The notes beneath the pieces were generated by a model, which was not told the origin of the DNA, searched no databases, and worked only from the letters and a program-made list of their open reading frames with translations. Positions 1 to 64,000 of a stretch of 64,000 bases of DNA are shown one piece after another; position 1 is the first letter of the stretch, and every line of letters starts with the position of its first letter. The stretch is from Streptomyces halobius (GTDB lineage: Bacteria > Actinomycetota > Actinomycetes > Streptomycetales > Streptomycetaceae): assembly GCF_023277745.1 (NCBI RefSeq), contig NZ_CP086322.1:1488001-1552000 (forward strand), given 5' to 3'. The position numbers and the translations under genes were made by a program.

Positions 1-151
1 GCGCGGCGACCAGCACCACCTCTTCGACCCCGGTCAGGCCGAGGTCGGTGGTGAAGGCGTCGCCGAGGGGGGCGATGAGGTTCCACGCCCAGAAGGTGAG
101 GGTGAGGCCGAGGGTGGCGAGAACGAGGTTCCGGTAGGCGGCCACCGTCAC
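1..151 (-). CDS. MFS transporter, nitrate/nitrite (NNP) type, N-terminal part
   Basis: Only the first 50 or so codons lie in the window; the gene runs off the left edge. The translation starts VTVAAYRNLVLATLGLTL and continues with a Phe-Trp-Ala-Trp-Asn-Leu stretch and a first membrane helix. This resembles the start of nitrate/nitrite porters of the major facilitator superfamily. The GTG start at 151-149 overlaps the stop of the upstream 64-codon gene as GTGA, which suggests translational coupling. An in-frame GTG two codons further in is an alternative start. The family call rests on a short N-terminus, so the substrate is inferred. Confidence 0.55.
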   Translation of the reverse strand, partial: MTVAAYRNLVLATLGLTLTFWAWNLIAPLGDAFTTDLGLTGVEEVVLVAA

Positions 152-342
152 GGGCGCACACTGCTCACCACATCCGCAGCGCCGGAGAGGCCGTTGTGGA
201 TCTCCGGGGCGAGGCTGCTGCTCGCCAGGTAGAAGCCGAGCAGCCCGCAGACCAGGGCGTGCGAGAACTTGAGTTTTCCGCTGCGCAGGAAGATAGCCGT
301 CAAGATCGTCAGCAGGAGCACGATTGAGATCGAAATAGCCAT
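148..342 (-). CDS. Small two-helix membrane protein
   Basis: A 64-residue protein with two hydrophobic segments, at about residues 2-18 and 26-45, separated by a short basic linker (Arg-Ser-Gly-Lys-Leu-Lys). The tail is polar. A strong GAGGAGG ribosome-binding site lies 6 bases before the ATG. It is translationally coupled to the downstream MFS transporter by a GTGA overlap, so it may be a small membrane partner of that transporter, but this is inference. I do not recognise the family. Confidence 0.7.
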   Translation of the reverse strand: MAISISIVLLLTILTAIFLRSGKLKFSHALVCGLLGFYLASSSLAPEIHNGLSGAADVVSSVRP

Positions 343-516
343 GGGACACCTCCTCGACCGCCGCCCGAACGGACGGCAATGGGTGGCCAGTTTGGCGCAT
401 TTCGGATATGCCAGGTTCGATGCCGGATGCTCCGACCGGGTGATGACTGCGGGTTACCGCGCGGGCTTTTCGGGGTGCCCGTCCAGGGCCTCCGACCCCC
501 TCACCCTCATGGCGGC

Positions 517-530
517 GTGACGTGTATCAC
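517..530. promoter_or_regulatory. Candidate CRP/FNR-type operator
   Basis: GTGA-N6-TCAC is a perfect inverted repeat of the kind bound by Crp-like proteins. It sits about 90 bases before the L,D-transpeptidase start in the 275-base gap between two divergent genes. No other clear signal was seen in this gap. Binding is inferred from the pattern only. Confidence 0.4.
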
Positions 531-617
531 ATCACTCCCTGCAACGGAGCACTCCGATCGGCCGTCTTAGCGGCCGACATCGCCGCCGATCCCCACCGCT
601 GACGGAAAGCCCCGCAC

Positions 618-1820
618 ATGAGCCTGCCCCCCGCCCCCGGCCGCCCGCGGCCGTCCCGCGTCGCCCGCGCGCTGATCCCACTGATCGGCCTGATCGCACT
701 CACCGCGTGCGGCGGCAGCGCGGCGTCGGCATCCAAGGGCGACCCGGTGCAGGTGGGACTGGGCGCGGCGAAGGGCACCAAGACGGTGCAGGCCGGTGAC
801 AAGCTCAAGGTGACCGCGCGTGGCGGGGTGCTCACCGATGTGACGGTGACCGACCCAATGGGCCGTCTGCTGCCCGGCGGGCTCGGGGACGGCGGCACCG
901 TCTGGACCTCCAGCGCGAAGACCACGCCGGACACCAAGTACTCGGTGGTCGCCCGGACGAAGAACGCCCGGGGCGGCACGTTCGACGTCAAGGAATCGCT
1001 GATCACGGCGAAGGCGGACAAGCTCAACAAGCTGGTGCTCAACCCCGGCTCGCAGGGAGCCACCGTCGGCATCGCCCAGCCCATCATGATCACCTTCGAC
1101 TTCCCGGTGACCGACAAGGCCGCGGTGGAGAACCATCTCAAGGTCACCACCAGCAACCACACGACCGGATCATGGGGCTGGGTGAAGGACCACAGTGGCA
1201 AGGACCGCATCGACTGGCGGCCCAAGGAGTACTGGAAGCCCGGCACCACCGTCACACTGCGGGCCGAGCTGAACGGGGTGGACTCCGGCGGCGGCCGCTA
1301 CTTCGCCAAGGACTACGACCTGACCTTCGGCATCGGCAGAAGCCAGGTGGTGAAGGTCGACCTGGATGCCAAGCGTCTGTCGTTCGTGGAGAACGGCGAG
1401 AAGATCCGGAGCATTCCCGTCTCGGCCGGGAAGCCGGACGCCGAGCACGCGACATGGACCGGGACCTTCCCGCTGATGGCGAAGGAGGGCACGATCACCA
1501 TGAACTCCAAGACCGTGGGCCTCGGCGAGCCGTACGACAAGACGGTCCGCGACGCGATGAAGCTCACGGACTCCGGGACCTACGCGCACGCCGCGCCCTG
1601 GAACGCGAGCGACATGGGCCGGATCAACGCCAGCTCGGGCTGCATCGGCATGACCGATTCGGACGCGGACTGGCTGTACGGCAAGATCCGGGTAGGTGAT
1701 CCCTTCGAGATCACCGGATCCTCCGTACGAGGGAGAGCTGACCTGTCCAACGGGATCGGAGACTGGATGGTCGACTGGTCCCGGTGGCTGCGAAACAGCG
1801 CCCTCTCGTCGAGCAGCTGA
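618..1820 (+). CDS. L,D-transpeptidase lipoprotein (YkuD domain)
   Basis: A 400-residue exported enzyme expected to make 3-3 crosslinks in peptidoglycan outside the cell. The N-terminus has arginines, a hydrophobic stretch and a lipobox (LTAC) with Cys about residue 31, so it should be a lipoprotein. Two Ig-like domains occupy about residues 45-245, and the YkuD catalytic domain about 250-372. The catalytic Cys is residue 342 and an upstream active-site His is residue 324. Oddly, the usual Ser-His-Gly-Cys motif reads Ser-Ser-Gly-Cys-Ile-Gly-Met, so the motif His is replaced by Ser. The length and domain order match actinobacterial LDTs. It lies 26 bases before lysX on the same strand and may share a transcript with it. 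Confidence 0.9.
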   Translation: MSLPPAPGRPRPSRVARALIPLIGLIALTACGGSAASASKGDPVQVGLGAAKGTKTVQAGDKLKVTARGGVLTDVTVTDPMGRLLPGGLGDGGTVWTSSAKTTPDTKYSVVARTKNARGGTFDVKESLITAKADKLNKLVLNPGSQGATVGIAQPIMITFDFPVTDKAAVENHLKVTTSNHTTGSWGWVKDHSGKDRIDWRPKEYWKPGTTVTLRAELNGVDSGGGRYFAKDYDLTFGIGRSQVVKVDLDAKRLSFVENGEKIRSIPVSAGKPDAEHATWTGTFPLMAKEGTITMNSKTVGLGEPYDKTVRDAMKLTDSGTYAHAAPWNASDMGRINASSGCIGMTDSDADWLYGKIRVGDPFEITGSSVRGRADLSNGIGDWMVDWSRWLRNSALSSSS

Positions 1821-1846
1821 CCCCTTTCAGAGCCTAATGTGACGGA

Positions 1847-4800
1847 ATGAGCACCGTGCAGGACCAGGATCAACTCACCGGGTGGCAGCGCTTCAAGCGC
1901 CGCGTGCCCAATGGCTTCGCCATCATCTTCAGCGTACTGGGGCTGTTCTGCGCCCTCACGGCGCTGATCGGGCCCTTGCGGCGCGGGCTCCGCCCGGCGA
2001 TCTACTGGCTGGACACCCTCACCATCCCGGTGGCGCCGAACTTCGCCTACGCGGCGTTCCTCCTCCTGCTGGCCGCGGCGATGACCGCGCGCAAACGGGT
2101 CGCCCTGTGGTGCGCCGTGGCCTACATGGTGCTGGTCACGCTGGCGGACGCGCTGTTCCTGGCGGCCGGATACTGGGAGTTCGCGTTCTCCCTGGTCCTG
2201 TGCACCGGAGCGCTGGTACTGCTGCTCGTCTCGCACCGCGAGTTCTACGCGATCACCCGGCGCGGCGCGTTCCTGCGGGCCGCGGGGGTGCTGGCCACCG
2301 GACTGGTGGCGGCCGTACTGATCGGCTGGGGCCTGGTCTCGCTCATCCCCGGGACGCTGGAGTCCGGCGCCGCGAACCGGCTGCTGTGGGCCGCCAACCG
2401 CGTCTGCGGCGGGCTGGTCGGCGGCCGGATCATCGAGGGCCATCCGCCGCACTGGATCAGCACCGTCCTCGGTCTGCTCGGCGCGCTGGCGCTGCTCAAC
2501 GCCGCGGCCGCGCTGTTCCGTTCGCAGCGGATGGAGGCCGCGCTGCACGGCGACGAGGAGTCCCGGATCCGGGCCCTGCTGGCCCGTTACGGCAGCCAGG
2601 ACTCGCTGGGCTACTTCGCCACCCGCCGGGACAAGGCCGTGGTCTTCTCCCCCAGCGGCAAGGCCGCCGTCACCTACCGCGTCGAGGCCGGCGTCTGCCT
2701 GGCCAGCGGTGACCCGGTCGGCGACCGGGAGGCGTGGACGCCGGCCATCGAGGCATGGCTGGAGGTCGCCGGACGGTACGGCTGGCAGCCCGCCGTCATG
2801 GGCGCCAGCGAGGACGGCGCCAAGGCGTTCGCGCGCAGCGGTCTCGGCGCGCTGCAGCTCGGCGACGAAGCGATCCTGCACGTCAAGGACTTCGAGCTGG
2901 ACGGCCGCGACATGCGGGTGACGCGGCAGGCCGTCAACCGCGTCAGGCGCACCGGCGCCACCTTCCGGGTCCGCCGGCACGCGGCGCTCACCGACGCGGA
3001 GATGCAGGAGGTCATCCACCGGGCGGACGCCTGGCGGGACACCGAGACCGAGCGCGGCTTCTCGATGGCCCTGGACCGGCTCGGCGACCCGGCGGACGGG
3101 GACTGTCTGCTGGCCGAGGCGTTCGACGGCGACGGCAACATGATCGCGCTGCTGTCCTTCGTCCCGTGGGGCGAGGACGGCATCTCGCTGGACGTCATGC
3201 GCCGTGACCGCACCGCGCCCAACGGCGTCATGGAGTTCATGGTCGCCGAGCTGTGCGCGCAGGCCGGGTCGTTCGGAGTGCGCCGGATCTCGCTGAACTT
3301 CGCGGTCTTCCGGTCGGCCTTCGAGGAGGGCGCCCGGATCGGTGCGGGCCCGGTGCTGAAGTTCTGGCGCAGGCTGCTGCTGTTCTTCTCCAAGTGGTGG
3401 CAGCTGGAGGCCCTCTACCGGTCCAACGCGAAGTACGACCCCGAGTGGTACCCGCGGTTCCTGTGCTACGCGGACGCCGGCGCGCTCGCCCGGATCGCCC
3501 TGGGCTCCGGCATCGCCGAGGGCTTCGTGGCCGTACCGAGCCTGGGCAAGCTGTGGGGCAAGGGCCACAAGAAAAAGGTGCTGGCCCCGGCGAGCACCGC
3601 GGGTCTGCCGTCGCTGGACGAACTCGGCCTGGTGCAGGCGGCACCGGCCACCGAGGAGGAGCGGCGGAAGCAGGAGCTGGCCGCGCTGCCCGAGCAGGTG
3701 CGGGTACGCCATCACAAGCTGGAGCGGCTGCGCGAGAACGGCACCGACCCGTATCCGGTGGGCGTGGAGCGTACGCACACCCTGGGCGGGGTCCGCGACG
3801 CGTACCCGGACCCGGCTCCCAGTGCGCGTACCGGCACGTCCGTCAGGGTCGCCGGGCGGGTGCTGCTCACCCGGGACCACGGCGGGGTGCTCTTCGCGGT
3901 GCTGCGGGACTGGTCGGGCGATCTGCAGATCGCGCTGACCCGGGACGGCAGCGGCGCGGAGACGCTGGACCGGTTCGCCGCGGACATCGACCTGGGCGAC
4001 CATGTCGAGGCCGAGGGCGAGGTCGGCGCCAGCGATCGCGGTGAGCTGACGGTGTTCGTGTCGCAGTGGCGGCTGACGGCCAAGTGCCTGCGTCCGCTGC
4101 CGGACAAGCGGCGCGGTCTGTCCGATCCGGAGGCCAAGGTCCGTCAGCGGTATGTGGATCTGGTCGTCTCGCCGGACGCACGGGACACCGTGCGGGCGCG
4201 CAGCACGGCCGTGCAGGCGCTGCGGCAGGGGCTGATCGACCGCGGCTACCTCGAGGTCGAGACGCCGATGCTGCAGCAGATCCACGGCGGCGCCAACGCC
4301 CGGCCGTTCCATACCCACATCAACGCCTACGACCTCGATCTGTATCTCCGTATCGCGCCGGAGCTGTACCTCAAGCGGCTGTGCGTGGGCGGTATGGAGA
4401 AGGTCTTCGAGATGGGCCGGACCTTCCGCAACGAGGGCATCTCGTACAAGCACAACCCCGAGTTCACGATGCTGGAGGCGTACCAGACGTTCGCCGACTA
4501 CGACGTGATGCTCGATCTGACCCGGGAGCTGATCCAGGGGGCGGCGGTCGCGGCGTTCGGCAGTGCCACGGCGCGCAAGGCGGACGCCGACGGGCGGCTG
4601 GTCGAGCACGACATCTCGGGCATCTGGCCGGTCAAGACCGTCTATGGCGCGATCTCGGACGCGCTGGGCGAGGAGGTCGACGCGGACACCGAGCCGGAGG
4701 TGCTGCGGCGGCTGTGCAACGCGTCGTCGGTGCCGGTGAAGCCGGAGATGGGGCGCGGGGACATCGTCCTGGAGATGTACGAGCGGCTGGTCGAGGAGAA

Positions 4801-5164
4801 GACCACGCTGCCGACGTTCTACAAGGACTTCCCGACCGATGTCTCGCCGCTGACCCGTCAGCACCGCAAGGACCCGCGGCTCGCCGAGCGCTGGGACCTG
4901 GTCGCGTTCGGCACGGAACTGGGCACCGCCTACTCGGAGTTGACCGACCCGGTGGAGCAGCGGCGGCGGCTGACCGCGCAGTCGCTGCTGGCGGCGGGCG
5001 GTGATCCGGAGGCGATGGAGCTGGACGAGGATTTCCTCCAGGCCCTGGAGTACGCGATGCCGCCCACGGGTGGGCTGGGTATCGGCGTGGACCGGCTGGT
5101 GATGTTCCTGACGGGTCTGTCCATCCGGGAGACGCTGCCGTTCCCGCTGGTCCGGCGGCGGTGA
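1847..5164 (+). CDS. lysX: Bifunctional lysylphosphatidylglycerol synthetase/lysyl-tRNA synthetase
   Basis: An 1105-residue fusion that charges tRNA with lysine and transfers the lysine to phosphatidylglycerol in the membrane. This makes the envelope less negative and raises resistance to cationic peptides. About six membrane helices fill residues 20-225. The DUF2156-type lysyl transferase domain covers about 240-560, an OB-fold anticodon-binding domain about 655-750, and the class II synthetase domain 765-1105. Motif 2 ([14 protein letters not shown]) and motif 3 ([12 protein letters not shown]) are intact. The size and order match mycobacterial LysX. A housekeeping lysS is presumably elsewhere. 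Its 3' terminator appears to be split by the following insertion sequence. Confidence 0.95.
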
Positions 5165-5200
5165 CCAACGCGGTACGGGACGGCCCCGCACTCACCTCGG

Positions 5201-6994
5201 GTGACGCTGTTGGTTACAGTAATTCGGGGCCTCGCGTGACGTCGGTTCGCAAGATCTGGTTGTGGTCTTGAGAACCGACGTTGTCGTATGGGGAGGGTGT
5301 CGGTGTCGATGCGGCCGAGTGGGCCGGGTGAGATCCCGGCGGAGACGGTGCGGGTAGCGCGGGCGGCGTTTCCCAAGGGGAGCCTGGCGATCCGGGGCCG
5401 GGACGAGCTGGGGCCGTTGTTCGGTGATGAGCAGTTCGCGGATCTCTTCCCAGCACGGGGGAAACCTGCCTGGTCGCCGGGCCGGCTGGCGTTGGTGCTG
5501 GTGTTGCAGTTCGTCGAGGGGCTCACCGACCGGCAGGCCACGGAAGCGGTGCGAGCACGGATCGACTTCAAATACGCCCTGGGGCTGGATCTTGCGGATC
5601 CCGGCTTCGACTTCTCGGTGCTGTCGGAGTTCCGGGACCGCCTGATCGACGAAGATGCCGGACAACGGGTGTTGGACGGCATCCTCGTTGCCGCCCGTGA
5701 CAAGGGACTGCTCACGGGCGGAGGCAAGGCCCGGACCGACTCCACACATGTCCTGTCCTCGACACGGGAGCTGTGCTGGCTGGAGATGGTCTCCGAGACG
5801 CTGCGTGCGGCCCTGAACACCCTCGCTCCTACCGCTCCCGAGTGGCTGGCGCAGATCGCAGATCCGAACTGGTTCAAGCACTACGTCAGCCGCGCCGAAG
5901 ACTCCCGGTTCCCCAAGGCCCGCACCAAGCGGGAAGAGATCGGCCGTCGCATCGGGATGGACGGGACGCGGCTGCTGGAGGCCGTCTTCGGGCCCGACGC
6001 GCCTCCCGGACTGCGTGCAGTGCATCGGGTGGAGGTTCTGCGGCAGGTGTGGGTGCAGCAGTTCCACCAGGTGGACGGCGCGGTGAGTCGGCGGGACCCG
6101 AAAGACCGGCCGCCAGGCGCGACACGCTTAGTCACTCCCTATGACACCGAGGCGCGCAGCAGCGTGAAGCGCGACACTTTCTGGGACGGGTACAAGGTGC
6201 ACCTCACCGAAACCTGCGGCGGCGACGCCCCAAATCTGATCACACATGTCGCCACCACCGACTCCACTGTCGCCGACTTCGATCTGGTCCCGGCGATCCA
6301 CACTGACCTGGCTCAGCGCCGTCTGCTTCCCGACGAGCACCTGGTCGATGCCGGCTACGTCACTTCCCAGCACATCGTGACGGCACGCCGCGATCACGGC
6401 GTGGACCTTGTTGGCCCGGTCCTGTCCAGCACTGGTTGGCAGGAAAGGTCCAAGACGGGCTTTCCCGTCAGCGCGTTCGCCATCGACTGGGATCGCCAGA
6501 AGGTGACCTGCCCAGGCGGGAAGACCAACACCCGTTGGGCGAGAGAACCGATCCGGAACAAAGTCGAGATCCGCGTGCAGTTCTCGAAAGCCGACTGCCG
6601 GCCCTGCCCTGTCAAGGAATCGTGCACTCGCGGACCGCGCCGCAGACTGACGATCCAGGAGCAGGATGTCCATGAGGCTGTGCGCCAGCGCCGGACCGAG
6701 CAGCAGGACGCGCGCTGGCAAGAGCGATACCAACTCCGCGCTGGCGTTGAGGGCACCATTTCCCAAGGTGTCCATCGCTGTGGCCTGCGCAGATCGCGCT
6801 ACCGCGGACTGGCCAAAACAAGCCTCCAGCATCAACTAACTGGCGCCGCGATCAACCTCGCGCGCATCGATGCCCACCTGGCCCACAGACCTCCGGCCCC
6901 CACCCGGACCAGCCACTTCGCAATGCTTCGCCCCGCCGACCAAGCGATCGGCGGGGCGAAGCAGGCCCCGAATTAACCAACAGTGTCAATCGAA
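5201..6994 (+). mobile_element. IS1182-family insertion sequence
   Basis: The element is about 1.79 kb with one transposase gene. The ends carry imperfect inverted repeats: the left end reads TGACGCTGTTGGTTA at 5202-5216, and the right end reads TGACACTGTTGGTTA inward from 6988. Both are followed by ATTCGGGGCCT, but the left copy has a 5-base insertion (CAGTA/ACAGT) between the two blocks. TCGG flanks both sides (5197-5200 and 6995-6998) and is a possible 4-bp target duplication. The exact ends are uncertain by a few bases. The transposase frame is open throughout, so the element may be active. Confidence 0.8.
5288..6976 (+). CDS. IS1182-family transposase
   Basis: A DDE transposase of up to 562 residues. 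The N-terminal region (ARAAFPKGSLAIRGRDELG and LFGDEQFADLFPARGKPAWS) is typical of IS1182 transposases. The catalytic acids are likely the Asp of ARTDSTH, the Asp of LVDAGY and the Glu of RAGVEGTISQ. A Cys-rich segment lies about residues 438-449. The upstream start gives 562 residues; the ATG at 5309 fits the usual family N-terminus better. The TAA stop lies inside the right inverted repeat. No frameshift was seen. Confidence 0.9.
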   Translation: MGRVSVSMRPSGPGEIPAETVRVARAAFPKGSLAIRGRDELGPLFGDEQFADLFPARGKPAWSPGRLALVLVLQFVEGLTDRQATEAVRARIDFKYALGLDLADPGFDFSVLSEFRDRLIDEDAGQRVLDGILVAARDKGLLTGGGKARTDSTHVLSSTRELCWLEMVSETLRAALNTLAPTAPEWLAQIADPNWFKHYVSRAEDSRFPKARTKREEIGRRIGMDGTRLLEAVFGPDAPPGLRAVHRVEVLRQVWVQQFHQVDGAVSRRDPKDRPPGATRLVTPYDTEARSSVKRDTFWDGYKVHLTETCGGDAPNLITHVATTDSTVADFDLVPAIHTDLAQRRLLPDEHLVDAGYVTSQHIVTARRDHGVDLVGPVLSSTGWQERSKTGFPVSAFAIDWDRQKVTCPGGKTNTRWAREPIRNKVEIRVQFSKADCRPCPVKESCTRGPRRRLTIQEQDVHEAVRQRRTEQQDARWQERYQLRAGVEGTISQGVHRCGLRRSRYRGLAKTSLQHQLTGAAINLARIDAHLAHRPPAPTRTSHFAMLRPADQAIGGAKQAPN

Positions 6995-7023
6995 TCGGTG
7001 CGGGGCCGCTTCGTGTCCGTCGC

Positions 7024-8061
7024 TCAGCGCAGGACTTCGGGGTTGGCGCAGTGGACCAGGGGTTCGCCGCGCAGGTAGCGGCCGACTTCCGCGGCGGCCA
7101 GGTGCGCGGCCTTGTGTGCCACCTGTTGGCTGCCGCCCGCGATATGCGGGGTGAGGACCGCACCGGGCGCGGTCAGCAGCCGGGAGCCGGCCGGCAGCGG
7201 CTCTTCCGGGAAGACGTCGAAGCCGGCGCCGGACAGCCGGCCGTCCTCCAGGGCGTCACAGACCGCGTCGTAGTCCAGCAGGGCGCCCCGGGCGCAGTTG
7301 ACGAGGACGGAGCCGCGGGGCATGGCGGCGAGCTGTGCGCGGCCGATCATGCCCGTGGTCTCCTCGGTCACCCGGGCGTGCAGCGAGACGATGCGGGAGC
7401 GGCGGAGCAGTGCGTCGAGGGAGACCTGTTCGGCGATGCCCGCCAGCGCCTCCGGCCGCACATAAGGGTCGTGGACCAGGACCTCGGCGCCCATGGCCAC
7501 CAGGACCTTGGCCACCCGGCTGCCGATGGCGCCGAAGCCGATCAGCCCGACGGTGGCGCCGTCGATCTCGATGCCGCAGTTGTCGTAGTCGTAGTAGTCG
7601 CCGCGCCAGACGCCGCGCCGGAGGTCGGTGTGGGTGTCGCCGACGCCGCGGGCGGCGGCGAGCATCAGGGTGAGGGTGTGTTCCGCGGTGGCGGTGGCAT
7701 TGCGGCCGGGCGCGTAGCAGACGGCGACGCCATGCCGGGTGGCGGCCTCGACGTTGGCGTTGACCGGCCCGCCGCGGCTGGTGCAGAACAGTTTCAGGTC
7801 GGGGCAGTGGGCGAGGATCCGTTCGGTGAGCGGGCCGTGCTCGGTGACACAGATCTCGATGCCCTGGAGGGCGTCGATCATTTCGTCCTCGGTGCCGGAC
7901 GCCTCGATGACCTCGGCCACCGGGCCGAACGGCGTGTGCGGCCAGGGGAATTGGTGCTCGCGCACCTTCAGCGGCAGGCCCCCGGCGGCCTTGCGGACGG
8001 CCTCGGTGAACAGGCTCGGGCGGATGAAGTGGTTGCCGGCGGCGAGGACGGGGGTGGTCAT
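7024..8061 (-). CDS. D-isomer-specific 2-hydroxyacid dehydrogenase
   Basis: A 345-residue NAD-dependent oxidoreductase that interconverts a 2-hydroxyacid and a 2-ketoacid. The Rossmann motif GLIGFGAIGSRVA is followed by the family triad: Arg in VNCARGALLDY, Glu in FPEEPLP, His in TPHIAGGS. The ATG at 8061 gives MTTPVLAAGNHFIRP and fits the family length. It is the last gene of the five-gene polyol operon, 41 bases after the phosphatase. In this setting the substrate may be a sugar-acid or its phosphate. That is inference; nothing in the sequence fixes it. Confidence 0.88.
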   Translation of the reverse strand: MTTPVLAAGNHFIRPSLFTEAVRKAAGGLPLKVREHQFPWPHTPFGPVAEVIEASGTEDEMIDALQGIEICVTEHGPLTERILAHCPDLKLFCTSRGGPVNANVEAATRHGVAVCYAPGRNATATAEHTLTLMLAAARGVGDTHTDLRRGVWRGDYYDYDNCGIEIDGATVGLIGFGAIGSRVAKVLVAMGAEVLVHDPYVRPEALAGIAEQVSLDALLRRSRIVSLHARVTEETTGMIGRAQLAAMPRGSVLVNCARGALLDYDAVCDALEDGRLSGAGFDVFPEEPLPAGSRLLTAPGAVLTPHIAGGSQQVAHKAAHLAAAEVGRYLRGEPLVHCANPEVLR

Positions 8062-8102
8062 CGGGGGTTTCTCCAGAAGTGACGTGGATGTGGTGCGGGT
8101 GG

Positions 8103-8729
8103 TCAGGGGAAGGCCGGGGCGGCGGTCGGCGCCGGCGTGTTGAGGCGCAGCAGCGCGGTCTGGCCGTTCTGGACGCGGATCTCGGTCAGGGCGCCGTTGT
8201 GGAGTTCCGGGAAGACCCGGCGGTAGTCGGCGAGCGGGATGTGCAGGAGGTGGCACAGCAGGACGCGGAGGAGGGTGGAGTGGGCGATCAGCAGGACCCG
8301 GCCGTGCGGGTGTGCGCGGGTGATGTCGGCCAGGCAGGCGGCGGCGCGTCCGGCGGCCCGGCGCGGGTCCTCGCCGCCGGGGAGATGGTGCTCGACCGGG
8401 TCGGTGAGAAAGGCGTCCAGCTGCCGCGGGAAGCTGCGGCGCATCTCGTCCCTGGTCAGGCCCTCGCCCTGGCCGAAGTCCAGCTCGTAGAGGCGCTCGT
8501 CGACGTGGGGGGTGAGGCCGCAGGCGTCGGCGGCGGGGCCGGCGGTGAGCCGGGCGCGGGAGAGCGGTGAGGTCCAGATGGCGGTGAGGCCGACGGTGGC
8601 GGCCCAGTCGGCCAGTGCCGCGGCCTGCTCGTGGCCGAGGTCGGTGAGCGGCACATCGGTGCGGCCGGCGTAGCGGTTCTCCGCATGCCACACGGTCTCG
8701 CCGTGGCGTACGAGGATGAAGTCGGTCAC
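8103..8729 (-). CDS. Histidine phosphatase family protein
   Basis: A 208-residue protein of the phosphoglycerate-mutase-like histidine phosphatase superfamily. The N-terminal catalytic motif is VRHGETVW with the phospho-accepting His near residue 9. A second His lies in LIAHSTLLR and an acidic residue in LYELDFGQGEGL. The GTG start at 8729 overlaps the preceding kinase stop as GTGA, so the two are likely co-translated. It probably removes a phosphate from a sugar or acid intermediate of this operon. The family includes many substrates, so the true one is unknown. Confidence 0.85.
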   Translation of the reverse strand: MTDFILVRHGETVWHAENRYAGRTDVPLTDLGHEQAAALADWAATVGLTAIWTSPLSRARLTAGPAADACGLTPHVDERLYELDFGQGEGLTRDEMRRSFPRQLDAFLTDPVEHHLPGGEDPRRAAGRAAACLADITRAHPHGRVLLIAHSTLLRVLLCHLLHIPLADYRRVFPELHNGALTEIRVQNGQTALLRLNTPAPTAAPAFP

Positions 8730-10237
8730 TGCGCGGCCCTCCTGCAGGCGTGGTCGGCCACGGTCTGGTCGAGCCAGCCACGGCGGGTGAGTTCGTCGAT
8801 GAAGCGGAGGTAGACGGGGAGGTAGCGGGCGGTGCGGTCGGGGGCGGGGTGGAGCTCCTCGGCGATCCGGACCATGGCGGCGGCCGCTTCCCGGAGCCCG
8901 GCGCCGGAGGATGTGGCGGCGAGCACGGCCATGCCGATGGCGCCCTCGGCCTGGTCCGGGAGGCGTACGGAGCGGCCGAGCACATCGGCACGGAGCCGGC
9001 ACCAGTAGGCGTTGCGGGCACCGCCGCCGGTGAAGGTGAGCGGTCCGTCGACGGGGGCGCCGATGTGGTCGAGATAGTCGAAGCAGAGCCGTTCGAGGCA
9101 GGCGACGCCGAGCAGATAGGCGTGGAACTCGGCGGCTCGGGTGGGGAGTTGTCCCAGGATGAAGGGTTCGGCTTCGGGGGCGCGGAAGGGGAAGCGTTCG
9201 CCGCCGGTGGAGACCAGGGGGTAGGCGACCGCGTCCGGGTCCAGGGCCGCGGCCTGCTCGGTGAGCACATCCACGTTTTCGCTGTGGAAATACTGGGAGA
9301 TCACGCCCGCGCCGCTGCTGGAGGCGCCGCCGGGCAGCCAGTTGCCGTCCGGCGAGCGGTGGCAGTACACCACGCCGGCCGGGTCGCGGACGAGGTGCGT
9401 GCTGCTGCCCTTGAAGACGAGGGTGGTGCCCAGGACGGAGTTCCAGGCGCCCGGGGTGAGGGCGCCGGCGCCGATCTGGGCGGCGCAGCCATCGGTCATC
9501 CCGGCGACGAGGGTGGTGCCCTCGGGGATGCCGGTGGCCTCGGCGGCGTCGGCGCACACCGTGCCGAGCACCGTGCCGGGGCGTACGACATCGGGCAACA
9601 GGCTCTCGGACACGCCGAGTTCGGCCATCACCTTGTGCGGCCAGCTCTCCTCGATCAGGTGGTAGCCGGTCTTGAGGGCGTGGCTGGCGTCGCTGGGGAC
9701 CTGGTGCCCGGCGAGCCGCCAGGTGATCAGGTCGACCTGGTGCAGCAGCCGGTCTCCGCGGTGGGTGGTGGCCGGTTCGTGGTCGAGGAGCCAACGGAGT
9801 TTGGGCAGTGCCCAGGACGGTTGCATGGTGCGGTAGCCCAGCTCCTGCCAGACCTCGGCCCCGGCGTCGTTGACGGCCGCGGCCTGGTCGATGGCGCGGC
9901 CGTCGTCGTACATCAGGCCGGGGGTGAGCGGGGTGCCGGCGGGGTCGGCGAGGAGGATCGTCCCGGAGGTGCCGTCGACGGCCAGTCCGCGGATCCGCCG
10001 GGTGTCGATGCCGTGCAGGGCTTCCTGGCAGGCGCCGGCCAGCGCGGTCCACCACTCCTCCGGGTCCTGCTCATGACACTTGCCCTGGCGGCGGCTGGTG
10101 AGCGGGCGGGAGGCGGAGGCGAGGACCTGGCCGGTGCCGTCGACGGCGACACAGCGGGCGCTCTGGGTGCCGAGATCGAGGCCGAGCCAGGTGCCGTCGA
10201 GGGTGGGGGTGCGGCTGGGCGTGTGCGGGTCAGACAC
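8726..10237 (-). CDS. FGGY-family carbohydrate kinase, D-ribulokinase-like
   Basis: A 503-residue ATP-dependent sugar kinase. The N-terminal phosphate-binding loop is LGLDLGTQSARCVAVD. The segment AVDGTSGTILLADPAG with LMYDDGRA resembles D-ribulokinase/xylulokinase-like members more than glycerol kinase. The C-terminal ATP-binding block is FTGGGARNAYWCR. The GTG start at 10237 follows a GGAGG site by 6 bases and overlaps the upstream kinase by 8 bases. The partner phosphatase overlaps its stop. The substrate is likely a ketose made from the imported polyol, but the exact sugar is inferred only from family resemblance. Confidence 0.85.
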   Translation of the reverse strand: MSDPHTPSRTPTLDGTWLGLDLGTQSARCVAVDGTGQVLASASRPLTSRRQGKCHEQDPEEWWTALAGACQEALHGIDTRRIRGLAVDGTSGTILLADPAGTPLTPGLMYDDGRAIDQAAAVNDAGAEVWQELGYRTMQPSWALPKLRWLLDHEPATTHRGDRLLHQVDLITWRLAGHQVPSDASHALKTGYHLIEESWPHKVMAELGVSESLLPDVVRPGTVLGTVCADAAEATGIPEGTTLVAGMTDGCAAQIGAGALTPGAWNSVLGTTLVFKGSSTHLVRDPAGVVYCHRSPDGNWLPGGASSSGAGVISQYFHSENVDVLTEQAAALDPDAVAYPLVSTGGERFPFRAPEAEPFILGQLPTRAAEFHAYLLGVACLERLCFDYLDHIGAPVDGPLTFTGGGARNAYWCRLRADVLGRSVRLPDQAEGAIGMAVLAATSSGAGLREAAAAMVRIAEELHPAPDRTARYLPVYLRFIDELTRRGWLDQTVADHACRRAAQ

Positions 10238-11918
10238 GGGTGCCTCCAGGGGCGGTGGTGGTGGGGGCGCTGGGGCCGGTGGTGACGGCGGTGCCGTCGG
10301 TCGGGCGGACGGGGCCGGTGGCCGGGAGGGCGGTGCCGGCGGGCTGCCGGGGGATGCCGTCGTCCGTGCCGGAAGGCGGCCCGGATGCCGTGCCGGCTCG
10401 TGCCGCAGGGGGTGTCGTCGAACTCCCCCGCCAGACGGCGCCGCCCCGCCGGCCGGCCTCTCGGGCGAGTGCCCGCCGACCCAGGAAGTCCTCGTAGAGC
10501 GCCGCGTAGAACTCCGCGCGCTCCGGGTCCGGCTCCCAACTGCTCCGCATCCGGACGTACTTGGCGGCGGCGCTGTGCATGCTGCTCTCCGCGCCGGTGC
10601 GGACCAGGCCGGTGAGGAACGCCCCTTTGGCGCCGAGTTCGGTGTCCCCCGCGCGGGCGGTCGGCACCCCGGTCGCATCGGCGATCAGCGCGCACCAGGC
10701 GTCGCTGTTGGCGCCGCCGCCGCACAGCCGCAGCTCGGTGATGTCCGTACGGGCGGCGGCCAGCGAGTCGCGCAGGACCAGCGAGAGCCCGTCGAAGACG
10801 GCGCGGGCCATATCGGCGCGCGAGTGCTCCAGGGACAGACCCCAGAAGGAGCCACGCGCGCGCGGGTCGAGGAACGGCGCGCGCTCGCCCGCCGGGGAGA
10901 GATACGGCAGGAACAGCAGCCCGTGGGCGCCCGGCTCCGACCGGAACGCCAGATGCGCCAGCTCCGGCGGGCCGACCAGCCCCAGCATGTCCGCAGCCCA
11001 GCCGAGGACCTCGGCGCCGTTGAGGGTCGGGAAGGCGCGCAGCACCCGTTCCCGGCCGCGGTAGGCGATGTTGACGCCGGACGGTTCGCCGCTGGTGTCG
11101 ATCTCGGTGCGGACGATCTCGGTGCACAGGGTCGTGCCGAGGATGCCGCACGCCTGGCCGGGGTTGACCACCCCGACGCCGCGGGCGGTGGCGGCGATGT
11201 CGTAGGGAGCCATCACCACGGGCAGCCCGGCCGGCAGTCCCAGCTGGGCCGACGCGTCGGCGGTGAGCTCGGCGATCCGCTCCGACTCGCCCAGCACGGT
11301 CGGCAGCAGCCGCGCGTATCCGCGCAGGCCGAAGAGGTCGAGGAGGTGCGGGTCGTAGTCGCCGGTGGCGTGGTCGAGGAACGGGGCGGAGGCGTCGGAT
11401 TCGTCGGTGGCACGGACGCCGGTGAGACGGAGGAAGAGCCAGCCGGCGGCGGTGAGCGAGGTGCTGGAGCGCGCCAGCCGGTCCGGGTCGTGCACGGCGA
11501 GCCAGCTCCAGAGCGCGTTGGGCATCCCGGTGCAGGTCAGCGAGCCGTTCCGACGGAAGGCAGCTGCCAGGACGCCGTCGTGCTGCCAGGCCGTGACCTG
11601 GTCCCCGGCCCGGCCGTCGGACCACAGGATGGCCGGTCCGGTGGGGCGGCCCCGGTCGTCGACGAGCCAGGCGCCGTCCCCCTGGGCGGTGAAGGACACC
11701 AGCCAGACGGGGTCGGCCCGCCCCGCCATGTCGGCCAGGACGGCGCGGACGGTGCGGACCACGGCGTGCCACACGGCGTCCATGTCCTGTTCGGCCCAGC
11801 CGGGGTGCGGCCGGAGGACCTCGGTGGCCTGCCGGGACACCGCGATCTCGGTGCCCTGGTCGTCGAAGACCACCGACTTGATCATCGTGGTGCCGACATC
11901 AACGGTCAGTACGGACAT
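10230..11918 (-). CDS. FGGY-family carbohydrate kinase, erythritol-kinase-like
   Basis: A 562-residue kinase starting VLTVDVGTTMIKSVVFD. Its TAQGDGAWLVDDRGRP, LTGVRATDESDA and SPAGERAPFLDPRARGSF segments recall erythritol kinase EryA. The last 70 or so residues, after the usual C-terminus, are a low-complexity Pro/Thr/Gly/Ala tail that is not part of the fold. It is the second gene of the operon, 12 bases after the transporter. Its likely role is phosphorylation of a C4 or C5 polyol or ketose. EryA-like is a resemblance call made without alignment. Confidence 0.82.
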   Translation of the reverse strand: MSVLTVDVGTTMIKSVVFDDQGTEIAVSRQATEVLRPHPGWAEQDMDAVWHAVVRTVRAVLADMAGRADPVWLVSFTAQGDGAWLVDDRGRPTGPAILWSDGRAGDQVTAWQHDGVLAAAFRRNGSLTCTGMPNALWSWLAVHDPDRLARSSTSLTAAGWLFLRLTGVRATDESDASAPFLDHATGDYDPHLLDLFGLRGYARLLPTVLGESERIAELTADASAQLGLPAGLPVVMAPYDIAATARGVGVVNPGQACGILGTTLCTEIVRTEIDTSGEPSGVNIAYRGRERVLRAFPTLNGAEVLGWAADMLGLVGPPELAHLAFRSEPGAHGLLFLPYLSPAGERAPFLDPRARGSFWGLSLEHSRADMARAVFDGLSLVLRDSLAAARTDITELRLCGGGANSDAWCALIADATGVPTARAGDTELGAKGAFLTGLVRTGAESSMHSAAAKYVRMRSSWEPDPERAEFYAALYEDFLGRRALAREAGRRGGAVWRGSSTTPPAARAGTASGPPSGTDDGIPRQPAGTALPATGPVRPTDGTAVTTGPSAPTTTAPGGTRV

Positions 11919-11930
11919 CAGGGGGTCCTT

Positions 11931-13253
11931 TCACGCCGGGGCCGAGGCGGCGGTGGTCTCGGTGCCCGGCCGGGCGCCGGTGGCGTCCGCGTCCGCTGTC
12001 GCTTCCGCCTTACTCGCATCGTCCGGCAGCTTCAGGAAGAGGGCCAGCACGGTGCTCACCGCGTACATCCCCGCGAAGATCCACACGACGCCTTCGACGC
12101 CGAGCGGCCCGACGAAGGCCGCGACGACGGCGGGACCGACGAAGGTGCTGGCACCCGCGCCCAGGTTGAGCGCGGCCAGCGCCTGTCCCTTGTGCTTCGG
12201 CTCCAAGGAGGGCATCAGCGCGGACAGCGGGACGTATCCCGCCAGCGTAGCTCCGTAGCAGGCGGCGACCACAAGGGCCAGCGGGAAGTTGGCGCCCGCC
12301 GCGTCCGGGACGTAGAAGAGCAGCAGCGTGCTCAGGGTGCAGCCGGCGCCGCCGAACCAGGCGATGGTGTGCCGCCAGCCGAGCCGGTCGCCGATCCATC
12401 CGCACAGCAGGTTGGCGAAGATATTGGTCGCGAACATCGCGCTGAGCAGATGCAGCCACTGGGTGAGGCCGAAGCCGACGGTCCTGGTGAAGTGGATCGG
12501 CATGATCACGAAGAAGCCGAACTGCGAGGCCGTGTTGATGACGCGGACCAGCGCGCCGACGCCGACCCGGGGGTTGCGCCACAGGATCGTGACACTGCCG
12601 AGGAGCGTGGCGAACGGCCCCTCGCCGTCGGCCTGCGGCCGCTTGCCGCCACGGTCGTCCCGCACGAGCAGCAGGGCGATCAGACCACCCACCGCCACCA
12701 GCACCAGCGCCGCCCACAGTGTGGCGTACGCGCCGATGTACGGGATCAGCCCGCCGGCGACGAGCGAGCCGAGCGTCGGCAGCCCGCCGGTGAACGCGAA
12801 CCAGAACCATCCCATGGCCGTGCTGAGCCGTGCGCGCGGCGCCACCCCGGCGATCCAGACCAGGAACCCGTAGGCGAACAGCGGATAGCCCAGGCCGCGC
12901 AGTCCGTAGCCGAGCAGCATCAACGGATAGCTGGTCGCGGGGATGGCCGCGACCAGGAAGACGAGCTGGAAGACGCCCCAGATGCCCAGGCCGGTCCACA
13001 TGACGCGGCGCGGGCCCCACAGGTCGGACAGGGCACCGGAGAGCCAGGCGGCGAGGGCCGCCGCGACGCCGTAGACGGTGAAGAGCACCGCGACCCGGGA
13101 ATCCGCCATCCCCTGGTCGATCAGGTACGGGGAGAGATAGCCGGACTCGACCCCGTCTCCGATCATGAAGAGCAGGAGTCCGAAGTAACCCCAGGCGAGG
13201 GTGGGTGGCATGCCCAGACGTGTGATCAGCGAACGCGGAGGAAGGTTCGTCAT
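11931..13253 (-). CDS. MFS transporter, polyol permease (RbtT/DalT) type
   Basis: A 440-residue inner-membrane symporter with about 12 predicted helices. The segments YLSPYLIDQGM, GLRGLGYPLFAYGFLVWI and PTLGSLVAGGLIPYIGAYATLW are typical of the polyol:proton permeases that import ribitol or D-arabinitol. A cytoplasmic loop with Arg/Asp/Lys lies between helices 6 and 7. The C-terminal 30 residues are polar and Ala-rich. As first gene of the kinase operon and divergent from the DeoR regulator, it fixes the operon as a sugar-alcohol uptake system. Expression is probably controlled from the 13254-13536 gap. Confidence 0.9.
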   Translation of the reverse strand: MTNLPPRSLITRLGMPPTLAWGYFGLLLFMIGDGVESGYLSPYLIDQGMADSRVAVLFTVYGVAAALAAWLSGALSDLWGPRRVMWTGLGIWGVFQLVFLVAAIPATSYPLMLLGYGLRGLGYPLFAYGFLVWIAGVAPRARLSTAMGWFWFAFTGGLPTLGSLVAGGLIPYIGAYATLWAALVLVAVGGLIALLLVRDDRGGKRPQADGEGPFATLLGSVTILWRNPRVGVGALVRVINTASQFGFFVIMPIHFTRTVGFGLTQWLHLLSAMFATNIFANLLCGWIGDRLGWRHTIAWFGGAGCTLSTLLLFYVPDAAGANFPLALVVAACYGATLAGYVPLSALMPSLEPKHKGQALAALNLGAGASTFVGPAVVAAFVGPLGVEGVVWIFAGMYAVSTVLALFLKLPDDASKAEATADADATGARPGTETTAASAPA

Positions 13254-13409
13254 CGAAACTCCTCTTTCGGCGGCGGCAGGCGGGATGGCTGCAGCGAGCG
13301 AACCGCCTGGCCAAAAGGGGCGTCAATGGTGGCCGGAAATCTTCGCATGAGGGCCACGACCTGCCATGTTGCGTCGCGCGGCGCCCGCGCGTAAACGCCC
13401 TGTCGCAGC

Positions 13410-13500
13410 CGTGTGAACGCCGTACCCACCGCACGCGCTACGTTAAAGTCCATGCGAACATAACGCGGCCAGTTCACACGCCCTGCGGTGTGACGCAGGG
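13410..13500. promoter_or_regulatory. Divergent promoter region with inverted-repeat operators
   Basis: The gap between transporter and deoR-type gene holds several matched half-sites. CGTGTGAAC (13410-13418) pairs with GTTCACACG (13472-13480). CGTTA (13441-13445) pairs with TAACG (13461-13465). CCCTGCG and CGCAGGG form a 7-bp hairpin at 13481-13500. These are plausible DeoR binding sites controlling both directions; the two 9-mers, 62 bases apart, could support looping. Confidence 0.5.
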
Positions 13501-13536
13501 CCGGGGACACCGACGGACCCATGAGGGAGCGGCGCG

Positions 13537-14331
13537 ATGGACCGGGTCGAGGCCCAGGAGGAACGGCGGCGGCGGATACGGGACAGCGTCATCGCCCGTG
13601 GTTTCGTCCGCACCGCGGATCTCGCCGAGGAGTTCGGCATCAGCCTGATGACCGCGCACCGCGATCTGGACGCCCTTCAGGCGCAGGGCTGGCTGCGCAA
13701 GGTGCGCGGCGGCGCGACGGGGCTGCCGTCGGCGCAGTTCCACGGCAGTGTCGCCGAACGCATGGCCACCATGGCGCAGACCAAGCAACTGCTGGCGCGG
13801 GCCGCGGCGACGCTGCTGGTCCCCGGGCAGACGGTGCTGCTCGACGACAGCACGACCTGTCTGCTGCTGGCGCACGAGGCCGCGCATCACACCCCGCTGA
13901 CCGTCATCACCAACTCGCTCCCGGCGATCACGACCCTGTCGAAGGAGCCCGGCATCTCGCTGATCACACTGGGCGGCGCGTACTTCCCGGCGTATGACGC
14001 GTTCATGGGACTGCACACCGCGGACGCGGTACGGGCCTTTCGCGCCGATGTCCTGTTCCTGTCCACCACGGCCGTCACCAACGGCCGCTGCTATCACACC
14101 TCACCGGAAACGGTGCAGGTCAAGTGGGCGATGATGGAGAGCGCGGCACGCAGCGTACTGGTCGCGGACCACACCAAGTTCACCAAGGACGGGCTCTACG
14201 CGCTCGCGCCGCTGACCGACTTCGATCTGCTGATCGTCGACGACGGGCTGCCGGCCGAGCAGATCCGGGCGGTGCGCGCGGGCGGCACGGAGGTGATGGC
14301 GGTGCCGGGGCGCGGGTCCTCGAACGCCTGA
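13537..14331 (+). CDS. DeoR/GlpR-family transcriptional regulator
   Basis: A 264-residue repressor. The N-terminal DeoR-type winged helix-turn-helix (about residues 6-60) contains VRTADLAEEFGISLMTAHRDL and LRKVRGGA. The sugar-phosphate-sensing domain (about 75-250) contains ILLDDS-like VLLDDSTTCLLLAHE, ITNSLP and VLVADHTKF. DeoR proteins of this type respond to phosphorylated sugars made by the kinases they control. It is divergent from the polyol operon and most likely represses it until a sugar phosphate builds up. Confidence 0.9.
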   Translation: MDRVEAQEERRRRIRDSVIARGFVRTADLAEEFGISLMTAHRDLDALQAQGWLRKVRGGATGLPSAQFHGSVAERMATMAQTKQLLARAAATLLVPGQTVLLDDSTTCLLLAHEAAHHTPLTVITNSLPAITTLSKEPGISLITLGGAYFPAYDAFMGLHTADAVRAFRADVLFLSTTAVTNGRCYHTSPETVQVKWAMMESAARSVLVADHTKFTKDGLYALAPLTDFDLLIVDDGLPAEQIRAVRAGGTEVMAVPGRGSSNA

Positions 14332-14370
14332 GGCCGGTCCGGGGGCAGCCCGTAGCGGCCCTGGTGCTTC

Positions 14371-14401
14371 CGGGCCGCGCGGGTGACCTGCCCGCGGCCC
14401 G
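14371..14401. terminator. Hairpin between convergent genes
   Basis: A GC-rich imperfect stem, GGGCCGCGCGGG with CCCGCGGCCC and a 7-base loop, lies between the regulator and the convergent protease. There is no U-tract, as is common in this group. It probably terminates both transcripts. Confidence 0.5.
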
Positions 14402-14402
14402 C

Positions 14403-15635
14403 TCACGAACCGACCGTCATCAATCTCAAGTTCCACTTGTCCAAGGGCTCGTGGACCGGCTGGAAGACGGTGACGGTGTCCTTGGAGCCGCTGTCGCAGG
14501 TGTTGCTGCCGCCGCCGGAATGCGTGCCGATGGCCTTCGGGGCACGGAGCTCGGTCACGTACGAGCCACCCGAGTCCCCGGGCGCGGAGCAGGCGTTGGT
14601 GTACGACAGCCCCTCGACGACGACCGTGCCGTAGTCCACCGTCTGGTCGGTGGCGGTGATCTCGCCGCAGTGCCAGCCGGTGGCCTCCCCGGAGTGGCAG
14701 ACGGACATTCCCATCAGGCCGTCCTGCGAGCCGGTCACGGCGACCGGGGAGCCGCCTTCGGCCGCCACGTCCGGGCTCAGGGTCCAGTCCGCCCCCTCCA
14801 CCCCGACGAAGCCGAAGTCGCCCTCGCGCCCGTTGACGCTGTGCCGCCCGCCCGGGTTGGAGGTGCCCAGACGGCTGCCGTCCTTGCCGTACGCGTGCTG
14901 ATCCGCGTCATTGGTGCAGTGTCCGGCCGTCAGAAACCCTTTGTGGCCGCCCGGTCCGGTCACCGAGAAGCCGATGGAGCACAGGCCCTCGGTTCCGGGC
15001 GCCCACTTGTCGCCGCCGATGACCCGCCCGCCCTGCTGACGCAGCGACTGGTCGTTGTGCTCGACGCGTACGGGGATGCGCGAGCGCTTACCGAGGTCGC
15101 GTACGGCGCGCTCGAAGGCGTCGGTCCTGGCGGTGCGGGCCTTGCGGTTGACACGGACGACGACGCCGTTGTTGCGGACGTCCACGCCCCAGCCGGTGAC
15201 GCCGGGCACCCCGTCACCGGCCCGGTTCGAGATCCGCCGCACCAGCGTGGTGAGCTGGGCGCGGCTGTGCGGGACCGTCTTGGGCATCGCCCCGGCGTTC
15301 CGTACCCGCCGCGCGTCGTCGTCGCCGGTGACCGCGACGACGAGCTTGCCGGCCGCCTTGTCGAACCACATTCCGGCGGGCGGCCGGCTGAGCACCCGGC
15401 GCACGGCGACCGCCGTGCGCTGCGCCTCCGCCTCCTGGATGATCCGGCTGCGCGCCTGGTCCGGCGTCAGCCCGAGGTCCCGGCGCATCGCGTCGAGCAT
15501 GCCGCGTGACGACGGCTGGGGTGGGGTCGGATCGGACTGCGGCACAGCGTGTGCCGGGCTGAGCGGGCTGGTGGCCGCCATGACGGCGGCCACCGTGGCG
15601 CCCCAGAGAACTGCCTTCGGAAAGCGGCGTCGCAT
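14403..15635 (-). CDS. Secreted serine protease, S1 family (alpha-lytic type)
   Basis: A 410-residue preproenzyme. A signal peptide (MRRRFPKAVLWG, cut after about ASPAHA, residue 30) is followed by a pro-region about 31-200 that contains the alpha-lytic-protease prodomain pattern. The catalytic domain starts at about VIGGDKW. The triad is visible: His in TAGHCTND, Asp in GDFGFVGV, Ser in APGDSGGSY. Cysteines pair as in streptogrisins. It is exported and presumably degrades extracellular protein. It stands alone and converges with the DeoR gene. Confidence 0.92.
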   Translation of the reverse strand: MRRRFPKAVLWGATVAAVMAATSPLSPAHAVPQSDPTPPQPSSRGMLDAMRRDLGLTPDQARSRIIQEAEAQRTAVAVRRVLSRPPAGMWFDKAAGKLVVAVTGDDDARRVRNAGAMPKTVPHSRAQLTTLVRRISNRAGDGVPGVTGWGVDVRNNGVVVRVNRKARTARTDAFERAVRDLGKRSRIPVRVEHNDQSLRQQGGRVIGGDKWAPGTEGLCSIGFSVTGPGGHKGFLTAGHCTNDADQHAYGKDGSRLGTSNPGGRHSVNGREGDFGFVGVEGADWTLSPDVAAEGGSPVAVTGSQDGLMGMSVCHSGEATGWHCGEITATDQTVDYGTVVVEGLSYTNACSAPGDSGGSYVTELRAPKAIGTHSGGGSNTCDSGSKDTVTVFQPVHEPLDKWNLRLMTVGS

Positions 15636-15714
15636 CGGGGATCTCCTCGCGGTGTCGGGAACACGTCGTGTCCGGCCTGAGTCGCATCCGGCCTGTTGAG
15701 CGTCCTCGACCTCG

Positions 15715-16275
15715 ATGCGTGCGGCACGAGGAGATCCCCGCCATCATGATCCGGTGACGTCCGACAGCAGCTGCCAAGTCCCGCCCCGTGTCTGCCCATA
15801 CGCGCTCACCGGCCTTCCGGAGGTGCTCCGCAACGTCCCCTACTCGGGCGCCCGCCATCCGGGAGCGGGGACACCTGAATGCCCGGACGGCGGGACCGAC
15901 GGGCCGGTCTCCGCGCTGGCGGGCGGCGCGAACTGCCAGCGCTACGCCTACGCCGTGCTCCGCCACTTCGGCCTGCTGGTCCCGCCGTTGCGCTCGGCGG
16001 AGCTGTGGGCGGACGACCGGGCCACCCGGCGCGCCGACCGGCCGCGGCCGCTGGACCTGGTGCTCTTCGACGGCGGCCCGGTCGATGGCCGCCCTCCGGG
16101 GTACGGCGCGCATGTGGGCGTCCACCTGGGCCCGGACCAGGTGCTGCATCTGTGCCGCGAGGTGGGCCGCCCGGCCGTGTGGACCTATGCCGACTTCGCG
16201 GCGCGCCCCCGCTATGCCCGTTTTCTGGGCGCCAAGCGTGCGGTCGGGACGGTCGGTACCGGGGCGGCCGGGTAG
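15715..16275 (+). CDS. NlpC/P60-like protein
   Basis: A protein of up to 186 residues with a compact NlpC/P60-type fold. The likely catalytic Cys is in GGANCQRYAYAVL and the His in GAHVGVHLG. The family cleaves cell-wall peptides or related amides. No clear signal peptide is seen, so it may be cytoplasmic or exported some other way. The start is uncertain: ATG 15715 has no good ribosome site, and GTG 15754 gives a shorter protein. It is divergent from the protease. The substrate is unknown. Confidence 0.65.
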   Translation: MRAARGDPRHHDPVTSDSSCQVPPRVCPYALTGLPEVLRNVPYSGARHPGAGTPECPDGGTDGPVSALAGGANCQRYAYAVLRHFGLLVPPLRSAELWADDRATRRADRPRPLDLVLFDGGPVDGRPPGYGAHVGVHLGPDQVLHLCREVGRPAVWTYADFAARPRYARFLGAKRAVGTVGTGAAG

Positions 16276-16398
16276 CCGGTCAGCGGGCGGCCCGGTGGCG
16301 CTGAGGGGCGGCCGGGTGGCGGTCGGCCGACGGCCGGCCAGCGGTCAGTGGGCGGCCGGGTGGCGCTCAACGGGCGGCCTGCTGGTGGTCAGCCGGCC
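16276..16398. repeat. Short GC-rich direct repeats
   Basis: The gap between two convergent genes is filled with copies of a GGGCGGCCGGGTGGCGCT-like unit, two to three imperfect copies (about 16287-16304, 16312-16330 and 16350-16368). No gene was seen. Confidence 0.5.
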
Positions 16399-17742
16399 TC
16401 AGAAGCCCCCGCCGAATCCCCCGTCCCCGCCGAAGCCACCGGCGTCGAAGCCGCCCCCGTCCCCGAAACCGCCGCCGAAGTCATCGGGGTTGAAGTCGGA
16501 GCCGGAGACGTCGCCGCCGGGGCCGCCGAAGTCGGCACCGTAGGCCGGGGAGGTCATCATCATGTTGCCGAGCATGGTGCCGATGAGCAGGCCGGGGAGC
16601 AGGCCGCCGCCGAAGTAGCCGCCGACCCAGGGGCCGTAGGCCGGGCCCGCGTCCCAGTAGGGGCGGTCGCCGGTCTCGGTCCTGACCGTACGGGCCATCG
16701 GCTCCATGCCCTCGTCCAGGCGGGTCTTGTCCGCGGCGCAGACCGGCACGGTGCGCTCCGCACCACCGGGCGGCGCCCACTGGACGTCGACGACGGACGG
16801 GCCGTGCCGGGGGTCGAAGAAGCAGGGCAGCCGGCGTTCGGGCAGCGGCTCGCCCGCGCGGCGGGCGGCGAGCGTGGCGAGCGAGAACCGTCCGTCCTCC
16901 AGGGCCTCGGTCACGGCCCGGACCTCACCGGGGTGCTCCGCCGCCGCCATGGCCGACTTGGCGTTCTCGTACGCGTCCAGCGCATGGCTGTAGTCCGCAC
17001 GCATCGCGTCGTCGGCGCCGGGCTCGCCGGGGCTGAAGTCCAGCCGGTCCAGCTCCTCGCCGAAGGCGGTGATGTCCTCGTCGACGACGACCCGCAGGTC
17101 CTCCAGCGCGGCGCGCTCTTCGGCCTCCAGCCGCTTGCGGTTGCGGCGGGCGATCGCGTAGGCGCCGCCGCCACCGACGACGACCAGCGCACCGAGGCCT
17201 ACCGCGGTGCCGACGTCGAAGCCGCCGGCGCCGGCGTCCCAGGCGGTGGGGGCACGGCCGTTGGCCTGGGTGCCGGCCGAGTCGACGAAGCTGTTCAGGC
17301 GCTCGGTGACCGTCGGGTACTGGGAGCGCTTGACCGCTCCGACCAGGTTGTCGACGGCGCTGCGCGACATCACGGCGGGGTCGGCGCCCGCGTTGAAGCC
17401 CTTGCCGAGCTCAACGGCGTAGACACCGCTGATGCCGACCTTGGTGCGCAGATCCTGCAGCAGCGTCTCGGGCTGGAACTCGGGGGCCTTCGGCAGCACC
17501 GCGACGAAGACCGGCTTGTCGGCGTCCTTGATCTTCTTGGCCAGGGCGTCCGCCTCGGCCTGGGAGAACCGGTCCGCGGCCCGCGGGTCGACGTAGACCG
17601 GGCCCTGCTTCAGGGCCGCCGCGGCCTCGTCGAGACCGTCGGCGGCATGAGCACCCGGCGCCAACGCGGTGACCATCGCCAGCATGACGGCCATCAGCAG
17701 CAGTACCGGTCCGAACAGCGCACGACGGATTGCGGTCTTCAT
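16399..17742 (-). CDS. Membrane protein with TPM domain and Gly-rich tail
   Basis: A 447-residue protein. A signal-anchor is at residues 5-30 and a TPM-like extracytoplasmic domain is at about 35-165 (VYVDPRAADRFSQAEADAL, DKPVFVAVLP). A second membrane helix lies near 180-200 (LGALVVVGGGGAYAIA), then a charged helical cytoplasmic region. The C-terminal 55 residues are very rich in Gly, Asp and Phe, with DFGGG-type repeats after a short hydrophobic segment GYFGGGLLPGLLIGTML. TPM proteins are linked to membrane quality control or photosystem repair, but the role in actinobacteria is unclear. It is a single gene. Confidence 0.75.
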   Translation of the reverse strand: MKTAIRRALFGPVLLLMAVMLAMVTALAPGAHAADGLDEAAAALKQGPVYVDPRAADRFSQAEADALAKKIKDADKPVFVAVLPKAPEFQPETLLQDLRTKVGISGVYAVELGKGFNAGADPAVMSRSAVDNLVGAVKRSQYPTVTERLNSFVDSAGTQANGRAPTAWDAGAGGFDVGTAVGLGALVVVGGGGAYAIARRNRKRLEAEERAALEDLRVVVDEDITAFGEELDRLDFSPGEPGADDAMRADYSHALDAYENAKSAMAAAEHPGEVRAVTEALEDGRFSLATLAARRAGEPLPERRLPCFFDPRHGPSVVDVQWAPPGGAERTVPVCAADKTRLDEGMEPMARTVRTETGDRPYWDAGPAYGPWVGGYFGGGLLPGLLIGTMLGNMMMTSPAYGADFGGPGGDVSGSDFNPDDFGGGFGDGGGFDAGGFGGDGGFGGGF

Positions 17743-17932
17743 GCCTACGACGCTACCCGAACGGGCGTATTTCTGGACATCCCCTGTCATATGGCGGGCG
17801 GTGCCGGGCGAGAGGCCAGGACGGGCGCGGTGAGTGTCCCCCGCGCCCGCCTGCCGGCTCGCCGCCGTGTCCCACCGGACCACGGGCCCGCCTGCCGACT
17901 CGCCCTCGCCCGACCGGTCGGGCGGTCCGGCG

Positions 17933-19144
17933 CTACGGCGCGGCCAGCGCCACGAGGTCCGCAAGTGCCTCCCGGTGCCGCCCCGGCGTGCCGAGGGCGA
18001 GTTCATCGCTCTTGGCCCGCTTGAGGAACAGATGCGCCGGGTGTTCCCAGGTCATACCGATGCCGCCGTGCAGCTGGAGGCACTCCTCCGCGGCCCGCAC
18101 CGCGACCGGGGCGCAGTACGCCTGAGCGACGGCCACCGCCACCGCGGTGTCGGGGCTCTCCGTGGCCAGCGCGTCGGCGGCGTTACGGGCGGCCGCGCGG
18201 GCCGAGGCGACGTCCAGCCAGAGGGCCGCCATCCGGTGTTTGAGCGCCTGGAACGAGCCGACGGGGCGGCCGAACTGGGTGCGCTCCGACGTATGGCGAA
18301 CGGTTTCGGCCAGGCACCATTCGGCCACGCCGAGCTGTTCCGAGGCGAGCAGCCCGGCGCCGGTCAGCAGGGCCCGTTCGACGGCGGCGCGGGCGCGGCC
18401 CCCGGTGGCCAGGAGGCGGCCAGGGGCACCGTCGAAGGTGAGGTGGCCGAGGGGGCGGGTGAGGTCGAGGGGGATGAAGGGATCGGTGCGTACGCCGTCC
18501 GCCGCCGCGTCGACCGCGTAGAGGGCCGGGCCGTCGGGCCCCTGGGCCGGTACGAGCAGGGTCTCAGCGGCGGCCGCGTCCGCCACCGAGGTCACCCGGC
18601 CGACCAAGGCGCCGTCCCCCGCCGCGCGTACGGAGCCGAAACCCGTCCCGCCGGCCACCGGCCCATCGGCCGCCGCGCCCGGTGCGGTGGCCAGCGGGAG
18701 TGCGAGCACACCGACCGTCCCTCCCCCGGCGAGGGCACCGAGCAGCGCCGCGACCTCCGGCTCGGCCACGTCGCAGCCGAGCAGCGCGGCCACCGCGACA
18801 ACGGCGCTGGTCAGATAGGGGACGGGCGCGACACAGCGGCCCAGTTCCTCCAGGACGACGGCCGCTTCGCGGGCGCTCGCGCCCTGTCCGCCGAGCTTCT
18901 CCGGGACCAGCAGCCCGGCGCCGCCGATGTCCGTGGCGAGCGAGCGCCACAGGCGGGCGTCATACGGGGCGTCCGACTCCAGACGGGCGAGTACGGTGGC
19001 CGGATCGCTGCGGTCGGCGAGCAGCGACCGTACGGCGTCGCGCAGCGCCTCCTCGTGGTCGGAGTACAGCAGGTCGGGCTCAGGGTCGGGAGCGGGCGCC
19101 GGGGCGCTCCGCCGGGGTGTCCCACCGGTCATCGGGGCGGTCAT
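17933..19144 (-). CDS. Acyl-CoA dehydrogenase (short, C-terminal gene of pair)
   Basis: A 403-residue FAD-dependent acyl-CoA dehydrogenase family protein. The C-terminal domain has HTSERTQFGRPVGSFQALKHRMA and LQLHGGIGMTWEHPAHLFLKRA, the usual helical signature. The middle domain is more divergent and Ala/Gly-rich. This suggests a non-catalytic or partner subunit of the kind found in heteromeric dehydrogenases of sterol and lipid catabolism. The ATG overlaps the upstream dehydrogenase stop as ATGA, so the two are likely co-translated as a heteromeric pair. The substrate is not known. Confidence 0.88.
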   Translation of the reverse strand: MTAPMTGGTPRRSAPAPAPDPEPDLLYSDHEEALRDAVRSLLADRSDPATVLARLESDAPYDARLWRSLATDIGGAGLLVPEKLGGQGASAREAAVVLEELGRCVAPVPYLTSAVVAVAALLGCDVAEPEVAALLGALAGGGTVGVLALPLATAPGAAADGPVAGGTGFGSVRAAGDGALVGRVTSVADAAAAETLLVPAQGPDGPALYAVDAAADGVRTDPFIPLDLTRPLGHLTFDGAPGRLLATGGRARAAVERALLTGAGLLASEQLGVAEWCLAETVRHTSERTQFGRPVGSFQALKHRMAALWLDVASARAAARNAADALATESPDTAVAVAVAQAYCAPVAVRAAEECLQLHGGIGMTWEHPAHLFLKRAKSDELALGTPGRHREALADLVALAAP

Positions 19145-20325
19145 CGGGGGAGGTCCTTCCACGCGACGTCCTTGTCGGTGCGCGGCTCGGGCGGCAGGCC
19201 CAGCACACGTTCGGCGACGATGTTGAGCAGCACTTCCGAGGTGCCTCCCTCGATGGAGTTCCCCTTGGCGCGCAGATAGCGGTAGCCGGCCTCGCGTCCC
19301 GTGAAGTCGACGCCTTCGGGACGGCGCAGCGTCCAGTCGTCGTACGTCAGGCCGCCCTCGGCGAGGAACTCCACCTCCCAGCCGCTGATCTCCTGGGCGA
19401 GGCGGGCGAAGGCCAGCTTCATCCCGCTGCCCTCCGGTCCCGGCTGGCCCTGGGACAGCTGCTGGCGCAGCCGCTCCCCGGTGAGCCGGGCGGCCTCGGC
19501 GTCCACCCACAGTTTCAGCAGCCGCTGGTGCAGATCGTGGGTGCGCAGTTCGGGCCGGGCGCGCCAGTTCTCGGCGGCGACGCCGATCATTCCGCCCTCG
19601 CGGGGGATGCGGGCGCCGCCGATGGCGACCCGCTCGTTCATCAGCGTGGTCTGCGCGACCCGCCAGCCCTCGCCGACCTCGCCGACGCGGTGCGCGTCCG
19701 GGATCGCGACGCCGGTCAGGAAGACCTCGTTGAACTCGGCCTCACCGGTGATCTGCCGCAGCGGTCTGACCTCGACGCCCGGGTCGGTCATATCGCAGAC
19801 GAAGTAGGTGATCCCGCGGTGTTTGGGCAAGCCGGGGTCGGTGCGGGCGATCAGGATCGCCCAGCGGGCCTGGTGCGCGCTGGACGTCCAGACCTTCTGT
19901 CCGTCCACCACCCAGTTTCCGGCCGCGTCACGCACCGCGCGGGTGGCCAGCGCCGCCAGGTCCGATCCGGCGCCGGGCTCGCTGAACAGCTGGCACCACA
20001 CCTCCTCTCCGGTCCACAGAGGGCGCAGGAAACGCCGCTTCTGCTCCTCGGTGCCGTACCGCAGGATGGTCGGGGCGGCCATGCCGAGGCCGATGCCGAT
20101 GCGTCGGGGGTCGTTGTCGGGGGCGCCGGCGGCCGCCAGTTCCTCGTCCACGACCGCTTGCAGGGCGCGCGGCGCGTCCAGCCCGCCGAGTCCCTCCGGG
20201 AAGTGGACCCAGGCGAGTCCGGCGTCGAAGCGGGCGCGCAGGAAGTCCAGCGGCCCGGTGTCCGCGGCAGGGTGCGCGGCGAGCAGTTCGGCGGTGCGTC
20301 GCCGCAGGTCGGCGGCGTCGGTCAT
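19141..20325 (-). CDS. Acyl-CoA dehydrogenase
   Basis: A 394-residue flavoprotein that introduces a double bond into an acyl-CoA. Visible signatures are CQLFSEPGAGSDLA (FAD-binding middle domain), VDGQKVWTSSAHQARWAILIARTD and the C-terminal GNSIEGGTSEVLLNIVAERVLGLP. It overlaps the quinone oxidoreductase stop and the next dehydrogenase start by ATGA at both ends, forming a tight three-gene unit. Paired dehydrogenases in such units often act as one heteromeric enzyme. The acyl substrate cannot be read from the sequence. Confidence 0.9.
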   Translation of the reverse strand: MTDAADLRRRTAELLAAHPAADTGPLDFLRARFDAGLAWVHFPEGLGGLDAPRALQAVVDEELAAAGAPDNDPRRIGIGLGMAAPTILRYGTEEQKRRFLRPLWTGEEVWCQLFSEPGAGSDLAALATRAVRDAAGNWVVDGQKVWTSSAHQARWAILIARTDPGLPKHRGITYFVCDMTDPGVEVRPLRQITGEAEFNEVFLTGVAIPDAHRVGEVGEGWRVAQTTLMNERVAIGGARIPREGGMIGVAAENWRARPELRTHDLHQRLLKLWVDAEAARLTGERLRQQLSQGQPGPEGSGMKLAFARLAQEISGWEVEFLAEGGLTYDDWTLRRPEGVDFTGREAGYRYLRAKGNSIEGGTSEVLLNIVAERVLGLPPEPRTDKDVAWKDLPR

Positions 20326-21320
20326 CGCGCCGCCTCCGCTCCGGGGAGCACGACGAGCCGTCCGGTGGTCGTGCCGTCGGCCACCCGCTGCACGGCCTCG
20401 GCGGCGCCGTCCAGCGGCACCCGCCCGCCGATGAGCGGCTTGATCACGCCCTGTGCGGCGAGCTTGCCGAGCTCTTCGTGGCAGGCGTCGACCGCGGCCG
20501 GGTCCTGGGCGTTGTAGAGGCCCCAGTGCAGGCCCAGGACCGCGTAGTTCTTCACCAGGGCATGGTTGAGGGCGGGGGTGGGAACGACACCGCTCGCGAA
20601 GCCGACGACGATGATCCGGCCCTCGAAGGCGATGCATTTGACGGACTTGGCGTAGGCGTCGCCGCCCACCGGGTCGTAGACGACGTCCGCACCGCGCCCG
20701 CCGGTGGCGTCCTTCACGCCCGCGATGATGTCGTCGGTGCGCCGGTCGAGGACGACATCGCAGCCCAGTTCGCGGGCGATGCGGACCTTGTCCGCGCCGC
20801 CGGCCACCCCGATGACCCGCGCGCCGGCGGCCTTGCCGAGCTGCACGGCGGCACTGCCGACACCGCCGGCCGCGGCGTGCACCAGCAGGGTCTCCCCCGC
20901 CTGCAGACGGGCCCTGCGGTGCAGTCCGAACCAGCCGGTCTGGTAGCCGATGTGCAAGGCCGCGGCCTCGGCGTCGTCCAGCGCCTCCGGGGCCGGGCGT
21001 ACGGTCGCCGCGTCGACGGCCACCAGTTCCGCGAACCCGCCGTCGGGCAGCGGGGGCTGGGCGAGCACACGCGCGCCGGTCTCACCGGCCGCGTCCTCCC
21101 CCACCGCCAGCACCTCGCCACAGATCTCCACACCCGGGGTGAACGGCAGCGGCGGCCGCACCTGGTACTGGCCGCGGCACAGCAGCGCGTCCGGGAAGTT
21201 GACATCGGCGGCCCGTACCCGCAGCAGCAGCTGCCCGGGGCCCGGCTGCGGATCCGGCACCTCTTCCAGCCGCATCACCGCACGCGGCTCGCCGTTCTCG
21301 TGTACGCGCCATGCCTTCAC
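20322..21320 (-). CDS. NADPH:quinone oxidoreductase family protein
   Basis: A 332-residue zinc-free medium-chain dehydrogenase/reductase. The motif VHAAAGGVGSAAVQLGKAAGARVIG is the NADPH-binding site. The GTG at 21320 with GGAGG 8 bases before gives MKAWRVHENGEP, the normal family start. An ATG at 21407 would add a 29-residue unlikely extension and would lie in the operator. It is the first gene of the trio with two acyl-CoA dehydrogenases. It may reduce an enoyl or quinone intermediate in the same route. Confidence 0.88.
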   Translation of the reverse strand: MKAWRVHENGEPRAVMRLEEVPDPQPGPGQLLLRVRAADVNFPDALLCRGQYQVRPPLPFTPGVEICGEVLAVGEDAAGETGARVLAQPPLPDGGFAELVAVDAATVRPAPEALDDAEAAALHIGYQTGWFGLHRRARLQAGETLLVHAAAGGVGSAAVQLGKAAGARVIGVAGGADKVRIARELGCDVVLDRRTDDIIAGVKDATGGRGADVVYDPVGGDAYAKSVKCIAFEGRIIVVGFASGVVPTPALNHALVKNYAVLGLHWGLYNAQDPAAVDACHEELGKLAAQGVIKPLIGGRVPLDGAAEAVQRVADGTTTGRLVVLPGAEAAR

Positions 21321-21404
21321 CTGGTGCCTCCACAGACCTCGGATGTACGGGTGGCGCGGGAAGCCCGGCGGCCGCCGCGGCTCCGTCGCCGTCGCGCCAC
21401 TCGA

Positions 21405-21424
21405 CATACTAAGCGGTCGGTATG
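21405..21424. promoter_or_regulatory. Candidate TetR-type operator
   Basis: CATACTAAGCGGTCGGTATG is an imperfect 20-bp palindrome about 85 bases before the trio's start. AGCGGTCGGTA-like sites are common upstream of acyl-CoA catabolic operons run by TetR proteins in actinobacteria. The regulator is not in the window. Between 21425 and 21635 no gene or clear site was seen. Confidence 0.5.
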
Positions 21425-21635
21425 CCCGATGGAACAGCTCTGCGCCCGGCGGAACAGCTCACGGAAAGGTCTCCGGCGTCCTGCCGCCTGCTCAGCGCCC
21501 CGGCCTCCGCCGAACGGACCGGCCGGCGGACTCGGCGCCGTGCAGCGGCTGACCTGTACGGGTCAGGGCGTCCGACGGGGCGCTTGAACCGCTTCGGAGA
21601 CGCCTACCTACCCGTGCCCGCGTACGGGCCCCTGC

Positions 21636-22118
21636 CTACGTACGCCCCTCCACCCCCTGAGCCCCCTTCATCGCCTCGGACGACATCGCCCACCTCGCCC
21701 GTATGACGGGAAATCCGGCCTTCTCGCATGCGTCGCAGACGAGTTCATCGTCATCGACGACTTTTCGGACCTTACGACCCTCGGCCATGCGGTGCAGTAT
21801 CTCCAGCTTGGTGTGCCGGGCCGGGCGCCGGTCGCTGTCGGGGCGCATCCACAACCGGCCTTTCGGCAGGCCGTGTCGGGCGAGCCAGGCAAGGGTGTCG
21901 CGGCGGCAGCGCTCGGGGCGGCCGGTGAGGTAGACGACCTCGCAGTCCTCGGCGCTGCTCAGCGCGAGGGCCACCCCCTCGGCTAGCGGCGGGTCGTCGG
22001 GGGCCGCCGCGAAGAAGGCCCGCCAGTCGCGTGGGGTGCGTTCGAGCAGATGCTGCCGGTGACCGGAGTCGGCGAGGGTGCCGTCCAGGTCGAAGACCGC
22101 CAAGGGGAGTGTCGTCAT
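21636..22118 (-). CDS. HAD-family phosphatase, polynucleotide-kinase-3'-phosphatase-like
   Basis: A 160-residue protein with the HAD motif 1 VFDLDGTLAD at residues 8-17, motif 2 in VVYLTGRPERCR and motif 4 in KVVDDDELVCDACEKAGFPVI. Its small size and Thr-Gly-Arg-Pro-Glu motif recall the phosphatase domain of phage polynucleotide kinase and related nucleotide/RNA-repair phosphatases. It is a single gene with no operon partner. The substrate is inferred weakly. The ribosome site is poor. Confidence 0.75.
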   Translation of the reverse strand: MTTLPLAVFDLDGTLADSGHRQHLLERTPRDWRAFFAAAPDDPPLAEGVALALSSAEDCEVVYLTGRPERCRRDTLAWLARHGLPKGRLWMRPDSDRRPARHTKLEILHRMAEGRKVRKVVDDDELVCDACEKAGFPVIRARWAMSSEAMKGAQGVEGRT

Positions 22119-22274
22119 GCCGCGTTCATCCCGTTCTCTCCATTCCGGACAATCCCTGTCGCCCAGTCACCACCGAAGCCCGTCACCACCGAAGCGAGAA
22201 TTGAACAACCCCCCACCCAGCGCAACCACCTCCGCGAGGGGGGCGCCTCCCGGCGTCAGCTGGGGGGCGCCGGC

Positions 22275-22883
22275 TTAGGCGCACAGGGGGGCGACCGCGA
22301 TTCGGCCCGATTCGATGCCCTGTGCGAGGGAGATGCGATCGTACGCGACATCGGCGCAGGTCGTGGTGTCCATCCGGAGGCGGACGTCCGGGCGTTCGGC
22401 CGGGCCGTCGGCGTAGCCGGGGCCGTCCGGCCCGAGCGTGATGTGGAACTCGCCTTCGTCCAGGGAGATCTGGACGACATCGACGTCGCCGGAGAAGTGG
22501 CGGGCGAGCCGCGCCAGGAGGGGTACGGCGAACCAGTGGGCCCGCAGGGCGTCCGTCGGGCGCTTCTCCCCCAGGGCGGGCGCGCCCCAGTCGGCGAGGG
22601 CGGAGAGTGCGGGCAGCAGGGCGCGGCCGCGCGGGGTGAGTTCGTAGACGGAGGCGGTGCCGCGCGCGGCGAGCCGGCGGCGGGTGACGAGGCCGTCCCG
22701 TTCCATGTCCTTGAGGCGGGAGGCGAGCATGTCGGTGCTGACGCCCGGCAGGTCGGCATGGAGTTCGGTGTAGCGCCGGGAACCGCCCAGGAGTTCCCGG
22801 ACGATCAGGAGCGTCCAGCGGTCCCCCACGGCGTCCAGGGCGCGGGCGACGGCGCAGTACTGGTCATAACTTCGGCGCGGCAT
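22275..22883 (-). CDS. HxlR-family transcriptional regulator
   Basis: A 202-residue regulator with an N-terminal HxlR winged helix (MPRRSYDQYCAVARALDAVG, RWTLLIVRELL, RRYTELHADLPGVSTDMLASRL). The C-terminal 95 residues look like an SCP2-type lipid-binding fold (FSGDVDVVQISLDEGEFHITLG). This regulator-SCP2 fusion is common in actinobacteria. The ATG at 22883 is preferred over longer starts because it matches the family N-terminus. It is divergent from an aminotransferase with a clear operator between them, so it likely controls itself and that gene. Confidence 0.88.
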   Translation of the reverse strand: MPRRSYDQYCAVARALDAVGDRWTLLIVRELLGGSRRYTELHADLPGVSTDMLASRLKDMERDGLVTRRRLAARGTASVYELTPRGRALLPALSALADWGAPALGEKRPTDALRAHWFAVPLLARLARHFSGDVDVVQISLDEGEFHITLGPDGPGYADGPAERPDVRLRMDTTTCADVAYDRISLAQGIESGRIAVAPLCA

Positions 22884-22916
22884 GGCGTCAGCATAGACAG
22901 GCAGTGGTTGGACTTT

Positions 22917-22942
22917 CCAAGTGGGCGCTTGGTAAAACCAAG
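22917..22942. promoter_or_regulatory. HxlR-type operator, three half-sites
   Basis: CTTGGTaaaACCAAG (22928-22942) is a perfect inverted repeat. A further CCAAG at 22917-22921 pairs with the same CTTGG. It lies between the divergent HxlR and aminotransferase genes, so it is a strong candidate for the regulator's own site. Confidence 0.65.
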
Positions 22943-23019
22943 TACGTTGTGATGTGTGACCAGTGATGAGGACGAGGGCCGCCGCGCCGTGCGGTGAGCC
23001 GGGACCGGGAGGCCGCCGC

Positions 23020-24231
23020 ATGCAGTTCAAGCAGTCGAGCAAGATGGCCGACGTCTGCTACGAGATCCGTGGGCCGGTGATCGAGCAGGCGGACGCGCTG
23101 GAGGAGGCGGGCCACAGCGTGCTGCGGCTGAACACCGGCAATCCCGCGCTGTTCGGCTTCGAGGCGCCCGAAGAGATCCTGCAGGACGTTATCCGCAATC
23201 TGTCCCGCGCCCACGGCTACACCGAGTCCCGCGGCATCCTCTCCGCCCGTCGCGCGGTGGCCCAGCACTACCAGCAGAACGGGCTCCCGGATGTCGACGT
23301 CGACGACGTCCATCTGGGCAACGGCGTCTCCGAGCTCGTCTCGATGGCGGTGCAGGCGCTGCTGGACGACGGCGATGAGGTGCTGATTCCCGCCCCGGAC
23401 TTCCCGCTCTGGACGGCGGTCACCACGCTCGCCGGCGGCAAGGCCGTGCACTACCTCTGCGACGAGTCCGCGGACTGGCTGCCGGATCTCGACGACCTCG
23501 CCTCGAAGATCACCGACCGCACCCGGGCGATGGTGATCATCAACCCCAACAACCCGACCGGCGCCGTCTATCCGCGTGAACTTCTGGACGGCATGCTCGA
23601 TCTCGCCCGGCGCCACCAGCTGATGGTGTTCGCGGACGAGATCTACGACCGGATCCTGTACGACGACGAGGTCCACCACCACGCCGCGGTGCTCGCCCCG
23701 GACCTGGTGTGCCTGACGTTCAGCGGTCTGTCCAAGGCGTACCGCGTGGCCGGATTCCGCTCCGGCTGGCTCGTCGTCTCCGGTCCCAAGGAGCACGCCG
23801 CGGACTATCTGGAGGGGCTGGGCACCCTCGCCTCCATGCGGCTGTGCCCGAACGCGCCCGCGCAGTACGCCATTCAGGCGGCGCTGGGCGGCCGGCAGAG
23901 CATCAAGGACCTCGTCCTGCCGGGCGGCCGGCTGCGCGAGCAGCGCGACCGGGCATGGCAGCGGCTGAACGAGATCCCGGGCGTCTCCTGCGTCAAACCC
24001 AAGGGCGCGCTGTACGCGTTCCCCCGGCTGGACCCCGCGGTGCACAAGATCCACGACGACGAGAAGTTCGTGCTCGACCTGCTGTTGCGGGAGAAGATCC
24101 AGGTCGTCCAGGGCACCGGCTTCAACTGGCCGCGCCCGGACCACTTCCGCATCCTCACCCTCCCGCACGCCGATGACCTCGATGCGGCGATCAGCCGGAT
24201 CGGACGGTTCCTGGCGGGCTATCGGCAGTGA
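23020..24231 (+). CDS. Pyridoxal-phosphate aminotransferase, AlaA type
   Basis: A 403-residue class I aminotransferase. The fold type I signature INPNNPTGAVYPRELL and the PLP-lysine motif SGLSKAYRVAGFRSGW are intact. The overall pattern (FKQSSKMADVCYEIRGPV near the start, NTGNPALFGFEAP) matches glutamate-pyruvate aminotransferase AlaA. It makes alanine from pyruvate and glutamate in the cytoplasm. The ATG at 23020 has GGGAGG before it. It is divergent from the HxlR gene and probably under its control. Confidence 0.92.
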   Translation: MQFKQSSKMADVCYEIRGPVIEQADALEEAGHSVLRLNTGNPALFGFEAPEEILQDVIRNLSRAHGYTESRGILSARRAVAQHYQQNGLPDVDVDDVHLGNGVSELVSMAVQALLDDGDEVLIPAPDFPLWTAVTTLAGGKAVHYLCDESADWLPDLDDLASKITDRTRAMVIINPNNPTGAVYPRELLDGMLDLARRHQLMVFADEIYDRILYDDEVHHHAAVLAPDLVCLTFSGLSKAYRVAGFRSGWLVVSGPKEHAADYLEGLGTLASMRLCPNAPAQYAIQAALGGRQSIKDLVLPGGRLREQRDRAWQRLNEIPGVSCVKPKGALYAFPRLDPAVHKIHDDEKFVLDLLLREKIQVVQGTGFNWPRPDHFRILTLPHADDLDAAISRIGRFLAGYRQ

Positions 24232-24438
24232 CGGGCTTCCCGGTCACCCGAACAGTCGCACGACTTCCCCGCGACGCCTCCCTCGTCCGCCGGGCCGGTC
24301 CTAGGCCCGGGCGGCGGGCGGGAAGGCCGCCCCGTCGCCGGACAGGCGCCGCGGACCCGTTCTCCGGCCCCCTCCACGGGCCCGCCCGCCTCGCCCCGCG
24401 AGTGCCCGTACGCGGCCCTCGACGCCACCGACGCCCCC

Positions 24439-24467
24439 TTGAGCGCACTGCCCACACCCGCTTAGGT
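24439..24467 (+). promoter_or_regulatory. Candidate promoter of egtABCD
   Basis: TTGAGC (24439-24444), 17 bases, then TTAGGT (24462-24467) resemble a housekeeping -35/-10 pair, about 44 bases before the egtA start. The match to -10 is partial. Nothing else was seen in the 279-base gap. Confidence 0.35.
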
Positions 24468-24510
24468 GGAGGGCGGCAATCCCGCCGCCCCCCGAGTGGA
24501 GAGGGAAGCA

Positions 24511-25884
24511 ATGCCCGCACGCCCTGCGACAACGGAAGCGGAACTGGAAGCTCACCTACGCGGAATCTGCTTCAAGACCGGACCGCCACGCCGCATCGGC
24601 GTCGAGATCGAATGGCTGGTGCACGACGCGCGCAACCCCCGATGTCCGGTCGAACCGACTCGGCTGCACGCCGCGGCCACCGCACTGCGCGCCCTCCCCC
24701 TCACGTCCCTCCTCACCTTCGAACCCGGCGGCCAGCTGGAGCTCAGCTCGCTGCCCGCCACCTCCCTCAGCGCCTGCATCGAGGCCGTCACGGCCGATCT
24801 CGCGCTGATCCGGCCCGCCATGCTCGCCATGGGCCTGGGCATGGCCGGTCACGGTCACAACCCCTGGCACGCGCCCCGCCGCGTGCTGACCCATCCCCGC
24901 TACAACGCCATGGAGGCGTACTTCGACCGCTGGGGCGCGGCCGGGCGGTCCATGATGTGCGGCACCGCGTCCGTGCAGGTGTGTGTGGACGCCGGGTACG
25001 AGGAGCCGGGACCGCTCGGGCTCGGGCGGCGCTGGCTGCTGGCCCATCTGCTGGGGGCGGTGCTGACCGCGGCGTTCGCCAACTCGCCGACGAGCGAGGG
25101 CTGTCCGACGGGCTACCGGACCACCCGCCAGGTCGTGTGGTCCCAGCTCGATCCGGAGCGTACGCTCGCCCCGCCCCAGGGGCCGGACCCACGGGGCGCC
25201 TGGGCCCGCTACGTTCTGGACGCCCCGGTGATGTGCATCCGCTCCGAGGACGGCCCGTGGGACGCCCCGGAGGGCCTCACCTTCCGCCAATGGTTCCGTA
25301 CGGGCGGGCCCCCCAGACCGCCCACCCAGGAGGACCTCGACTACCACGTCACCACGCTCTTCCCGCCCGTACGGCCACGCGGCCATCTGGAGCTGCGCAT
25401 GATCGACGCGCAGGCGGGCGACTCCGGCTGGATCGTGCCCCTGGCCGTCACGGCCGCGCTGTTCGACGACCCGGAGGCCGCCGAGCGAGCCTATCGCGCC
25501 GTCAAACCGCTCGCGGAGACGGCCGGTTCGCGTCCCGCACCGCGCAATCCGCTGTGGCGGCGCGCGGCACGCGGGGCGCTGACGGACCCGGAGCTGCACA
25601 CCGCGGCGGTGGCCTGCTTCGCCGCCGCGCAGGAAGCCCTGCCCCGGCTCGGCGCCTCTCCCGATGTGCGCGCGGCCGTCGCGGACTTCACCGAGCGCTA
25701 TGTGGCCCGCGGCCGCTGTCCCGCGGACGATCACCTCGACGCCCTGTACGCGGCGGATACGGCCGACATGCCCCCGGAGACGCCCCTGGAGACACGCTTA
25801 CGGACACCCCCGGACCGCACCCACCCCACGGCCCCGGCCCAGCCCCCCGTCAGCGAGCTCGCCTTCCGGAAGGACAGCCAGTGA
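24511..25884 (+). CDS. egtA: Ergothioneine biosynthesis glutamate-cysteine ligase
   Basis: A 457-residue ATP-dependent ligase that makes gamma-glutamylcysteine for ergothioneine. The pattern GVEIEWLVHD, LTFEPGGQLELSS and HLELRMIDAQ follows the GCS2 family; the central SVQVCVDAGYEEPG is also typical. The ATG at 24511 follows GAGAGGGA. It is the first gene of egtABCD. The four genes are close or overlapping, so they form one unit. The C-terminal 35 residues are a Pro/Thr-rich tail. Confidence 0.92.
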   Translation: MPARPATTEAELEAHLRGICFKTGPPRRIGVEIEWLVHDARNPRCPVEPTRLHAAATALRALPLTSLLTFEPGGQLELSSLPATSLSACIEAVTADLALIRPAMLAMGLGMAGHGHNPWHAPRRVLTHPRYNAMEAYFDRWGAAGRSMMCGTASVQVCVDAGYEEPGPLGLGRRWLLAHLLGAVLTAAFANSPTSEGCPTGYRTTRQVVWSQLDPERTLAPPQGPDPRGAWARYVLDAPVMCIRSEDGPWDAPEGLTFRQWFRTGGPPRPPTQEDLDYHVTTLFPPVRPRGHLELRMIDAQAGDSGWIVPLAVTAALFDDPEAAERAYRAVKPLAETAGSRPAPRNPLWRRAARGALTDPELHTAAVACFAAAQEALPRLGASPDVRAAVADFTERYVARGRCPADDHLDALYAADTADMPPETPLETRLRTPPDRTHPTAPAQPPVSELAFRKDSQ

Positions 25885-27203
25885 CCATGGATCCCGAGTC
25901 GCTCCGGGAGCGCGCGGCCTCGGCGCTGCTCGCCGCCCGCGACCGTACCCGCCTGCTGACCACCTGCGTCGAGGAACCCGATCTCGTCGCACAGCACTCC
26001 CCGCTCATGTCACCGCTGGTGTGGGACCTGGCGCACATCGGCAACCAGGAGGAGCAGTGGCTGCTGCGCACCGTCGGCGGCCGCGACGCGCTGCGCCCGG
26101 ACATCGACTCCGTCTACGACGCCTTCGAGCACCCACGCGCCGAACGCCCCTCGCTGCCGCTGCTGCCCCCCGCCGAGGCACACGGCTATGTCTCCGACGT
26201 CCGCGACCGGGTGCTGGACATCCTGGAGCACACCCCGCTGCGCGGCGGCCCGCTGCTCGACTCCGGCTTCGCCTTCGGCATGATCGCGCAGCACGAGCAG
26301 CAGCACGACGAGACCATGCTCATCACGCACCAGCTGCGCCGGGGGCCCGCCGTGCTCACCGAGGCGGAGCCGTTGATCGCTCCTGAGGATGACATCCTCC
26401 CGTCCGAAGTCCTCGTCCCCGGCGGCCCGTTCACCATGGGCTCCTCGGCCGAGCCCTGGGCGCTGGACAACGAACGGCCCGCGCACCGACGCCTGGTGCG
26501 CTCCTTCCTCATCGACACCACACCGGTCAGCAACGGCGCCTACCAGCGGTTCATCGAGGACGGCGGGTACGACGACCCGCGCTGGTGGGCGGCGGACGGC
26601 TGGGCGTACGTCCGGGAACACGGGCTGCGCGCACCGCTGTTCTGGCGGCACGAGGGCAGCCAGTGGCTGCGCCGCCGGTTCGGGGTGACCGAGGCGGTGC
26701 CGCCCGACGAACCGGTACTGCATGTCAGCTGGTACGAGGCGGACGCGTACGCCCGCTGGGCGGGCCGGCGGCTGCCGACCGAGGCCGAGTGGGAGAAGGC
26801 CGCCCGGCACGATCCGGCCGACGGGCGGGCGATGCGCTACCCATGGGGCGACGAGGACCCGACGCCGGCGCACGCCAACCTCGGCCAGCGGCACCTGCGC
26901 CCCGCGCCCATCGGCAGCTATCCGGACGGCCAGTCACCGCTCGGCGTACGGCAGTTGATCGGCGACGTATGGGAGTGGACGGCCAGCGACTTCCTGCCGT
27001 ATCCGGGGTTCGTCGCGTTCCCCTACCGGGAGTACTCGGAGGTGTTCTTCGGCGACCGGTACAAGGTGCTGCGCGGCGGCTCCTTCGCGGTCGACCCGGT
27101 CGCGTGCCGGGGCACGTTCCGCAACTGGGATCTGCCGGTCCGGCGGCAGATCTTCTCCGGGTTCCGCACCGCCCGGGACGCCGACCCGGCGGCGGGCGTA
27201 TGA
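25881..27203 (+). CDS. egtB: Ergothioneine sulfoxide synthase
   Basis: A 440-residue iron enzyme that joins gamma-glutamylcysteine to hercynine with oxygen. A DinB-like N-terminal domain holds the metal motif around QHEQQHDETM (residues about 135-145), and an FGE/sulfatase-modifying domain follows (VPGGPFTMGSS, WYEADAYARWAGRRLPTEAEWEKAAR, GDVWEWT). The GTG at 25881 overlaps the egtA stop as GTGA and has AAGGA 6 bases before it; the ATG at 25887 is the alternative start. It is followed by egtC after 37 bases. Confidence 0.93.
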   Translation: MTMDPESLRERAASALLAARDRTRLLTTCVEEPDLVAQHSPLMSPLVWDLAHIGNQEEQWLLRTVGGRDALRPDIDSVYDAFEHPRAERPSLPLLPPAEAHGYVSDVRDRVLDILEHTPLRGGPLLDSGFAFGMIAQHEQQHDETMLITHQLRRGPAVLTEAEPLIAPEDDILPSEVLVPGGPFTMGSSAEPWALDNERPAHRRLVRSFLIDTTPVSNGAYQRFIEDGGYDDPRWWAADGWAYVREHGLRAPLFWRHEGSQWLRRRFGVTEAVPPDEPVLHVSWYEADAYARWAGRRLPTEAEWEKAARHDPADGRAMRYPWGDEDPTPAHANLGQRHLRPAPIGSYPDGQSPLGVRQLIGDVWEWTASDFLPYPGFVAFPYREYSEVFFGDRYKVLRGGSFAVDPVACRGTFRNWDLPVRRQIFSGFRTARDADPAAGV

Positions 27204-27240
27204 CCCCGACCGACCTCCTTTACCGGGGGGCCCGCAACTG

Positions 27241-27996
27241 ATGTGCCGTCACATTGCCTACCTTGGACCGGAGATACCCTTCGGCCAGGTGATCCTCGGC
27301 CCGCCGGACGGTCTGTACCGGCAGTCGTGGGCACCGCGCCGTCAGGTGTACGGCACGGTCAACGCGGACGGCTTCGGCGTCGGCTGGTACGCGCCGGGCG
27401 ACCCGGTGCCCGCCCGGTACCGCAGGGCCGGGCCGATCTGGGCCGACGATCTGCTGCCCGACCTGGCACGAGTGGTGCGCACCGGCGCGCTGCTCGCCGC
27501 CGTACGCGATGCCACCGAGGCGGACGCGGACGCCGAGGCGGCGGCCGCGCCGTTCGCCGCCGGCCGCTATCTGTTCAGCCACAACGGCGCGGTGACCGGC
27601 TGGCCGGACTCGCTGGCGCCGCTGGCCGCCGCTCTCCCTCCGCAGGAGCTGCTGCGGCTGCAGGCCCGCTGCGACACGGCGTTCCTGTGGGCGCTGGTCC
27701 AGCACCGGCTGGCGCTCGGCGACGACCCGGGCACGGCGCTGGCCGGCACCGTCACGGCGGTGGCCGGTGCCGCCCCGGGATCGCGGCTCAACCTGCTGCT
27801 CACCGACGGCACCACCATCGCCGCCACCGCCTACGGCGACACGCTGTGCCACCTGGCCGTTCCCGGAGGCGGCAGGGTCGTCGCCTCCGAGCCGTACGAC
27901 GATTCCCCCCACTGGACCGACGTCCCCGACGGCACCCTGCTCGTCGCCACCCGTACGGACATCCACCTCACCCCGCTCAAGGAGCCCGCTGCGTGA
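27241..27996 (+). CDS. egtC: Ergothioneine biosynthesis amidohydrolase
   Basis: A 251-residue class II glutamine-amidotransferase-like hydrolase that removes the gamma-glutamyl group from hercynylcysteine sulfoxide. The start MCRHIAYLGPEI exposes the catalytic Cys2 after Met removal. NADGFGVGWYAP and FSHNGAVTGW are the family motifs. Its stop overlaps egtD by GTGA. Confidence 0.93.
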   Translation: MCRHIAYLGPEIPFGQVILGPPDGLYRQSWAPRRQVYGTVNADGFGVGWYAPGDPVPARYRRAGPIWADDLLPDLARVVRTGALLAAVRDATEADADAEAAAAPFAAGRYLFSHNGAVTGWPDSLAPLAAALPPQELLRLQARCDTAFLWALVQHRLALGDDPGTALAGTVTAVAGAAPGSRLNLLLTDGTTIAATAYGDTLCHLAVPGGGRVVASEPYDDSPHWTDVPDGTLLVATRTDIHLTPLKEPAA

Positions 27997-28955
27997 GCCC
28001 CCTCACCATCACCCGCACCCTGCCCGTCGACGCCACCGCCGCCGCGCTGCGCGCCGATGTCGCCGACGGCCTGTCCCGTACACCCAAACAGCTGCCGCCC
28101 AAGTGGTTCTACGACGCCCGCGGCAGCGAGCTGTTCGAAGAGATCACCAGACTGCCCGAGTACTACCCCACCCGCGCCGAGCGGGAGATCCTGCTCACCC
28201 GCTCCGCGCATGTCGCGGCGGCCACCGGGGCCCGTACCCTCGTCGAGCTGGGCTCCGGCTCGTCCGACAAGACCCGCCATCTCATCGGCGCGCTGACCGG
28301 CCTGCACACCTATCTCCCCATCGACGTCAGCGAATCCGCGCTGACCGCGGCGGGCGAGGCACTGCTCGCCGAGCACCCCGCACTGACCGTGCACGCACTG
28401 GTCGCCGACTTCCAGCAGGGCATCGCGCTGCCCACGACGCCCGGTCCGCGCCTGCTCGCGTTCCTCGGCGGCACCCTCGGCAATCTGCTCCCCGAGGAGC
28501 GGGCCGCCTTCCTGCGCTCCGTCCACGCCATGCTCGCCCCGGGAGACGCCCTGCTCCTGGGCACCGACCTGGTCAAGGACGAGTCGACGCTCGTCACCGC
28601 GTACGACGACGCCCAGGGCGTGACCGCCGCCTTCAACAAGAACGTCCTCCACGTCATCAACCGCGAGCTGGACGGTGACTTCGACCCGGAGGACTTCGAC
28701 CACGTCGCCCTGTGGAACGCCGAGCAGGAGTGGATCGAGATGCGTCTGCGGGCCCGTACGGACCTGACGGCCAAGATCCCCGCGGTGGACCTGGCGGTGT
28801 CCTTCACCCAGGGCGAGGAGGTACGGACGGAGGTCTCCGCCAAGTTCCGCGAGGACGGTGTGCGTGCCGAACTGGCGGCTGCTGGGCTGGTATTGAGCCA
28901 GTGGTGGACGGACAGCGCGGAACGCTTCGCGCTGTCGCTGTCGTTCCGCGTCTGA
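27993..28955 (+). CDS. egtD: L-histidine N(alpha)-methyltransferase
   Basis: A 320-residue SAM-dependent enzyme that trimethylates histidine to hercynine, the first step of ergothioneine synthesis. PKWFYDARGSELFEEITRLPEYYPTR is the family hallmark, and VELGSGSSDKTRHLI is the SAM site. The GTG start overlaps egtC and has AAGGAG before it. egtE (the lyase) is not in the cluster, which is common for streptomycetes. Confidence 0.94.
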   Translation: MSPLTITRTLPVDATAAALRADVADGLSRTPKQLPPKWFYDARGSELFEEITRLPEYYPTRAEREILLTRSAHVAAATGARTLVELGSGSSDKTRHLIGALTGLHTYLPIDVSESALTAAGEALLAEHPALTVHALVADFQQGIALPTTPGPRLLAFLGGTLGNLLPEERAAFLRSVHAMLAPGDALLLGTDLVKDESTLVTAYDDAQGVTAAFNKNVLHVINRELDGDFDPEDFDHVALWNAEQEWIEMRLRARTDLTAKIPAVDLAVSFTQGEEVRTEVSAKFREDGVRAELAAAGLVLSQWWTDSAERFALSLSFRV

Positions 28956-29032
28956 CTCAGCCGCACCTGACGAAGTTGCATCTGGAGGGGGCGGGCCGGG
29001 GCTCGGATCGGGCGGTTGGCCCGTACCGTTGC

Positions 29033-29121
29033 CCTCTCGCCCCTCGCCCCGGGAGCCAACCCGTCGCCCCGTAGCGTCAGCCTCTCGTCCCTCGTCCCAG
29101 GGGCCGACGCGTCGCCCCGTA
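29033..29121. repeat. Tandem 41-bp direct repeat
   Basis: Two imperfect copies (29033-29073 and 29081-29121) begin CCTCTCG and end CGTCGCCCCGTA. They lie in the 335-base gap after egtD. No gene is seen in the gap. Confidence 0.6.
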
Positions 29122-29138
29122 AAACCTCACCACTACGC

Positions 29139-29167
29139 CCGCCCACCCCCCGAAGGGGGGTGGGCGG
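29139..29167. terminator. Strong hairpin after egtABCD
   Basis: A perfect 13-bp stem (CCGCCCACCCCCC with its complement) closes on a GAA loop. It sits 183 bases after egtD, beyond the tandem repeat. There is no U-tract on the plus strand. It probably terminates the egt transcript. Confidence 0.6.
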
Positions 29168-29290
29168 CGGGGAAAAAACAACAGGGGTGGGTGGGCGGCG
29201 AGGTAAAGGGGACGCCGGTTTCGGTGACTCCGGTCATGATCCGCCGTGGCACCGAACCCCGGTGGCCGATCGTGCATCAGACTGGGTGAA

Positions 29291-30451
29291 ATGTCTGGTC
29301 CGGCGCCTCCCCGGCCGTCCGACGGGGAGGCGCCGGCTGATGCGGCGAGGCGGCAACTGGTGGAGACGAGCGAACACCATCCCGTACCGGCGGAGGGCGC
29401 GGACGACGCGGGCGGGCCGGCCGGGGACCGGGAACCGGACGAACCGCCGTGCCAGGACGGACCGGCCTGTACGGGACACCGCCGGGCCGGTGTTCCGCTG
29501 CGCGTGACGCTGGCGCTCACGCTTCTCACGGTCGTCACGGGCGGTGCGGCGCTGGCGCTCCGGTCCGGGCCGGGTGATCCGTCTCTGGCGCCCGGGGACG
29601 CCGCCAGGGGGACGTACAGCGCCGACCGGGCGGCGGGTGACGCGGCGGCCGCGTCGGTGCTCGCCGGAGGCTACACGGAGCGGCCAGGGCCCCCGGGGAC
29701 GACGCTCCACAGCGGCGCGTCCGCCTCGCCGCCCGCCTCCCGGCCCCCCGTCGCCGCCCCGGCGGCCCCCGCTCCCCCCATCGGCGCCCTCTTCTCCCCC
29801 GCGCCCGATGCCGGCCCCGACGACGCCCCGACGCACCACTGCACCGCGAGCGTGGTGCACTCCCCGGCGGGGGACCTCGTCGCCACCGCCGCGCACTGTG
29901 TGCACGACGGCGGCTTCCGCACCCGGCTGGTGTTCGCACCCGGCCTGCACGACGGGATCGCGCCGTACGGCCTGTGGGTGCCCACCCGGATCGATGTCGA
30001 CCCGCGCTGGATCAGCGACCAGGACCCCGACCATGACGTGGCGTTCCTCAGGGTGCGCAGGGCCGGCCGGGAGGACCGGCGGATCGAGGCCCTGACCGGT
30101 GCCGAACGGATCCGGTTCCACGCGCCGGCCGGGCGCCCGGCGCAGCTGACCGGCTATCCCCTCGACCGGGACACGCCGGTCAGCTGCCGGCACACGGCGG
30201 ACGCGGAAGGGCCGTCCCAGTTCCGCTTTCCCTGCGCCGGATTCCCGGACGGCACGAGCGGCGGGCCGCTGCTCACCGACCTCGATCCGGCCACCGGCAC
30301 CGGCTCGCTGATCGGTGTGATCGGTGGACTGGACGGTGGTGGCGACGACAACACGTCGTACAGCAGCAGGTTCGACGAGGACATTGCCGCGCTCTACCGG
30401 CGAGCGACGACGGCACAGCTGTGGCGCGGCCGCGCGCCACGGCTCCCGTAG
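29291..30451 (+). CDS. Membrane-anchored trypsin-like serine peptidase
   Basis: A 386-residue protein. The cytoplasmic N-terminal 65 residues are acidic and Pro-rich, a single membrane helix lies at about 72-92 (TLALTLLTVVTGGAALAL), and a Pro/Ala linker leads to a trypsin-like domain at about 175-375. The triad is His in TAAHCVHD, Asp in DHDVAFLRV, Ser in DGTSGGPLL; the usual GDSGG is GTSGG. It should face the cell exterior. The ATG at 29291 is chosen because the longer frame runs through GC-rich spacer. The substrate is unknown. Confidence 0.8.
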   Translation: MSGPAPPRPSDGEAPADAARRQLVETSEHHPVPAEGADDAGGPAGDREPDEPPCQDGPACTGHRRAGVPLRVTLALTLLTVVTGGAALALRSGPGDPSLAPGDAARGTYSADRAAGDAAAASVLAGGYTERPGPPGTTLHSGASASPPASRPPVAAPAAPAPPIGALFSPAPDAGPDDAPTHHCTASVVHSPAGDLVATAAHCVHDGGFRTRLVFAPGLHDGIAPYGLWVPTRIDVDPRWISDQDPDHDVAFLRVRRAGREDRRIEALTGAERIRFHAPAGRPAQLTGYPLDRDTPVSCRHTADAEGPSQFRFPCAGFPDGTSGGPLLTDLDPATGTGSLIGVIGGLDGGGDDNTSYSSRFDEDIAALYRRATTAQLWRGRAPRLP

Positions 30452-30458
30452 CGTCGCT

Positions 30459-30474
30459 CCGGGGCCTGCCCCGG
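30459..30474. terminator. Bidirectional hairpin
   Basis: CCGGGGC-CT-GCCCCGG lies in the 41-base gap between convergent peptidase and phospholipase-like genes. Confidence 0.5.
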
Positions 30475-30492
30475 CCGCCGCGGCACGCCGTG

Positions 30493-31527
30493 TCAGGCCC
30501 CGCGCCGTACCACCGTCTGCAGCACGGGCGGCAGCGCATACCAGTCGGCCGTCGCGAAACTCGCGTGCGCCGCGGCGAGTTGACGGACGCGGGCCAGCGC
30601 CTCCGCCTCCGTCGGGTGGGTGCCGTCGATCACCGGCGGGACCTTGTGCGCGTCCGTCATGACCAGGAGGTAGTGGCGGGTGTCGTACCAGGCGGCGTCG
30701 ATGCTGCCGTTCAGGTAGGTGGCGGCGTCGCCGTCGAATACCACGAACCAGGGGCGCAGCGCGGGGTCGGTGTAGCGCTCGCGCGGGTCGCCCGCGGCCG
30801 CGCCGTGCACCGCCGGGAACGCCGTTGCCTGCGCCAGCTTTCCCTGCCGGGCAAGGTTCTTGAGATGGGTGGCGTACTCCACGTCGGTCCACAGCTTGTC
30901 GAACGGGTTGTCCTCCTCGACGGTGCCGGGTATCAGCTCGAACAGGAACTTGCCGGCGAGTTCGGAGCGCGCGGGCCAGGCGCCGGCCCGCGCCGCCTCG
31001 TCCGGTGTGGCGTGGCCCGCGGTCAGGTCCCCGGGGCCGTAGACCGCGTCGCCGAGCTTCTGCCGCACCAGGGCGTCGAACTCGGCGGGTCCACGGCCGC
31101 CCTTGGCGTGGAAACCGTCCTTCATCTCGACCTTGACCATGATCGGCCGGTGGCCGGGGTTGGCGTCGTGCCAGGCCTTCATGTCGGCGAGGCAGCCGCC
31201 GAGGTCCTGGTCACGGTCCTTGGCGCGGAGTTCCGCGACGGTCGAGGCACCCACGCAGTTGTTGTCGTTCCCGAGCGGGGTGCTGTGCGAGACCCGCCAG
31301 GACGAGCCGAACCCGTTGGCCCAGACGTCGATTTCGACGAGCGCGGCACCGGAGTCCAATGCGTCGGCGAAATAGGAATACTTGTCCTTTTCGTAGGCGT
31401 TGTGAACGCCCACGGACGTGCTGGTGTCGTATGTCGTGACGGCCGGCTCGGCCCCCGCCGGTCCGGTCGCCGCGATCACCGCCGCAGTCGCGACAGCGAT
31501 CGTCCCCACGCACCGCGTCTTCTTCAT
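30493..31527 (-). CDS. Secreted phosphatidylinositol-specific phospholipase C1-like protein
   Basis: A 344-residue exported protein with a signal peptide (MKKTRCVGTIAVATAAVIAA, cut near AGA). The TIM-barrel motifs VGVHNAY, ALVEIDVWAN and RVSHSTPLGNDNNCV match the Ca2+-dependent PI-PLC-like family first known from Streptomyces antibioticus. It probably cleaves inositol phospholipids or related phosphodiesters outside the cell. The ATG at 31527 has GGGGAAC before it. It is a single gene. Confidence 0.88.
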   Translation of the reverse strand: MKKTRCVGTIAVATAAVIAATGPAGAEPAVTTYDTSTSVGVHNAYEKDKYSYFADALDSGAALVEIDVWANGFGSSWRVSHSTPLGNDNNCVGASTVAELRAKDRDQDLGGCLADMKAWHDANPGHRPIMVKVEMKDGFHAKGGRGPAEFDALVRQKLGDAVYGPGDLTAGHATPDEAARAGAWPARSELAGKFLFELIPGTVEEDNPFDKLWTDVEYATHLKNLARQGKLAQATAFPAVHGAAAGDPRERYTDPALRPWFVVFDGDAATYLNGSIDAAWYDTRHYLLVMTDAHKVPPVIDGTHPTEAEALARVRQLAAAHASFATADWYALPPVLQTVVRRGA

Positions 31528-31774
31528 GTTCCCCGCTTCCCAGGATTCTTCGGCCGTTCGGCCACTCGTTCCATCGGTCATACGGTCGAGTGGGCAGCAG
31601 CGTACGGGAGTTGCCCCCGGCGGGAACCAGGGGGCGGGGTGCGGGGTGGCCGACAGCAAGGCGGAAGATGTCCCGGATCGGTCACCACAGGTTGACGACA
31701 GCGCCGGTGAAGGACCGATGGCAGGGCGTTGAAAAACCCGATGAGAGGGTTGACAAGAGTTGATGGGAGAGTCG

Positions 31775-32290
31775 ATGACCAGCAAGAGACCGGCAAGCAA
31801 GGGTCCGGCCACGGGGCTGCCACTCGCGGCGGCCGTGCTCACGGGGACGGTCGCGCTCTATATCGCGCTCGTCGCCTTCGGCAATATCACCGACTTCGAC
31901 ACCAATCGGGAGTTCGTCCGCCACGTCCTGGCCATGGACACCACATTCAAGGACGACGACCTGATGTGGCGCGCCGTCACCTCACGCTCGCTGCAGGACA
32001 CCGCTTATCTGGCGATCATCACCTGGGAGGTGCTGGCCGCGGTGGTGCTGGTCGCGGCCACCGGATTGTGGGCGGTCGGCCTACGGAACGGGAACCGCAC
32101 CGCCCGCGCTCGGCAGGTGGCCACCGTGGGGCTGCTGATGGTGCTGTTGCTCTTCGGGGCGGGATTCCTGGCCATCGGTGGCGAGTGGTTCGCGATGTGG
32201 CAGTCCGAGGACTGGAACGGGGTGGAGGCGGCGACCCGGAACTTCACCGTTGCGGGGATCGCTCTGCTGGTGACGCTGCGCTCTGCCTGA
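31775..32290 (+). CDS. DUF2165 membrane protein
   Basis: A 171-residue protein with four membrane helices and the DUF2165 motif FGNITDFDTNREFVRHVLAMDTTF after helix 1. The function of the family is unknown. The ATG at 31775 has GGGAGA 6 bases before it. The last four codons (Leu-Arg-Ser-Ala) and the stop lie inside the left terminal repeat of element E1, so the native C-terminus appears to have been replaced. Confidence 0.85.
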   Translation: MTSKRPASKGPATGLPLAAAVLTGTVALYIALVAFGNITDFDTNREFVRHVLAMDTTFKDDDLMWRAVTSRSLQDTAYLAIITWEVLAAVVLVAATGLWAVGLRNGNRTARARQVATVGLLMVLLLFGAGFLAIGGEWFAMWQSEDWNGVEAATRNFTVAGIALLVTLRSA

Positions 32291-32760
32291 GCCGACATGG
32301 TTGCTCGCCGTTTTCGGCTTCCCGCCGCAGGGGGTTTCGCCTGCGGCGGGCCTGAGCCGACGTTATCGGCTGTCCCGCCATCGCACCTGCGGTGGGCTGT
32401 TGCCGCTGCGCGGGGCTGTTCGGCAGCGGTGCCGGACCTCCGGACTCCGTCCTGCGGACCGGCACCTCCCGAAGGGGTGGGGAAGAAGACCGGTAGGGGT
32501 ACACGTAGCCGGTCATGTACACCTTGTGGACGTGACCACAGGCACCCGACAGACGACATGTGCCCCCACCGGCCTCTTTCCCCCACCGTCGGGAGGATGG
32601 GGGTACCTCCCATGCCCTTCAGGCTATGGGGGAGGGCCGCAGGACGGAGTCCCAAGGCCCGTCACCGCACCCGAAAACCCCACGCCCGCCGCAGGCGCAA
32701 CCCCCACGGCGGGACAGCCGAAAACGGCGAGCAACCCAGCCGGCCTAAGCCGAGCGCAGC
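32275..32760. repeat. E1: 486-bp quasi-palindromic repeat element
   Basis: A non-coding element symmetric about 32517.5. The outermost 45 bp at each end (32275-32319 and 32716-32760) are inverted copies with 38 of 45 matches, the inner 21 identical. A second perfect 16-bp pair lies at 32442-32457 and 32637-32652. Looser matches continue to a central hairpin, TGTGG/CCACA at 32525-32540. It is about 95% identical by eye to part of E2 in reverse. It overlaps the 3' ends of both convergent neighbours and probably acts as their terminator. Confidence 0.85.
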
Positions 32761-35700
32761 GCACCCCCACTCGCTGCGTACACGTCCTCCATGTAGCGCC
32801 CTGACGCAGTCAGTTCCCGCAACCACCTCTCCGACTCCTGCGCCGAAGCCCCCGTGCGCGCCCCGTGCAGCTCCCGGAAGGCGGCCCGGACGCCGGGCGC
32901 CATCCGGCTGCCGTCGCCGCAGACGTACACCCGCGCCCCGGCCTGTAGCAGTTCCCACACCTCGTCGGCCTCAGCGGCGATGCGGTGCTGGACGAAGCGG
33001 TGGCCGTGCTCGGGGCGGGCGCTGAAGACGGGCCGTACGGAGACGGCCCCGGCCGCTTCGGCGGCCGCGAGTTCCGTGGCGTGCAGGAAGTCCGCGGTGC
33101 GGTCGTCGCAGCCGAAGTAGAGCCGCGCGGGGGCGGTCTGGCCTGCGGCGACGCGGTCGGCGACGGCACCGCGGAAGGGGGCGAGCCCGGTGCCTGCCGC
33201 GACCATGATGACGGGCGTGGTGTCGGCCGGGTCGAGTCGGAACGCCGCGCGGCAGGGCTGGACACGGGCCAGCAGGGTGTCGCCGGGCCGCAGCGTGTGC
33301 AGATAGGTCGAGCCGGTGCCGCCGGGCAGCAGCGAGACCATCAGATCGGCGTGCCGGGGGTCGTCGGCGGGCGACGACGAGAGGGAGTAGTGCCGGATGC
33401 GCAGTGGCGGCAGCAGTTCCAGGATCGTGGGCCAGGGCAGTGCGCCGCGCAGCGCCGGGTGTGCCTCGATCAGTTCGATCAGGGTGCACGGGTCGTCCTC
33501 GGCGATGGTCTCCAGGGCCAGGCGCTCGGGCGGGCAGGGATTGTGCGCGGCGAGTACCGCGCGCTGCCGGGGTGTTGGCCGGCTTCCCAACTCCAGGTGA
33601 CGAGTGAGGAGTTGGCGTACGGACAGGGGTCGGTCGACGGGGAGGGTGTCGCGGCCGGGGTGTGCTGAGTGCAGCGCGAGAACGGTGTCCAGGTCGACGC
33701 CGAGGGCGCTCGCCGCACGCTCGACGGCGGCCGGGGTGTTGGCCGGCAGTACCGCCAGATGGTCGGCGGTGCGGTAGCTGACGCTCTCGGGCAGTGCGAT
33801 CCGCAGGAAGCGCTTGGGCCGTGGCCGGCCCGGTGCCGTGAGGTCGGATGCCTCGGTGACGGTCATCGGGACGAGGTCGTGCCGGGCGGCCAGTGCGTCC
33901 AGCGGCCCGCCGGCGACCTCTGTAACGGTGTAACAGGTCTCCTCGACGGCCGGAGCGCTCGCGCCGGCGCCGGCCGGATCGCCGTACCGCGTCAGCAGCT
34001 GGGTGCGCAGTGCGGCGGTGAACTCCTGCACGGTGCCGCTGAGATCGCCGGAGGCGTCGGCCTCGGCGCGCGGCAGCAGCCGCCGCGCACCCAGCGCGTC
34101 GAGCCGGTCGTCGATGAGGGTCGGCACCTGCTGGTAGGTCGCGGGCCAGTTGCGGTCGCCGACGCCCAGGACGGCGTACGGCACCTGAGCGGCGGCGCCG
34201 TCGGGCGCGGTGTTGAGCCAACGGACGAAGGCGGCCGCGTCATCGGTGGGCTGACCGTTGTAGGAGGCGGCGACGATGACGACGGGCCGGTCGCCGGGCA
34301 GCCCGCCGGCCTGCGCGTCCAGGGGTGCCACATCGGTGGCGAAGCCCAGGCCGGCCGCCTCGTCGGCGATCCGCTCGGCGAACTCGCGGCAGGTGCCGTA
34401 GTTGGTGCCGTGCAGCAGGAGCAGTCCGGTCCCCTGCGGGACGCGGGTCGGCAGACCGTCGTCCGCCGCCGGGGCGGCGGCGGTCGCGCTGCCGGGGAGT
34501 ACGGCGAGCGCGGCGCGGGTCGCGGCCCGGTCCTCGGGTGTCCGCGCGGCCAGGGTGAGCGTGAACCCGTCGGGCTTGAGGGTGAGCGTCTCCTTGATGC
34601 GCAGCCGGTAGTCGGTGTGGTCGATCAGCCGGTAGCGGTGCACCAGGAGGGCGAGCAGCATGGTCGCCTCGTGCAGCGCGAACTGCCGCCCGATACAGGC
34701 GCGTTCACCGGTCCCGAACGGTTTGTACGCATGCGGCGAGCGGGCCGCCTCGGCCTCCGGGCTGAAGCGGGACGGGTCGAACAGCCCGGGGTTGTCGCCC
34801 CAGGACGGGTCGCGGTGCAGCATCGGTGTGAGCACCGTGATCAGATCCCCCGCCCGCACGGGGTAGCGGCCGCCGAGCAGGGTGTCCGCACGGGCCTGGC
34901 GGGTGAAGGCGGCGGCCGTCGGCCACAGCCGGAGCGCCTCGTTGAGGACCTGCCGGGTGAACGGAAGCCGCCCGATGTCCTCGAAGGACGGGGCGGGGTC
35001 GGGGTCGTCGCCCCACAGTTCGTCGGCCTCACGCTGGGCCATCCGCAGCGCGACCGGGTCCTTGAGCAGGTGGTACAGCGCGAAGGAGAGGGCCCCCGAG
35101 GTGGTCTCGTGACCGGCGATCAGGAAGGTGATGACCTGGTTGCGGATATTGGCGAGGTCGAGGGTGGGGCCGTCGCCGGCGCCTCCCCCTTCCGTCGCGC
35201 CGAGCATCAGGCCCAGCAGATCGTCGTCGCCGGTCTCGCCGCTCGCGGTCCTGGCGGCGATGACCTCGTCGACGACGGACGCGAGGTAGTCCGCGTCGAC
35301 GCGGAACGCGGCGTCCTCCTCGGAGTGGTCGGCGCCGGGCTTACGGGCGAACTTGGTCATGCTCCACTGGAGGCAGCGCACCATCGACTCGACGAACGGA
35401 TGCGGGGTGTCGCGGGCGAACGACTCGAAGTCGAAGCCGAAACCGGCCAGCCCGATGGTGTCCAGCGTCATCCGGGTCATGTCGTCCGCGACATCCAGGG
35501 ATGTGCCGTCGGCCACCCGTCGGTCCCAGCCGGCCATGACCCGGCGGGCGACCTTGAGCATCGCCGGGTGATAGGTGCGCATCGAGCCGAGCGCGAAGGC
35601 GGGCATCAGGACCTTGTGCGCCTTGGCCCAGTTCGGCTCGTCGTTGTAGGCGGTGAACAGACCGTCACCGGCGAACTCCCGGACGTCCTCCAGAACCACC

Positions 35701-35936
35701 GACACCCCCTTGGCGAAGCGGCTCTCGTCGGCGATTTCGGTGACCAGCTCCAGCGAGGAGACGAACAGCGTCTCCCGGTCGTTGAGCTTTCGCCTGAACA
35801 ACGGGCCGTGGACCCGTGCGAGGTCCATGGCCTGCTGGATGGGTGTCGTGGTGAGACCCGCCGCCGAGATGTCGGCGACCGGTATGCCGTTGTCAGCGGC
35901 GGGTTCATCGGTGCGGAGCGCGATGGTGTCGATCAT
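32745..35936 (-). CDS. Self-sufficient cytochrome P450/NADPH reductase (CYP102 type)
   Basis: A 1063-residue fusion monooxygenase, probably hydroxylating fatty acids or similar chains. The P450 domain (about 1-455) has the I-helix AGHETTSGAL, the ExxR motif EALRLWP, and the heme loop FGTGERACIGR with its Cys ligand. The FMN flavodoxin domain (about 510-660) starts LLLLHGTNYGTCREFA. The FAD/NADPH domain (about 690-1063) contains RHYSLSSSP and VAAGTGLAPFRG. The length and order match BM3-like CYP102 enzymes. The start VID.. uses ATG at 35936. The tail Ala-Ser-Gly-Gly-Ala-Leu-Arg-Ser-Ala comes partly from E1. It is divergent from a PAS-HTH regulator. Confidence 0.93.
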   Translation of the reverse strand: MIDTIALRTDEPAADNGIPVADISAAGLTTTPIQQAMDLARVHGPLFRRKLNDRETLFVSSLELVTEIADESRFAKGVSVVLEDVREFAGDGLFTAYNDEPNWAKAHKVLMPAFALGSMRTYHPAMLKVARRVMAGWDRRVADGTSLDVADDMTRMTLDTIGLAGFGFDFESFARDTPHPFVESMVRCLQWSMTKFARKPGADHSEEDAAFRVDADYLASVVDEVIAARTASGETGDDDLLGLMLGATEGGGAGDGPTLDLANIRNQVITFLIAGHETTSGALSFALYHLLKDPVALRMAQREADELWGDDPDPAPSFEDIGRLPFTRQVLNEALRLWPTAAAFTRQARADTLLGGRYPVRAGDLITVLTPMLHRDPSWGDNPGLFDPSRFSPEAEAARSPHAYKPFGTGERACIGRQFALHEATMLLALLVHRYRLIDHTDYRLRIKETLTLKPDGFTLTLAARTPEDRAATRAALAVLPGSATAAAPAADDGLPTRVPQGTGLLLLHGTNYGTCREFAERIADEAAGLGFATDVAPLDAQAGGLPGDRPVVIVAASYNGQPTDDAAAFVRWLNTAPDGAAAQVPYAVLGVGDRNWPATYQQVPTLIDDRLDALGARRLLPRAEADASGDLSGTVQEFTAALRTQLLTRYGDPAGAGASAPAVEETCYTVTEVAGGPLDALAARHDLVPMTVTEASDLTAPGRPRPKRFLRIALPESVSYRTADHLAVLPANTPAAVERAASALGVDLDTVLALHSAHPGRDTLPVDRPLSVRQLLTRHLELGSRPTPRQRAVLAAHNPCPPERLALETIAEDDPCTLIELIEAHPALRGALPWPTILELLPPLRIRHYSLSSSPADDPRHADLMVSLLPGGTGSTYLHTLRPGDTLLARVQPCRAAFRLDPADTTPVIMVAAGTGLAPFRGAVADRVAAGQTAPARLYFGCDDRTADFLHATELAAAEAAGAVSVRPVFSARPEHGHRFVQHRIAAEADEVWELLQAGARVYVCGDGSRMAPGVRAAFRELHGARTGASAQESERWLRELTASGRYMEDVYAASGGALRSA

Positions 35937-36065
35937 GCCTCCAGCGTGACCGGCCCGGTGCATGGGTCTGTACCGGACAACTGCATGATTGTGCAGTGGA
36001 TTTTCGCGGCCGGATCTTGCGGACGCACGGGAAATAGGGCACTGGACGACGGGGATGCCGAGGGC

Positions 36066-36797
36066 ATGGCGGACGGTACGGCGGGCGAGGGCGCGGCGGG
36101 CGCGAGCAGGGCGCGGGGGGCGGCAGGGCCGGTGGGTCCTCCTGGTGGGGACGGGCCGGGCGGCCCTCCCGACCCCGCCGGCCCGTACGCCGCCGGCCCC
36201 TGGCGCAACTACTTCCTGATCCTGCTGGACCGCATCCCCACCCCGATCGCGGTGTGCCACGCCGACGGCGAGGTGCTGATCGCCAATCCGGCGATGGCCG
36301 CGCAGTGGGGCGCGGCCCCCGGCCGGCTGCGCGGCCGTAATCTGCTGGATCTGTTCCGGCCACGGGCGAAAGAACAGCTCCACCGGATCGCCGAGGCGGT
36401 ACGGCTGGGGCACCGGTCCCGCTATCCCGTGGAGGTGCACTGGCGGTCCGCCTCCGACGGGTCGGAGCGGGAGGGGGAGCTGACGGTGGATCCGGTCGGT
36501 GACCCTTCGGTACGGCCGCCCGCGCTGCTGGCGCTGCTGCGGGTCCGCGACACCGCACCGCCGCCCGCGCCGCGTGACACGGCCAGCCCCGTGGAGGCCC
36601 GGATCCTGGCGCTGGCCGCCGGGGGCGCGACCACGGCCTCGATCGGCACGGCACTGGGGCTGACGGTGGACGGCGTCAACTACCACCTGACCCGGCTGGC
36701 CCGCCGCTGGCGGGTGCAGGGCCGTACCGCGCTGGTCGCCAGGGCGTACGTCCTGGGCGTGCTGGCACCGGACCGCTGGCCGCCGGCTCCCGCCTGA
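36066..36797 (+). CDS. PAS-domain transcriptional regulator with LuxR-like HTH
   Basis: A 243-residue protein. A Gly/Ala/Pro-rich N-terminal 40 residues lead to a PAS domain (about 48-160: ILLDRIPTPIAVCHADGEVLIANPAMAAQWG) and a C-terminal helix-turn-helix (about 180-235: ALAAGGATTASIGTALGLTVDGVNYHLTRLARRW). It is divergent from the CYP102-type gene, 129 bases apart, and is the likely regulator of it, perhaps sensing a fatty acid, heme or redox state through PAS. The start is uncertain: upstream in-frame codons exist, but ATG 36066 begins the plausible coding composition. Confidence 0.8.
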   Translation: MADGTAGEGAAGASRARGAAGPVGPPGGDGPGGPPDPAGPYAAGPWRNYFLILLDRIPTPIAVCHADGEVLIANPAMAAQWGAAPGRLRGRNLLDLFRPRAKEQLHRIAEAVRLGHRSRYPVEVHWRSASDGSEREGELTVDPVGDPSVRPPALLALLRVRDTAPPPAPRDTASPVEARILALAAGGATTASIGTALGLTVDGVNYHLTRLARRWRVQGRTALVARAYVLGVLAPDRWPPAPA

Positions 36798-36877
36798 GCG
36801 GCCGACGCCGGACACGGCCGGATCCATCCGCCCGGAAGGACGCCGGCGGGCAGGTACGCGGGGTGCACAGGCACCCA

Positions 36878-36984
36878 GGAGCCCGTTCGCCGAAGTCGGG
36901 CCCGCGCTCCCGGCGGGCACGCGGGCACGCGAGAGCCATTTGCCGAAGTCCGGCTCGCCCTCCCGACGGGTGCGCGGGCCCGCG
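36878..36984. repeat. Two imperfect 54-bp direct repeats
   Basis: Copies at 36878-36931 and 36931-36984 share the core TGCCGAAGTC/TCGCCGAAGTC and CTCCCGRCGGG. They lie directly before the universal stress gene. Confidence 0.5.
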
Positions 36985-37013
36985 CGTACCCGGCCAGGAC
37001 TAACCTCCCAGGT

Positions 37014-37475
37014 ATGGAGGAGAACGCAGCCGCGCAGTTCGAGCGCGGAACGGACGGCCCGAAGGTCATCGTCGTCGGCGTCGACGGCTCCGACTCGTCG
37101 TGGCGCGCCGCCGCGTACGCGGCCGGGCTGGCCAGGCGCCAGGCGTCGAAGCTCGTCCTGGTCTACGTCCAGCCGGTGCTGCCGGCCGGAGCGACGATGG
37201 GCGCCCCCGTCGTGGACACGACACAGGAGGTCGCCGATGAGCTGATCGCCGAGTTCCGGCAGGCGACGGAGCGGCTGCAGGGGATCTACGAAGTGCGCTG
37301 GGAGTTCCACACCCTGCGCGGGGACCCGTACAACGGGCTGGTGCAGATGGCCGATGAGCTGAAGGCCGACGCGGTGGTGGTCGGCGCCTCGGAGTCGGCC
37401 GGGCACCGCATCATGGGGTCGGTCGCGGTCCGCCTGGTCAAGGCCGGACGCTGGCCGGTCACCGTCGTCCCGTAG
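37014..37475 (+). CDS. Universal stress protein (UspA family)
   Basis: A 153-residue single-domain USP. IIVVGVDGSDSSWRA-type start (VIVVGVDGSDSS) and the C-terminal GASESAGHRIMGSVAVRLVKAGRWPVTVVP give the ATP-binding pattern of the nucleotide-binding subgroup. It is probably stress-induced. It is followed by a dodecin gene about 108 bases on, possibly in the same transcript. Confidence 0.9.
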   Translation: MEENAAAQFERGTDGPKVIVVGVDGSDSSWRAAAYAAGLARRQASKLVLVYVQPVLPAGATMGAPVVDTTQEVADELIAEFRQATERLQGIYEVRWEFHTLRGDPYNGLVQMADELKADAVVVGASESAGHRIMGSVAVRLVKAGRWPVTVVP

Positions 37476-37582
37476 GTGTGTCCCCCGGGATGCCCGCCCG
37501 CCGCTCCGCTGGTGGGGCCCGCCGCCCTGAGGCACGGTGGAAGGTGGACGGGCGGAGCGCCGCCCTGGCGAGGGGAGACACC

Positions 37583-37798
37583 GTGACCGACCGCACCTAC
37601 CGCGTGACCGAGATCGTGGGCACGTCCCAGCAGAGCATGGACGCCGCGATCCGCAATGGCATCGAGCGCGCGTCGGATACGCTGCGCTACCTGGACTGGT
37701 TCGAGGTCACCCAGATCCGCGGGCATCTCGTCGACGGCGAAATCGATCACTATCAAGTCGGCCTGAAGGTCGGATTCCGGCTGGAGGATGTCGGGTGA
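37583..37798 (+). CDS. Dodecin family protein
   Basis: A 71-residue protein that forms hollow dodecamers storing flavin or CoA. RVTEIVGTSQQSMDAAIRNGIERAS and the Trp of LDWFEVTQIRGHL, which stacks on flavin, are the family features. The GTG start follows AGGGGAG by 5 bases. The frame is shorter than one might expect because upstream in-frame sequence is spacer. Confidence 0.92.
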   Translation: MTDRTYRVTEIVGTSQQSMDAAIRNGIERASDTLRYLDWFEVTQIRGHLVDGEIDHYQVGLKVGFRLEDVG

Positions 37799-37937
37799 GG
37801 CGTTTCCGGCCCTGGCATATCCCGGAACTCGTTCATATTTTCTAGGGAGTCGCCTTCCGGAAGCAGCCGCCAAAGGGTCATGATGATCCGCCGTCGGACG
37901 AACGACGGAGCGTACGAAACGTACGAAGGGATCACCC

Positions 37938-39416
37938 ATGCGGCTGCGCGCGGGACAGGGCGTATTACGCCGGAAGCCGATCGAACACATCGAGGAGCCG
38001 GAAGGCGCGGCGAGCCAGCAGCTCACCCGGGTGCTCGGGCTGTGGCAACTGACCGCCATCGGCGTCGGCGGCATCATCGGCGCGGGCATCTTCACCCTCG
38101 CGGGCACCGTCGCGAACGGGAAGGCGGGCCCCGCGGTCCTGCTCTCCTTCCTCATCGCAGGCGTGGCGAGCGCCGCGGCGGCCTTTTCTTACGCCGAATT
38201 CGCCGGGCTGATCCCGAAGGCGGGGTCGGCCTACACCTATGGCTACGCGGTCCTCGGCGAACTGGCCGGCTGGTTCATCGGCTGGGATCTGCTGCTGGAG
38301 TACACCGCGATCGTGGCGGTGGTCGCGATCGGCATCTCCGGGTACTTCAACTTTCTGCTCGGCGAGCTGGGCGCCGAACTGCCCGCCTGGATGCTGGGCG
38401 CGCCGGGAACCGGTGACGGCCACCGGGTGGACCTCTTCGCGGCGTTGCTCTGCCTGTTGATCGCGTATCTGCTGACCCTGGGCATCAAGAACGCCGCGCG
38501 TTTCGAGACGGTCGTGGTGGTCCTGAAGGTCCTGGTGGTCCTGCTGGTGATCGGGGTCGGCTTCTTCCACATCAAGTCCGGGAACTACGAGCCGTTCTTC
38601 CCGTTCGGGGTGACCGGTGCGTTCACCGGCGCGGCGACCGTGTTCTTCGCGGTCTTCGGCTATGACGCGATGAGCACCGCGGCCGAGGAGTCCAAGGACG
38701 CCCAGCGCCATATGCCGAAGGCGATCGTGTACTCGCTGGCGATCTCGATGGTGCTGTACGTGCTGGCCTGCCTGGTCCTGACGGGTATGCAGAACTACAC
38801 GGACATCGACCCGGAGAGCGGCTTCTCGTCGGCGTTCAAGTCGGTGGGCCTGAGCGGCCTCGCGGATGTCATCGCGGTCGGCGCGATCATCGGCATCCTG
38901 ACCGTCATGTTCACCTTCATGCTCGGTGTGACCCGGGTGTGGTTCTCGATGAGCCGGGACGGGCTGCTGCCGAAGTGGTTCGCCAAGACCAGCCCCAAGC
39001 GGCATGTGCCGACCCGGGTGACCTGGATCGTCGGCGCCGCCTCGGCCGTGATCGCGGGGTTCCTGCCGATCGCCGAGGCCGCCGAACTGACCAACATCGG
39101 CATTCTGCTGGCGTTCGTGGTCGTCTGCATCGCGGTGATCGTGCTCCGCTACAAGCGGCCCGAACTGCCGCGGTCGTTCCGTACACCGGGGATGCCGGTG
39201 GTGCCGGCAATCGGTGTGTGCTTCTCGATCTGGCTGATCACGTTCCTGCAGTGGCAGACCTGGGTGCGCTTCGCGCTGTGGTTCGCCGTCGGCCTGGTCG
39301 TCTACTTCGCGTACTCCTACCGGCGCTCCGAAATGGCCAAGGCGGAGCGTGAGAACGCGGACGCGGGGGACGCGGACGCGGGGGACGCGGACGCGGGGGA
39401 CGCCGAGGGACGGTAG
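37938..39416 (+). CDS. APC-family amino acid permease
   Basis: A 492-residue permease with 12 helices. GVGGIIGAGIFTLAG in helix 1 is the APC signature, and FFAVFGYDAMSTAAEESKDAQRHMPKAIVYSL is the cationic amino acid transporter-like block. It may carry lysine, arginine or other cations. The ATG has AAGGGA before it, in a leader with two CGTACG direct repeats and a CCGTCG/CGACGG hairpin. The C-terminal tail ends in a three-fold Ala-Asp-Ala-Gly-Asp repeat from a 15-bp tandem repeat. Confidence 0.92.
   Translation: MRLRAGQGVLRRKPIEHIEEPEGAASQQLTRVLGLWQLTAIGVGGIIGAGIFTLAGTVANGKAGPAVLLSFLIAGVASAAAAFSYAEFAGLIPKAGSAYTYGYAVLGELAGWFIGWDLLLEYTAIVAVVAIGISGYFNFLLGELGAELPAWMLGAPGTGDGHRVDLFAALLCLLIAYLLTLGIKNAARFETVVVVLKVLVVLLVIGVGFFHIKSGNYEPFFPFGVTGAFTGAATVFFAVFGYDAMSTAAEESKDAQRHMPKAIVYSLAISMVLYVLACLVLTGMQNYTDIDPESGFSSAFKSVGLSGLADVIAVGAIIGILTVMFTFMLGVTRVWFSMSRDGLLPKWFAKTSPKRHVPTRVTWIVGAASAVIAGFLPIAEAAELTNIGILLAFVVVCIAVIVLRYKRPELPRSFRTPGMPVVPAIGVCFSIWLITFLQWQTWVRFALWFAVGLVVYFAYSYRRSEMAKAERENADAGDADAGDADAGDAEGR
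39357..39401 (+). repeat. 15-bp tandem repeat in permease tail
   Basis: Three perfect copies of GCGGACGCGGGGGAC, in frame, code for Ala-Asp-Ala-Gly-Asp repeats. Length variation would leave the frame intact. Confidence 0.85.
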
Positions 39417-39424
39417 TGGCTGCG

Positions 39425-39465
39425 GGGCGGCGCCGTTCGCTCACGCGCGCTCTCAGGCGCCGCCC
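39425..39465. terminator. Bidirectional hairpin
   Basis: GGGCGGCGCC (39425-39434) and its perfect complement (39456-39465) bracket a 21-base loop between the convergent permease and small secreted gene. Confidence 0.55.
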
Positions 39466-39506
39466 TCTGAATCAGGACCTCGGCTCTCCTGCTTCCCGAC
39501 AGCGCG

Positions 39507-39974
39507 TCAGAACACGAACGGGCCCGGGGACTGTGCGGAGGTGGCCTCGCACGTCACCGTGGTACCGAGCACCACGACCTGGAGCGAGGTGGCCTCCAGG
39601 CTGTCGCCCGCGGCGACGGTGCCGCTGAGCGGCCCGGTGGAGACTGCGCTGCCGGCCGGGATCGCCGGGTTGGCGCTGCCGCTGAACTCCGTCGTCCCGG
39701 AGCCGTTCTTGGTGAGCGTGAGCGTGGAGGTGACCGAGTTCGCGGCGATGTCGATGGGCGAGGTGATGGCCGAGGTGGACACGTCGATGGTCGCGGCCGT
39801 CCCGTCCTGGGCCGCGGTGAGCGTCGCCGTACCCGAGCCGTAGCTGCCGCAGTCGAAGGAGAGGGTCGCGGTGTCCGGTGTCACCGCTGCGGCGGCCGGC
39901 GCCATGCCGAGGGTGCCCGCCAAGGCTATGCCGATGCCGAGTACCGTGCCGGTTCCGAGCGTGCCGTGTCTCAT
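39507..39974 (-). CDS. Small secreted protein
   Basis: A 155-residue exported protein. Signal peptide MRHGTLGTGTVLGIGIALAGTLG is cut near AAAA-V (residue 30). The mature part is rich in Thr, Ser and Ala with two cysteines (FDCGSYG and TCEATS) that could form a disulfide, and looks all-beta. It is a type often found in streptomycetes with no known function. It is a single gene. Confidence 0.75.
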   Translation of the reverse strand: MRHGTLGTGTVLGIGIALAGTLGMAPAAAAVTPDTATLSFDCGSYGSGTATLTAAQDGTAATIDVSTSAITSPIDIAANSVTSTLTLTKNGSGTTEFSGSANPAIPAGSAVSTGPLSGTVAAGDSLEATSLQVVVLGTTVTCEATSAQSPGPFVF

Positions 39975-40298
39975 GGGGGTACCGCCTTCGTGAGGGGGGT
40001 TGCAGGCCCGTGGGCACCGGCTTGCCGAGCACGATCGAGGGGGCGGGCGACCACGCGGGGGCCGCGGCTCGGACCCCGTGCCGACCATGGATCAGGTAGC
40101 GGTCCGGTGGGACCTGTGGTGACCTGACGGCCGGTCAGCGACCTGAATCGCTGACCATTGAGACACGCGGCCCTGAAGAGAGCAAGTCGGACGCCGCATG
40201 ATTTTTGGCGCCCCACTCCCTCCGTCAGGGACTCGCGGCGCGATCGGCGCGCCGCCCCTTGACGCGCACCTGACCTACACCAAGAATGAGCGCGTTCT

Positions 40299-40310
40299 GA
40301 CAACGTTGTC
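40299..40310. promoter_or_regulatory. LacI-type operator upstream of GH92 gene
   Basis: GACAACGTTGTC is a perfect 12-bp palindrome with the central CG typical of LacI-family sites. It sits about 97 bases before the mannosidase start. Behind it lie short GCTGTSGTCGG-like direct repeats (40310-40380). The rest of the 432-base gap shows no gene. Confidence 0.6.
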
Positions 40311-40406
40311 TGCTGTGATCGGCTGTCGTCGGCTGTGATGGACTGTCGTCTCCCGCTGTCGGCCGTTGTCACCCGCCGTCGGCTCACGCACACCGGAGGC
40401 CCGCCC

Positions 40407-42788
40407 ATGCCATGGCTCAGACGCACCCGGTCGCGCACCGCGGGCGTGATGCTGGCCGCCGCGCTCATCGGCGGAGCGCTCACCGCCCCCGCCGCGCGGG
40501 CGGACTCGCCCGGCGGTCCGCTCACCGACCTGGTCAACCCGTTCATCGGCAGCCGGAACGAGGGCAACACCTACCCGGGTGCCGCGGTCCCGTTCGGCAT
40601 GGTGCAGCTCTCCCCCGACACCGGCCACACCACCGGCTACGGCTACGACGACGACCGCATCCGAGGCTTCAGCTCGGTGCACATCTCCGGTGTCGGCTGC
40701 GGACTCGGCGGTGATCTGCCGGTGCTGCCCACCACCGGCGACATCACCGAGACCGACTATGCGAAGTACGCGGCCCGCTACAGCCATGACGTCGAGTCGG
40801 CCCGCCCCGGCTACTACCGGGTGGGCCTGGCGTCGTACGGCGGAATCACCGCCGAGCTCACCGCGACCGCCCGTACCGGCAAGCAGCGCTACACCTTCCC
40901 GGCCACCGACAAGGCCAATGTGCTGCTCAACACCGGCCAGTCACTGCACAAAACGGTCTCCACACGGGTCGAGGTGCTGGATTCGCGCACCATCCGTACC
41001 GCCATCACCGGCCGGGGCTTCTGTCAGGACACCAGGCCGTACACGGTCTACACGATCACCCGCTTCGACCGGCCGTTCACGTCGTACGGGACCTGGGACG
41101 GCGACACGGTGACGCCCGGGTCCAAGGACTCCACGGCCACCGGACGGCACGGTGCCTATGCCCGTTTCGACACCCGCGAGGACCGTACGGTCGAGGCGAC
41201 CACCGCCCTCAGTTACGTGGACGCGGCCGGCGCGGCCCGCAATCTGCGTGCCGAGGGCGGCCGTTCCTTCGAGCGTACGAAGGCCGCCGCGAACGCCGCC
41301 TGGGAGCGGCGGCTGAACCTGGTGCGGACACAGGGCGGCGACAAGACGCTGCGCCGGACCTTCTACTCCTCGCTCTACCGGTCGTTCCTCGCGCCGAATA
41401 TCGGCAGTGATGTGGACGGGCGCTACACGGGCTGGGACCAGAAGATCCACCGGGCCGAGGGCTTCACCTACTACCAGAACTGGTCACTGTGGGACACCTA
41501 CCGCACGCAGGCGCAGCTGCTGGCCCTGCTCGCGCCGCGCGAGTCCCGCGATATGGCGCTGTCGGTGCTGCGGATCGACAAGGAGGGCGGCTGGCTGCCC
41601 AAGTGGGGCTACGGCACGGTCGAGACGAACATCATGACCGGCGATCCGGTCACGCCGTTCCTCACCAATGCCTATCAGCAAGGATTGTTGAGGGGGCATG
41701 AGGAGGAGGCGTACGCGGCGCTGAAGAAGAACGCCGACGGGGTGCCGCCGCCCGATTCACCCGCTGTCGGGCGGGAGGCCAACCTCCAATATATGAAGCA
41801 CGGTTTCGTCCCGTACATCAAGGGCCGTGAGCATGCGAAACCCGGGGACTCCGACTTCGACCACGGGGCTTCGGCGACCCTCGAATACGCCCTGTCGGAT
41901 GCCATGCTGGCGCAGATGGCCCGCGATCTGGGACATACGGCGGACGCCGACCGGTATGCGGCCCGTGCGCAGAACTACCGCACCATCTTCGACCGTTCGA
42001 CGGGGTTCTCCCGGGCCCGCGACGAGAAGGGCGCCTTCACCGGACCCGCCGATCCGGCCGAGAGCGAGGGTTTCCACGAGGGCACGTCCTGGCAGTACCA
42101 GTGGCTGGTGCCACAGGATCTGCCGGGGATGCTGAAGCTGATCGGCGGCAAGGACAGGGCTGATGAGCGGCTCGACTCCTTCTTCGCCTACGAGCAGTTG
42201 CGGAAGGATCCGGAGAAGACGGCGCGTGAGGTGTGGGTCAACGGCCCGTACGACTACTACAACGCGGACAAGTACAACCCGCAGAACGAGCCCGATCTGA
42301 TCGCCCCGTACACCTACCTCTCCACCGGCCGGCCCTGGAAGACGACGGACGTGGTGCATGCGGCACTGACCCTCTTCACCGACACCCCCTCGGGTATGAC
42401 CGGGAACGACGATCTGGGCACCATGTCGGCCTGGATGGTGCTCTCCTCGATCGGGGTGTTCCCCGTGCAGCCGGGGACCGACAGCTGGGGGCTGAGCACA
42501 CCGGTCTTCGACCGCGTGGACCTGACGCTTGATCAGCACTTCTACCCCTCCGGGCGCTTCACCCTCACCGCACCCGGTACGTCGGACGTCGACCACTACC
42601 TCCAGTCCGTCAGCCTGGACGGTACCCATTGGGACCGGACGTATCTGACCACCGACGATCTCCGCTCGGGCCGCGAACTGGCCTTCTCCGTGGGCCCGAA
42701 GCCGTCCGGCTGGGGCACCGGCGACGGAGCCGCGCCACCGCCGGTGGGTTCGTCAGCCGGAGAGCAGCAGCCCGACGGCCGGAGCTGA
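40407..42788 (+). CDS. Secreted GH92-family alpha-mannosidase
   Basis: A 793-residue exported glycosidase with signal peptide (residues 1-32). VNPFIGSRNEGNTYPGAAVPFGMVQLSPDTG opens the N-terminal beta domain. WDTYRTQAQLLALLAPRESRDMALSVL, HGASATLEYALSDAML and GNDDLGTMSAWMVLSSIGVFPVQPG are GH92 blocks of the catalytic barrel. These Ca2+-dependent enzymes trim alpha-1,2 or other mannosides of N-glycans. The ATG at 40407 has GGAGG before it. It is probably regulated by the palindrome upstream. It is a single gene followed by a GntR remnant. Confidence 0.93.
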   Translation: MPWLRRTRSRTAGVMLAAALIGGALTAPAARADSPGGPLTDLVNPFIGSRNEGNTYPGAAVPFGMVQLSPDTGHTTGYGYDDDRIRGFSSVHISGVGCGLGGDLPVLPTTGDITETDYAKYAARYSHDVESARPGYYRVGLASYGGITAELTATARTGKQRYTFPATDKANVLLNTGQSLHKTVSTRVEVLDSRTIRTAITGRGFCQDTRPYTVYTITRFDRPFTSYGTWDGDTVTPGSKDSTATGRHGAYARFDTREDRTVEATTALSYVDAAGAARNLRAEGGRSFERTKAAANAAWERRLNLVRTQGGDKTLRRTFYSSLYRSFLAPNIGSDVDGRYTGWDQKIHRAEGFTYYQNWSLWDTYRTQAQLLALLAPRESRDMALSVLRIDKEGGWLPKWGYGTVETNIMTGDPVTPFLTNAYQQGLLRGHEEEAYAALKKNADGVPPPDSPAVGREANLQYMKHGFVPYIKGREHAKPGDSDFDHGASATLEYALSDAMLAQMARDLGHTADADRYAARAQNYRTIFDRSTGFSRARDEKGAFTGPADPAESEGFHEGTSWQYQWLVPQDLPGMLKLIGGKDRADERLDSFFAYEQLRKDPEKTAREVWVNGPYDYYNADKYNPQNEPDLIAPYTYLSTGRPWKTTDVVHAALTLFTDTPSGMTGNDDLGTMSAWMVLSSIGVFPVQPGTDSWGLSTPVFDRVDLTLDQHFYPSGRFTLTAPGTSDVDHYLQSVSLDGTHWDRTYLTTDDLRSGRELAFSVGPKPSGWGTGDGAAPPPVGSSAGEQQPDGRS

Positions 42789-42794
42789 GATCAC

Positions 42795-42980
42795 CGGCGC
42801 GGAGATCAGCGCGGCGGCGGCCCATCCCCGGTGGGCCGATCGACACAGTGGCGGCAGCCACCTGCCACTGACCCGAGAGCTCACGGTTCGTCGGCAGCTT
42901 CGCGCCTGGCTCCAGGTCGCCCGACAGGATCCGCTCCCGGAAGTGATCCGTGATCTTCGGAACGTTTTCTGATTGGCCAT
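42795..42980 (-). pseudogene. GntR-family regulator remnant
   Basis: The start MANQK-TF is followed, after a one-base shift, by KITDHFRERILSGDLEPGA and KLPTNRELSGQWQVAAATVS, a GntR winged-helix N-terminus. After another break the frame gives only low-complexity sequence. The sensor domain is absent. It is a decayed copy of a regulator usually paired with the small gene on its left flank. Confidence 0.75.
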
Positions 42981-43251
42981 TACCCGTTCTCCTCACGGGA
43001 GTTGGGTCCTGACGTCGCTCGGCACACCAGTGCACTGGGAACCGTGGCGGAGGACCTGCCCAGGACCTCCCATCGAGCTGCCGCCGGACGGCTTGCTCTT
43101 GGAGGGCGATCCGGTCACCGGCTGCAAAGTGTGCAGCGCGCTGGACCTCCGGCGCCGGGAAGCACAGGCGCGAAGTGACAGGGCGGCTGCCTGTGCTGCC
43201 GCCCGGGAGATCCGGAACCACAGGCGTGGGCACGTCGGAGGCGCGATGTGA
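42973..43251 (+). CDS. Small hypothetical protein with CxxC motif
   Basis: A frame of up to 92 residues containing PVHWEPWRRTCPGPPIELPPDGL and GCKVCSALDLRRREAQ, then AAREIRNHRRGH. The Trp-Glu-Pro-Trp and Cys-x-x-Cys pattern resembles small streptomycete proteins often encoded next to GntR or integrative-element genes. No ATG or GTG is in place; the only early start is a TTG that overlaps the GntR remnant. The gene may be a start-less decayed copy. I do not know its function. Confidence 0.5.
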   Translation: MAITRSPHGSWVLTSLGTPVHWEPWRRTCPGPPIELPPDGLLLEGDPVTGCKVCSALDLRRREAQARSDRAAACAAAREIRNHRRGHVGGAM

Positions 43252-43429
43252 ACCCGCCGGAGTTGTTCGCACCGGACGCCACCGGCGGGCTCAACGCCGG
43301 CGGATCCGAGGGGGGTGGACGGGGTTCGCCGGGCGACTGGATGTGCGCTCCGGAGTGGTGTCCATCCCGCAGGAGGCGAAGGTGTGTGCCGCCGTGCCCG
43401 TTCCCGTGCACCACATGCCGTGCGACCGG

Positions 43430-43635
43430 TCGGCAATGGGCGTCCGGCCGCCGGGCACCAGTGGGCAGCATGGCTCACGCGGCCGGCCATCCCTCGCGTG
43501 GCCCCTGCGAGCGAGGACTTGCCCGATCCGGACATCCCCGGTGAACGTGACCAGCGCGTTCCTCGGGATGTCCGCATCGATACCGCGGAGGCTGTGCTCA
43601 CGGGCGCCGCGTACCCGTACGTACGAGCCGGTCAT
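43430..43635 (-). pseudogene. UvrA-like ATPase N-terminal remnant
   Basis: The start MTGSYVRVRGAREHSLRGIDADIPRNALVTFTG is the N-terminus of a UvrA-type (self-resistance) ABC ATPase. A one-base insertion then shifts into the frame encoding MSGSGKSSLAG, the Walker A loop. Further sequence is unrelated. The rest of the 1800-or-more-bp gene is missing. The 43252-43430 stretch shows nothing recognisable. Confidence 0.75.
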
Positions 43636-43655
43636 GTCTCCCCGATCCGGCCCCC

Positions 43656-45047
43656 TCAGCCGGAGCCCGTGGCCGTCCGGATCCGGTCGCGTGCCTCCTC
43701 CCAGGGGACGGGCGTGGCGATCACCGCACGCAGCGCACGGACCTGGCGGGGCGGCAGACCGATGGCCAGGACGCCGGTGGCGGTGCCGTCCCGGCCGTAG
43801 AGGGCGACGGCCCGGCGCGCGTCGCGGTCCAGGACGGTGGTCTCCGTCCGGTCGGCGCCCGCGGTCAGCCCGTACGCCTGCATCTTGATGTCGTACTGGT
43901 CGGACCAGAAGTACGGCACGGGCGCGAAGGGCCGGCGGTCCGGCGCGGGGATGTCGATGCCCTCGCCGGCGAGCTCGGCGAGCAGATTGCGGGCGGCGGC
44001 CATCCCCTGCTCGGTGGCGTTCATCCGGTGCTCGAACCGGAGCGGCCGGCCGTGGACCGGATGGTCCCAGCGGGCCACGTCGCCCGCGGCGTAGATGCCG
44101 GGGGCGGCGGCGCAGTACGCGTCGCAGCGCAGCCCGTCGACGGTGTCCAGGGACGGGTCGGTCAACCAGCGGACGGCGGGTTCGGAGCCGATGGCGAGCA
44201 GCACGAGGTCGGCGGGCAGCCGGGTCCCGTCGGCCAGCCGGACGCCGGTGACCCTGTCGCCCGCCGTCTCGAAGCCGTTCGCCGTCTTGAAACCGTTTCC
44301 CGTCTCGAAGCCGTTTCCCGTCTCGAAGCCGTTCACCGTCTCGAAACCGTCCACCACGCCGGTCCGCAACCGCACGCTACGGGCCCGGTGTTCCTCGGCG
44401 AGCAACCCGCCGATCTCGGCGCCGACGGTACCGGCCATCGGTACCGTGGCACGTCCCACAAGGGTCACCTCATGCCCCAACCCCCGTGCCACCGCAGCCG
44501 CTTCACATCCCAGTACGCCGTTGCCCACGATCACCAGGCGCCGCCCGCCGTCGGCCAGCCGGGCACGCAGGGCCAGCGCGTCGTCCAGGGTGCGCAGGGT
44601 GTGCACGCCGGCGAGGTGTTCGGCGCCGGGGAGGGTGCGGGCGGTGACGCCGGTCGCGATGATCACGCCGGCGCAGGCGAGACTCCCCCGCTCTCGACCT
44701 TGCTCAAGCGGGGGGATCCCCACGCCGTCGACGAGGGTGAGGGTGCGGGTGGCCGCGTCGAGGCCGGTCGCCCGGGTGCCGAGCCGCAGGTCGAGCCCGA
44801 GCGGATCGAGCTGGTCGGTGGTGCGCAGCAGCAGGCGGTCCGGCTCCCATGCGCCGAGCAGCAGCTGCTTGGACAACGGCGGCCGGTCGTACGGGAGATG
44901 GGGTTCGTCGCCGATGAGGACGAGCGGGCCGTCCCAGCCGGAACGGCGCAGCGTCTCGGCGGCGGCGAGCCCGGCCGCCGAGGCTCCGACGACGGCTATG
45001 GGCCGGGGGGCTTCGGCCGGGGGCGCCCCCATGCCGTGCTCGCTCAT
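43656..45047 (-). CDS. FAD-dependent ferredoxin reductase with two repeat-derived inserts
   Basis: A 463-residue reductase that passes electrons from NAD(P)H to ferredoxin. The FAD site is PIAVVGASAAGLAAAETLRR, the NAD site LVIVGNGVLGCEAAAVARGLGHEVTLV, and YAAGDVARW the C-terminal FAD contact. The family is usually about 400-420 long. Extra residues are a palindrome-coded insert at about 109-123 (VGIPPLEQGRERGS) and a tandem six-residue repeat at 234-263 (GFETVN-type, five copies). Both lie in likely surface loops, so the enzyme may still work. It overlaps the ferredoxin gene by ATGA. It serves the CYP105-type P450. Confidence 0.9.
   Translation of the reverse strand: MSEHGMGAPPAEAPRPIAVVGASAAGLAAAETLRRSGWDGPLVLIGDEPHLPYDRPPLSKQLLLGAWEPDRLLLRTTDQLDPLGLDLRLGTRATGLDAATRTLTLVDGVGIPPLEQGRERGSLACAGVIIATGVTARTLPGAEHLAGVHTLRTLDDALALRARLADGGRRLVIVGNGVLGCEAAAVARGLGHEVTLVGRATVPMAGTVGAEIGGLLAEEHRARSVRLRTGVVDGFETVNGFETGNGFETGNGFKTANGFETAGDRVTGVRLADGTRLPADLVLLAIGSEPAVRWLTDPSLDTVDGLRCDAYCAAAPGIYAAGDVARWDHPVHGRPLRFEHRMNATEQGMAAARNLLAELAGEGIDIPAPDRRPFAPVPYFWSDQYDIKMQAYGLTAGADRTETTVLDRDARRAVALYGRDGTATGVLAIGLPPRQVRALRAVIATPVPWEEARDRIRTATGSG
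44259..44348 (-). repeat. 18-bp in-frame tandem repeat inside reductase gene
   Basis: Five copies of an 18-bp unit encode Gly-Phe-Glu-Thr-x-Asn variants (GFETVN, GFETGN, GFETGN, GFKTAN, GFETAG). The unit length is a multiple of three, so copy number can vary without loss of frame. Confidence 0.85.
44683..44716. repeat. Palindromic repeat within reductase coding sequence
   Basis: TCCCCCGCT (44683-44691) and AGCGGGGGGA (44707-44716) form a stem around CTCGACCTTGCTCA. This resembles dispersed Streptomyces palindromic repeats normally found between genes, here read in frame. Confidence 0.65.
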
Positions 45048-45238
45048 GCCTGGATCTCGATGGCGGCGGCCGGGCAGATGGCGGCGGCCTCGCGGACCGC
45101 GTCGTGCTGTTCGGCGGGCGGGGCGTCGTCGAGGAGCACGACGATGCCGTCCTCGTCGCGCTGGTCGAAGACCTCGGGGGCGATCAGTACGCACTGGCCG
45201 GCGGCGCAGCACTTGTCGGTGTCAAGGGTGATCTTCAT
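45044..45238 (-). CDS. 3Fe-4S ferredoxin
   Basis: A 64-residue ferredoxin that carries electrons to the adjacent P450. The cluster cysteines lie in CCAAGQCVLIAPEVF and AAICPAAAIEI; the CxxxxxC...C spacing with the second Cys position taken by other residues fits 3Fe-4S types. ATG at 45238. Its stop overlaps the reductase start. Confidence 0.92.
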   Translation of the reverse strand: MKITLDTDKCCAAGQCVLIAPEVFDQRDEDGIVVLLDDAPPAEQHDAVREAAAICPAAAIEIQA

Positions 45239-45275
45239 GACGGAACTCCGTGGGTTGGTGGAGGGTGGCCTCAAC

Positions 45276-45383
45276 GGTGGCTCGGGTGTGCCATCCGGTG
45301 GCCTGGGTGCGTCACCTGGTGGCCGGGGTGCCACCAGGTGGCTTGGGACTGTCATCAGGTGGCCCAGGTGTGTCACCAGGTGA
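45276..45383. repeat. 21-bp tandem repeat between P450 and ferredoxin genes
   Basis: Five imperfect copies of a GGTGGCCTGGGTGYGTCACCA-like unit (21 bp, one of 19) cover the 134-base gap. The last overlaps the P450 stop codon region. It is non-coding apart from that. Confidence 0.75.
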
Positions 45384-46641
45384 CGGGCAGGGCGTGACAT
45401 CCGTAGATCGTCATATCGGTACGGAACGGAATCTCCTCGACCGGCACCGTCGGCCGCATCGTGGGGAAGCGCCGCAGCAACGTCGCGATGACGACCTGGA
45501 GTTCGACACGGGCCAGCGCCTGGCCGAGGCACTGGTGGACGCCGTAGCCGAAGGCGACATGGTGCTGGGCGTTGGGGCGGCGGACGTCGAGGCGGTCGGG
45601 TTCGGCGAACACGCGCTCGTCGCGGTTGGCGGACGCCACGGCCACCACGACGCCCTCACCCGCCCGGATGAGGTGCCCGTCGATCTCGACGTCGGCGGTG
45701 GCGACCCGGCGCGGTCCGTTGCGGATGATGCTGTGGTAGCGCAGCAGTTCCTCGACGGCGCCGCGGATCAGACCGGGCTCCTGGCGCAGCCGCTCTGCGG
45801 TCTCCGGGTCGCGCATCAGGGTCAGTGCGCTCAGGCCGATCATATTGGCGGTGGTCTCGTGACCGGCGATCAGCAGCAGGGCGGCGAAGGCGGTCACGTC
45901 GTCGTGGGTGATCTCGCCGGTCCGCTGCTGTTCGACGATCAGCCGCCCGAGGATGTCATCGCCGGGAGCGGCTTCCTTCGCGGTGACCAACCGGTCGAGG
46001 TAGTCCCGGAGTTCGACGCGGGCGGCCTCGCGTTCGTCGTCGGGGATGGTACGGGAGAGGAGCGTGCCGGTGAGCCGCTGGAAGACGTCGTGGTCGTCGT
46101 ACGGGACGCCGAGCAGCAGGCTGATGACCAGCGAAGGGACGGGCAGTGCCAGCGCCTCGACGAGGTCGACCCCGCCCTGCTCGTGCCCCTCGGCACGCTC
46201 CATCGCGTCGCAGAGTTCGTCGGTGAGGCGCTGGATCCCGGGACGCAGCGCCTCGACCCGCTTGACCATGAACTCCCGGGTGACCATCCGGCGCAGCCGG
46301 GTGTGCTCGGGCGGGTCCCGGCGGATGAAGCCGCGGTTCGCGTTCGGGGCACCGCCGGTCATACCGCTGAGCGGGTAACCGTGGACGGTGGTGTCGGAGC
46401 TGAAGCGCGGGTCGCCGAGGATCGCCCGGATGTCGCCGTAGCGGGTGGCCAGCCAGGCCCAACTGCCATCCGGAAGGGAGACCTTGGAGATCGGCTCGGT
46501 GGTGCGCAGGGCCGCGAATGCGGTGGGGGGTTCGAAGGGGCAGCCGTTCGGGGGCTGCACGGGAAGGGGCGCCGGGGCGGCGGAAACAGTCATCTCGCTC
46601 ATCTCGCTTCGTGCGCGCACGTCGGCAAGGGCGTGCGCCAT
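45373..46641 (-). CDS. Cytochrome P450, CYP105 type
   Basis: A monooxygenase of up to 422 residues. I-helix LLIAGHETTANMI, ExxR in EELLRYHS and heme loop FGYGVHQCLGQALARVEL are intact. The C-helix HTRLRRMVTREF follows the CYP105 pattern. With ferredoxin and reductase right after it, this is a complete three-component oxygenase. The start is uncertain: ATG 46641, 46602 or 46593 (MTVSAAPAP) are all possible. TetR lies upstream with a likely operator in between. The substrate is unknown; CYP105 enzymes often modify drugs or natural products. Confidence 0.92.
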   Translation of the reverse strand: MAHALADVRARSEMSEMTVSAAPAPLPVQPPNGCPFEPPTAFAALRTTEPISKVSLPDGSWAWLATRYGDIRAILGDPRFSSDTTVHGYPLSGMTGGAPNANRGFIRRDPPEHTRLRRMVTREFMVKRVEALRPGIQRLTDELCDAMERAEGHEQGGVDLVEALALPVPSLVISLLLGVPYDDHDVFQRLTGTLLSRTIPDDEREAARVELRDYLDRLVTAKEAAPGDDILGRLIVEQQRTGEITHDDVTAFAALLLIAGHETTANMIGLSALTLMRDPETAERLRQEPGLIRGAVEELLRYHSIIRNGPRRVATADVEIDGHLIRAGEGVVVAVASANRDERVFAEPDRLDVRRPNAQHHVAFGYGVHQCLGQALARVELQVVIATLLRRFPTMRPTVPVEEIPFRTDMTIYGCHALPVTW

Positions 46642-46665
46642 GAGTCGAACGTTCGCCTAACAGTC

Positions 46666-46689
46666 GTAAACTTACATGCGTAATGCATG
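46666..46689. promoter_or_regulatory. Candidate TetR operator
   Basis: GTAAACTTAC (near-palindrome, 46666-46675) abuts CATGC-N5-GCATG (46675-46689). It lies 25 bases before the longest P450 start and downstream of the tetR-type gene. Two imperfect TCAGGG..GCGCTCCAG repeats fill 46745-46865. Confidence 0.5.
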
Positions 46690-46853
46690 GGCATGTGCAG
46701 CGGGGGTGGCTGCTGGCAGTTCTTCGGGGAGCGCGGGCTCTTGTCAGGGCGTCAGACTCGCTCAGGGGTGCGGCTCGCAGGGCGTAGGCCCAGCGCTCCA
46801 GCCCAGGGGCTGAGGCGGCGTCAGGACTTGAGGCCTTCCTCAGGGTGTGCGGC

Positions 46854-47471
46854 TCAGCGCTCCAGCAACAGCCGCAGGATTTCGTCCACGAACCGGTCCA
46901 GCCGGCGGGCGTCCTTCGGGCTCGGCATGACCTGCCAGAGCATGACGCGCCCGTGCACCGACGACCACAGCACATACGGCGCCTCGGCGCGCGAACCGCG
47001 TACCGTCCAGCCGGCCTCTTCGCAGGCCGTCAGCGCGTCGTTCCAGCCGCGCACCAGCATTCCGGCCGGGTGTCCGGCCAACCGCTCGGGGCCGACCGGG
47101 GTCTGCCGGGTCTCGTGGAGCAGGCGGTACGTGGCGGGGTGCGCGACGGCGTAGCGGCAGTAGGCGCGCAGCTGGGCGCGCAGCCGTGCCACCGGGTCGT
47201 CGTCGGCCTGCTCGGCAGCGGCGGCCATCGCCTGCCCCAGCCGCTCGTAGCTGATCTCCAGGGTGGCCCACACCAGCTCGGTCTTGTCGGCGAAGTGGCG
47301 GTAGATGCTCGGGGCGGCGACGCCGGCGGCCCGCGCCACCGCGCGCAGCGACAGCGCGTCCTCGCTGCCGACCTCCTCCAGGAGGCGCTCGGTGGCCCGC
47401 AGGAGTTCCTCCCGCAGACGCTCGCCCTGCCCACGCGGATTGCGGGGCCGGGCGGCCGCCCTCTCGCTCAC
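46854..47471 (-). CDS. TetR-family transcriptional regulator
   Basis: A 205-residue repressor. The HTH (about residues 18-65) is LREELLRATERLLEEVGSEDALSLRAVARAAGVAAPSIYRHFADKTELV. The C-terminal ligand domain has helical HPATYRLLHETRQTP and WSSVHGRVMLWQVMP. Its position directly before the CYP105-ferredoxin-reductase set suggests it controls that set in response to a small hydrophobic ligand. Confidence 0.88.
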   Translation of the reverse strand: MSERAAARPRNPRGQGERLREELLRATERLLEEVGSEDALSLRAVARAAGVAAPSIYRHFADKTELVWATLEISYERLGQAMAAAAEQADDDPVARLRAQLRAYCRYAVAHPATYRLLHETRQTPVGPERLAGHPAGMLVRGWNDALTACEEAGWTVRGSRAEAPYVLWSSVHGRVMLWQVMPSPKDARRLDRFVDEILRLLLER

Positions 47472-47578
47472 TGCCTCCGGTCCTTCCCTGGCCTGGCCGA
47501 TGTACTGCCCACCAGGGTTTCACACCGGGACGCGGGGCGTACGCGAGCATCGGAGCGGTCGGTCTGCCGCCCGTCCTC

Positions 47579-48742
47579 TCACCTCCCCATCTTCAGGCCG
47601 TCGGCCGCGGCGCCCCGGCTGAGGACCGCCTTGCTGATCGCGTCGCGGATGTCCGCGTGGCCGCGTGTCCGGGCGAGATTGAGCATCCGCACCGGCGGTC
47701 CCTGCAGGGCGAGCTGCGGAATGTACTCGGCCTTGGTGACCTGCCAGCGCCCGCCGTGCCGGGCAGGCGGTTCGAAGTGGAAACGGGCGATGGTGCCCCA
47801 GTTGCCCGCCGGTTTCTTCATACGGCCGGAGATATGGGCGCCGAGCCCGTAGGCGACCCAGGTGCCGTTGACCTTCTCGTACGGCTGCGGGGTGTGCGCG
47901 TGGGTGCCGAGGAGCAGGTCGATGTCCGGGCGGCCTTCGGTCTGCGAGGCGGTGAGGGCCTCGGCGAGTCTGATCTGCTGCGCGTTGGGGGCGGTCCGGT
48001 ACTCGGTGCCCCAGTGCGCGCTGACGACCACCACATCGGCACCGGCCCGGCGGGCCGCCCGCGCATCGGCGATGATCTTCTTCTTGTCGAGCAGATTCAC
48101 CGTCCAGGGCGCGGACGCCGGGCGCTGGGCACCATTGGTGCCGTAGGTGTACGAGAGGTGGGCCACCTTCGCTCCGCTGCGGGCCAGTACCCGCGCCGAG
48201 CGGGCGGCCTCGGTGGCGCTGCGGGCCGAGCCGACATGCCGCAGCCCGACCGTCTCCAGCGCCCGCAGGGTGCGGTGCACACCCGGGAGGCCACGGTCCA
48301 GCACATGGTTGCTGGCGGTGGAGCAGGAGTCGTAACCGGTCGCCTTCAGAGCGGACGCGAGCTGCGGCGGGGCCTGGAAGACGGGATAGCCGGCGAAGGG
48401 GCCGGACAACTGTCCGAGCGGTGCGCCGAGATGACACACCGCCATGTCGGCGTCGTGGATGACCGGCTTCACCCCGGCCAGCATCGGCCGGAAGTCGTAG
48501 CCCATACCCTTCGCGTCCCGCCGCGCCGTGCCGAGGACGTCCGGGACGGACGGGATGATCTCTCCGGAGGCGACCAGGGTGAACGGCCGCTGGGGGGAGG
48601 GCTCGACCACGGGGGCGCCGCCGTGGCCGCGCGGCTTGGATTCCGAGTGCGGGGGCGGGGTGCTCTCCGCGCCGCCGCAGCTCACGGCCAGCGCGGCGAG
48701 CAGGACCACCGCCGCATACCGTTTGTGCTTGTACGCGCTCAT
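47579..48742 (-). CDS. CapA-family lipoprotein
   Basis: A 387-residue protein of the CapA (poly-gamma-glutamate) metallophosphatase-like family. The lipobox LAVSCGG gives a lipid-modified Cys at about 21. The domain motifs VASGEIIPSVPDVL, HLGAPLG, TASNHVLDRGLPG and LLLGTHAHTPQPYEKVNG are those of the family. It is probably attached to the outer face of the membrane. The role in streptomycetes is not clear. ATG 48742 is preferred; a GTG at 48751 is also possible. Confidence 0.88.
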   Translation of the reverse strand: MSAYKHKRYAAVVLLAALAVSCGGAESTPPPHSESKPRGHGGAPVVEPSPQRPFTLVASGEIIPSVPDVLGTARRDAKGMGYDFRPMLAGVKPVIHDADMAVCHLGAPLGQLSGPFAGYPVFQAPPQLASALKATGYDSCSTASNHVLDRGLPGVHRTLRALETVGLRHVGSARSATEAARSARVLARSGAKVAHLSYTYGTNGAQRPASAPWTVNLLDKKKIIADARAARRAGADVVVVSAHWGTEYRTAPNAQQIRLAEALTASQTEGRPDIDLLLGTHAHTPQPYEKVNGTWVAYGLGAHISGRMKKPAGNWGTIARFHFEPPARHGGRWQVTKAEYIPQLALQGPPVRMLNLARTRGHADIRDAISKAVLSRGAAADGLKMGR

Positions 48743-48975
48743 CCCCGACACATATCAACAGACTTATGCAGGAAAACGCCCGAGTAGGCGGGTGTGTCCG
48801 CGCTCTCCCCCGTACGGACCCACGGCTGTGGAAGTGCACGGCGTCGAGGAATCACCGTGCCGCGCAGCCTTCACCGTGCCACCGAGCCGTCACCGGCCGC
48901 CGAGCCACAGTGTCGCGGAATCGGAGCGGCCCGCACAGCGCCCCGAGCCCGGGCCTCCTCGTCTAGGCTGCCGGG

Positions 48976-49947
48976 ATGACGCCCACCCTGCCCGACGACG
49001 ACCGCTTCCCCGACGCGCTGCCCGTAGTCGAGACGATGCGCCGGACCCCCTCCGGGCGGGCCTGGCTCGACCGGCTTCCGGGGATCGTCCGGGAGATCGA
49101 GGAGCGGTGGGAACTGCGGCTCGGCGCCCCGTTCCACGGCGGCAGCTGCTCTTGGGTGGCGCCGGCTACGGGGCCGGGTGACGGATCGACGCTTTCGGCG
49201 CGCAGCGGGTGGGCGGTACTCAAGGTGACCTGGCCGCACCGCGAGGCCGACGGCGAGGCACCGGCGCTGCGGGCCTGGAACGGCAACGGGGCGGTACGGC
49301 TCCACCGGTGGGACCGTGAGCACAGCGCGCTGCTGATCGAACGCTGCGACCCGGGCACGACGCTCGACGACTCCCCCTTGCCGCCCGCCGAGCGGCTCAC
49401 CGTCGCCGCCGGACTGCTGCGTGACCTTTGGGCCGCGCCCACACCGCCCGACGAACAGCTGGAGCACGTCGGCACGGTCTGCGCCGAATGGGCCGACCTG
49501 CTCCAGGAGCGGATGATCCGGCTGCGGCCCGGTTACGACCCCGGTCTGGTCACGCGCGGCGCCGAGCTGCTGCGTACGCTGCCGACGACGGCCGCCCGCG
49601 AGGTCGTGGTGCACGGTGACTTCAACCCCGGCAATGTGCTGGCGTCGAAGCGCCGTCCGTGGCTGGCCATCGACCCCAAACCAATGGTCGGCGACCCGGC
49701 GTACGACCCATGGCCGTTGCTGGCGCAGATCGACGATCCCTTCGGGCACCCGGATCCGCGGCCGGTGCTCCGCGAGCGGTACGCGCTGGTCGCCGACGTG
49801 CTGGGCGAGGATCCGGCACGCCTGATGGCCTGGGCGGTGGCGCGCGGGGTGGAGTGCGCGCTGTGGTGCGCGGACCACGACGAAGTCGAGGACGGGGCGG
49901 AGCTGTTGGCGGAGGCCCGGGTGCTGGCGGAGCTGGCCGGGCTGTGA
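48976..49947 (+). CDS. Aminoglycoside/hydroxyurea-type antibiotic phosphotransferase
   Basis: A 323-residue kinase-fold protein. VVVHGDFNPGNVLAS is the catalytic loop and AIDPKPMVGDPAYDPW the metal-binding motif, the pattern of the APH(6)/hydroxyurea phosphotransferase family. It may inactivate an aminoglycoside or a similar small molecule, or act on a metabolite. The family call is firm; the substrate is not. It is a single gene. Confidence 0.85.
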   Translation: MTPTLPDDDRFPDALPVVETMRRTPSGRAWLDRLPGIVREIEERWELRLGAPFHGGSCSWVAPATGPGDGSTLSARSGWAVLKVTWPHREADGEAPALRAWNGNGAVRLHRWDREHSALLIERCDPGTTLDDSPLPPAERLTVAAGLLRDLWAAPTPPDEQLEHVGTVCAEWADLLQERMIRLRPGYDPGLVTRGAELLRTLPTTAAREVVVHGDFNPGNVLASKRRPWLAIDPKPMVGDPAYDPWPLLAQIDDPFGHPDPRPVLRERYALVADVLGEDPARLMAWAVARGVECALWCADHDEVEDGAELLAEARVLAELAGL

Positions 49948-50070
49948 GCCGGGGGTGAGCCGGGCGCCGAGAGCGGCCGGCCGGTCGCTTCGCCGTCACG
50001 GCGAGGGTCATACGGCGGCCTCGGCGCGCCGGGCCGCGGCTGTCGCCGACGCGTCGTAGTCGGCGGCGAC

Positions 50071-50114
50071 GCTGCGCACCCGGCACATCGCCCTCGATGT
50101 GCCGGGTGCGCAGC
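50071..50114. repeat. Perfect 20-bp hairpin
   Basis: GCTGCGCACCCGGCACATCG and its exact reverse complement are separated by CCCT. No U-tract follows. It lies in the 437-base gap before the second polyol locus. The strand to the left (50000-50070) contains only short unassigned frames. Its role is unknown. Confidence 0.9.
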
Positions 50115-50324
50115 GGCAGGATCTCCGCCGGGCGGGACGGGCGCGACGGCCCTTTCGGACGGCCGCCACGTTTCCAGCCACCCTCCGACGGGTCGATTGC
50201 CTCCGAGGCCATACGTCGAGGCCATCCCCGCCAAGGTCATACGTCCGACGTCCCTCCCGGATCCGGCCGGTGACGGAGGTGGAACAGCTCTCGCGCCATC
50301 CACAGAAATCACACAGATCTCGTG

Positions 50325-50368
50325 GAATTAACAATTCTCCTGCCTTGGCCTGAGAACTTCACATGTGA
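50325..50368. promoter_or_regulatory. AT-rich operator/promoter region of second polyol locus
   Basis: GAATTAACAATTC (50325-50337) and TCACATGTGA (50359-50368) are palindromes in a short AT-rich stretch just before the first gene. They are likely binding sites of a sugar-responsive repressor, perhaps of DeoR or GntR type. Confidence 0.5.
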
Positions 50369-50384
50369 TTTTGTTTTAAGTATC

Positions 50385-51200
50385 ATGAATGACGTGATCC
50401 CTGAAAACTCGACGTCCGCAGCGGACCACCGTCCGATGATCGGCGTCTCGCTGAAGCTCCACTTCGGGCTGGCGCGGACCCGGGACTGGCTCGCGGAGGT
50501 GGCGGCGCTCGACGATGCGCTGGCCGCGCTCCCCCGTCCCGTCGACCTCTTCGTGCTGCCGTCCTTCCCGGCGCTGGCGGACGCCCGCGAGCTGCTCTCC
50601 GGCACCGGAATCGCCTTCGGCGCACAGGATGTGCACTGGGCGGAGAGCGGCGCCTGGACCGGTGAGGTGTCCGCCGGGATGCTCGCCGAGGCGGGCGCAC
50701 GGTATGTGGAGGTCGGCCATGCCGAGCGCCGCCGGTACTTCGGGGAGACGGATGAGACCGTCACCGCCAAGACCCGGGCGGCCACCCACGCCGGCCTCGT
50801 TCCCGTGATCTGTGCGGGCGAGCGGCGTGCCGAGGATCTCGACGCGGCCGTCGACGAAACGCTGACCCAGGTACGGGCCGCGCTGTCCGGTGCCGTACCG
50901 GACAGCGAGGTCGTCATCGCGTACGAGCCGGTCTGGGCGATCGGCGCCCGCGCACCGGCGCCGGCCCGGCACGTCCGGGCGGTGGCCGGTGCCATCCGCG
51001 GCTGTCTGCGCGACCACGACGTACGCGGGCGGCTGATCTACGGCGGCACCGCGGGCCCCGGCACCTACGGCGCGCTGGCCGGCGCCGTCGACGGACTGTT
51101 CCTGGGCCGGCTGGCCCACGACACCGAGGGCCTGCGCAAGGTCCTCGGTGAAATCTCCGGGACCGCCGGCGAAGAGATCTCCGGGTCCGCCGGCGGCTGA
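50385..51200 (+). CDS. Triosephosphate-isomerase-like sugar phosphate isomerase
   Basis: A 271-residue TIM-barrel isomerase. SLKLHFG near the start replaces the usual GNWKMN, then VEVGHAERRRYFGETDETV (His) and VIAYEPVWAIGARAPA (catalytic Glu) and IYGGTAGPGTY. Housekeeping TPI is usually more conserved; this form resembles EryH/LerI-type isomerases of tetrulose phosphate. Together with the next gene it fits erythritol or threitol breakdown. ATG 50385 is taken; an ATG at 50439 (MIGVSLK) also fits the family. Confidence 0.85.
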   Translation: MNDVIPENSTSAADHRPMIGVSLKLHFGLARTRDWLAEVAALDDALAALPRPVDLFVLPSFPALADARELLSGTGIAFGAQDVHWAESGAWTGEVSAGMLAEAGARYVEVGHAERRRYFGETDETVTAKTRAATHAGLVPVICAGERRAEDLDAAVDETLTQVRAALSGAVPDSEVVIAYEPVWAIGARAPAPARHVRAVAGAIRGCLRDHDVRGRLIYGGTAGPGTYGALAGAVDGLFLGRLAHDTEGLRKVLGEISGTAGEEISGSAGG

Positions 51201-51334
51201 CGGCCGGCCCCGGCAACGCCCCGGACGTCAACGCCACCCCGACCGACGCCGACCGCCCCCAGCCCCAGGAACCCCAGGACCCCAGGCCCAGCGGCCCCGG
51301 CCCCACAAGCCCCACAGCCCCGAGGGAGACCACC

Positions 51335-51796
51335 GTGCAGCACACCCACCGCATCGCCATCGGTGCCGACGACGCCGGGATCGTCATGAAGGACGCGATG
51401 ATCGCCTACCTCACCGAGCACGGCCACCCGGTCACCGACATGAGCGCCACGGCCACCGAGGACTACCCGGACGTCGCCGAGCGGGTCGCACGGAGCGTGG
51501 CCCGCGGCGAACACGAGCGTGCCGTCCTCATCTGTGGCACCGGCATCGGCATGGCGATCGCCGCCAACAAGGTCCCCGGCATCCGTGCCGCCCAGATCCC
51601 CGACAGCTACAGCGCCGAACGCGCCCGCAAGTCCAACGACGCGCAGATCGCCTGCTTCGGCAATCGCACGATGGGAGTGGAGGCCGCGCTGGTCTGTCTG
51701 CAGCACTGGCTGATGTCCGACTTCGCGGGCGGCGGTTCCGCCCCCAAGGTCGAAAAGATCAAGCAGGTCGAGTCGCGCAATCTGCGCGCGGCCTGA
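51335..51796 (+). CDS. RpiB/LacAB-family sugar phosphate isomerase
   Basis: A 153-residue isomerase. IAIGADDAGIVMKDAMIAYL and LICGTGIGMAIAANKVPGIRAA with the catalytic Cys in ICGTG are characteristic of RpiB. Next to a TPI-like gene, it is probably the EryI/DerI-type tetrulose-4-phosphate isomerase rather than ribose-5-phosphate isomerase. It starts with GTG after GAGGGAG. Confidence 0.88.
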   Translation: MQHTHRIAIGADDAGIVMKDAMIAYLTEHGHPVTDMSATATEDYPDVAERVARSVARGEHERAVLICGTGIGMAIAANKVPGIRAAQIPDSYSAERARKSNDAQIACFGNRTMGVEAALVCLQHWLMSDFAGGGSAPKVEKIKQVESRNLRAA

Positions 51797-51826
51797 CTCC
51801 GTCGCCCGGAAGGAAGCCGATCCACG

Positions 51827-52529
51827 GTGAGCACGACAGTCCCCGCATCCGCCGGGTCCCCCGCACCGGCCTCCCCCGCCTTCGTCTGGAGCGAGACGGA
51901 CCGCCGGGCGGTCGACACCGCCCGGGTGCTGGCGATGGATGCCGTGCAGCGGGCCGGGCACGGTCACCCCGGTACCGCGATGGCCCTGGCCCCGGTCGGG
52001 TATCTGCTGCACCAGCATCCGATGCGCCATGCCCCGGGCGATCCCCACCGCCGCCGGCCGGCAATCCGCTGCCGGCCGCCGATCCGTACGGCCGCACCGT
52101 CCACTACGGCATCCGTGAACACGCCATGGGCGCCGTGATGAACGGCATCGTGCTGCACGGCAACACCCGGATCTACGGGGCACGTTCCTGGTCTTCTCCG
52201 ACTACATGCGACCCGTCGTCCAGATGGCCGCCCTGATGCGGCTGCCGGTGACCTACATCTGGACGCACGACTCCATCGGCGTCGGCGAGGACGGGCCCAC
52301 CCACCAGCCCGTCGAACAACTCGCCGCCCTCCGGGCGATCCCCGGTCTCAATGGCGACCGGGGACACTGCGTCTCCCCGGAGCACTACGGCGCCTCCGCC
52401 TCCGAACTCTTCGAGGAGTACGGCATCACCGCCGACGCGATAGCCGAGGCGGCCCGCGCGACACGGACCCCCTCCACCTCTCCCGCTCCCCCACCGTCTC
52501 CCTCCTCCCCCTCTCCCGAAAGGCGGTAA
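51827..52529 (+). pseudogene. Transketolase with large internal deletions
   Basis: Three pieces of one transketolase lie in three different frames: the N-terminal thiamine-diphosphate region (TARVLAMDAVQRAGHGHPGT), then [20 protein letters not shown], then [19 protein letters not shown], and a C-terminal scrap ([20 protein letters not shown]). About 330 residues between the first two and more than 100 near the end are missing. It cannot make an active enzyme. It would have recycled C4 and C5 sugar phosphates in this operon. Confidence 0.9.
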
Positions 52530-52534
52530 CAACC

Positions 52535-53548
52535 ATGCGCGCAGTCGTCGTCGAGGAACCGAACCGGCTGTCCGTGACCACCGTCGCGGACCCGACGCCC
52601 GGCCCCGACGAGGTCGTCGTCAAGGTCACCGCCGCCGGGCTGTGCGGCACCGATGTGCACATGCTGGCGGGAGAGTTCGGGCCGACCCGCTACCCCGTCA
52701 TCCCGGGGCATGAGTTCTCCGGCGAGATCGTCGCCGTGGGCACGGAGGTGACGGGCTTCGCGGAGGGCGACGCGGTGGCCGCCGACCCCGCGATCTACTG
52801 CGGCTCCTGTCACTTCTGTGCCATCGGCCGCGGCAACCTCTGTGAACAGTGGGGCACCATCGGCATCACCGTCGACGGCGCCTGCGCCGAATACGTCAAG
52901 GTGCCGGCCGGCAACTGCTACCGGCTGCCGGAGACCGTACAGCTCGCGCACGCCCCGCTCATCGAGCCGCTGTCGACCATCGTGCACGGCTTCGACCTCG
53001 TCGGCCCGCGGCTCGGCGACAACTTCCTGATCTACGGCGCGGGCACCATGGGCCTGCTCTACCTCCAGGTCGCCCAGCACTCCGGTGCCGCCTCGGTCTC
53101 GGTCGTCGACATCAACGAGGACCGGCTGGCGGTGGCCCGGAAGCTCGGCGCCGACACCGTCGCCACCAGCGCCGATGCCCTGACCGCCGGCCATCCGCGC
53201 GGCTGGGAAGTCGTCACCGACTGCACCGGCAACATCCGGGCCATCGAGGACGCCCTGACCCGGCCCATCCGCGGCGGCACCTTCCAGCAGTTCGGCTGCG
53301 CCCCCGACCAGGATCTGGCCCGCTTCTCCCCGTTCCGCATCTACAACGACGAGATCCGGATCGTCGGCAGCATGGCCATCCTGCACAGCTACGGCCGTGC
53401 CGTGGAACTGCTGGCCAGGGGCGCCATCGACGCCGACACCATGATCACGCACCGCTTCGGCCTCGACGAGTACGCGACCGCGCTGGAGACCTTCAAGAAG
53501 GGGGCCGGCCGTAAGCTGCAGATCGTCCCTCACGGCCGGATGTCGTGA
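52535..53548 (+). CDS. Zinc-dependent alcohol/polyol dehydrogenase
   Basis: A 337-residue medium-chain dehydrogenase. Catalytic zinc ligands are in GLCGTDVHML and GHEFSGEIV; the four structural cysteines lie in YCGSCHFCAIGRGNLC; the NAD site is IYGAGTMGLLYLQ. It likely oxidises a sugar alcohol such as threitol or erythritol to the ketose. It begins 5 bases after the transketolase remnant ends, so it can be translated even though that gene is broken. The structure is intact. Confidence 0.9.
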   Translation: MRAVVVEEPNRLSVTTVADPTPGPDEVVVKVTAAGLCGTDVHMLAGEFGPTRYPVIPGHEFSGEIVAVGTEVTGFAEGDAVAADPAIYCGSCHFCAIGRGNLCEQWGTIGITVDGACAEYVKVPAGNCYRLPETVQLAHAPLIEPLSTIVHGFDLVGPRLGDNFLIYGAGTMGLLYLQVAQHSGAASVSVVDINEDRLAVARKLGADTVATSADALTAGHPRGWEVVTDCTGNIRAIEDALTRPIRGGTFQQFGCAPDQDLARFSPFRIYNDEIRIVGSMAILHSYGRAVELLARGAIDADTMITHRFGLDEYATALETFKKGAGRKLQIVPHGRMS

Positions 53549-53560
53549 CAGCGGCCGTCC

Positions 53561-54085
53561 GCTGCGCTGTGCTCGGGCCGGCTTGGTTGCCCCACCGTTC
53601 TTCGGCCGTCCGGCCGTGGGGGGCGCCTGCGGCGGGCCTGGGCCCCACGTTGTCGGCTGTCCCGCCGTGGGGGGCGCCTGCGGCGGACCTGAGCCGATGT
53701 TTTGGCTGTCCCGCCGTGGGGGTGTTTCGCCGTTGCGCCTGCGGCGGGCGTGGGTTTTCGGGTGCGGTGACGGGCCTCCGGACTCCGTCCTGCGGCCCTC
53801 CCCCATAGCCTGAAGGGCATGGGAGGTACCCCCATCCTCCCGACGGTGGGGGAAAGAGGCCGGTGGGGGCACATGTCGTCTGTCGGGTGCCTGTGGTCAC
53901 GTCCACGAGGTGTACATGACCGGCTACGTGTCACCCCACCGGTCTTCTTCCCCACCCCCTCGGGAGGCGCTGGACCGCAGGACGGCGTCCGGAGGTCCGG
54001 CACCGCTGCCGAACAGCCCCGCGCAGCGGCAACAGCCCACCGCAGGTGCAACGGCGGGACAGCCAAGGATGTCGGCTCACGCAAA
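53561..54085. repeat. E2: 525-bp quasi-palindromic repeat element
   Basis: The second copy of the element, inverted relative to E1. From about 53778 to 53906 it is nearly identical to the reverse of 32522-32650. It has two extra copies of a roughly 50-bp module (TGTCCCGCCGTGGGGG..GCGCCTGCGGCGG) on the left. It starts 13 bases after the dehydrogenase stop and ends at a decayed PA14 gene. It is non-coding. Confidence 0.85.
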
Positions 54086-54091
54086 GGGGAA

Positions 54092-54310
54092 TCTGCGGGA
54101 CCACTCGTCGTTCGACAAGCGGTGCGACATCCTCGCCGACCACTTCAGCACCCGTTGGACCGGCAGCATTCAGCCACGCCTCGACGAGACGTACACCTTC
54201 ACCACCGTCTCCGACGACACTGTGCGGCTGTGGATCGACGGCAAGCCGGTGATCGACAGTGCCACGCCGCACGGCCTGTGGCCAGCCCCCAGCAGATCGT
54301 GCCGCGGCGG
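54092..54310 (+). pseudogene. PA14-domain gene fragment
   Basis: In one frame the translation has ADHFSTRWTGSIQPRLDETY and TFTTVSDDTVRLWIDGKPVI, a PA14 carbohydrate-binding domain core. Both ends of the domain and any catalytic partner are missing. It directly abuts the end of E2, so the element may have truncated the gene. Confidence 0.75.
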
Positions 54311-54473
54311 CAGTTGTACCGACTGGCAGTGCGTAGTGGAAAGAAGTGAAAAATCGCCGTGCAGGATTGGGCCGATCGAGTCATCGAGGCCGGTCCGGGC
54401 ATCGCCACGGTAGCGGGAGGGCCGCCGTGCGTCGGGACGCCGTTGTCAGTGCCCGCTCCTATCCTCGGAGAGC

Positions 54474-55049
54474 ATGAGCAAAGTCGAGATCCTGCGCACT
54501 CATGGCGAAGCCCTCGCGCTCTTCGGGAGCCGCGTCCATGCCGTTCGCGACGACCAGTGGGACGCCCCCACGCCCTGCACGGACTGGTCGGTGCGGGATC
54601 TGGTGAACCATCTGACGGCCGAGCAACTGTGGGTGCCCCGCCTGGTGCGGGACGGCGCGACGGTCGCGGAGGTGGGCACGGACCTCGACGGGGACCAGCT
54701 CGGCGTCGTTCCGGCAGCGGTCTGGGACCGTGCGGCGGTCGCTGCCGTGGCGGCGTTCGCCGAGCCCGGTGCGCTGGATCGTACGGTGCATCTGTCCTAC
54801 GGCCCCAGCCCGGCCGCGGCGTACTGCACCCAGATGATGACCGATGCGGTGGTGCACGCCTGGGATCTGTCGCGGGCGATCGGCGCCGATGAGCGGCTGC
54901 CGGGCCATCTGGCGACGGCGGCGCTGCTCGAGGTGGAGCCGTACGCCGCGGAGCTCGGTGAGTCGGGGCTGTTCGCCGCGCCGGTGGAGCCCCCGGCGGA
55001 TGCCGACGATCTCACCAGGCTGCTGTGCCTGCTGGGCCGTCGGCCCTGA
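54474..55049 (+). CDS. TIGR03086 family metal-binding protein (DinB-like)
   Basis: A 191-residue helical-bundle protein. The metal ligands are probably His in LVNHLTAEQ and in DAVVHAWDLSRAIG. The N-terminal WDAPTPCTDWSVRDLVNHL is the signature of the TIGR03086/mycothiol-dependent maleylpyruvate-isomerase N-terminal group. It may be a mycothiol- or bacillithiol-like S-transferase. The true reaction is unknown. It is a single gene. Confidence 0.85.
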   Translation: MSKVEILRTHGEALALFGSRVHAVRDDQWDAPTPCTDWSVRDLVNHLTAEQLWVPRLVRDGATVAEVGTDLDGDQLGVVPAAVWDRAAVAAVAAFAEPGALDRTVHLSYGPSPAAAYCTQMMTDAVVHAWDLSRAIGADERLPGHLATAALLEVEPYAAELGESGLFAAPVEPPADADDLTRLLCLLGRRP

Positions 55050-55062
55050 TCAGACGGTCCCG

Positions 55063-55236
55063 TCAGTCGATGCCGCGGATGATGTACGGCTCGGCGGGGT
55101 CATCATCGTAGCCGGCGAGACGCACCGGGGCGCAGCGGCCCCAGACCTCCAAGTTGCGGACTTCCTGGATGCGGCCTTGCCGATCGCCCTGCTTCGAGCG
55201 GGGCTGCTTGTACTGAGCTTTGCGCACTGCCACCAC
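55063..55236 (-). CDS. Small basic hypothetical protein
   Basis: A 57-codon frame, VAVRKAQYKQPRSKQGDRQ then GRIQEVRNLEVWGRCAPVRL and a short acidic end PAEPYIIRGID. The composition is protein-like and unlike its shadows. A GAAGGA site lies just before two GTG codons (55236 or 55233). I do not recognise it. Sequence from 55237 to 55562 shows no gene, apart from a GGCCCTCC-type hairpin near 55482-55546. Confidence 0.55.
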   Translation of the reverse strand: MVAVRKAQYKQPRSKQGDRQGRIQEVRNLEVWGRCAPVRLAGYDDDPAEPYIIRGID

Positions 55237-55562
55237 GCACTCCTTCTTCGAGGTATTGGTCTCCGACGCGGTGGCGCCTCATTCACAAACCGGGAGGTCA
55301 GCCAGGGTTTGTGGCGTTCCCGCGACGGGGCCAATGGTGTTGGCGTCTCCCAGAAAGGTCGTCCGTCGTCCTCCAGGGTATCGACGTCGTTCACTGCGCG
55401 CTCGACTTTTTCCGGCGATAACGTCATGTCGGCGGAAGGCGGGAAACCAGCCTCTTCCTGCGACGGGAGTGATGTACGGGGCCCGGCCCTCCGCCGTGGA
55501 TCAGCCTTCGCCGCCGCGCGTCATTCATCCGGGTGGAGGGCCGCGGTGCTACCCATGGGCGA

Positions 55563-56984
55563 GTGGAATGGTTCGCAGACACCAACTACTGGCTCGGCCG
55601 GCTCGTCTTCCAGCGGATGCTGGCCGTCCTCTATCTGATCGCGTTCATCGCGGCGCTCCGGCAGTTCCGGGCGCTCATCGGTGCGCGCGGGATGCTGCCG
55701 GTGCCCGCGTTCGTGGCACAGGTGCCGTTCCGCGCCTCGCCCTCGGTGTTCCACTGGCACTACTCCGACCGGTTCTTCGCCACCTGGTCGTGGTGCGGGG
55801 TGCTGCTGGCGGCCGCGGTCGCGGCGGGGGCCGCGGATGCCGTGCCGCTGTGGGCGTCGACGGTGATGTGGGCGGCTCTGTGGGTGCTGTATCTCTCCAT
55901 CGTGAACGTGGGGCAGACGTGGTACAGCTTCGGCTGGGAGTCGCTGCTGCTGGAGTCGGGCTTTCTGGCCGTCTTCCTCGGCAACGCCGAGACCGCTCCC
56001 CCGGTGCTGGTGATGTGGCTGCTGCGCTGGGTGCTGTTCCGGGTGGAGTTCGGGGCCGGGCTGATCAAGATCCGCGGCGACAGCTGCTGGCGGGATCTGA
56101 CCTGTCTGCATTACCACCACGAGACGCAGCCGATGCCGGGCCCGCTGAGCTGGTTCTTCCACCATCTTCCCAAGCCGCTGCACAAGGTCGAGGTGGCGGC
56201 CAACCATGTCGCCCAACTCGCCCTACCGCCCCTGCTGTTCACTCCGCAGCCGGTGGCGGGCTGGGCCGCGTCCGCGATGGTCGTCACCCAGCTGTGGCTG
56301 GTTCTGTCCGGCAACTTCGCCTGGCTGAACTGGGTGACCATCGCGCTCGCCCTGTCGGCCGCCGCCCCCCTGTGGGCGGACCACGCACCGCTTCCCGGGC
56401 CCCCGGTGTGGTTCGAGGTCCTGGTCATCGCGGCCACCGTGCTCGTCGTCGGGCTCAGCTACTGGCCGGCGCGCAATCTGCTGTCCCGGCAGCAGATGAT
56501 GAACACGTCGTACGAGTCGCTGCATCTGGTCAACTCCTACGGCGCGTTCGGCACCATCACCCGGGTCCGGCGGGAGATCGTGCTGGAGGGTACGGCGGAC
56601 GCGGTGAACGGGCCCGACACCACCTGGCACGCCTACGAGTTCCACGGCAAGCCGGGTGACGTACGACAGCTGCCGCGCCAGTTCGCCCCGTATCACCTGC
56701 GGCTGGACTGGCTGATGTGGTTCGCGGCGCTGTCGCCTGCCTATGCGCGCTCGTGGTTCCTGCCGTTCGTGGAACGGCTGTTGGAGAACGACCGTGACAC
56801 GCTGCGGCTGCTGCGGGTCAATCCGTTCCCCGATGTTCCGCCGGCGCGGGTGCGGGCCCGGATCTTCCGATACCGCTTCACGACCTGGCGGGAACTGCGG
56901 GAGACCGGAGCGTGGTGGCAACGGAGCGAGGTGCGGGAGTTTCTGCCGCCGATGGCGCTGTCACCTCTGCGCGAAAGGCAATGA
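55563..56984 (+). CDS. Lipase maturation factor family protein
   Basis: A 473-residue membrane protein with about seven helices in the first 320 residues and a soluble C-terminal domain. MEWFADTNYWLGRLVFQRMLAV, FGAGLIKIRGDSCWRDLTCLHYHHETQPMP and NSYGAFGTITRVRREIVLEGT are clear LMF features. LMF proteins help fold secreted lipases in eukaryotes; bacterial members are less studied. The GTG at 55563 matches the family start. Its 3' end overlaps the convergent TPR gene by 107 bp. Confidence 0.88.
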   Translation: MEWFADTNYWLGRLVFQRMLAVLYLIAFIAALRQFRALIGARGMLPVPAFVAQVPFRASPSVFHWHYSDRFFATWSWCGVLLAAAVAAGAADAVPLWASTVMWAALWVLYLSIVNVGQTWYSFGWESLLLESGFLAVFLGNAETAPPVLVMWLLRWVLFRVEFGAGLIKIRGDSCWRDLTCLHYHHETQPMPGPLSWFFHHLPKPLHKVEVAANHVAQLALPPLLFTPQPVAGWAASAMVVTQLWLVLSGNFAWLNWVTIALALSAAAPLWADHAPLPGPPVWFEVLVIAATVLVVGLSYWPARNLLSRQQMMNTSYESLHLVNSYGAFGTITRVRREIVLEGTADAVNGPDTTWHAYEFHGKPGDVRQLPRQFAPYHLRLDWLMWFAALSPAYARSWFLPFVERLLENDRDTLRLLRVNPFPDVPPARVRARIFRYRFTTWRELRETGAWWQRSEVREFLPPMALSPLRERQ

Positions 56985-57966
56985 CCATGTCCCGGGCGTG
57001 CCGCAGCCCGATACGGGTGAAGCCCCGTTCCAGTTCGGCGAGTTCGGCGAGCGTCTCCTGCGGGTCGCTGCCGAGGCGGGCGCGGGACTTGACCAGGCCC
57101 AGCCGGGACAGGGCGACGCCGCGCGGTTCCCGCATCTCGGTGAACTCGCGCAGCGCGAGGGCGTAGGTCTCGCGGGCCTCCGCGTAGCGCCCGGCGCGGT
57201 ACTGCACATTGCCGCGCATCTTGTGGTTGTAGGCGAGCGCGCTGGCCAGGTCCATGGTGCGGCAGATGACCTCCGCCTCGGACAGCAGGGCCAGCGCCCG
57301 GTCCGGTTCGCCCCGTACGGAGAGGATGTCGGCTATCCCGCGCAGCGACCAGGCGCGGCCACGGGCGTCGTCACCGTCGGCGGCTATGCGGGCGGACTCC
57401 TCGAAGAGCTCCAGGGCCTTACCATAATCCCCGCTATTGCGGTGCATCTGGGCAATACCGGACATGGCCCAGACCATGTGCCGGACCTCGCCGTGCGCCC
57501 GGCCCTGTTCGAGCAGCTGCTCGTGGAGTTCGGCGACCGCGGCGTAGTCGCCCTGTATGCGCCCGGTCTCGGCGAGGCCGGCGAGCGCGTAGCCGTGGGC
57601 GAGGCGGTCACCGCTGCCGGCGGCCAGCGTGGCGGCGTGCGTGAGCAGGCGGCGGGCCAGCGGCAGCGTCCCGCACTGGCGGGCGAGAGTGCCGCCGCTC
57701 CAGAGCGCCCAGGACATGGCGGCCGCGTCACCGGCCGTGCGGGCGCTGCGGTAGCTCTCGCGCCAGGCGGCGCCGGCGTCGTCCACCCGGCCCAGCCGCC
57801 GGTTGGCCTCGGCGACCGCCAGCGCGGCGCGTGCCCGTTCCAGTGCGGTGCCCGCGCGGGAACGGGCACGGTTCGCCGTCGCCAGCACCTCCTCGTACGA
57901 GGAGTTCACACCCAGCGCCGAGCCCAGCTCGCCCTGGTACTCCGGGGCGAATGCCTTGCCGTACAT
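56878..57966 (-). CDS. Tetratricopeptide-repeat protein
   Basis: A 362-residue all-helical protein with about six TPR units (for example GDYGKALELFEESARIA, GRYAEARETYALALREF). No HTH or enzyme domain is present. The repeat face likely binds a peptide or protein partner. Stand-alone TPR proteins of this kind often occur with XRE or AfsR-type regulators, but none is next to it. It converges with and overlaps the LMF gene. Confidence 0.85.
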   Translation of the reverse strand: MYGKAFAPEYQGELGSALGVNSSYEEVLATANRARSRAGTALERARAALAVAEANRRLGRVDDAGAAWRESYRSARTAGDAAAMSWALWSGGTLARQCGTLPLARRLLTHAATLAAGSGDRLAHGYALAGLAETGRIQGDYAAVAELHEQLLEQGRAHGEVRHMVWAMSGIAQMHRNSGDYGKALELFEESARIAADGDDARGRAWSLRGIADILSVRGEPDRALALLSEAEVICRTMDLASALAYNHKMRGNVQYRAGRYAEARETYALALREFTEMREPRGVALSRLGLVKSRARLGSDPQETLAELAELERGFTRIGLRHARDMVIAFRAEVTAPSAAETPAPRSVATTLRSPAVPARS

Positions 57967-58185
57967 ATATCCGTGGCCTCTCGATCTCTTTTGTGCTTGA
58001 TCAAGAAGCTACGAGTCGTCCGGGGTCCGGCGAATCCGTCCACGTACGGGTCGTCGCGTACGACCTGAGTGCTACGGAGGGGGTGATGGTCATCAACGGG
58101 ATGTAGGGGTCCGTCGGGGCGGTGGGGGCTTTCGAGTCGGTGGAGTCCTGCTCGTCGGTGGGAGCCTGTCGAGGGGTGCGGGTCC

Positions 58186-58229
58186 GTCGGTCCGGGGCTG
58201 TTGGTGCGTCGGTCCGGGGCTGTCGGTGC
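58186..58229. repeat. 22-bp tandem repeat in long non-coding gap
   Basis: Two copies of GTCGGTCCGGGGCTGtyggtgc lie within a G/T-rich, low-complexity stretch (58120-58265). The full 57967-58652 gap has no convincing gene. Confidence 0.55.
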
Positions 58230-58374
58230 GGGGTTGTCGGGTGTCGGAGGGGGCCGGGGGCGGGGGTGTGCTCTCAGGCGTGGTGTGGCGGAGCTTTGGC
58301 CGCGGTCTCGCCCGTCGCCTCACCTGCCGCCTCCTCTCCTGCCGCCCGCTCGGCTGCCTTGCGTGGTGCCTTTT

Positions 58375-58440
58375 ATTTTCGGCAACGATTACGCAGCGTG
58401 ATTGATTCCCTGTTCTGTTACTTTGTGTGAGCATTGGGTG
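58375..58440 (+). promoter_or_regulatory. AT-rich promoter-like island
   Basis: An unusually AT-rich 65-base stretch (TTTTATTTTC, GATTGATTCCCTGTTCTGTTACTTT) in an otherwise GC-rich gap before the lactonase. It could hold the promoter; no single -10/-35 pair is compelling. Confidence 0.35.
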
Positions 58441-58522
58441 GCAGGTGCGCCCCCACCGTGCGCCGCCGCGCCCCCGCCGCCCGGACATTGCTGTTGCGTG
58501 CGGAACGGGCCACCCTGGCTGG

Positions 58523-58570
58523 CACGTACGAGATCGCCCCACACGTACGAGATCGCCCCACGAGATCGCC
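58523..58570. repeat. 19-bp tandem repeat upstream of lactonase
   Basis: CACGTACGAGATCGCCCCA occurs twice in tandem (58523-58541, 58542-58560), with a third partial copy. A second duplication (GAGCGCAGCACGGAGGA) lies at about 58589-58633. The CGTACGAGAT core recurs at 62011-62050. Confidence 0.7.
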
Positions 58571-58652
58571 GAACGCCGAGGTGTCGCATGAGCGCAGCAC
58601 GGAGGACAGGGTGAGCGCAGCACGGAGGAGAGGGACGGAGTCGAGGACGGGG

Positions 58653-59882
58653 ATGACGTCGTCGGCAGGGCGCGGGCGCGGGACAGGTGTCAGCCGGACG
58701 GGTGTGAGCCGTCGCCGCTTCGTCGGTGGGGTCGCGGCCGGTCTGACGGCGGCGGCCGGCACCGCGCTGTTCACCGCCGGGGACCCGCCCTCCGCGCAGG
58801 CCGGGCACCACCCCGAGCGCCAACCCCGCCCCCCGCGCACCGCCCGGCCACTGTTCCTCGGGACGTACACCTCCGAAGAGGGCGGCGGCACCGGCATCGG
58901 CCTCGGCAGCTACCACCCCGCGACCGGCCGGATCACCGCCACCGGCACCGTGGCGGGTGTCGCCGATCCCTCCTACCTGGCCCTCGCCCCGTCCGGCCGT
59001 ACGCTCTACGCGGTCAACGAGCAGGAGCAGGGCACGGTCACCGCTCTTGCACTGCCGCCGGACGGCGCGCCGCCCACGGTGCTGGGGAGCCGGCCCACCG
59101 GCGGCGCCGGGCCCTGTCATCTCTCGGTGCATCCCAGCGGACGCTGGCTGCTCAGCGCCAACTATCTGTCCGGCAGCGTGGCCGTGCATCCCATCGACCA
59201 GGACAGCGGCGCCTTGGGTGAGCCTACGGATCTGGTCGTCCACTCCAGCCCGCCGCCCGGTCCCGGGCAGGACGGGCCGCACGCCCACCAGGTCATCACC
59301 AGCCCGGACGGCGGCCATCTGCTGGCCGTCGATCTCGGCAACGACACCGTGTATACGTATCGGCTGGACGCGTCGGCCGGGAAGCTCACCCGGGTGTCGT
59401 ACGCGACACTGCGCCCCGGGGCCGGGCCCCGGCATCTGACCTTCCACCCTTCGGGCGCCTTCGCCTACTTGGCGAACGAGGTCGACAACACCCTGGTGGT
59501 CTGCGGTTATGCCCCGGGCAGCGGGCGGCTGACGCCCGGCGAACCGCAGCCCACCGGGACGGGCGACGGCACCAGCTATCCGGCGCAGGTGCTGGTCACC
59601 CGGGACGGCGGCTTCGCGTATCTCGCCAATCGGGGCCACAACAGCCTCACCCGTTACGCCGTGGAGGCGGGCGGGGCGCGGCTGCGGCTGCTGGACACGG
59701 TGCCGGTGGGTGGCGACTTCCCCCGGCAGATCGCGTTCTCACCGGACGAGCGGCTGCTGTTCGCGGCGAACCAGAAGTCGGGGGCGGTGACGGTGTTCTC
59801 GGTGAACGCGGGCACGGGGGCGCTTGAGCGCGTGGGCGAGTCGTTCGCGGCCCCGATGCCGGTGTGTGTACTGCCCATGTGA
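58653..59882 (+). CDS. Secreted lactonase family beta-propeller protein
   Basis: A 409-residue protein. SRRRFVGGVAAGLTAAAG is a Tat signal with the twin arginines (residues 15-35). The mature part is a seven-bladed propeller of the 6-phosphogluconolactonase (Pgl-like) family: FLGTYTSEEGGGTGIG, HLSVHPSGRWLLSANYLSG, HAHQVITSPDG and PRHLTFHPSGAFAYLANE. It probably hydrolyses a lactone outside the cell. ATG 58653 is chosen because the earlier frame is repeat-rich. Tandem repeats precede it. Confidence 0.88.
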   Translation: MTSSAGRGRGTGVSRTGVSRRRFVGGVAAGLTAAAGTALFTAGDPPSAQAGHHPERQPRPPRTARPLFLGTYTSEEGGGTGIGLGSYHPATGRITATGTVAGVADPSYLALAPSGRTLYAVNEQEQGTVTALALPPDGAPPTVLGSRPTGGAGPCHLSVHPSGRWLLSANYLSGSVAVHPIDQDSGALGEPTDLVVHSSPPPGPGQDGPHAHQVITSPDGGHLLAVDLGNDTVYTYRLDASAGKLTRVSYATLRPGAGPRHLTFHPSGAFAYLANEVDNTLVVCGYAPGSGRLTPGEPQPTGTGDGTSYPAQVLVTRDGGFAYLANRGHNSLTRYAVEAGGARLRLLDTVPVGGDFPRQIAFSPDERLLFAANQKSGAVTVFSVNAGTGALERVGESFAAPMPVCVLPM

Positions 59883-59889
59883 GGTCTCG

Positions 59890-60075
59890 GTGATCGCGGC
59901 CTGGATTTTGTTCCCCGATGCCGTCTTCCCCTTCCTCATCAACTCCTGCGGCGTCATTGCCCTGTTCGTCTATCCGGCGATGGCCGTCGCCGAGGCGCGG
60001 ATGCGGCGGACGCTGGAACGCGCGGAGCCGGCGTCGCAGCTGACGCTGAGGATGTGGCTGTTTCCCTGGAGGAGT
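59890..60075 (+). pseudogene. Amino acid permease C-terminal fragment
   Basis: The stretch AWILFPDAVFPFLINSCGVI, YPAMAVAEARMRRTLE and LRMWLFPWRSW is the last helix and tail of a GABA-permease-type APC transporter. It begins 8 bases after the lactonase stop, with the upstream 400 residues missing. The end is abrupt. Confidence 0.75.
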
Positions 60076-60120
60076 TGGCCCCGGACTCCTATCGGACTCC
60101 AGCACCTCACCGACCCGCGC

Positions 60121-60236
60121 ATGAACGAGGCCGCGTGGCGGGCGCTCGATCTGCTGCGTGCCTACGCCGCCCGGGACCGCGCCACGATTGTCGAGTACCT
60201 CGCACTTGGAGGGCGACCAGCTTGTAGCCCGGCTAA
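60121..60236 (+). pseudogene. Frameshifted small helical protein remnant
   Basis: MNEAAWRALDLLRAYAARDR then, after a one-base shift, LEGDQLVARLTRLVQG look like one small helical protein that is now split. It ends near the convergent acetyltransferase stop. The family is not known. Confidence 0.5.
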
Positions 60237-60267
60237 CGAGACTTGTGCAGGGTCGGCGAGCGCACGG

Positions 60268-61500
60268 TCAGAACCAGTGCAGGCAGTGCGGGGAGCGCTC
60301 GCCGCGGAGGAGGGCGTCAGCGAGGGTGGCCGCGCCCGGGCGGTGGGCCCGGATGTGTCCGGCACGCACGAGCGTGCTCGGGGCGGTGCCGCCGAGGTAG
60401 ACCGAGCCCAGGTCGCTCACGTCCAGGGACAGGTCGGGCGCCCGGTCCGTCGGGACGCAGTCTGCCTTGCTGTCCTGAACGGTCAGCAGGTAACGGCCGT
60501 GCTCGCCGAGGAACGGGTCCTCGACGTCGAGCACGAGCTCGCCGTCCATGAACCAGCCGCGCGCGGTCAGAGCACGCGGGACGTCCAGCAGCCGCACCCA
60601 GAGCCAGTCGGTGTCGCCGCTCACCTCGCCGGCGCGGAAGTCCGCGAACTGCCAGCGCAGCGGGTGCTCGGGCGGGACGTGCTGGAACACGACCTGAGAG
60701 ACCAGGTCGTGTCCGAGTACGAACCGGGCCAGGGCCGTGAAGACGGCGTCGTCGGTGGCGATGGTCTCGTCGACCGTCACGGTCCCGGGCTCGCCGATCG
60801 AGTAGCTGGCGTACCCGTCCGGGACGCCGTCGGCGTCACGGTGAACGGCGACGTAGCGCGGCGCCGGCGAGATCGGGGGCTGCCCCGCGCGCAAGGCCCA
60901 CCAGCGGTGCGGCCGGGACAGCGCGCCGGGCTGGGCGCGGCGATACCGGTCGTAGACCGCTTCCAGAATCTCTCCGCACTCGGCACGACGCAGCACCTCG
61001 ACCGAGTCGTTGTCCGAGCCGGTCGCTGGTGCGTCGGCCACTCCGCGCGCCCGGGGAACGGCGAGGGCGGCCTGGTGGCGCGGCACCGTCAGCCGCGCCG
61101 TGTAGGTCGCCGGTCCGTAGCCGAACCTTCCGTAGATCGGGGCCTCAGAGGCCAGCAGCACGGAGAGGAACTCCCCGCGGGCCCGCAACTCGGCGAGCTG
61201 ATGCCGCATCATCGCGCTGAGCACGCCCTGGCGCCGGTGCGAGGGCAGGACGCCGACGGCGGTCACCCCGGCGGCCGGGACGAGGGTCTCACCGGGCAGG
61301 GTGAGCTCGAAGGAGTGCGCGGCGGCGGTGCCGACGGTCCGCCCGTCGGCCGTCACGGCGAGCAGGCAGCGGTCCATTTCGAGCGCCGACCACCAGAGCC
61401 CGCCGCCCTCGATCGGGGTTTCCGGGAAGCGCCCGAACGCGGTATGGACTGTGTCGACGAAGACGTCAAGGTCCTCATCGGTCGCGGAACGAATCTCCAT
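60268..61500 (-). CDS. Eis-type N-acetyltransferase
   Basis: A 410-residue GNAT enzyme of the Eis family. Acetyl-CoA site: GVTAVGVLPSHRRQGVLSAMM (Arg/Gln-x-x-Gly/Ala). A second divergent GNAT domain and a C-terminal SCP2-like domain follow. The final residue is Phe, as in Eis, where the C-terminal carboxylate takes part in catalysis. Eis proteins acetylate amines, including aminoglycosides. The ATG at 61500 follows GGAGG. Confidence 0.9.
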   Translation of the reverse strand: MEIRSATDEDLDVFVDTVHTAFGRFPETPIEGGGLWWSALEMDRCLLAVTADGRTVGTAAAHSFELTLPGETLVPAAGVTAVGVLPSHRRQGVLSAMMRHQLAELRARGEFLSVLLASEAPIYGRFGYGPATYTARLTVPRHQAALAVPRARGVADAPATGSDNDSVEVLRRAECGEILEAVYDRYRRAQPGALSRPHRWWALRAGQPPISPAPRYVAVHRDADGVPDGYASYSIGEPGTVTVDETIATDDAVFTALARFVLGHDLVSQVVFQHVPPEHPLRWQFADFRAGEVSGDTDWLWVRLLDVPRALTARGWFMDGELVLDVEDPFLGEHGRYLLTVQDSKADCVPTDRAPDLSLDVSDLGSVYLGGTAPSTLVRAGHIRAHRPGAATLADALLRGERSPHCLHWF

Positions 61501-61717
61501 GCCGCCGCTGCCTCCTCGGAATACCGGCACCACGACTCGTGGTGTCTGGCCACAGTGCAGCGTTGCCCCGTGGCCAGGGCAAGCGGATTACGGCCGGGCC
61601 CGCGGCCGGTCACGGCTCAGCCTCGTCCCAGCCCGGCCCGGGCGACGAAGAACGGCCTGGACTCCGCCCGCGCCCGCGGCCGAGTCGGCGGCCGGCGCCC
61701 CGTCGTGGACGCCGACA

Positions 61718-61834
61718 AACGGACGCGTGCTCCTCGCCCGCCGTGCCGAAGGCCAGTCGATCCGCGAAATCGCCGCCGGAGTCGGCGTCTCAGTCGGGGT
61801 CGTACACACGACTCTCAACCCCACCGACAGCTGA
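61718..61834 (+). pseudogene. Resolvase/invertase-type HTH fragment
   Basis: A short frame LLARRAEGQSIREIAAGVGV-SVGVVHTTL resembles the C-terminal helix-turn-helix of serine recombinases or their relatives. No catalytic domain is present. It is most likely a remnant of a mobile gene. Confidence 0.5.
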
Positions 61835-62010
61835 GACGGCTACTTTGCACCCTGGGTCAGGGATAGGAGTTCGGGGCCGAGTTGGGTGTCTCCCCGGCTG
61901 AGTCGGGTGACCGTCGCGCTGATGGTTTTGGTGATGGGCGCGATGGCGTTTCTTCCGGACCGCCGCTCGCAGTTCTGGCCGGGCCGGCTGACGGTGGCGG
62001 TCATCTGACC

Positions 62011-62050
62011 GCGTACGAGATACGGCGGCCGCGTACGAGATACGGCGGCG
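62011..62050. repeat. 20-bp tandem repeat
   Basis: GCGTACGAGATACGGCGGC occurs twice, with the same CGTACGAGAT core as at 58523-58560. Minus strand 61840-62007 has a short unassigned 55-codon frame. Confidence 0.65.
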
Positions 62051-62175
62051 GGTGTGAGCGCGCGGCAGGCCGTCCGAGGCGCTGCGGACGGCCTGCCTGC
62101 CCACCACTCCCCACGGTGGCTCATCCCCCCTCCGGACGAGCCACTGGCCCGGGAATCAGCGGAGAATTTACTGCG

Positions 62176-62249
62176 AATTCAGCTTGCAGAGCAGCTGCTG
62201 GAACTGCTTCGAGAGCAGCTGGGAGAACAGCTGGCAGCACAGTTGAATT
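62176..62249. repeat. Symmetric inverted repeat downstream of rpf-like gene
   Basis: AATTCA (62176) pairs with TGAATT (62244), and CAGCTG at 62192 with CAGCTG at 62228, all about a common centre. The plus strand reads as an amphipathic Leu/Gln/Glu stretch (AEQLLELLREQLGEQLAAQL), perhaps a relic of a coiled coil. It may act as terminator of the rpf-like gene. Confidence 0.45.
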
Positions 62250-62327
62250 GTGCGGCGGGATTCTCCTTGGGTGGGGTGAGAAAAACGCGGGTATTCCGGT
62301 TGCGCTCGGCGGCGCCGCCGATGGCGC

Positions 62328-63017
62328 TCAGTTGCCGCCGGGGTGCCGTACGGTCAGTCGCATGCCGGGGAAAATGAGGTCCGGATTCGGGCCGATCACC
62401 CCACGGTTCAGCCGGTACAGTTCCTGCCAGCGCCAGCCGAATGCGCTCGCGATGCCGCTCACCGTGTCGCCGGTGTTGACGACGACGGAGTCACCGGTTT
62501 TCCGGTGCGGCCGCGGCTTGTAGCGCTTTTCCTGAATGTGCGGACGCTGGACCCGTGGGGTGGTCCGGCGGGACGGTGTGGTGACACGCGGGGTGGTCCG
62601 CCGCGGGGTGGCGGTGCGCGGCATGCTGCCCGAGTGGAGGCCGAGCCGGGCCGCGCAGGCGGGCCAGGCGCCCCATCCCTGCCGGGCCAGCACCCGTTCG
62701 CCGACCCGGATCTGCTGCTCCCTGGTCGCCCGCGACGCACGTGTCCCGTAGACACCGCCGCCGAAGGAGCGCCAGGTGCGGTGGGCGAACTGCAGCCCGC
62801 CCGAGAAACCGTTTCCTGTGTCGATGTGCCAGCGCCCGCCGCTCTCGCAGCCGGCCAGGCGGTCCCATGTCCCGCCGCTCACGGCTTCGGCCGATCCCTC
62901 GGCCGCCAGGCTCAGCGCACCGACCGCCAGCAGGACGGTCGCCGCGGTGACGCTGCGGACCCCCCGGACCGGGAATTCACTGCGGACATTCGATTCCGAC
63001 ACCTTCGGAAATGTCAT
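62328..63017 (-). CDS. Resuscitation-promoting-factor-like transglycosylase with LysM
   Basis: A 229-residue secreted wall hydrolase. Signal peptide at residues 18-45. Rpf domain at about 48-125: GTWDRLAGCESGGRWHIDTG and FSGGLQFAHRTWRSFGGG; the catalytic Glu is in GCESGG. An Arg/Thr/Pro linker leads to a C-terminal LysM (about 178-225, VNTGDTVSGIASAFGWRWQELYRLN). It cleaves peptidoglycan glycan strands and helps spores germinate. Its long leader upstream suggests RNA-level control, though no known riboswitch motif was seen. Confidence 0.92.
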   Translation of the reverse strand: MTFPKVSESNVRSEFPVRGVRSVTAATVLLAVGALSLAAEGSAEAVSGGTWDRLAGCESGGRWHIDTGNGFSGGLQFAHRTWRSFGGGVYGTRASRATREQQIRVGERVLARQGWGAWPACAARLGLHSGSMPRTATPRRTTPRVTTPSRRTTPRVQRPHIQEKRYKPRPHRKTGDSVVVNTGDTVSGIASAFGWRWQELYRLNRGVIGPNPDLIFPGMRLTVRHPGGN

Positions 63018-63280
63018 GTGCTTGCTCCCGTCGTTCGCCGCTCAGTTCCCTGGCGGCTGTTGAGGAAACGTGACGCCTTTCGGTGCATCGTGTTCGCATT
63101 GCCCTGTTGATGACTTTCAGCAGATTTCCAGCTGCATCCCTGACGCTTTCCTTCTGCCTTCTTTCTGATTTCTCGCTCTTCTCTTGTTGCCGTGCACCGG
63201 CTCTGTCTGACGCGCATTGCCGGCACACTGCCGTTACTTATCGCTTCTTGCCAGTCGTGTCACGAATTCCTGGAGGCGTC
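63018..63280 (-). promoter_or_regulatory. Long purine-rich leader of rpf-like gene
   Basis: On the minus strand the leader is rich in A/G runs (for example GAAAGAAGGCAGAAGGAAAG near 63150) and less GC-rich than the rest of the window. It could fold or bind protein. I could not match the ydaO/c-di-AMP consensus, although this gene type is often under that switch. Confidence 0.4.
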
Positions 63281-63613
63281 ATGAATTCGACGAGGAAGAG
63301 ACAACCACGGCCGGAGTTCGCGTCGGCAGAGCGCGCGGTAGCGCCTTCGCAGCGCGGCTTGCCCCCTTGCCGGCGGAGCGGGTGCCGATCTCTCCGCATG
63401 GCGCACCCTCGGACGGGGAGGGGCGCACCCCCCGTGCCCCGGATGCAGCGGCCCCCGGGACATATCGAGCATGTGACCGATCCCGGGGCGTCCGCCGAGC
63501 GCATCCGCCGGACTCGGAGCACATGCGCGGCAGGGGCCGCACGCACCGCGCACGGCCCCCGTCGGACGGTGCAACGGACCACGCCGAACGGAGGGTTTGG
63601 GGCAGGCCGGTGA
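63281..63613 (+). CDS. Possible small basic protein
   Basis: A 110-codon frame starting MNSTRKRQPRPEF with a GGAGG site 4 bases before the ATG. It is Arg/Pro/Gly-rich and its third-position GC is low for this genome. The neighbouring frame looks no worse. It may be a real small gene or chance. No family is recognised. Confidence 0.3.
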   Translation: MNSTRKRQPRPEFASAERAVAPSQRGLPPCRRSGCRSLRMAHPRTGRGAPPVPRMQRPPGHIEHVTDPGASAERIRRTRSTCAAGAARTAHGPRRTVQRTTPNGGFGAGR

Positions 63614-63639
63614 GAAGGGTGGGGTCAGGGTGACGGGGT

Positions 63640-64000
63640 GGAGACCGGCGGCCGGGCCGGTGGCCGGCCCGGTGGGGGCGCAAGGTATGACGGACGCGGC
63701 GAACTCGTACCGGCCGGGGACGGATGCGGCGTGCGCCCGCGGGGCGCGAACCGATCGGGGCGCGCAACCGGATCGATTTCCCGGCGCCGTTGGGGTGGAC
63801 GGTGACGGATGTGGCGCCTGGGCCGACGGTGAGGGTGAGCCGGTTGTAGTCCGTGGCATCCGGGTGCAGCGGCCAACGGCAGGTGAGAGTGAGGGTGTTG
63901 GGGGCGTGGGGTTGTTTGAGGTTGCTGGGAGATGGCGTGGGGGTCTTCGGCAGGCTCGGTGTGTGCGCGGCGGGGCGGCGGTCGCGTCGGAGGCGGCGAG
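63640..64000 (-). CDS. Partial gene at right edge, unassigned
   Basis: A frame open to the right edge contains NTLTLTCRWPLHPDATDYNR and LTLTVGPGATSVTVHPNGAG, which looks like a beta-strand-rich exported domain. Past about 63780 it turns Arg-rich, so the real frame may shift there. It may be a truncated or decayed gene. No family is recognised. Confidence 0.3.

Follow-up and report, generated by a model that had tools for sequence, protein, structure and literature searches.

A clade-restricted family of composite palindromic repeats in Streptomyces halobius, possibly a portable gene end

Results

The window, a 64-kb stretch of the Streptomyces halobius genome (G000), holds two large palindromic elements, E1 (span 32274-32761) and E2 (span 53560-54086), with the following genes and features:

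31760..32290, plus strand: DUF2165 membrane protein gene flanking E1 (Pfam); its final codons and stop lie inside the E1 terminal arm
32271..32761, plus strand: whole element E1, from the TGA-CGCTGCGC terminus to GCGCAGCG (sequence, inverted-repeat arms, top genome-search match)
32274..32354, plus strand: E1 left terminal arm, terminal motif plus outer module, 80% complementary to 32681-32761
32410..32692, plus strand: E1 core, GCGGGGCTGTTCGG...GCCCGCCGC, the unit aligned between copies (copy alignment, signature search)
32525..32540, plus strand: E1 apex palindrome TGTGGACGTGACCACA (copy alignment, tip-pairing test)
32594..32634, plus strand: optional small hairpin GGATGGGGGTACCTCCCATGCC..GGCTATGGGGGAGG within the right arm of the E1 core (alignment)
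32681..32761, minus strand: E1 right terminal arm, inverted-repeat partner of the left arm
32745..37535, minus strand: P450-flavodoxin-reductase fusion gene, convergent flank of E1 (ORF, Pfam); its final codons and stop lie inside the E1 right arm
52535..53548, plus strand: zinc-binding alcohol dehydrogenase gene left of E2 (Pfam); its stop is 11 bp ahead of the terminal motif
53560..54086, minus strand: E2, the inverted copy, with repeated modules at one end (sequence, repeat arms, genome search)
53602..53722, plus strand: E2 tandem modules, three in-register copies (53602-53644, 53653-53695, 53701-53722)
53741..54022, minus strand: E2 core (copy alignment, signature search)
53892..53907, minus strand: E2 apex palindrome (copy alignment, tip-pairing test)
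54087..54350, plus strand: remnant of an alpha-L-fucosidase and PA14 gene beside E2 (PA14 by Pfam; relatives compared)

E1 and E2 lie in opposite orientation and are 95.8% identical over 334 bp (92% over 383 bp under the genome search alignment), at positions within a few bases of those given by an earlier sequence-only reading, which had likewise taken them for nearly the same element. The E1 termini are 488 bp end to end, with 81-nt terminal arms of 80% complementarity and an inner 22-nt pair of 91%; the perfect 16-bp inverted pair that had been placed in E1 is found in E2 (53702-53717 / 54051-54066). Modules of about 50 bp, foreseen as well, recur in E2 at spacings of 51 and 49 bp, and by eye its outer end at 54086 appears truncated. 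Neither element contains a transposase, as had been stated, each being too short for one, and their description as non-coding is nearly right, except that the two genes beside E1 have their 3' ends within its terminal arms. Homologues of the DUF2165 gene in G389, the closest relative compared, and in G088 run on into a different tail. The small hairpin is carried by 13 of the 32 copies compared (4 of 36 were left out) and also occurs outside the family in other genomes of the genus (matches at query 318-375).

At the site of E2, G389, G317 and G088 have a long fucosidase-PA14 open frame (431, 446 and 476 aa, clipped at the locus edge) with the same next gene, and on this comparison E2 evidently sits in the remnant of a destroyed fucosidase-PA14 gene; the fucosidase part we take to be GH29, judging by its sequence. 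The shared 334 bp would in principle allow recombination between E1 and E2. An inversion of the 21-kb segment between them, which had been suggested, was not seen in these relatives: the flanks of E1 have the same order and orientation and are close together in G389 and G088; in G317 about 5 kb separates them, with their orientation unchanged.

E1 and E2 belong to a repeat family well above chance. Further copies had been expected, and 40 dispersed places were scored as elements among 172 candidates in the 9.24-Mb genome; the core signature occurs 44 times at up to one mismatch, 50 at up to two and 75 at up to three (control, 8 at up to three), and the module motif 187 times (reversed control, 17). 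The element is nested; its parts are a terminal hairpin, roughly 50-bp modules and a core (about 250 nt) that carries a palindromic tip, and its outer ends read TGA-CGCTGCGC...GCGCAGCG-TCA. At its smallest the element is a hairpin of about 60-100 bp; overall the family covers about 100-730 bp, with units of 250-550 bp. Coreless hairpin stretches (nine, in 8 of the 18 module loci inspected), truncated cores (9 of 10 further signature places) and half copies all occur, and the larger forms look as if built by nesting modules and core inside a hairpin loop. Two copies at distant sites (L018 and L019) are 99.4% identical over 353 bp. Of all segments the tip varies fastest (mean distance 0.215 vs 0.09-0.11 for the arms), and at one orthologous site it is swapped for another hairpin in G317 and for a gene in G088, an ORF resembling the VOC family. 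Core orientations along the chromosome are mixed, on which ground a polarity was rejected; a stretch at 3.0-3.9 Mb in which the orientations agree was noted post hoc.

Folding and covariation had been proposed earlier as a check. Of the 36 cores 12 were folded, and every one exceeds its dinucleotide shuffles in stability (z -3.9 to -11.8, mean about -8). RNAalifold found little covariation over the whole core. Pairing is kept in 253 of 272 cells of the right-arm hairpin, whose entire stem is swapped in 6 of 34 copies, in which the arm-to-arm stem pairing fails; the left hairpin is paired in 240 of 297 cells only. Since the possible pairing between the two hairpin units is nearly invariant (544 of 557 cells) and the left hairpin is weakly paired, the fold of a single copy is one long hairpin. 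The tip keeps its pairing in 185 of 224 cells (32 copies), vs 39-101 when slid by 1-3. Rfam covariance models gave no match at gathering score over the whole window; at seven loci the only models to match, on long hairpins, were microRNA and snaR ones that stayed short of gathering.

Comparison of the copies suggests that exchange may have taken place between them. Four-gamete conflicts appear in 12 of 12, 117 of 150 and 36 of 50 site pairs. Segment correlations over 32 copies are near 0 for left-apex and left-right (p 0.25 and 0.24) and 0.42 for apex-right (p 0.006); over a set of 27 copies, which leaves out nine of 36, they are 0.27 (p 0.02) for left-apex, 0.15 (p 0.15) for apex-right and 0.11 (p 0.22) for left-right. 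In an odd-versus-even-column control the left segment has no internal signal (r 0.02), with 0.69 for the apex and 0.58 for the right segment. The two arms of a copy match each other slightly better than arms of different copies (39.1 vs 36.3, p 0.02, 39 copies), an effect too weak for us to retain arm homogenisation within a copy. Tip flipping was dropped as well: by eye the elements of G413 and G317 beside the same gene are seemingly in opposite orientation, yet the G317 copy scores about equally against the query on either strand (117 and 114 bits) and the tip comparison lies within shuffles.

Judged by a 24-mer of the arm, the family is clade-restricted. This 24-mer occurs in 23 of 392 sampled genomes of the genus, with at least six copies in 10 (G217 67, G088 39, G317 31, G160 26, G000 25, G389 15, G214 13, G413 12, G198 10, G371 6); its reversed-pattern control gives at most 2 per genome. 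An exact 18-mer had 11 matches in a named genome collection that possibly excludes G000 itself or very near genomes, none in a Streptomyces-named record, and plasmid and phage collections held no match to the element. Most matches of the element query in relatives are a GGGGGTACCTCCC hairpin piece. This short repeat of many genomes of the genus, for which no published name was met in the literature searched, is palindromic and found inside the E1 family; it differs in being about 40 bp long, far wider in the genus, and an optional passenger in E1 and E2.

A profile search at orthologous sites found the element in G389 at 3 of 14, in G088 at 1 of 12 and in G317 at 2 of 9, at none of the single sites in G214, G334 and G198, and in no shuffled control. 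Three 'empty' sites of G389 (L005, L010 and L043) have by eye short element-like pieces below the profile (83 bp alignable at L010), so that some gains may instead reflect the enlargement of a small element already present. Two empty sites have a control, and there the common spacer of the relatives, with a small gene, is missing in G000. At L015 three relatives share 655-783 bp of spacer with one another and 0 with G000; at L026 (phoU//gpmA) six share 233-711 bp, G000 retains just 234-303 bp ahead of the element, and a small gene called in four relatives is absent. As read from these alignments, the old spacer has been replaced at L015 and L026, the only two sites at which replacement is controlled, and it is likely that the same holds at L001, L012 and L043, where relatives share 125, 245 and 327 bp of spacer and 0-18 with G000. 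Counting against replacement, the relatives' spacers barely match each other at L014, L030 and L049, where it is not separable from divergence, and native edges are retained at L005, L007 and L021, at the last in the form of the old terminator. Several genes in a relative's gap are each confined to a single relative, which may have gained them.

The outer ends are often placed at a stop codon or slightly within it, and some supply a TGA; the stop of gpmA is TGA in G000 and TAA (8) or TAG (2) among the 10 relatives listed. With gene calls from a codon-usage caller made for this analysis, the terminal motif starts between -25 and +20 from the stop on 22 of the 34 3'-facing sides that have it (50 sides in total, median +5), and within this range on 5 of 23 5'-facing sides (30 in total, median +63). 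Convergent gene pairs account for 16 of 40 element sites vs 13 of 84 element-free long gaps (odds ratio 3.6, p 0.006). Speaking against a role as terminator, 24 of the 40 core sites are non-convergent, including six divergent ones, where a terminator would have no obvious job, and a terminator pattern scan found 0 in E1 and 1 in E2, against shuffle expectations of 0.2 and 0.4. A stable GC hairpin near the gene 3' end is what the folding and stop-distance data give for the family; for the U-tract after the stem that marks an intrinsic terminator, the pattern scan gives no support in E1 and a single match in E2, and U-tracts are usually weak in Streptomyces. A Term-seq study of Streptomyces describes terminators with few U and with the longest and most stable hairpins (PMC12207403). 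The elements resemble such terminators in their very stable GC hairpins, poor U-tracts and place at gene ends, and differ from them as repeats of about 100-730 bp with modules and a core. Core orientation at the 18 tandem sites follows transcription in 7 and opposes it in 11, no signal of a tie between the two.

Discussion

We tentatively interpret the family as a clade-restricted composite palindromic repeat that is able to replace spacer DNA and acts as a portable two-way transcript end, with a probability of about 0.45. It builds on the family itself, its nested forms, the gains, the two controlled replacements, the stop-codon junctions and the stability of the fold, and it is the outer ends at or just inside stop codons that point to a portable gene end. 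In the lineage of G000 gains have occurred at many sites, some of them taking the place of the old spacer, terminators and small gene included, without splitting it; the element may bring a stop codon and a very stable hairpin on both strands, and this hairpin would take over transcription termination between neighbours. We infer that replacement could be the general rule and that the element would terminate transcription. Our guess is that the element is copied in when a break in the old spacer is repaired, and that copies exchange sequence afterwards. A bolder version, a self-nesting palindromic 'gene-end cassette', would be a new kind of mobile DNA that replaces the DNA between the functional boundaries of neighbours with its own stop codon, two-way terminator and sometimes a gene, through a mechanism involving neither a DDE nor a Y1 transposase; we consider it improbable.

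It is also conceivable, though less probable, that the family is selfish or neutral palindromic DNA without host function, spreading via recombination and break repair and surviving at harmless sites such as 3' ends and spacers. Tandem and divergent sites are indeed common, truncated and half copies abundant, E2 lies in a destroyed gene and the same site differs in content between species. Against it stand the convergent enrichment and a right-arm stem maintained by paired changes, and at L015 and L026 the relatives' hairpins and spacer are absent just where the element sits.

It is unlikely that the family is a classical MITE whose mover, a DDE transposase acting in trans, recognises the CGCTGCGC ends. 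The family shares with MITEs the lack of coding capacity, conserved inverted termini (both present in 23 of 40 copies) and dispersed near-identical copies such as L018 and L019. However, target duplication was not found in these 23 copies, the other 17 lacking one terminus (adjacent identity mean 0.70 bp vs 0.46 permuted, p 0.07, maximum 3); at L015 and L026 the old spacer is absent, not interrupted, and at L001, L012 and L043 it is probably also not intact on both sides; and plasmid and phage collections are without a match. The sequence-only reading had left the choice between a MITE and an unnamed structured repeat: the structured family stands, a MITE in the strict sense is not supported, and as literature and database searches found no name the family is apparently undescribed.

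That the function resides in the tip, as a protein-binding palindrome TGTGgtCGCGatCACA or structured RNA displayed on the hairpin, seems decidedly unlikely. The palindrome resembles the CRP box, its pairing drops on sliding, and two G389 pieces align with the tip slightly above 200 shuffles (18 and 20 vs maxima of 16 and 18), one of them, at L153, without arms. Elements of other relatives (L051, L053 and L054) are nevertheless not above shuffles, the tip varies fastest and can be swapped for a hairpin or a gene, and no Rfam family matches it.

That the family is of the REP/REPIN type, with a RAYT (Y1 tyrosine transposase) as its mover, is scarcely credible and was rejected for G000: the elements are extragenic, palindromic and of high copy, but the Y1_Tnp profile (PF01797) has 0 matches in this genome, with 5 of 14 control genomes positive, and units of 250-550 bp are not short doublets. 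With neither a target duplication nor a Y1 transposase found, assignment of the family to MITEs or REPINs is therefore not supported. BIMEs are described, in two reports, as regularly spaced REPs of alternating orientation (PMC2817692; PMC3116915); the elements share the modular mosaics of REPs, BIMEs and REPINs but are far larger (488 bp for E1), are nested rather than in line, and have ends that can supply a stop codon.

If the portable gene end is the right reading, one repeat family would have rewired dozens of gene ends in one antibiotic-type producer lineage, with ordinary terminators in places swapped for a copied cassette. The family would then serve as a natural experiment on the survival and spread of long palindromes that have no known transposase, it may explain assembly breaks in the clade (several G217 contigs begin at an arm), and it would offer candidate two-way terminators for Streptomyces engineering.

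Two inverted copies of a layered palindrome

Two copies of one palindromic element lie in the window:

32274-32761, E1
53560-54086, E2, in the orientation opposite to E1

The sequence-only reading had described them as inverted, near-identical palindromes, and this is borne out: they share a stretch of 334 bp at 95.8% identity, which begins 37 bp ahead of the core start (GCGGGGCTGTTCGG...) and runs about 296 bp past it, with identity dropping beyond. E1 is built in layers, from outside to centre:

Outermost layer: terminal motif, TGA-CGCTGCGCTTTGCCTGAGCC-like
Next layer inward: modules of about 50 bp each (...TTTCGGCTGTCCCGCCGT...GCCTGCGGCGGGC)
Centre: core of about 250-283 nt, followed by an imperfect mirror of the terminal motif and modules

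The core itself contains a pair of hairpin units, a small hairpin not present in every copy and, at the apex, the palindrome TGTGGnCGCGnyCACA. Rfam holds no family matching the element at its threshold; in the literature searched, no Streptomyces family of matching description was found and six sequence words from the element were absent from the full texts searched. At one locus (L048, near 2489500 in the S. halobius genome) one end of the element carries three tandem copies of the terminal module. Another, distinct repeat, a short hairpin (GGGGGTACCTCCC...GGGGGAGG; window 32594-32634) dispersed over many genomes of the genus, is an optional passenger of the family.

Dispersal in S. halobius and its relatives

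The element is dispersed over the S. halobius genome (one contig, 9,239,126 bases), where the 40 candidates scored, out of 172, fell at 40 distinct places. Both core anchors are present in 36 of these 40, two of the 36 having large deletions. A 20-base signature of the core is found at 44 places with up to one mismatch, at 50 with up to two and at 75 with up to three (reversed control, 8); ten further signature places that were fetched comprise one complete element (L181) and nine half or truncated cores. The module motif is found 187 times, against 17 control matches, and coreless hairpins (nine stretches in total) lie at 8 of 18 module loci outside the scored 40. Between 3.0 and 3.9 Mb, 12 of 13 cores share one orientation, unlike the remaining chromosome, an observation made post hoc.

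Among 392 sampled genomes of the genus, with only two candidates scored per genome, core matches of near whole length (72-73% identity) occur in four others (G371, G389, G413 and G317) and any match, mostly short, in 41. A right-arm 24-mer is present in 23 of the 392, at least six times in ten of them, and these ten rank among the nearest by phoU/gpmA DNA. Arms are therefore shared across one clade while tips differ. No match came from the plasmid or phage collections. In one sampled genome, G217, the arm match begins at base 6-47 of six contigs (C18, C21, C83, C102, C105 and C151); palindromes of this kind may thus break short-read assemblies.

Lineage gains and replacement of spacers

Many copies are gains of the lineage. 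A joined query of flanking gene ends, together with a phoU/gpmA query, placed 14 of the copy sites in up to three close relatives; a fifteenth (L027), located on one side only, was excluded. A profile of the element matched at 3 of 14 sites in the closest relative compared (G389), 1 of 12 in G088 and 2 of 9 in G317, and found no element at the single site seen in each of G214, G334 and G198; shuffled controls gave zero matches. Hence the profile matches no tested relative at 11 of the 14 sites; at L005, L010 and L043, which are among these 11, G389 has short element-like pieces by eye.

Replacement was judged by comparing the relatives' spacers with one another, and at two sites the old spacer has been replaced. 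At L015, three relatives have 655-783 bp of spacer in common, with a gene called in each, none of it shared with S. halobius. At L026, the phoU//gpmA spacer, six relatives share 233-711 bp; S. halobius keeps 234-303 bp with a small Cys-rich ORF, followed by the element alone, while G389, G088, G317 and G214 each have a small gene call. This Cys-rich ORF downstream of phoU is metallothionein-like by eye and retained in the relatives listed. At L001, L012 and L043, two relatives have 125-327 bp in common, of which only 0-18 bp is found in S. halobius; L014, L030 and L049 are uninformative because the relatives' spacers match each other over just 0-68 bp. Native edges are retained at L005 (24 bp), L007 (16-19 bp when compared with G088 and G317) and L021 (55-96 bp, an old terminator), and the right end at L005 abuts a -10-box-like TAGACT kept in G389 (by eye). 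At the position of E2, G389, G317 and G088 have a long open reading frame encoding a PA14-domain alpha-L-fucosidase; S. halobius retains two short pieces of it, the remnant beside E2 lying at 54087-54350. We infer that replacement is the general rule.

The sequence-only reading had also raised target duplications and inversion of the segment between E1 and E2, and neither is seen: no duplication was found among 23 copies with both ends, and the genes flanking E1 have kept both their order and their orientation in G389, at a spacing of 1.5 kb, and in G088, at 0.3 kb; in G317, where about 5 kb separates them, the orientation is likewise unchanged. There is thus no sign of a flip relative to these three. 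A search for a Y1 transposase as mover gave no match.

Junctions at stop codons

Element ends often meet genes at their stop codons. By our own gene caller, 50 of 80 element sides face a gene 3' end; the terminal motif is present in 34 of these 50, starting -25 to +20 from the stop in 22 of 34 (median +5). Of 30 sides facing a 5' end, 23 have the motif, 5 of them within this interval (median +63). The gpmA stop is TGA in S. halobius and TAA (8) or TAG (2) in the ten relatives listed; at L012 and L026 the TGA is the element's own, because the genes concerned stop at TAG or TAA in relatives, and L010 and L030 likewise appear, by eye, to have an element-supplied TGA. Both neighbours of E1 run into its arm and stop inside. 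The first 560 or so residues of the P450-reductase ORF (32745-37535), ahead of its P450 domain, match no Pfam family at the threshold applied, and the true start of the ORF may lie further in. Convergent gene pairs are over-represented around core sites: they flank 16 of 40, compared with 13 of 84 long gaps lacking the element (p 0.006); 18 of the other sites are tandem and 6 divergent.

Turnover and folding

One convergent site, L025, is occupied in all four species with different contents:

S. halobius: full element
G389: right half
G317: a different hairpin enclosed by the arms
G088: an ORF enclosed by the arms, VOC-family-like by eye

In G088 (L162, C1:1424600-1426250), the element carries a VOC/glyoxalase-family-like ORF between its arms, by eye, the flanking genes being about 1 kb apart. 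The distant sites L018 and L019 have cores 99.4% identical over 353 bp, near-identity that shows recent copying or exchange; mosaicism tests among copies had a mixed outcome.

All 12 cores folded (of 36) exceed shuffles in stability (z -3.9 to -11.8), usually as a single long hairpin across the centre. Over 34 copies, 253 of 272 cells of the right-arm hairpin are paired and six copies have its whole stem swapped, while the corresponding arm-to-arm stems reach just 250 of 340 and 187 of 264. For the left hairpin the count is 240 of 297 cells, and for pairing between the two hairpin units it is 544 of 557, in cells that are nearly invariant. The right local hairpin is therefore the best-supported conserved structure. 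At the apex, pairing holds in 185 of 224 cells; sliding it lowers this to 39-101.

A role for these hairpins in transcription termination has evidence on both sides: the absence of a recognisable U-tract in the element counts against it, as do the divergent sites. Termination in both directions is suggested because the relatives' hairpins are absent where the element sits, and because the hairpins of Streptomyces terminators are the longest and most stable and their U-tracts are weak (PMC12207403). The hairpins of the element would then terminate transcription arriving from either side.
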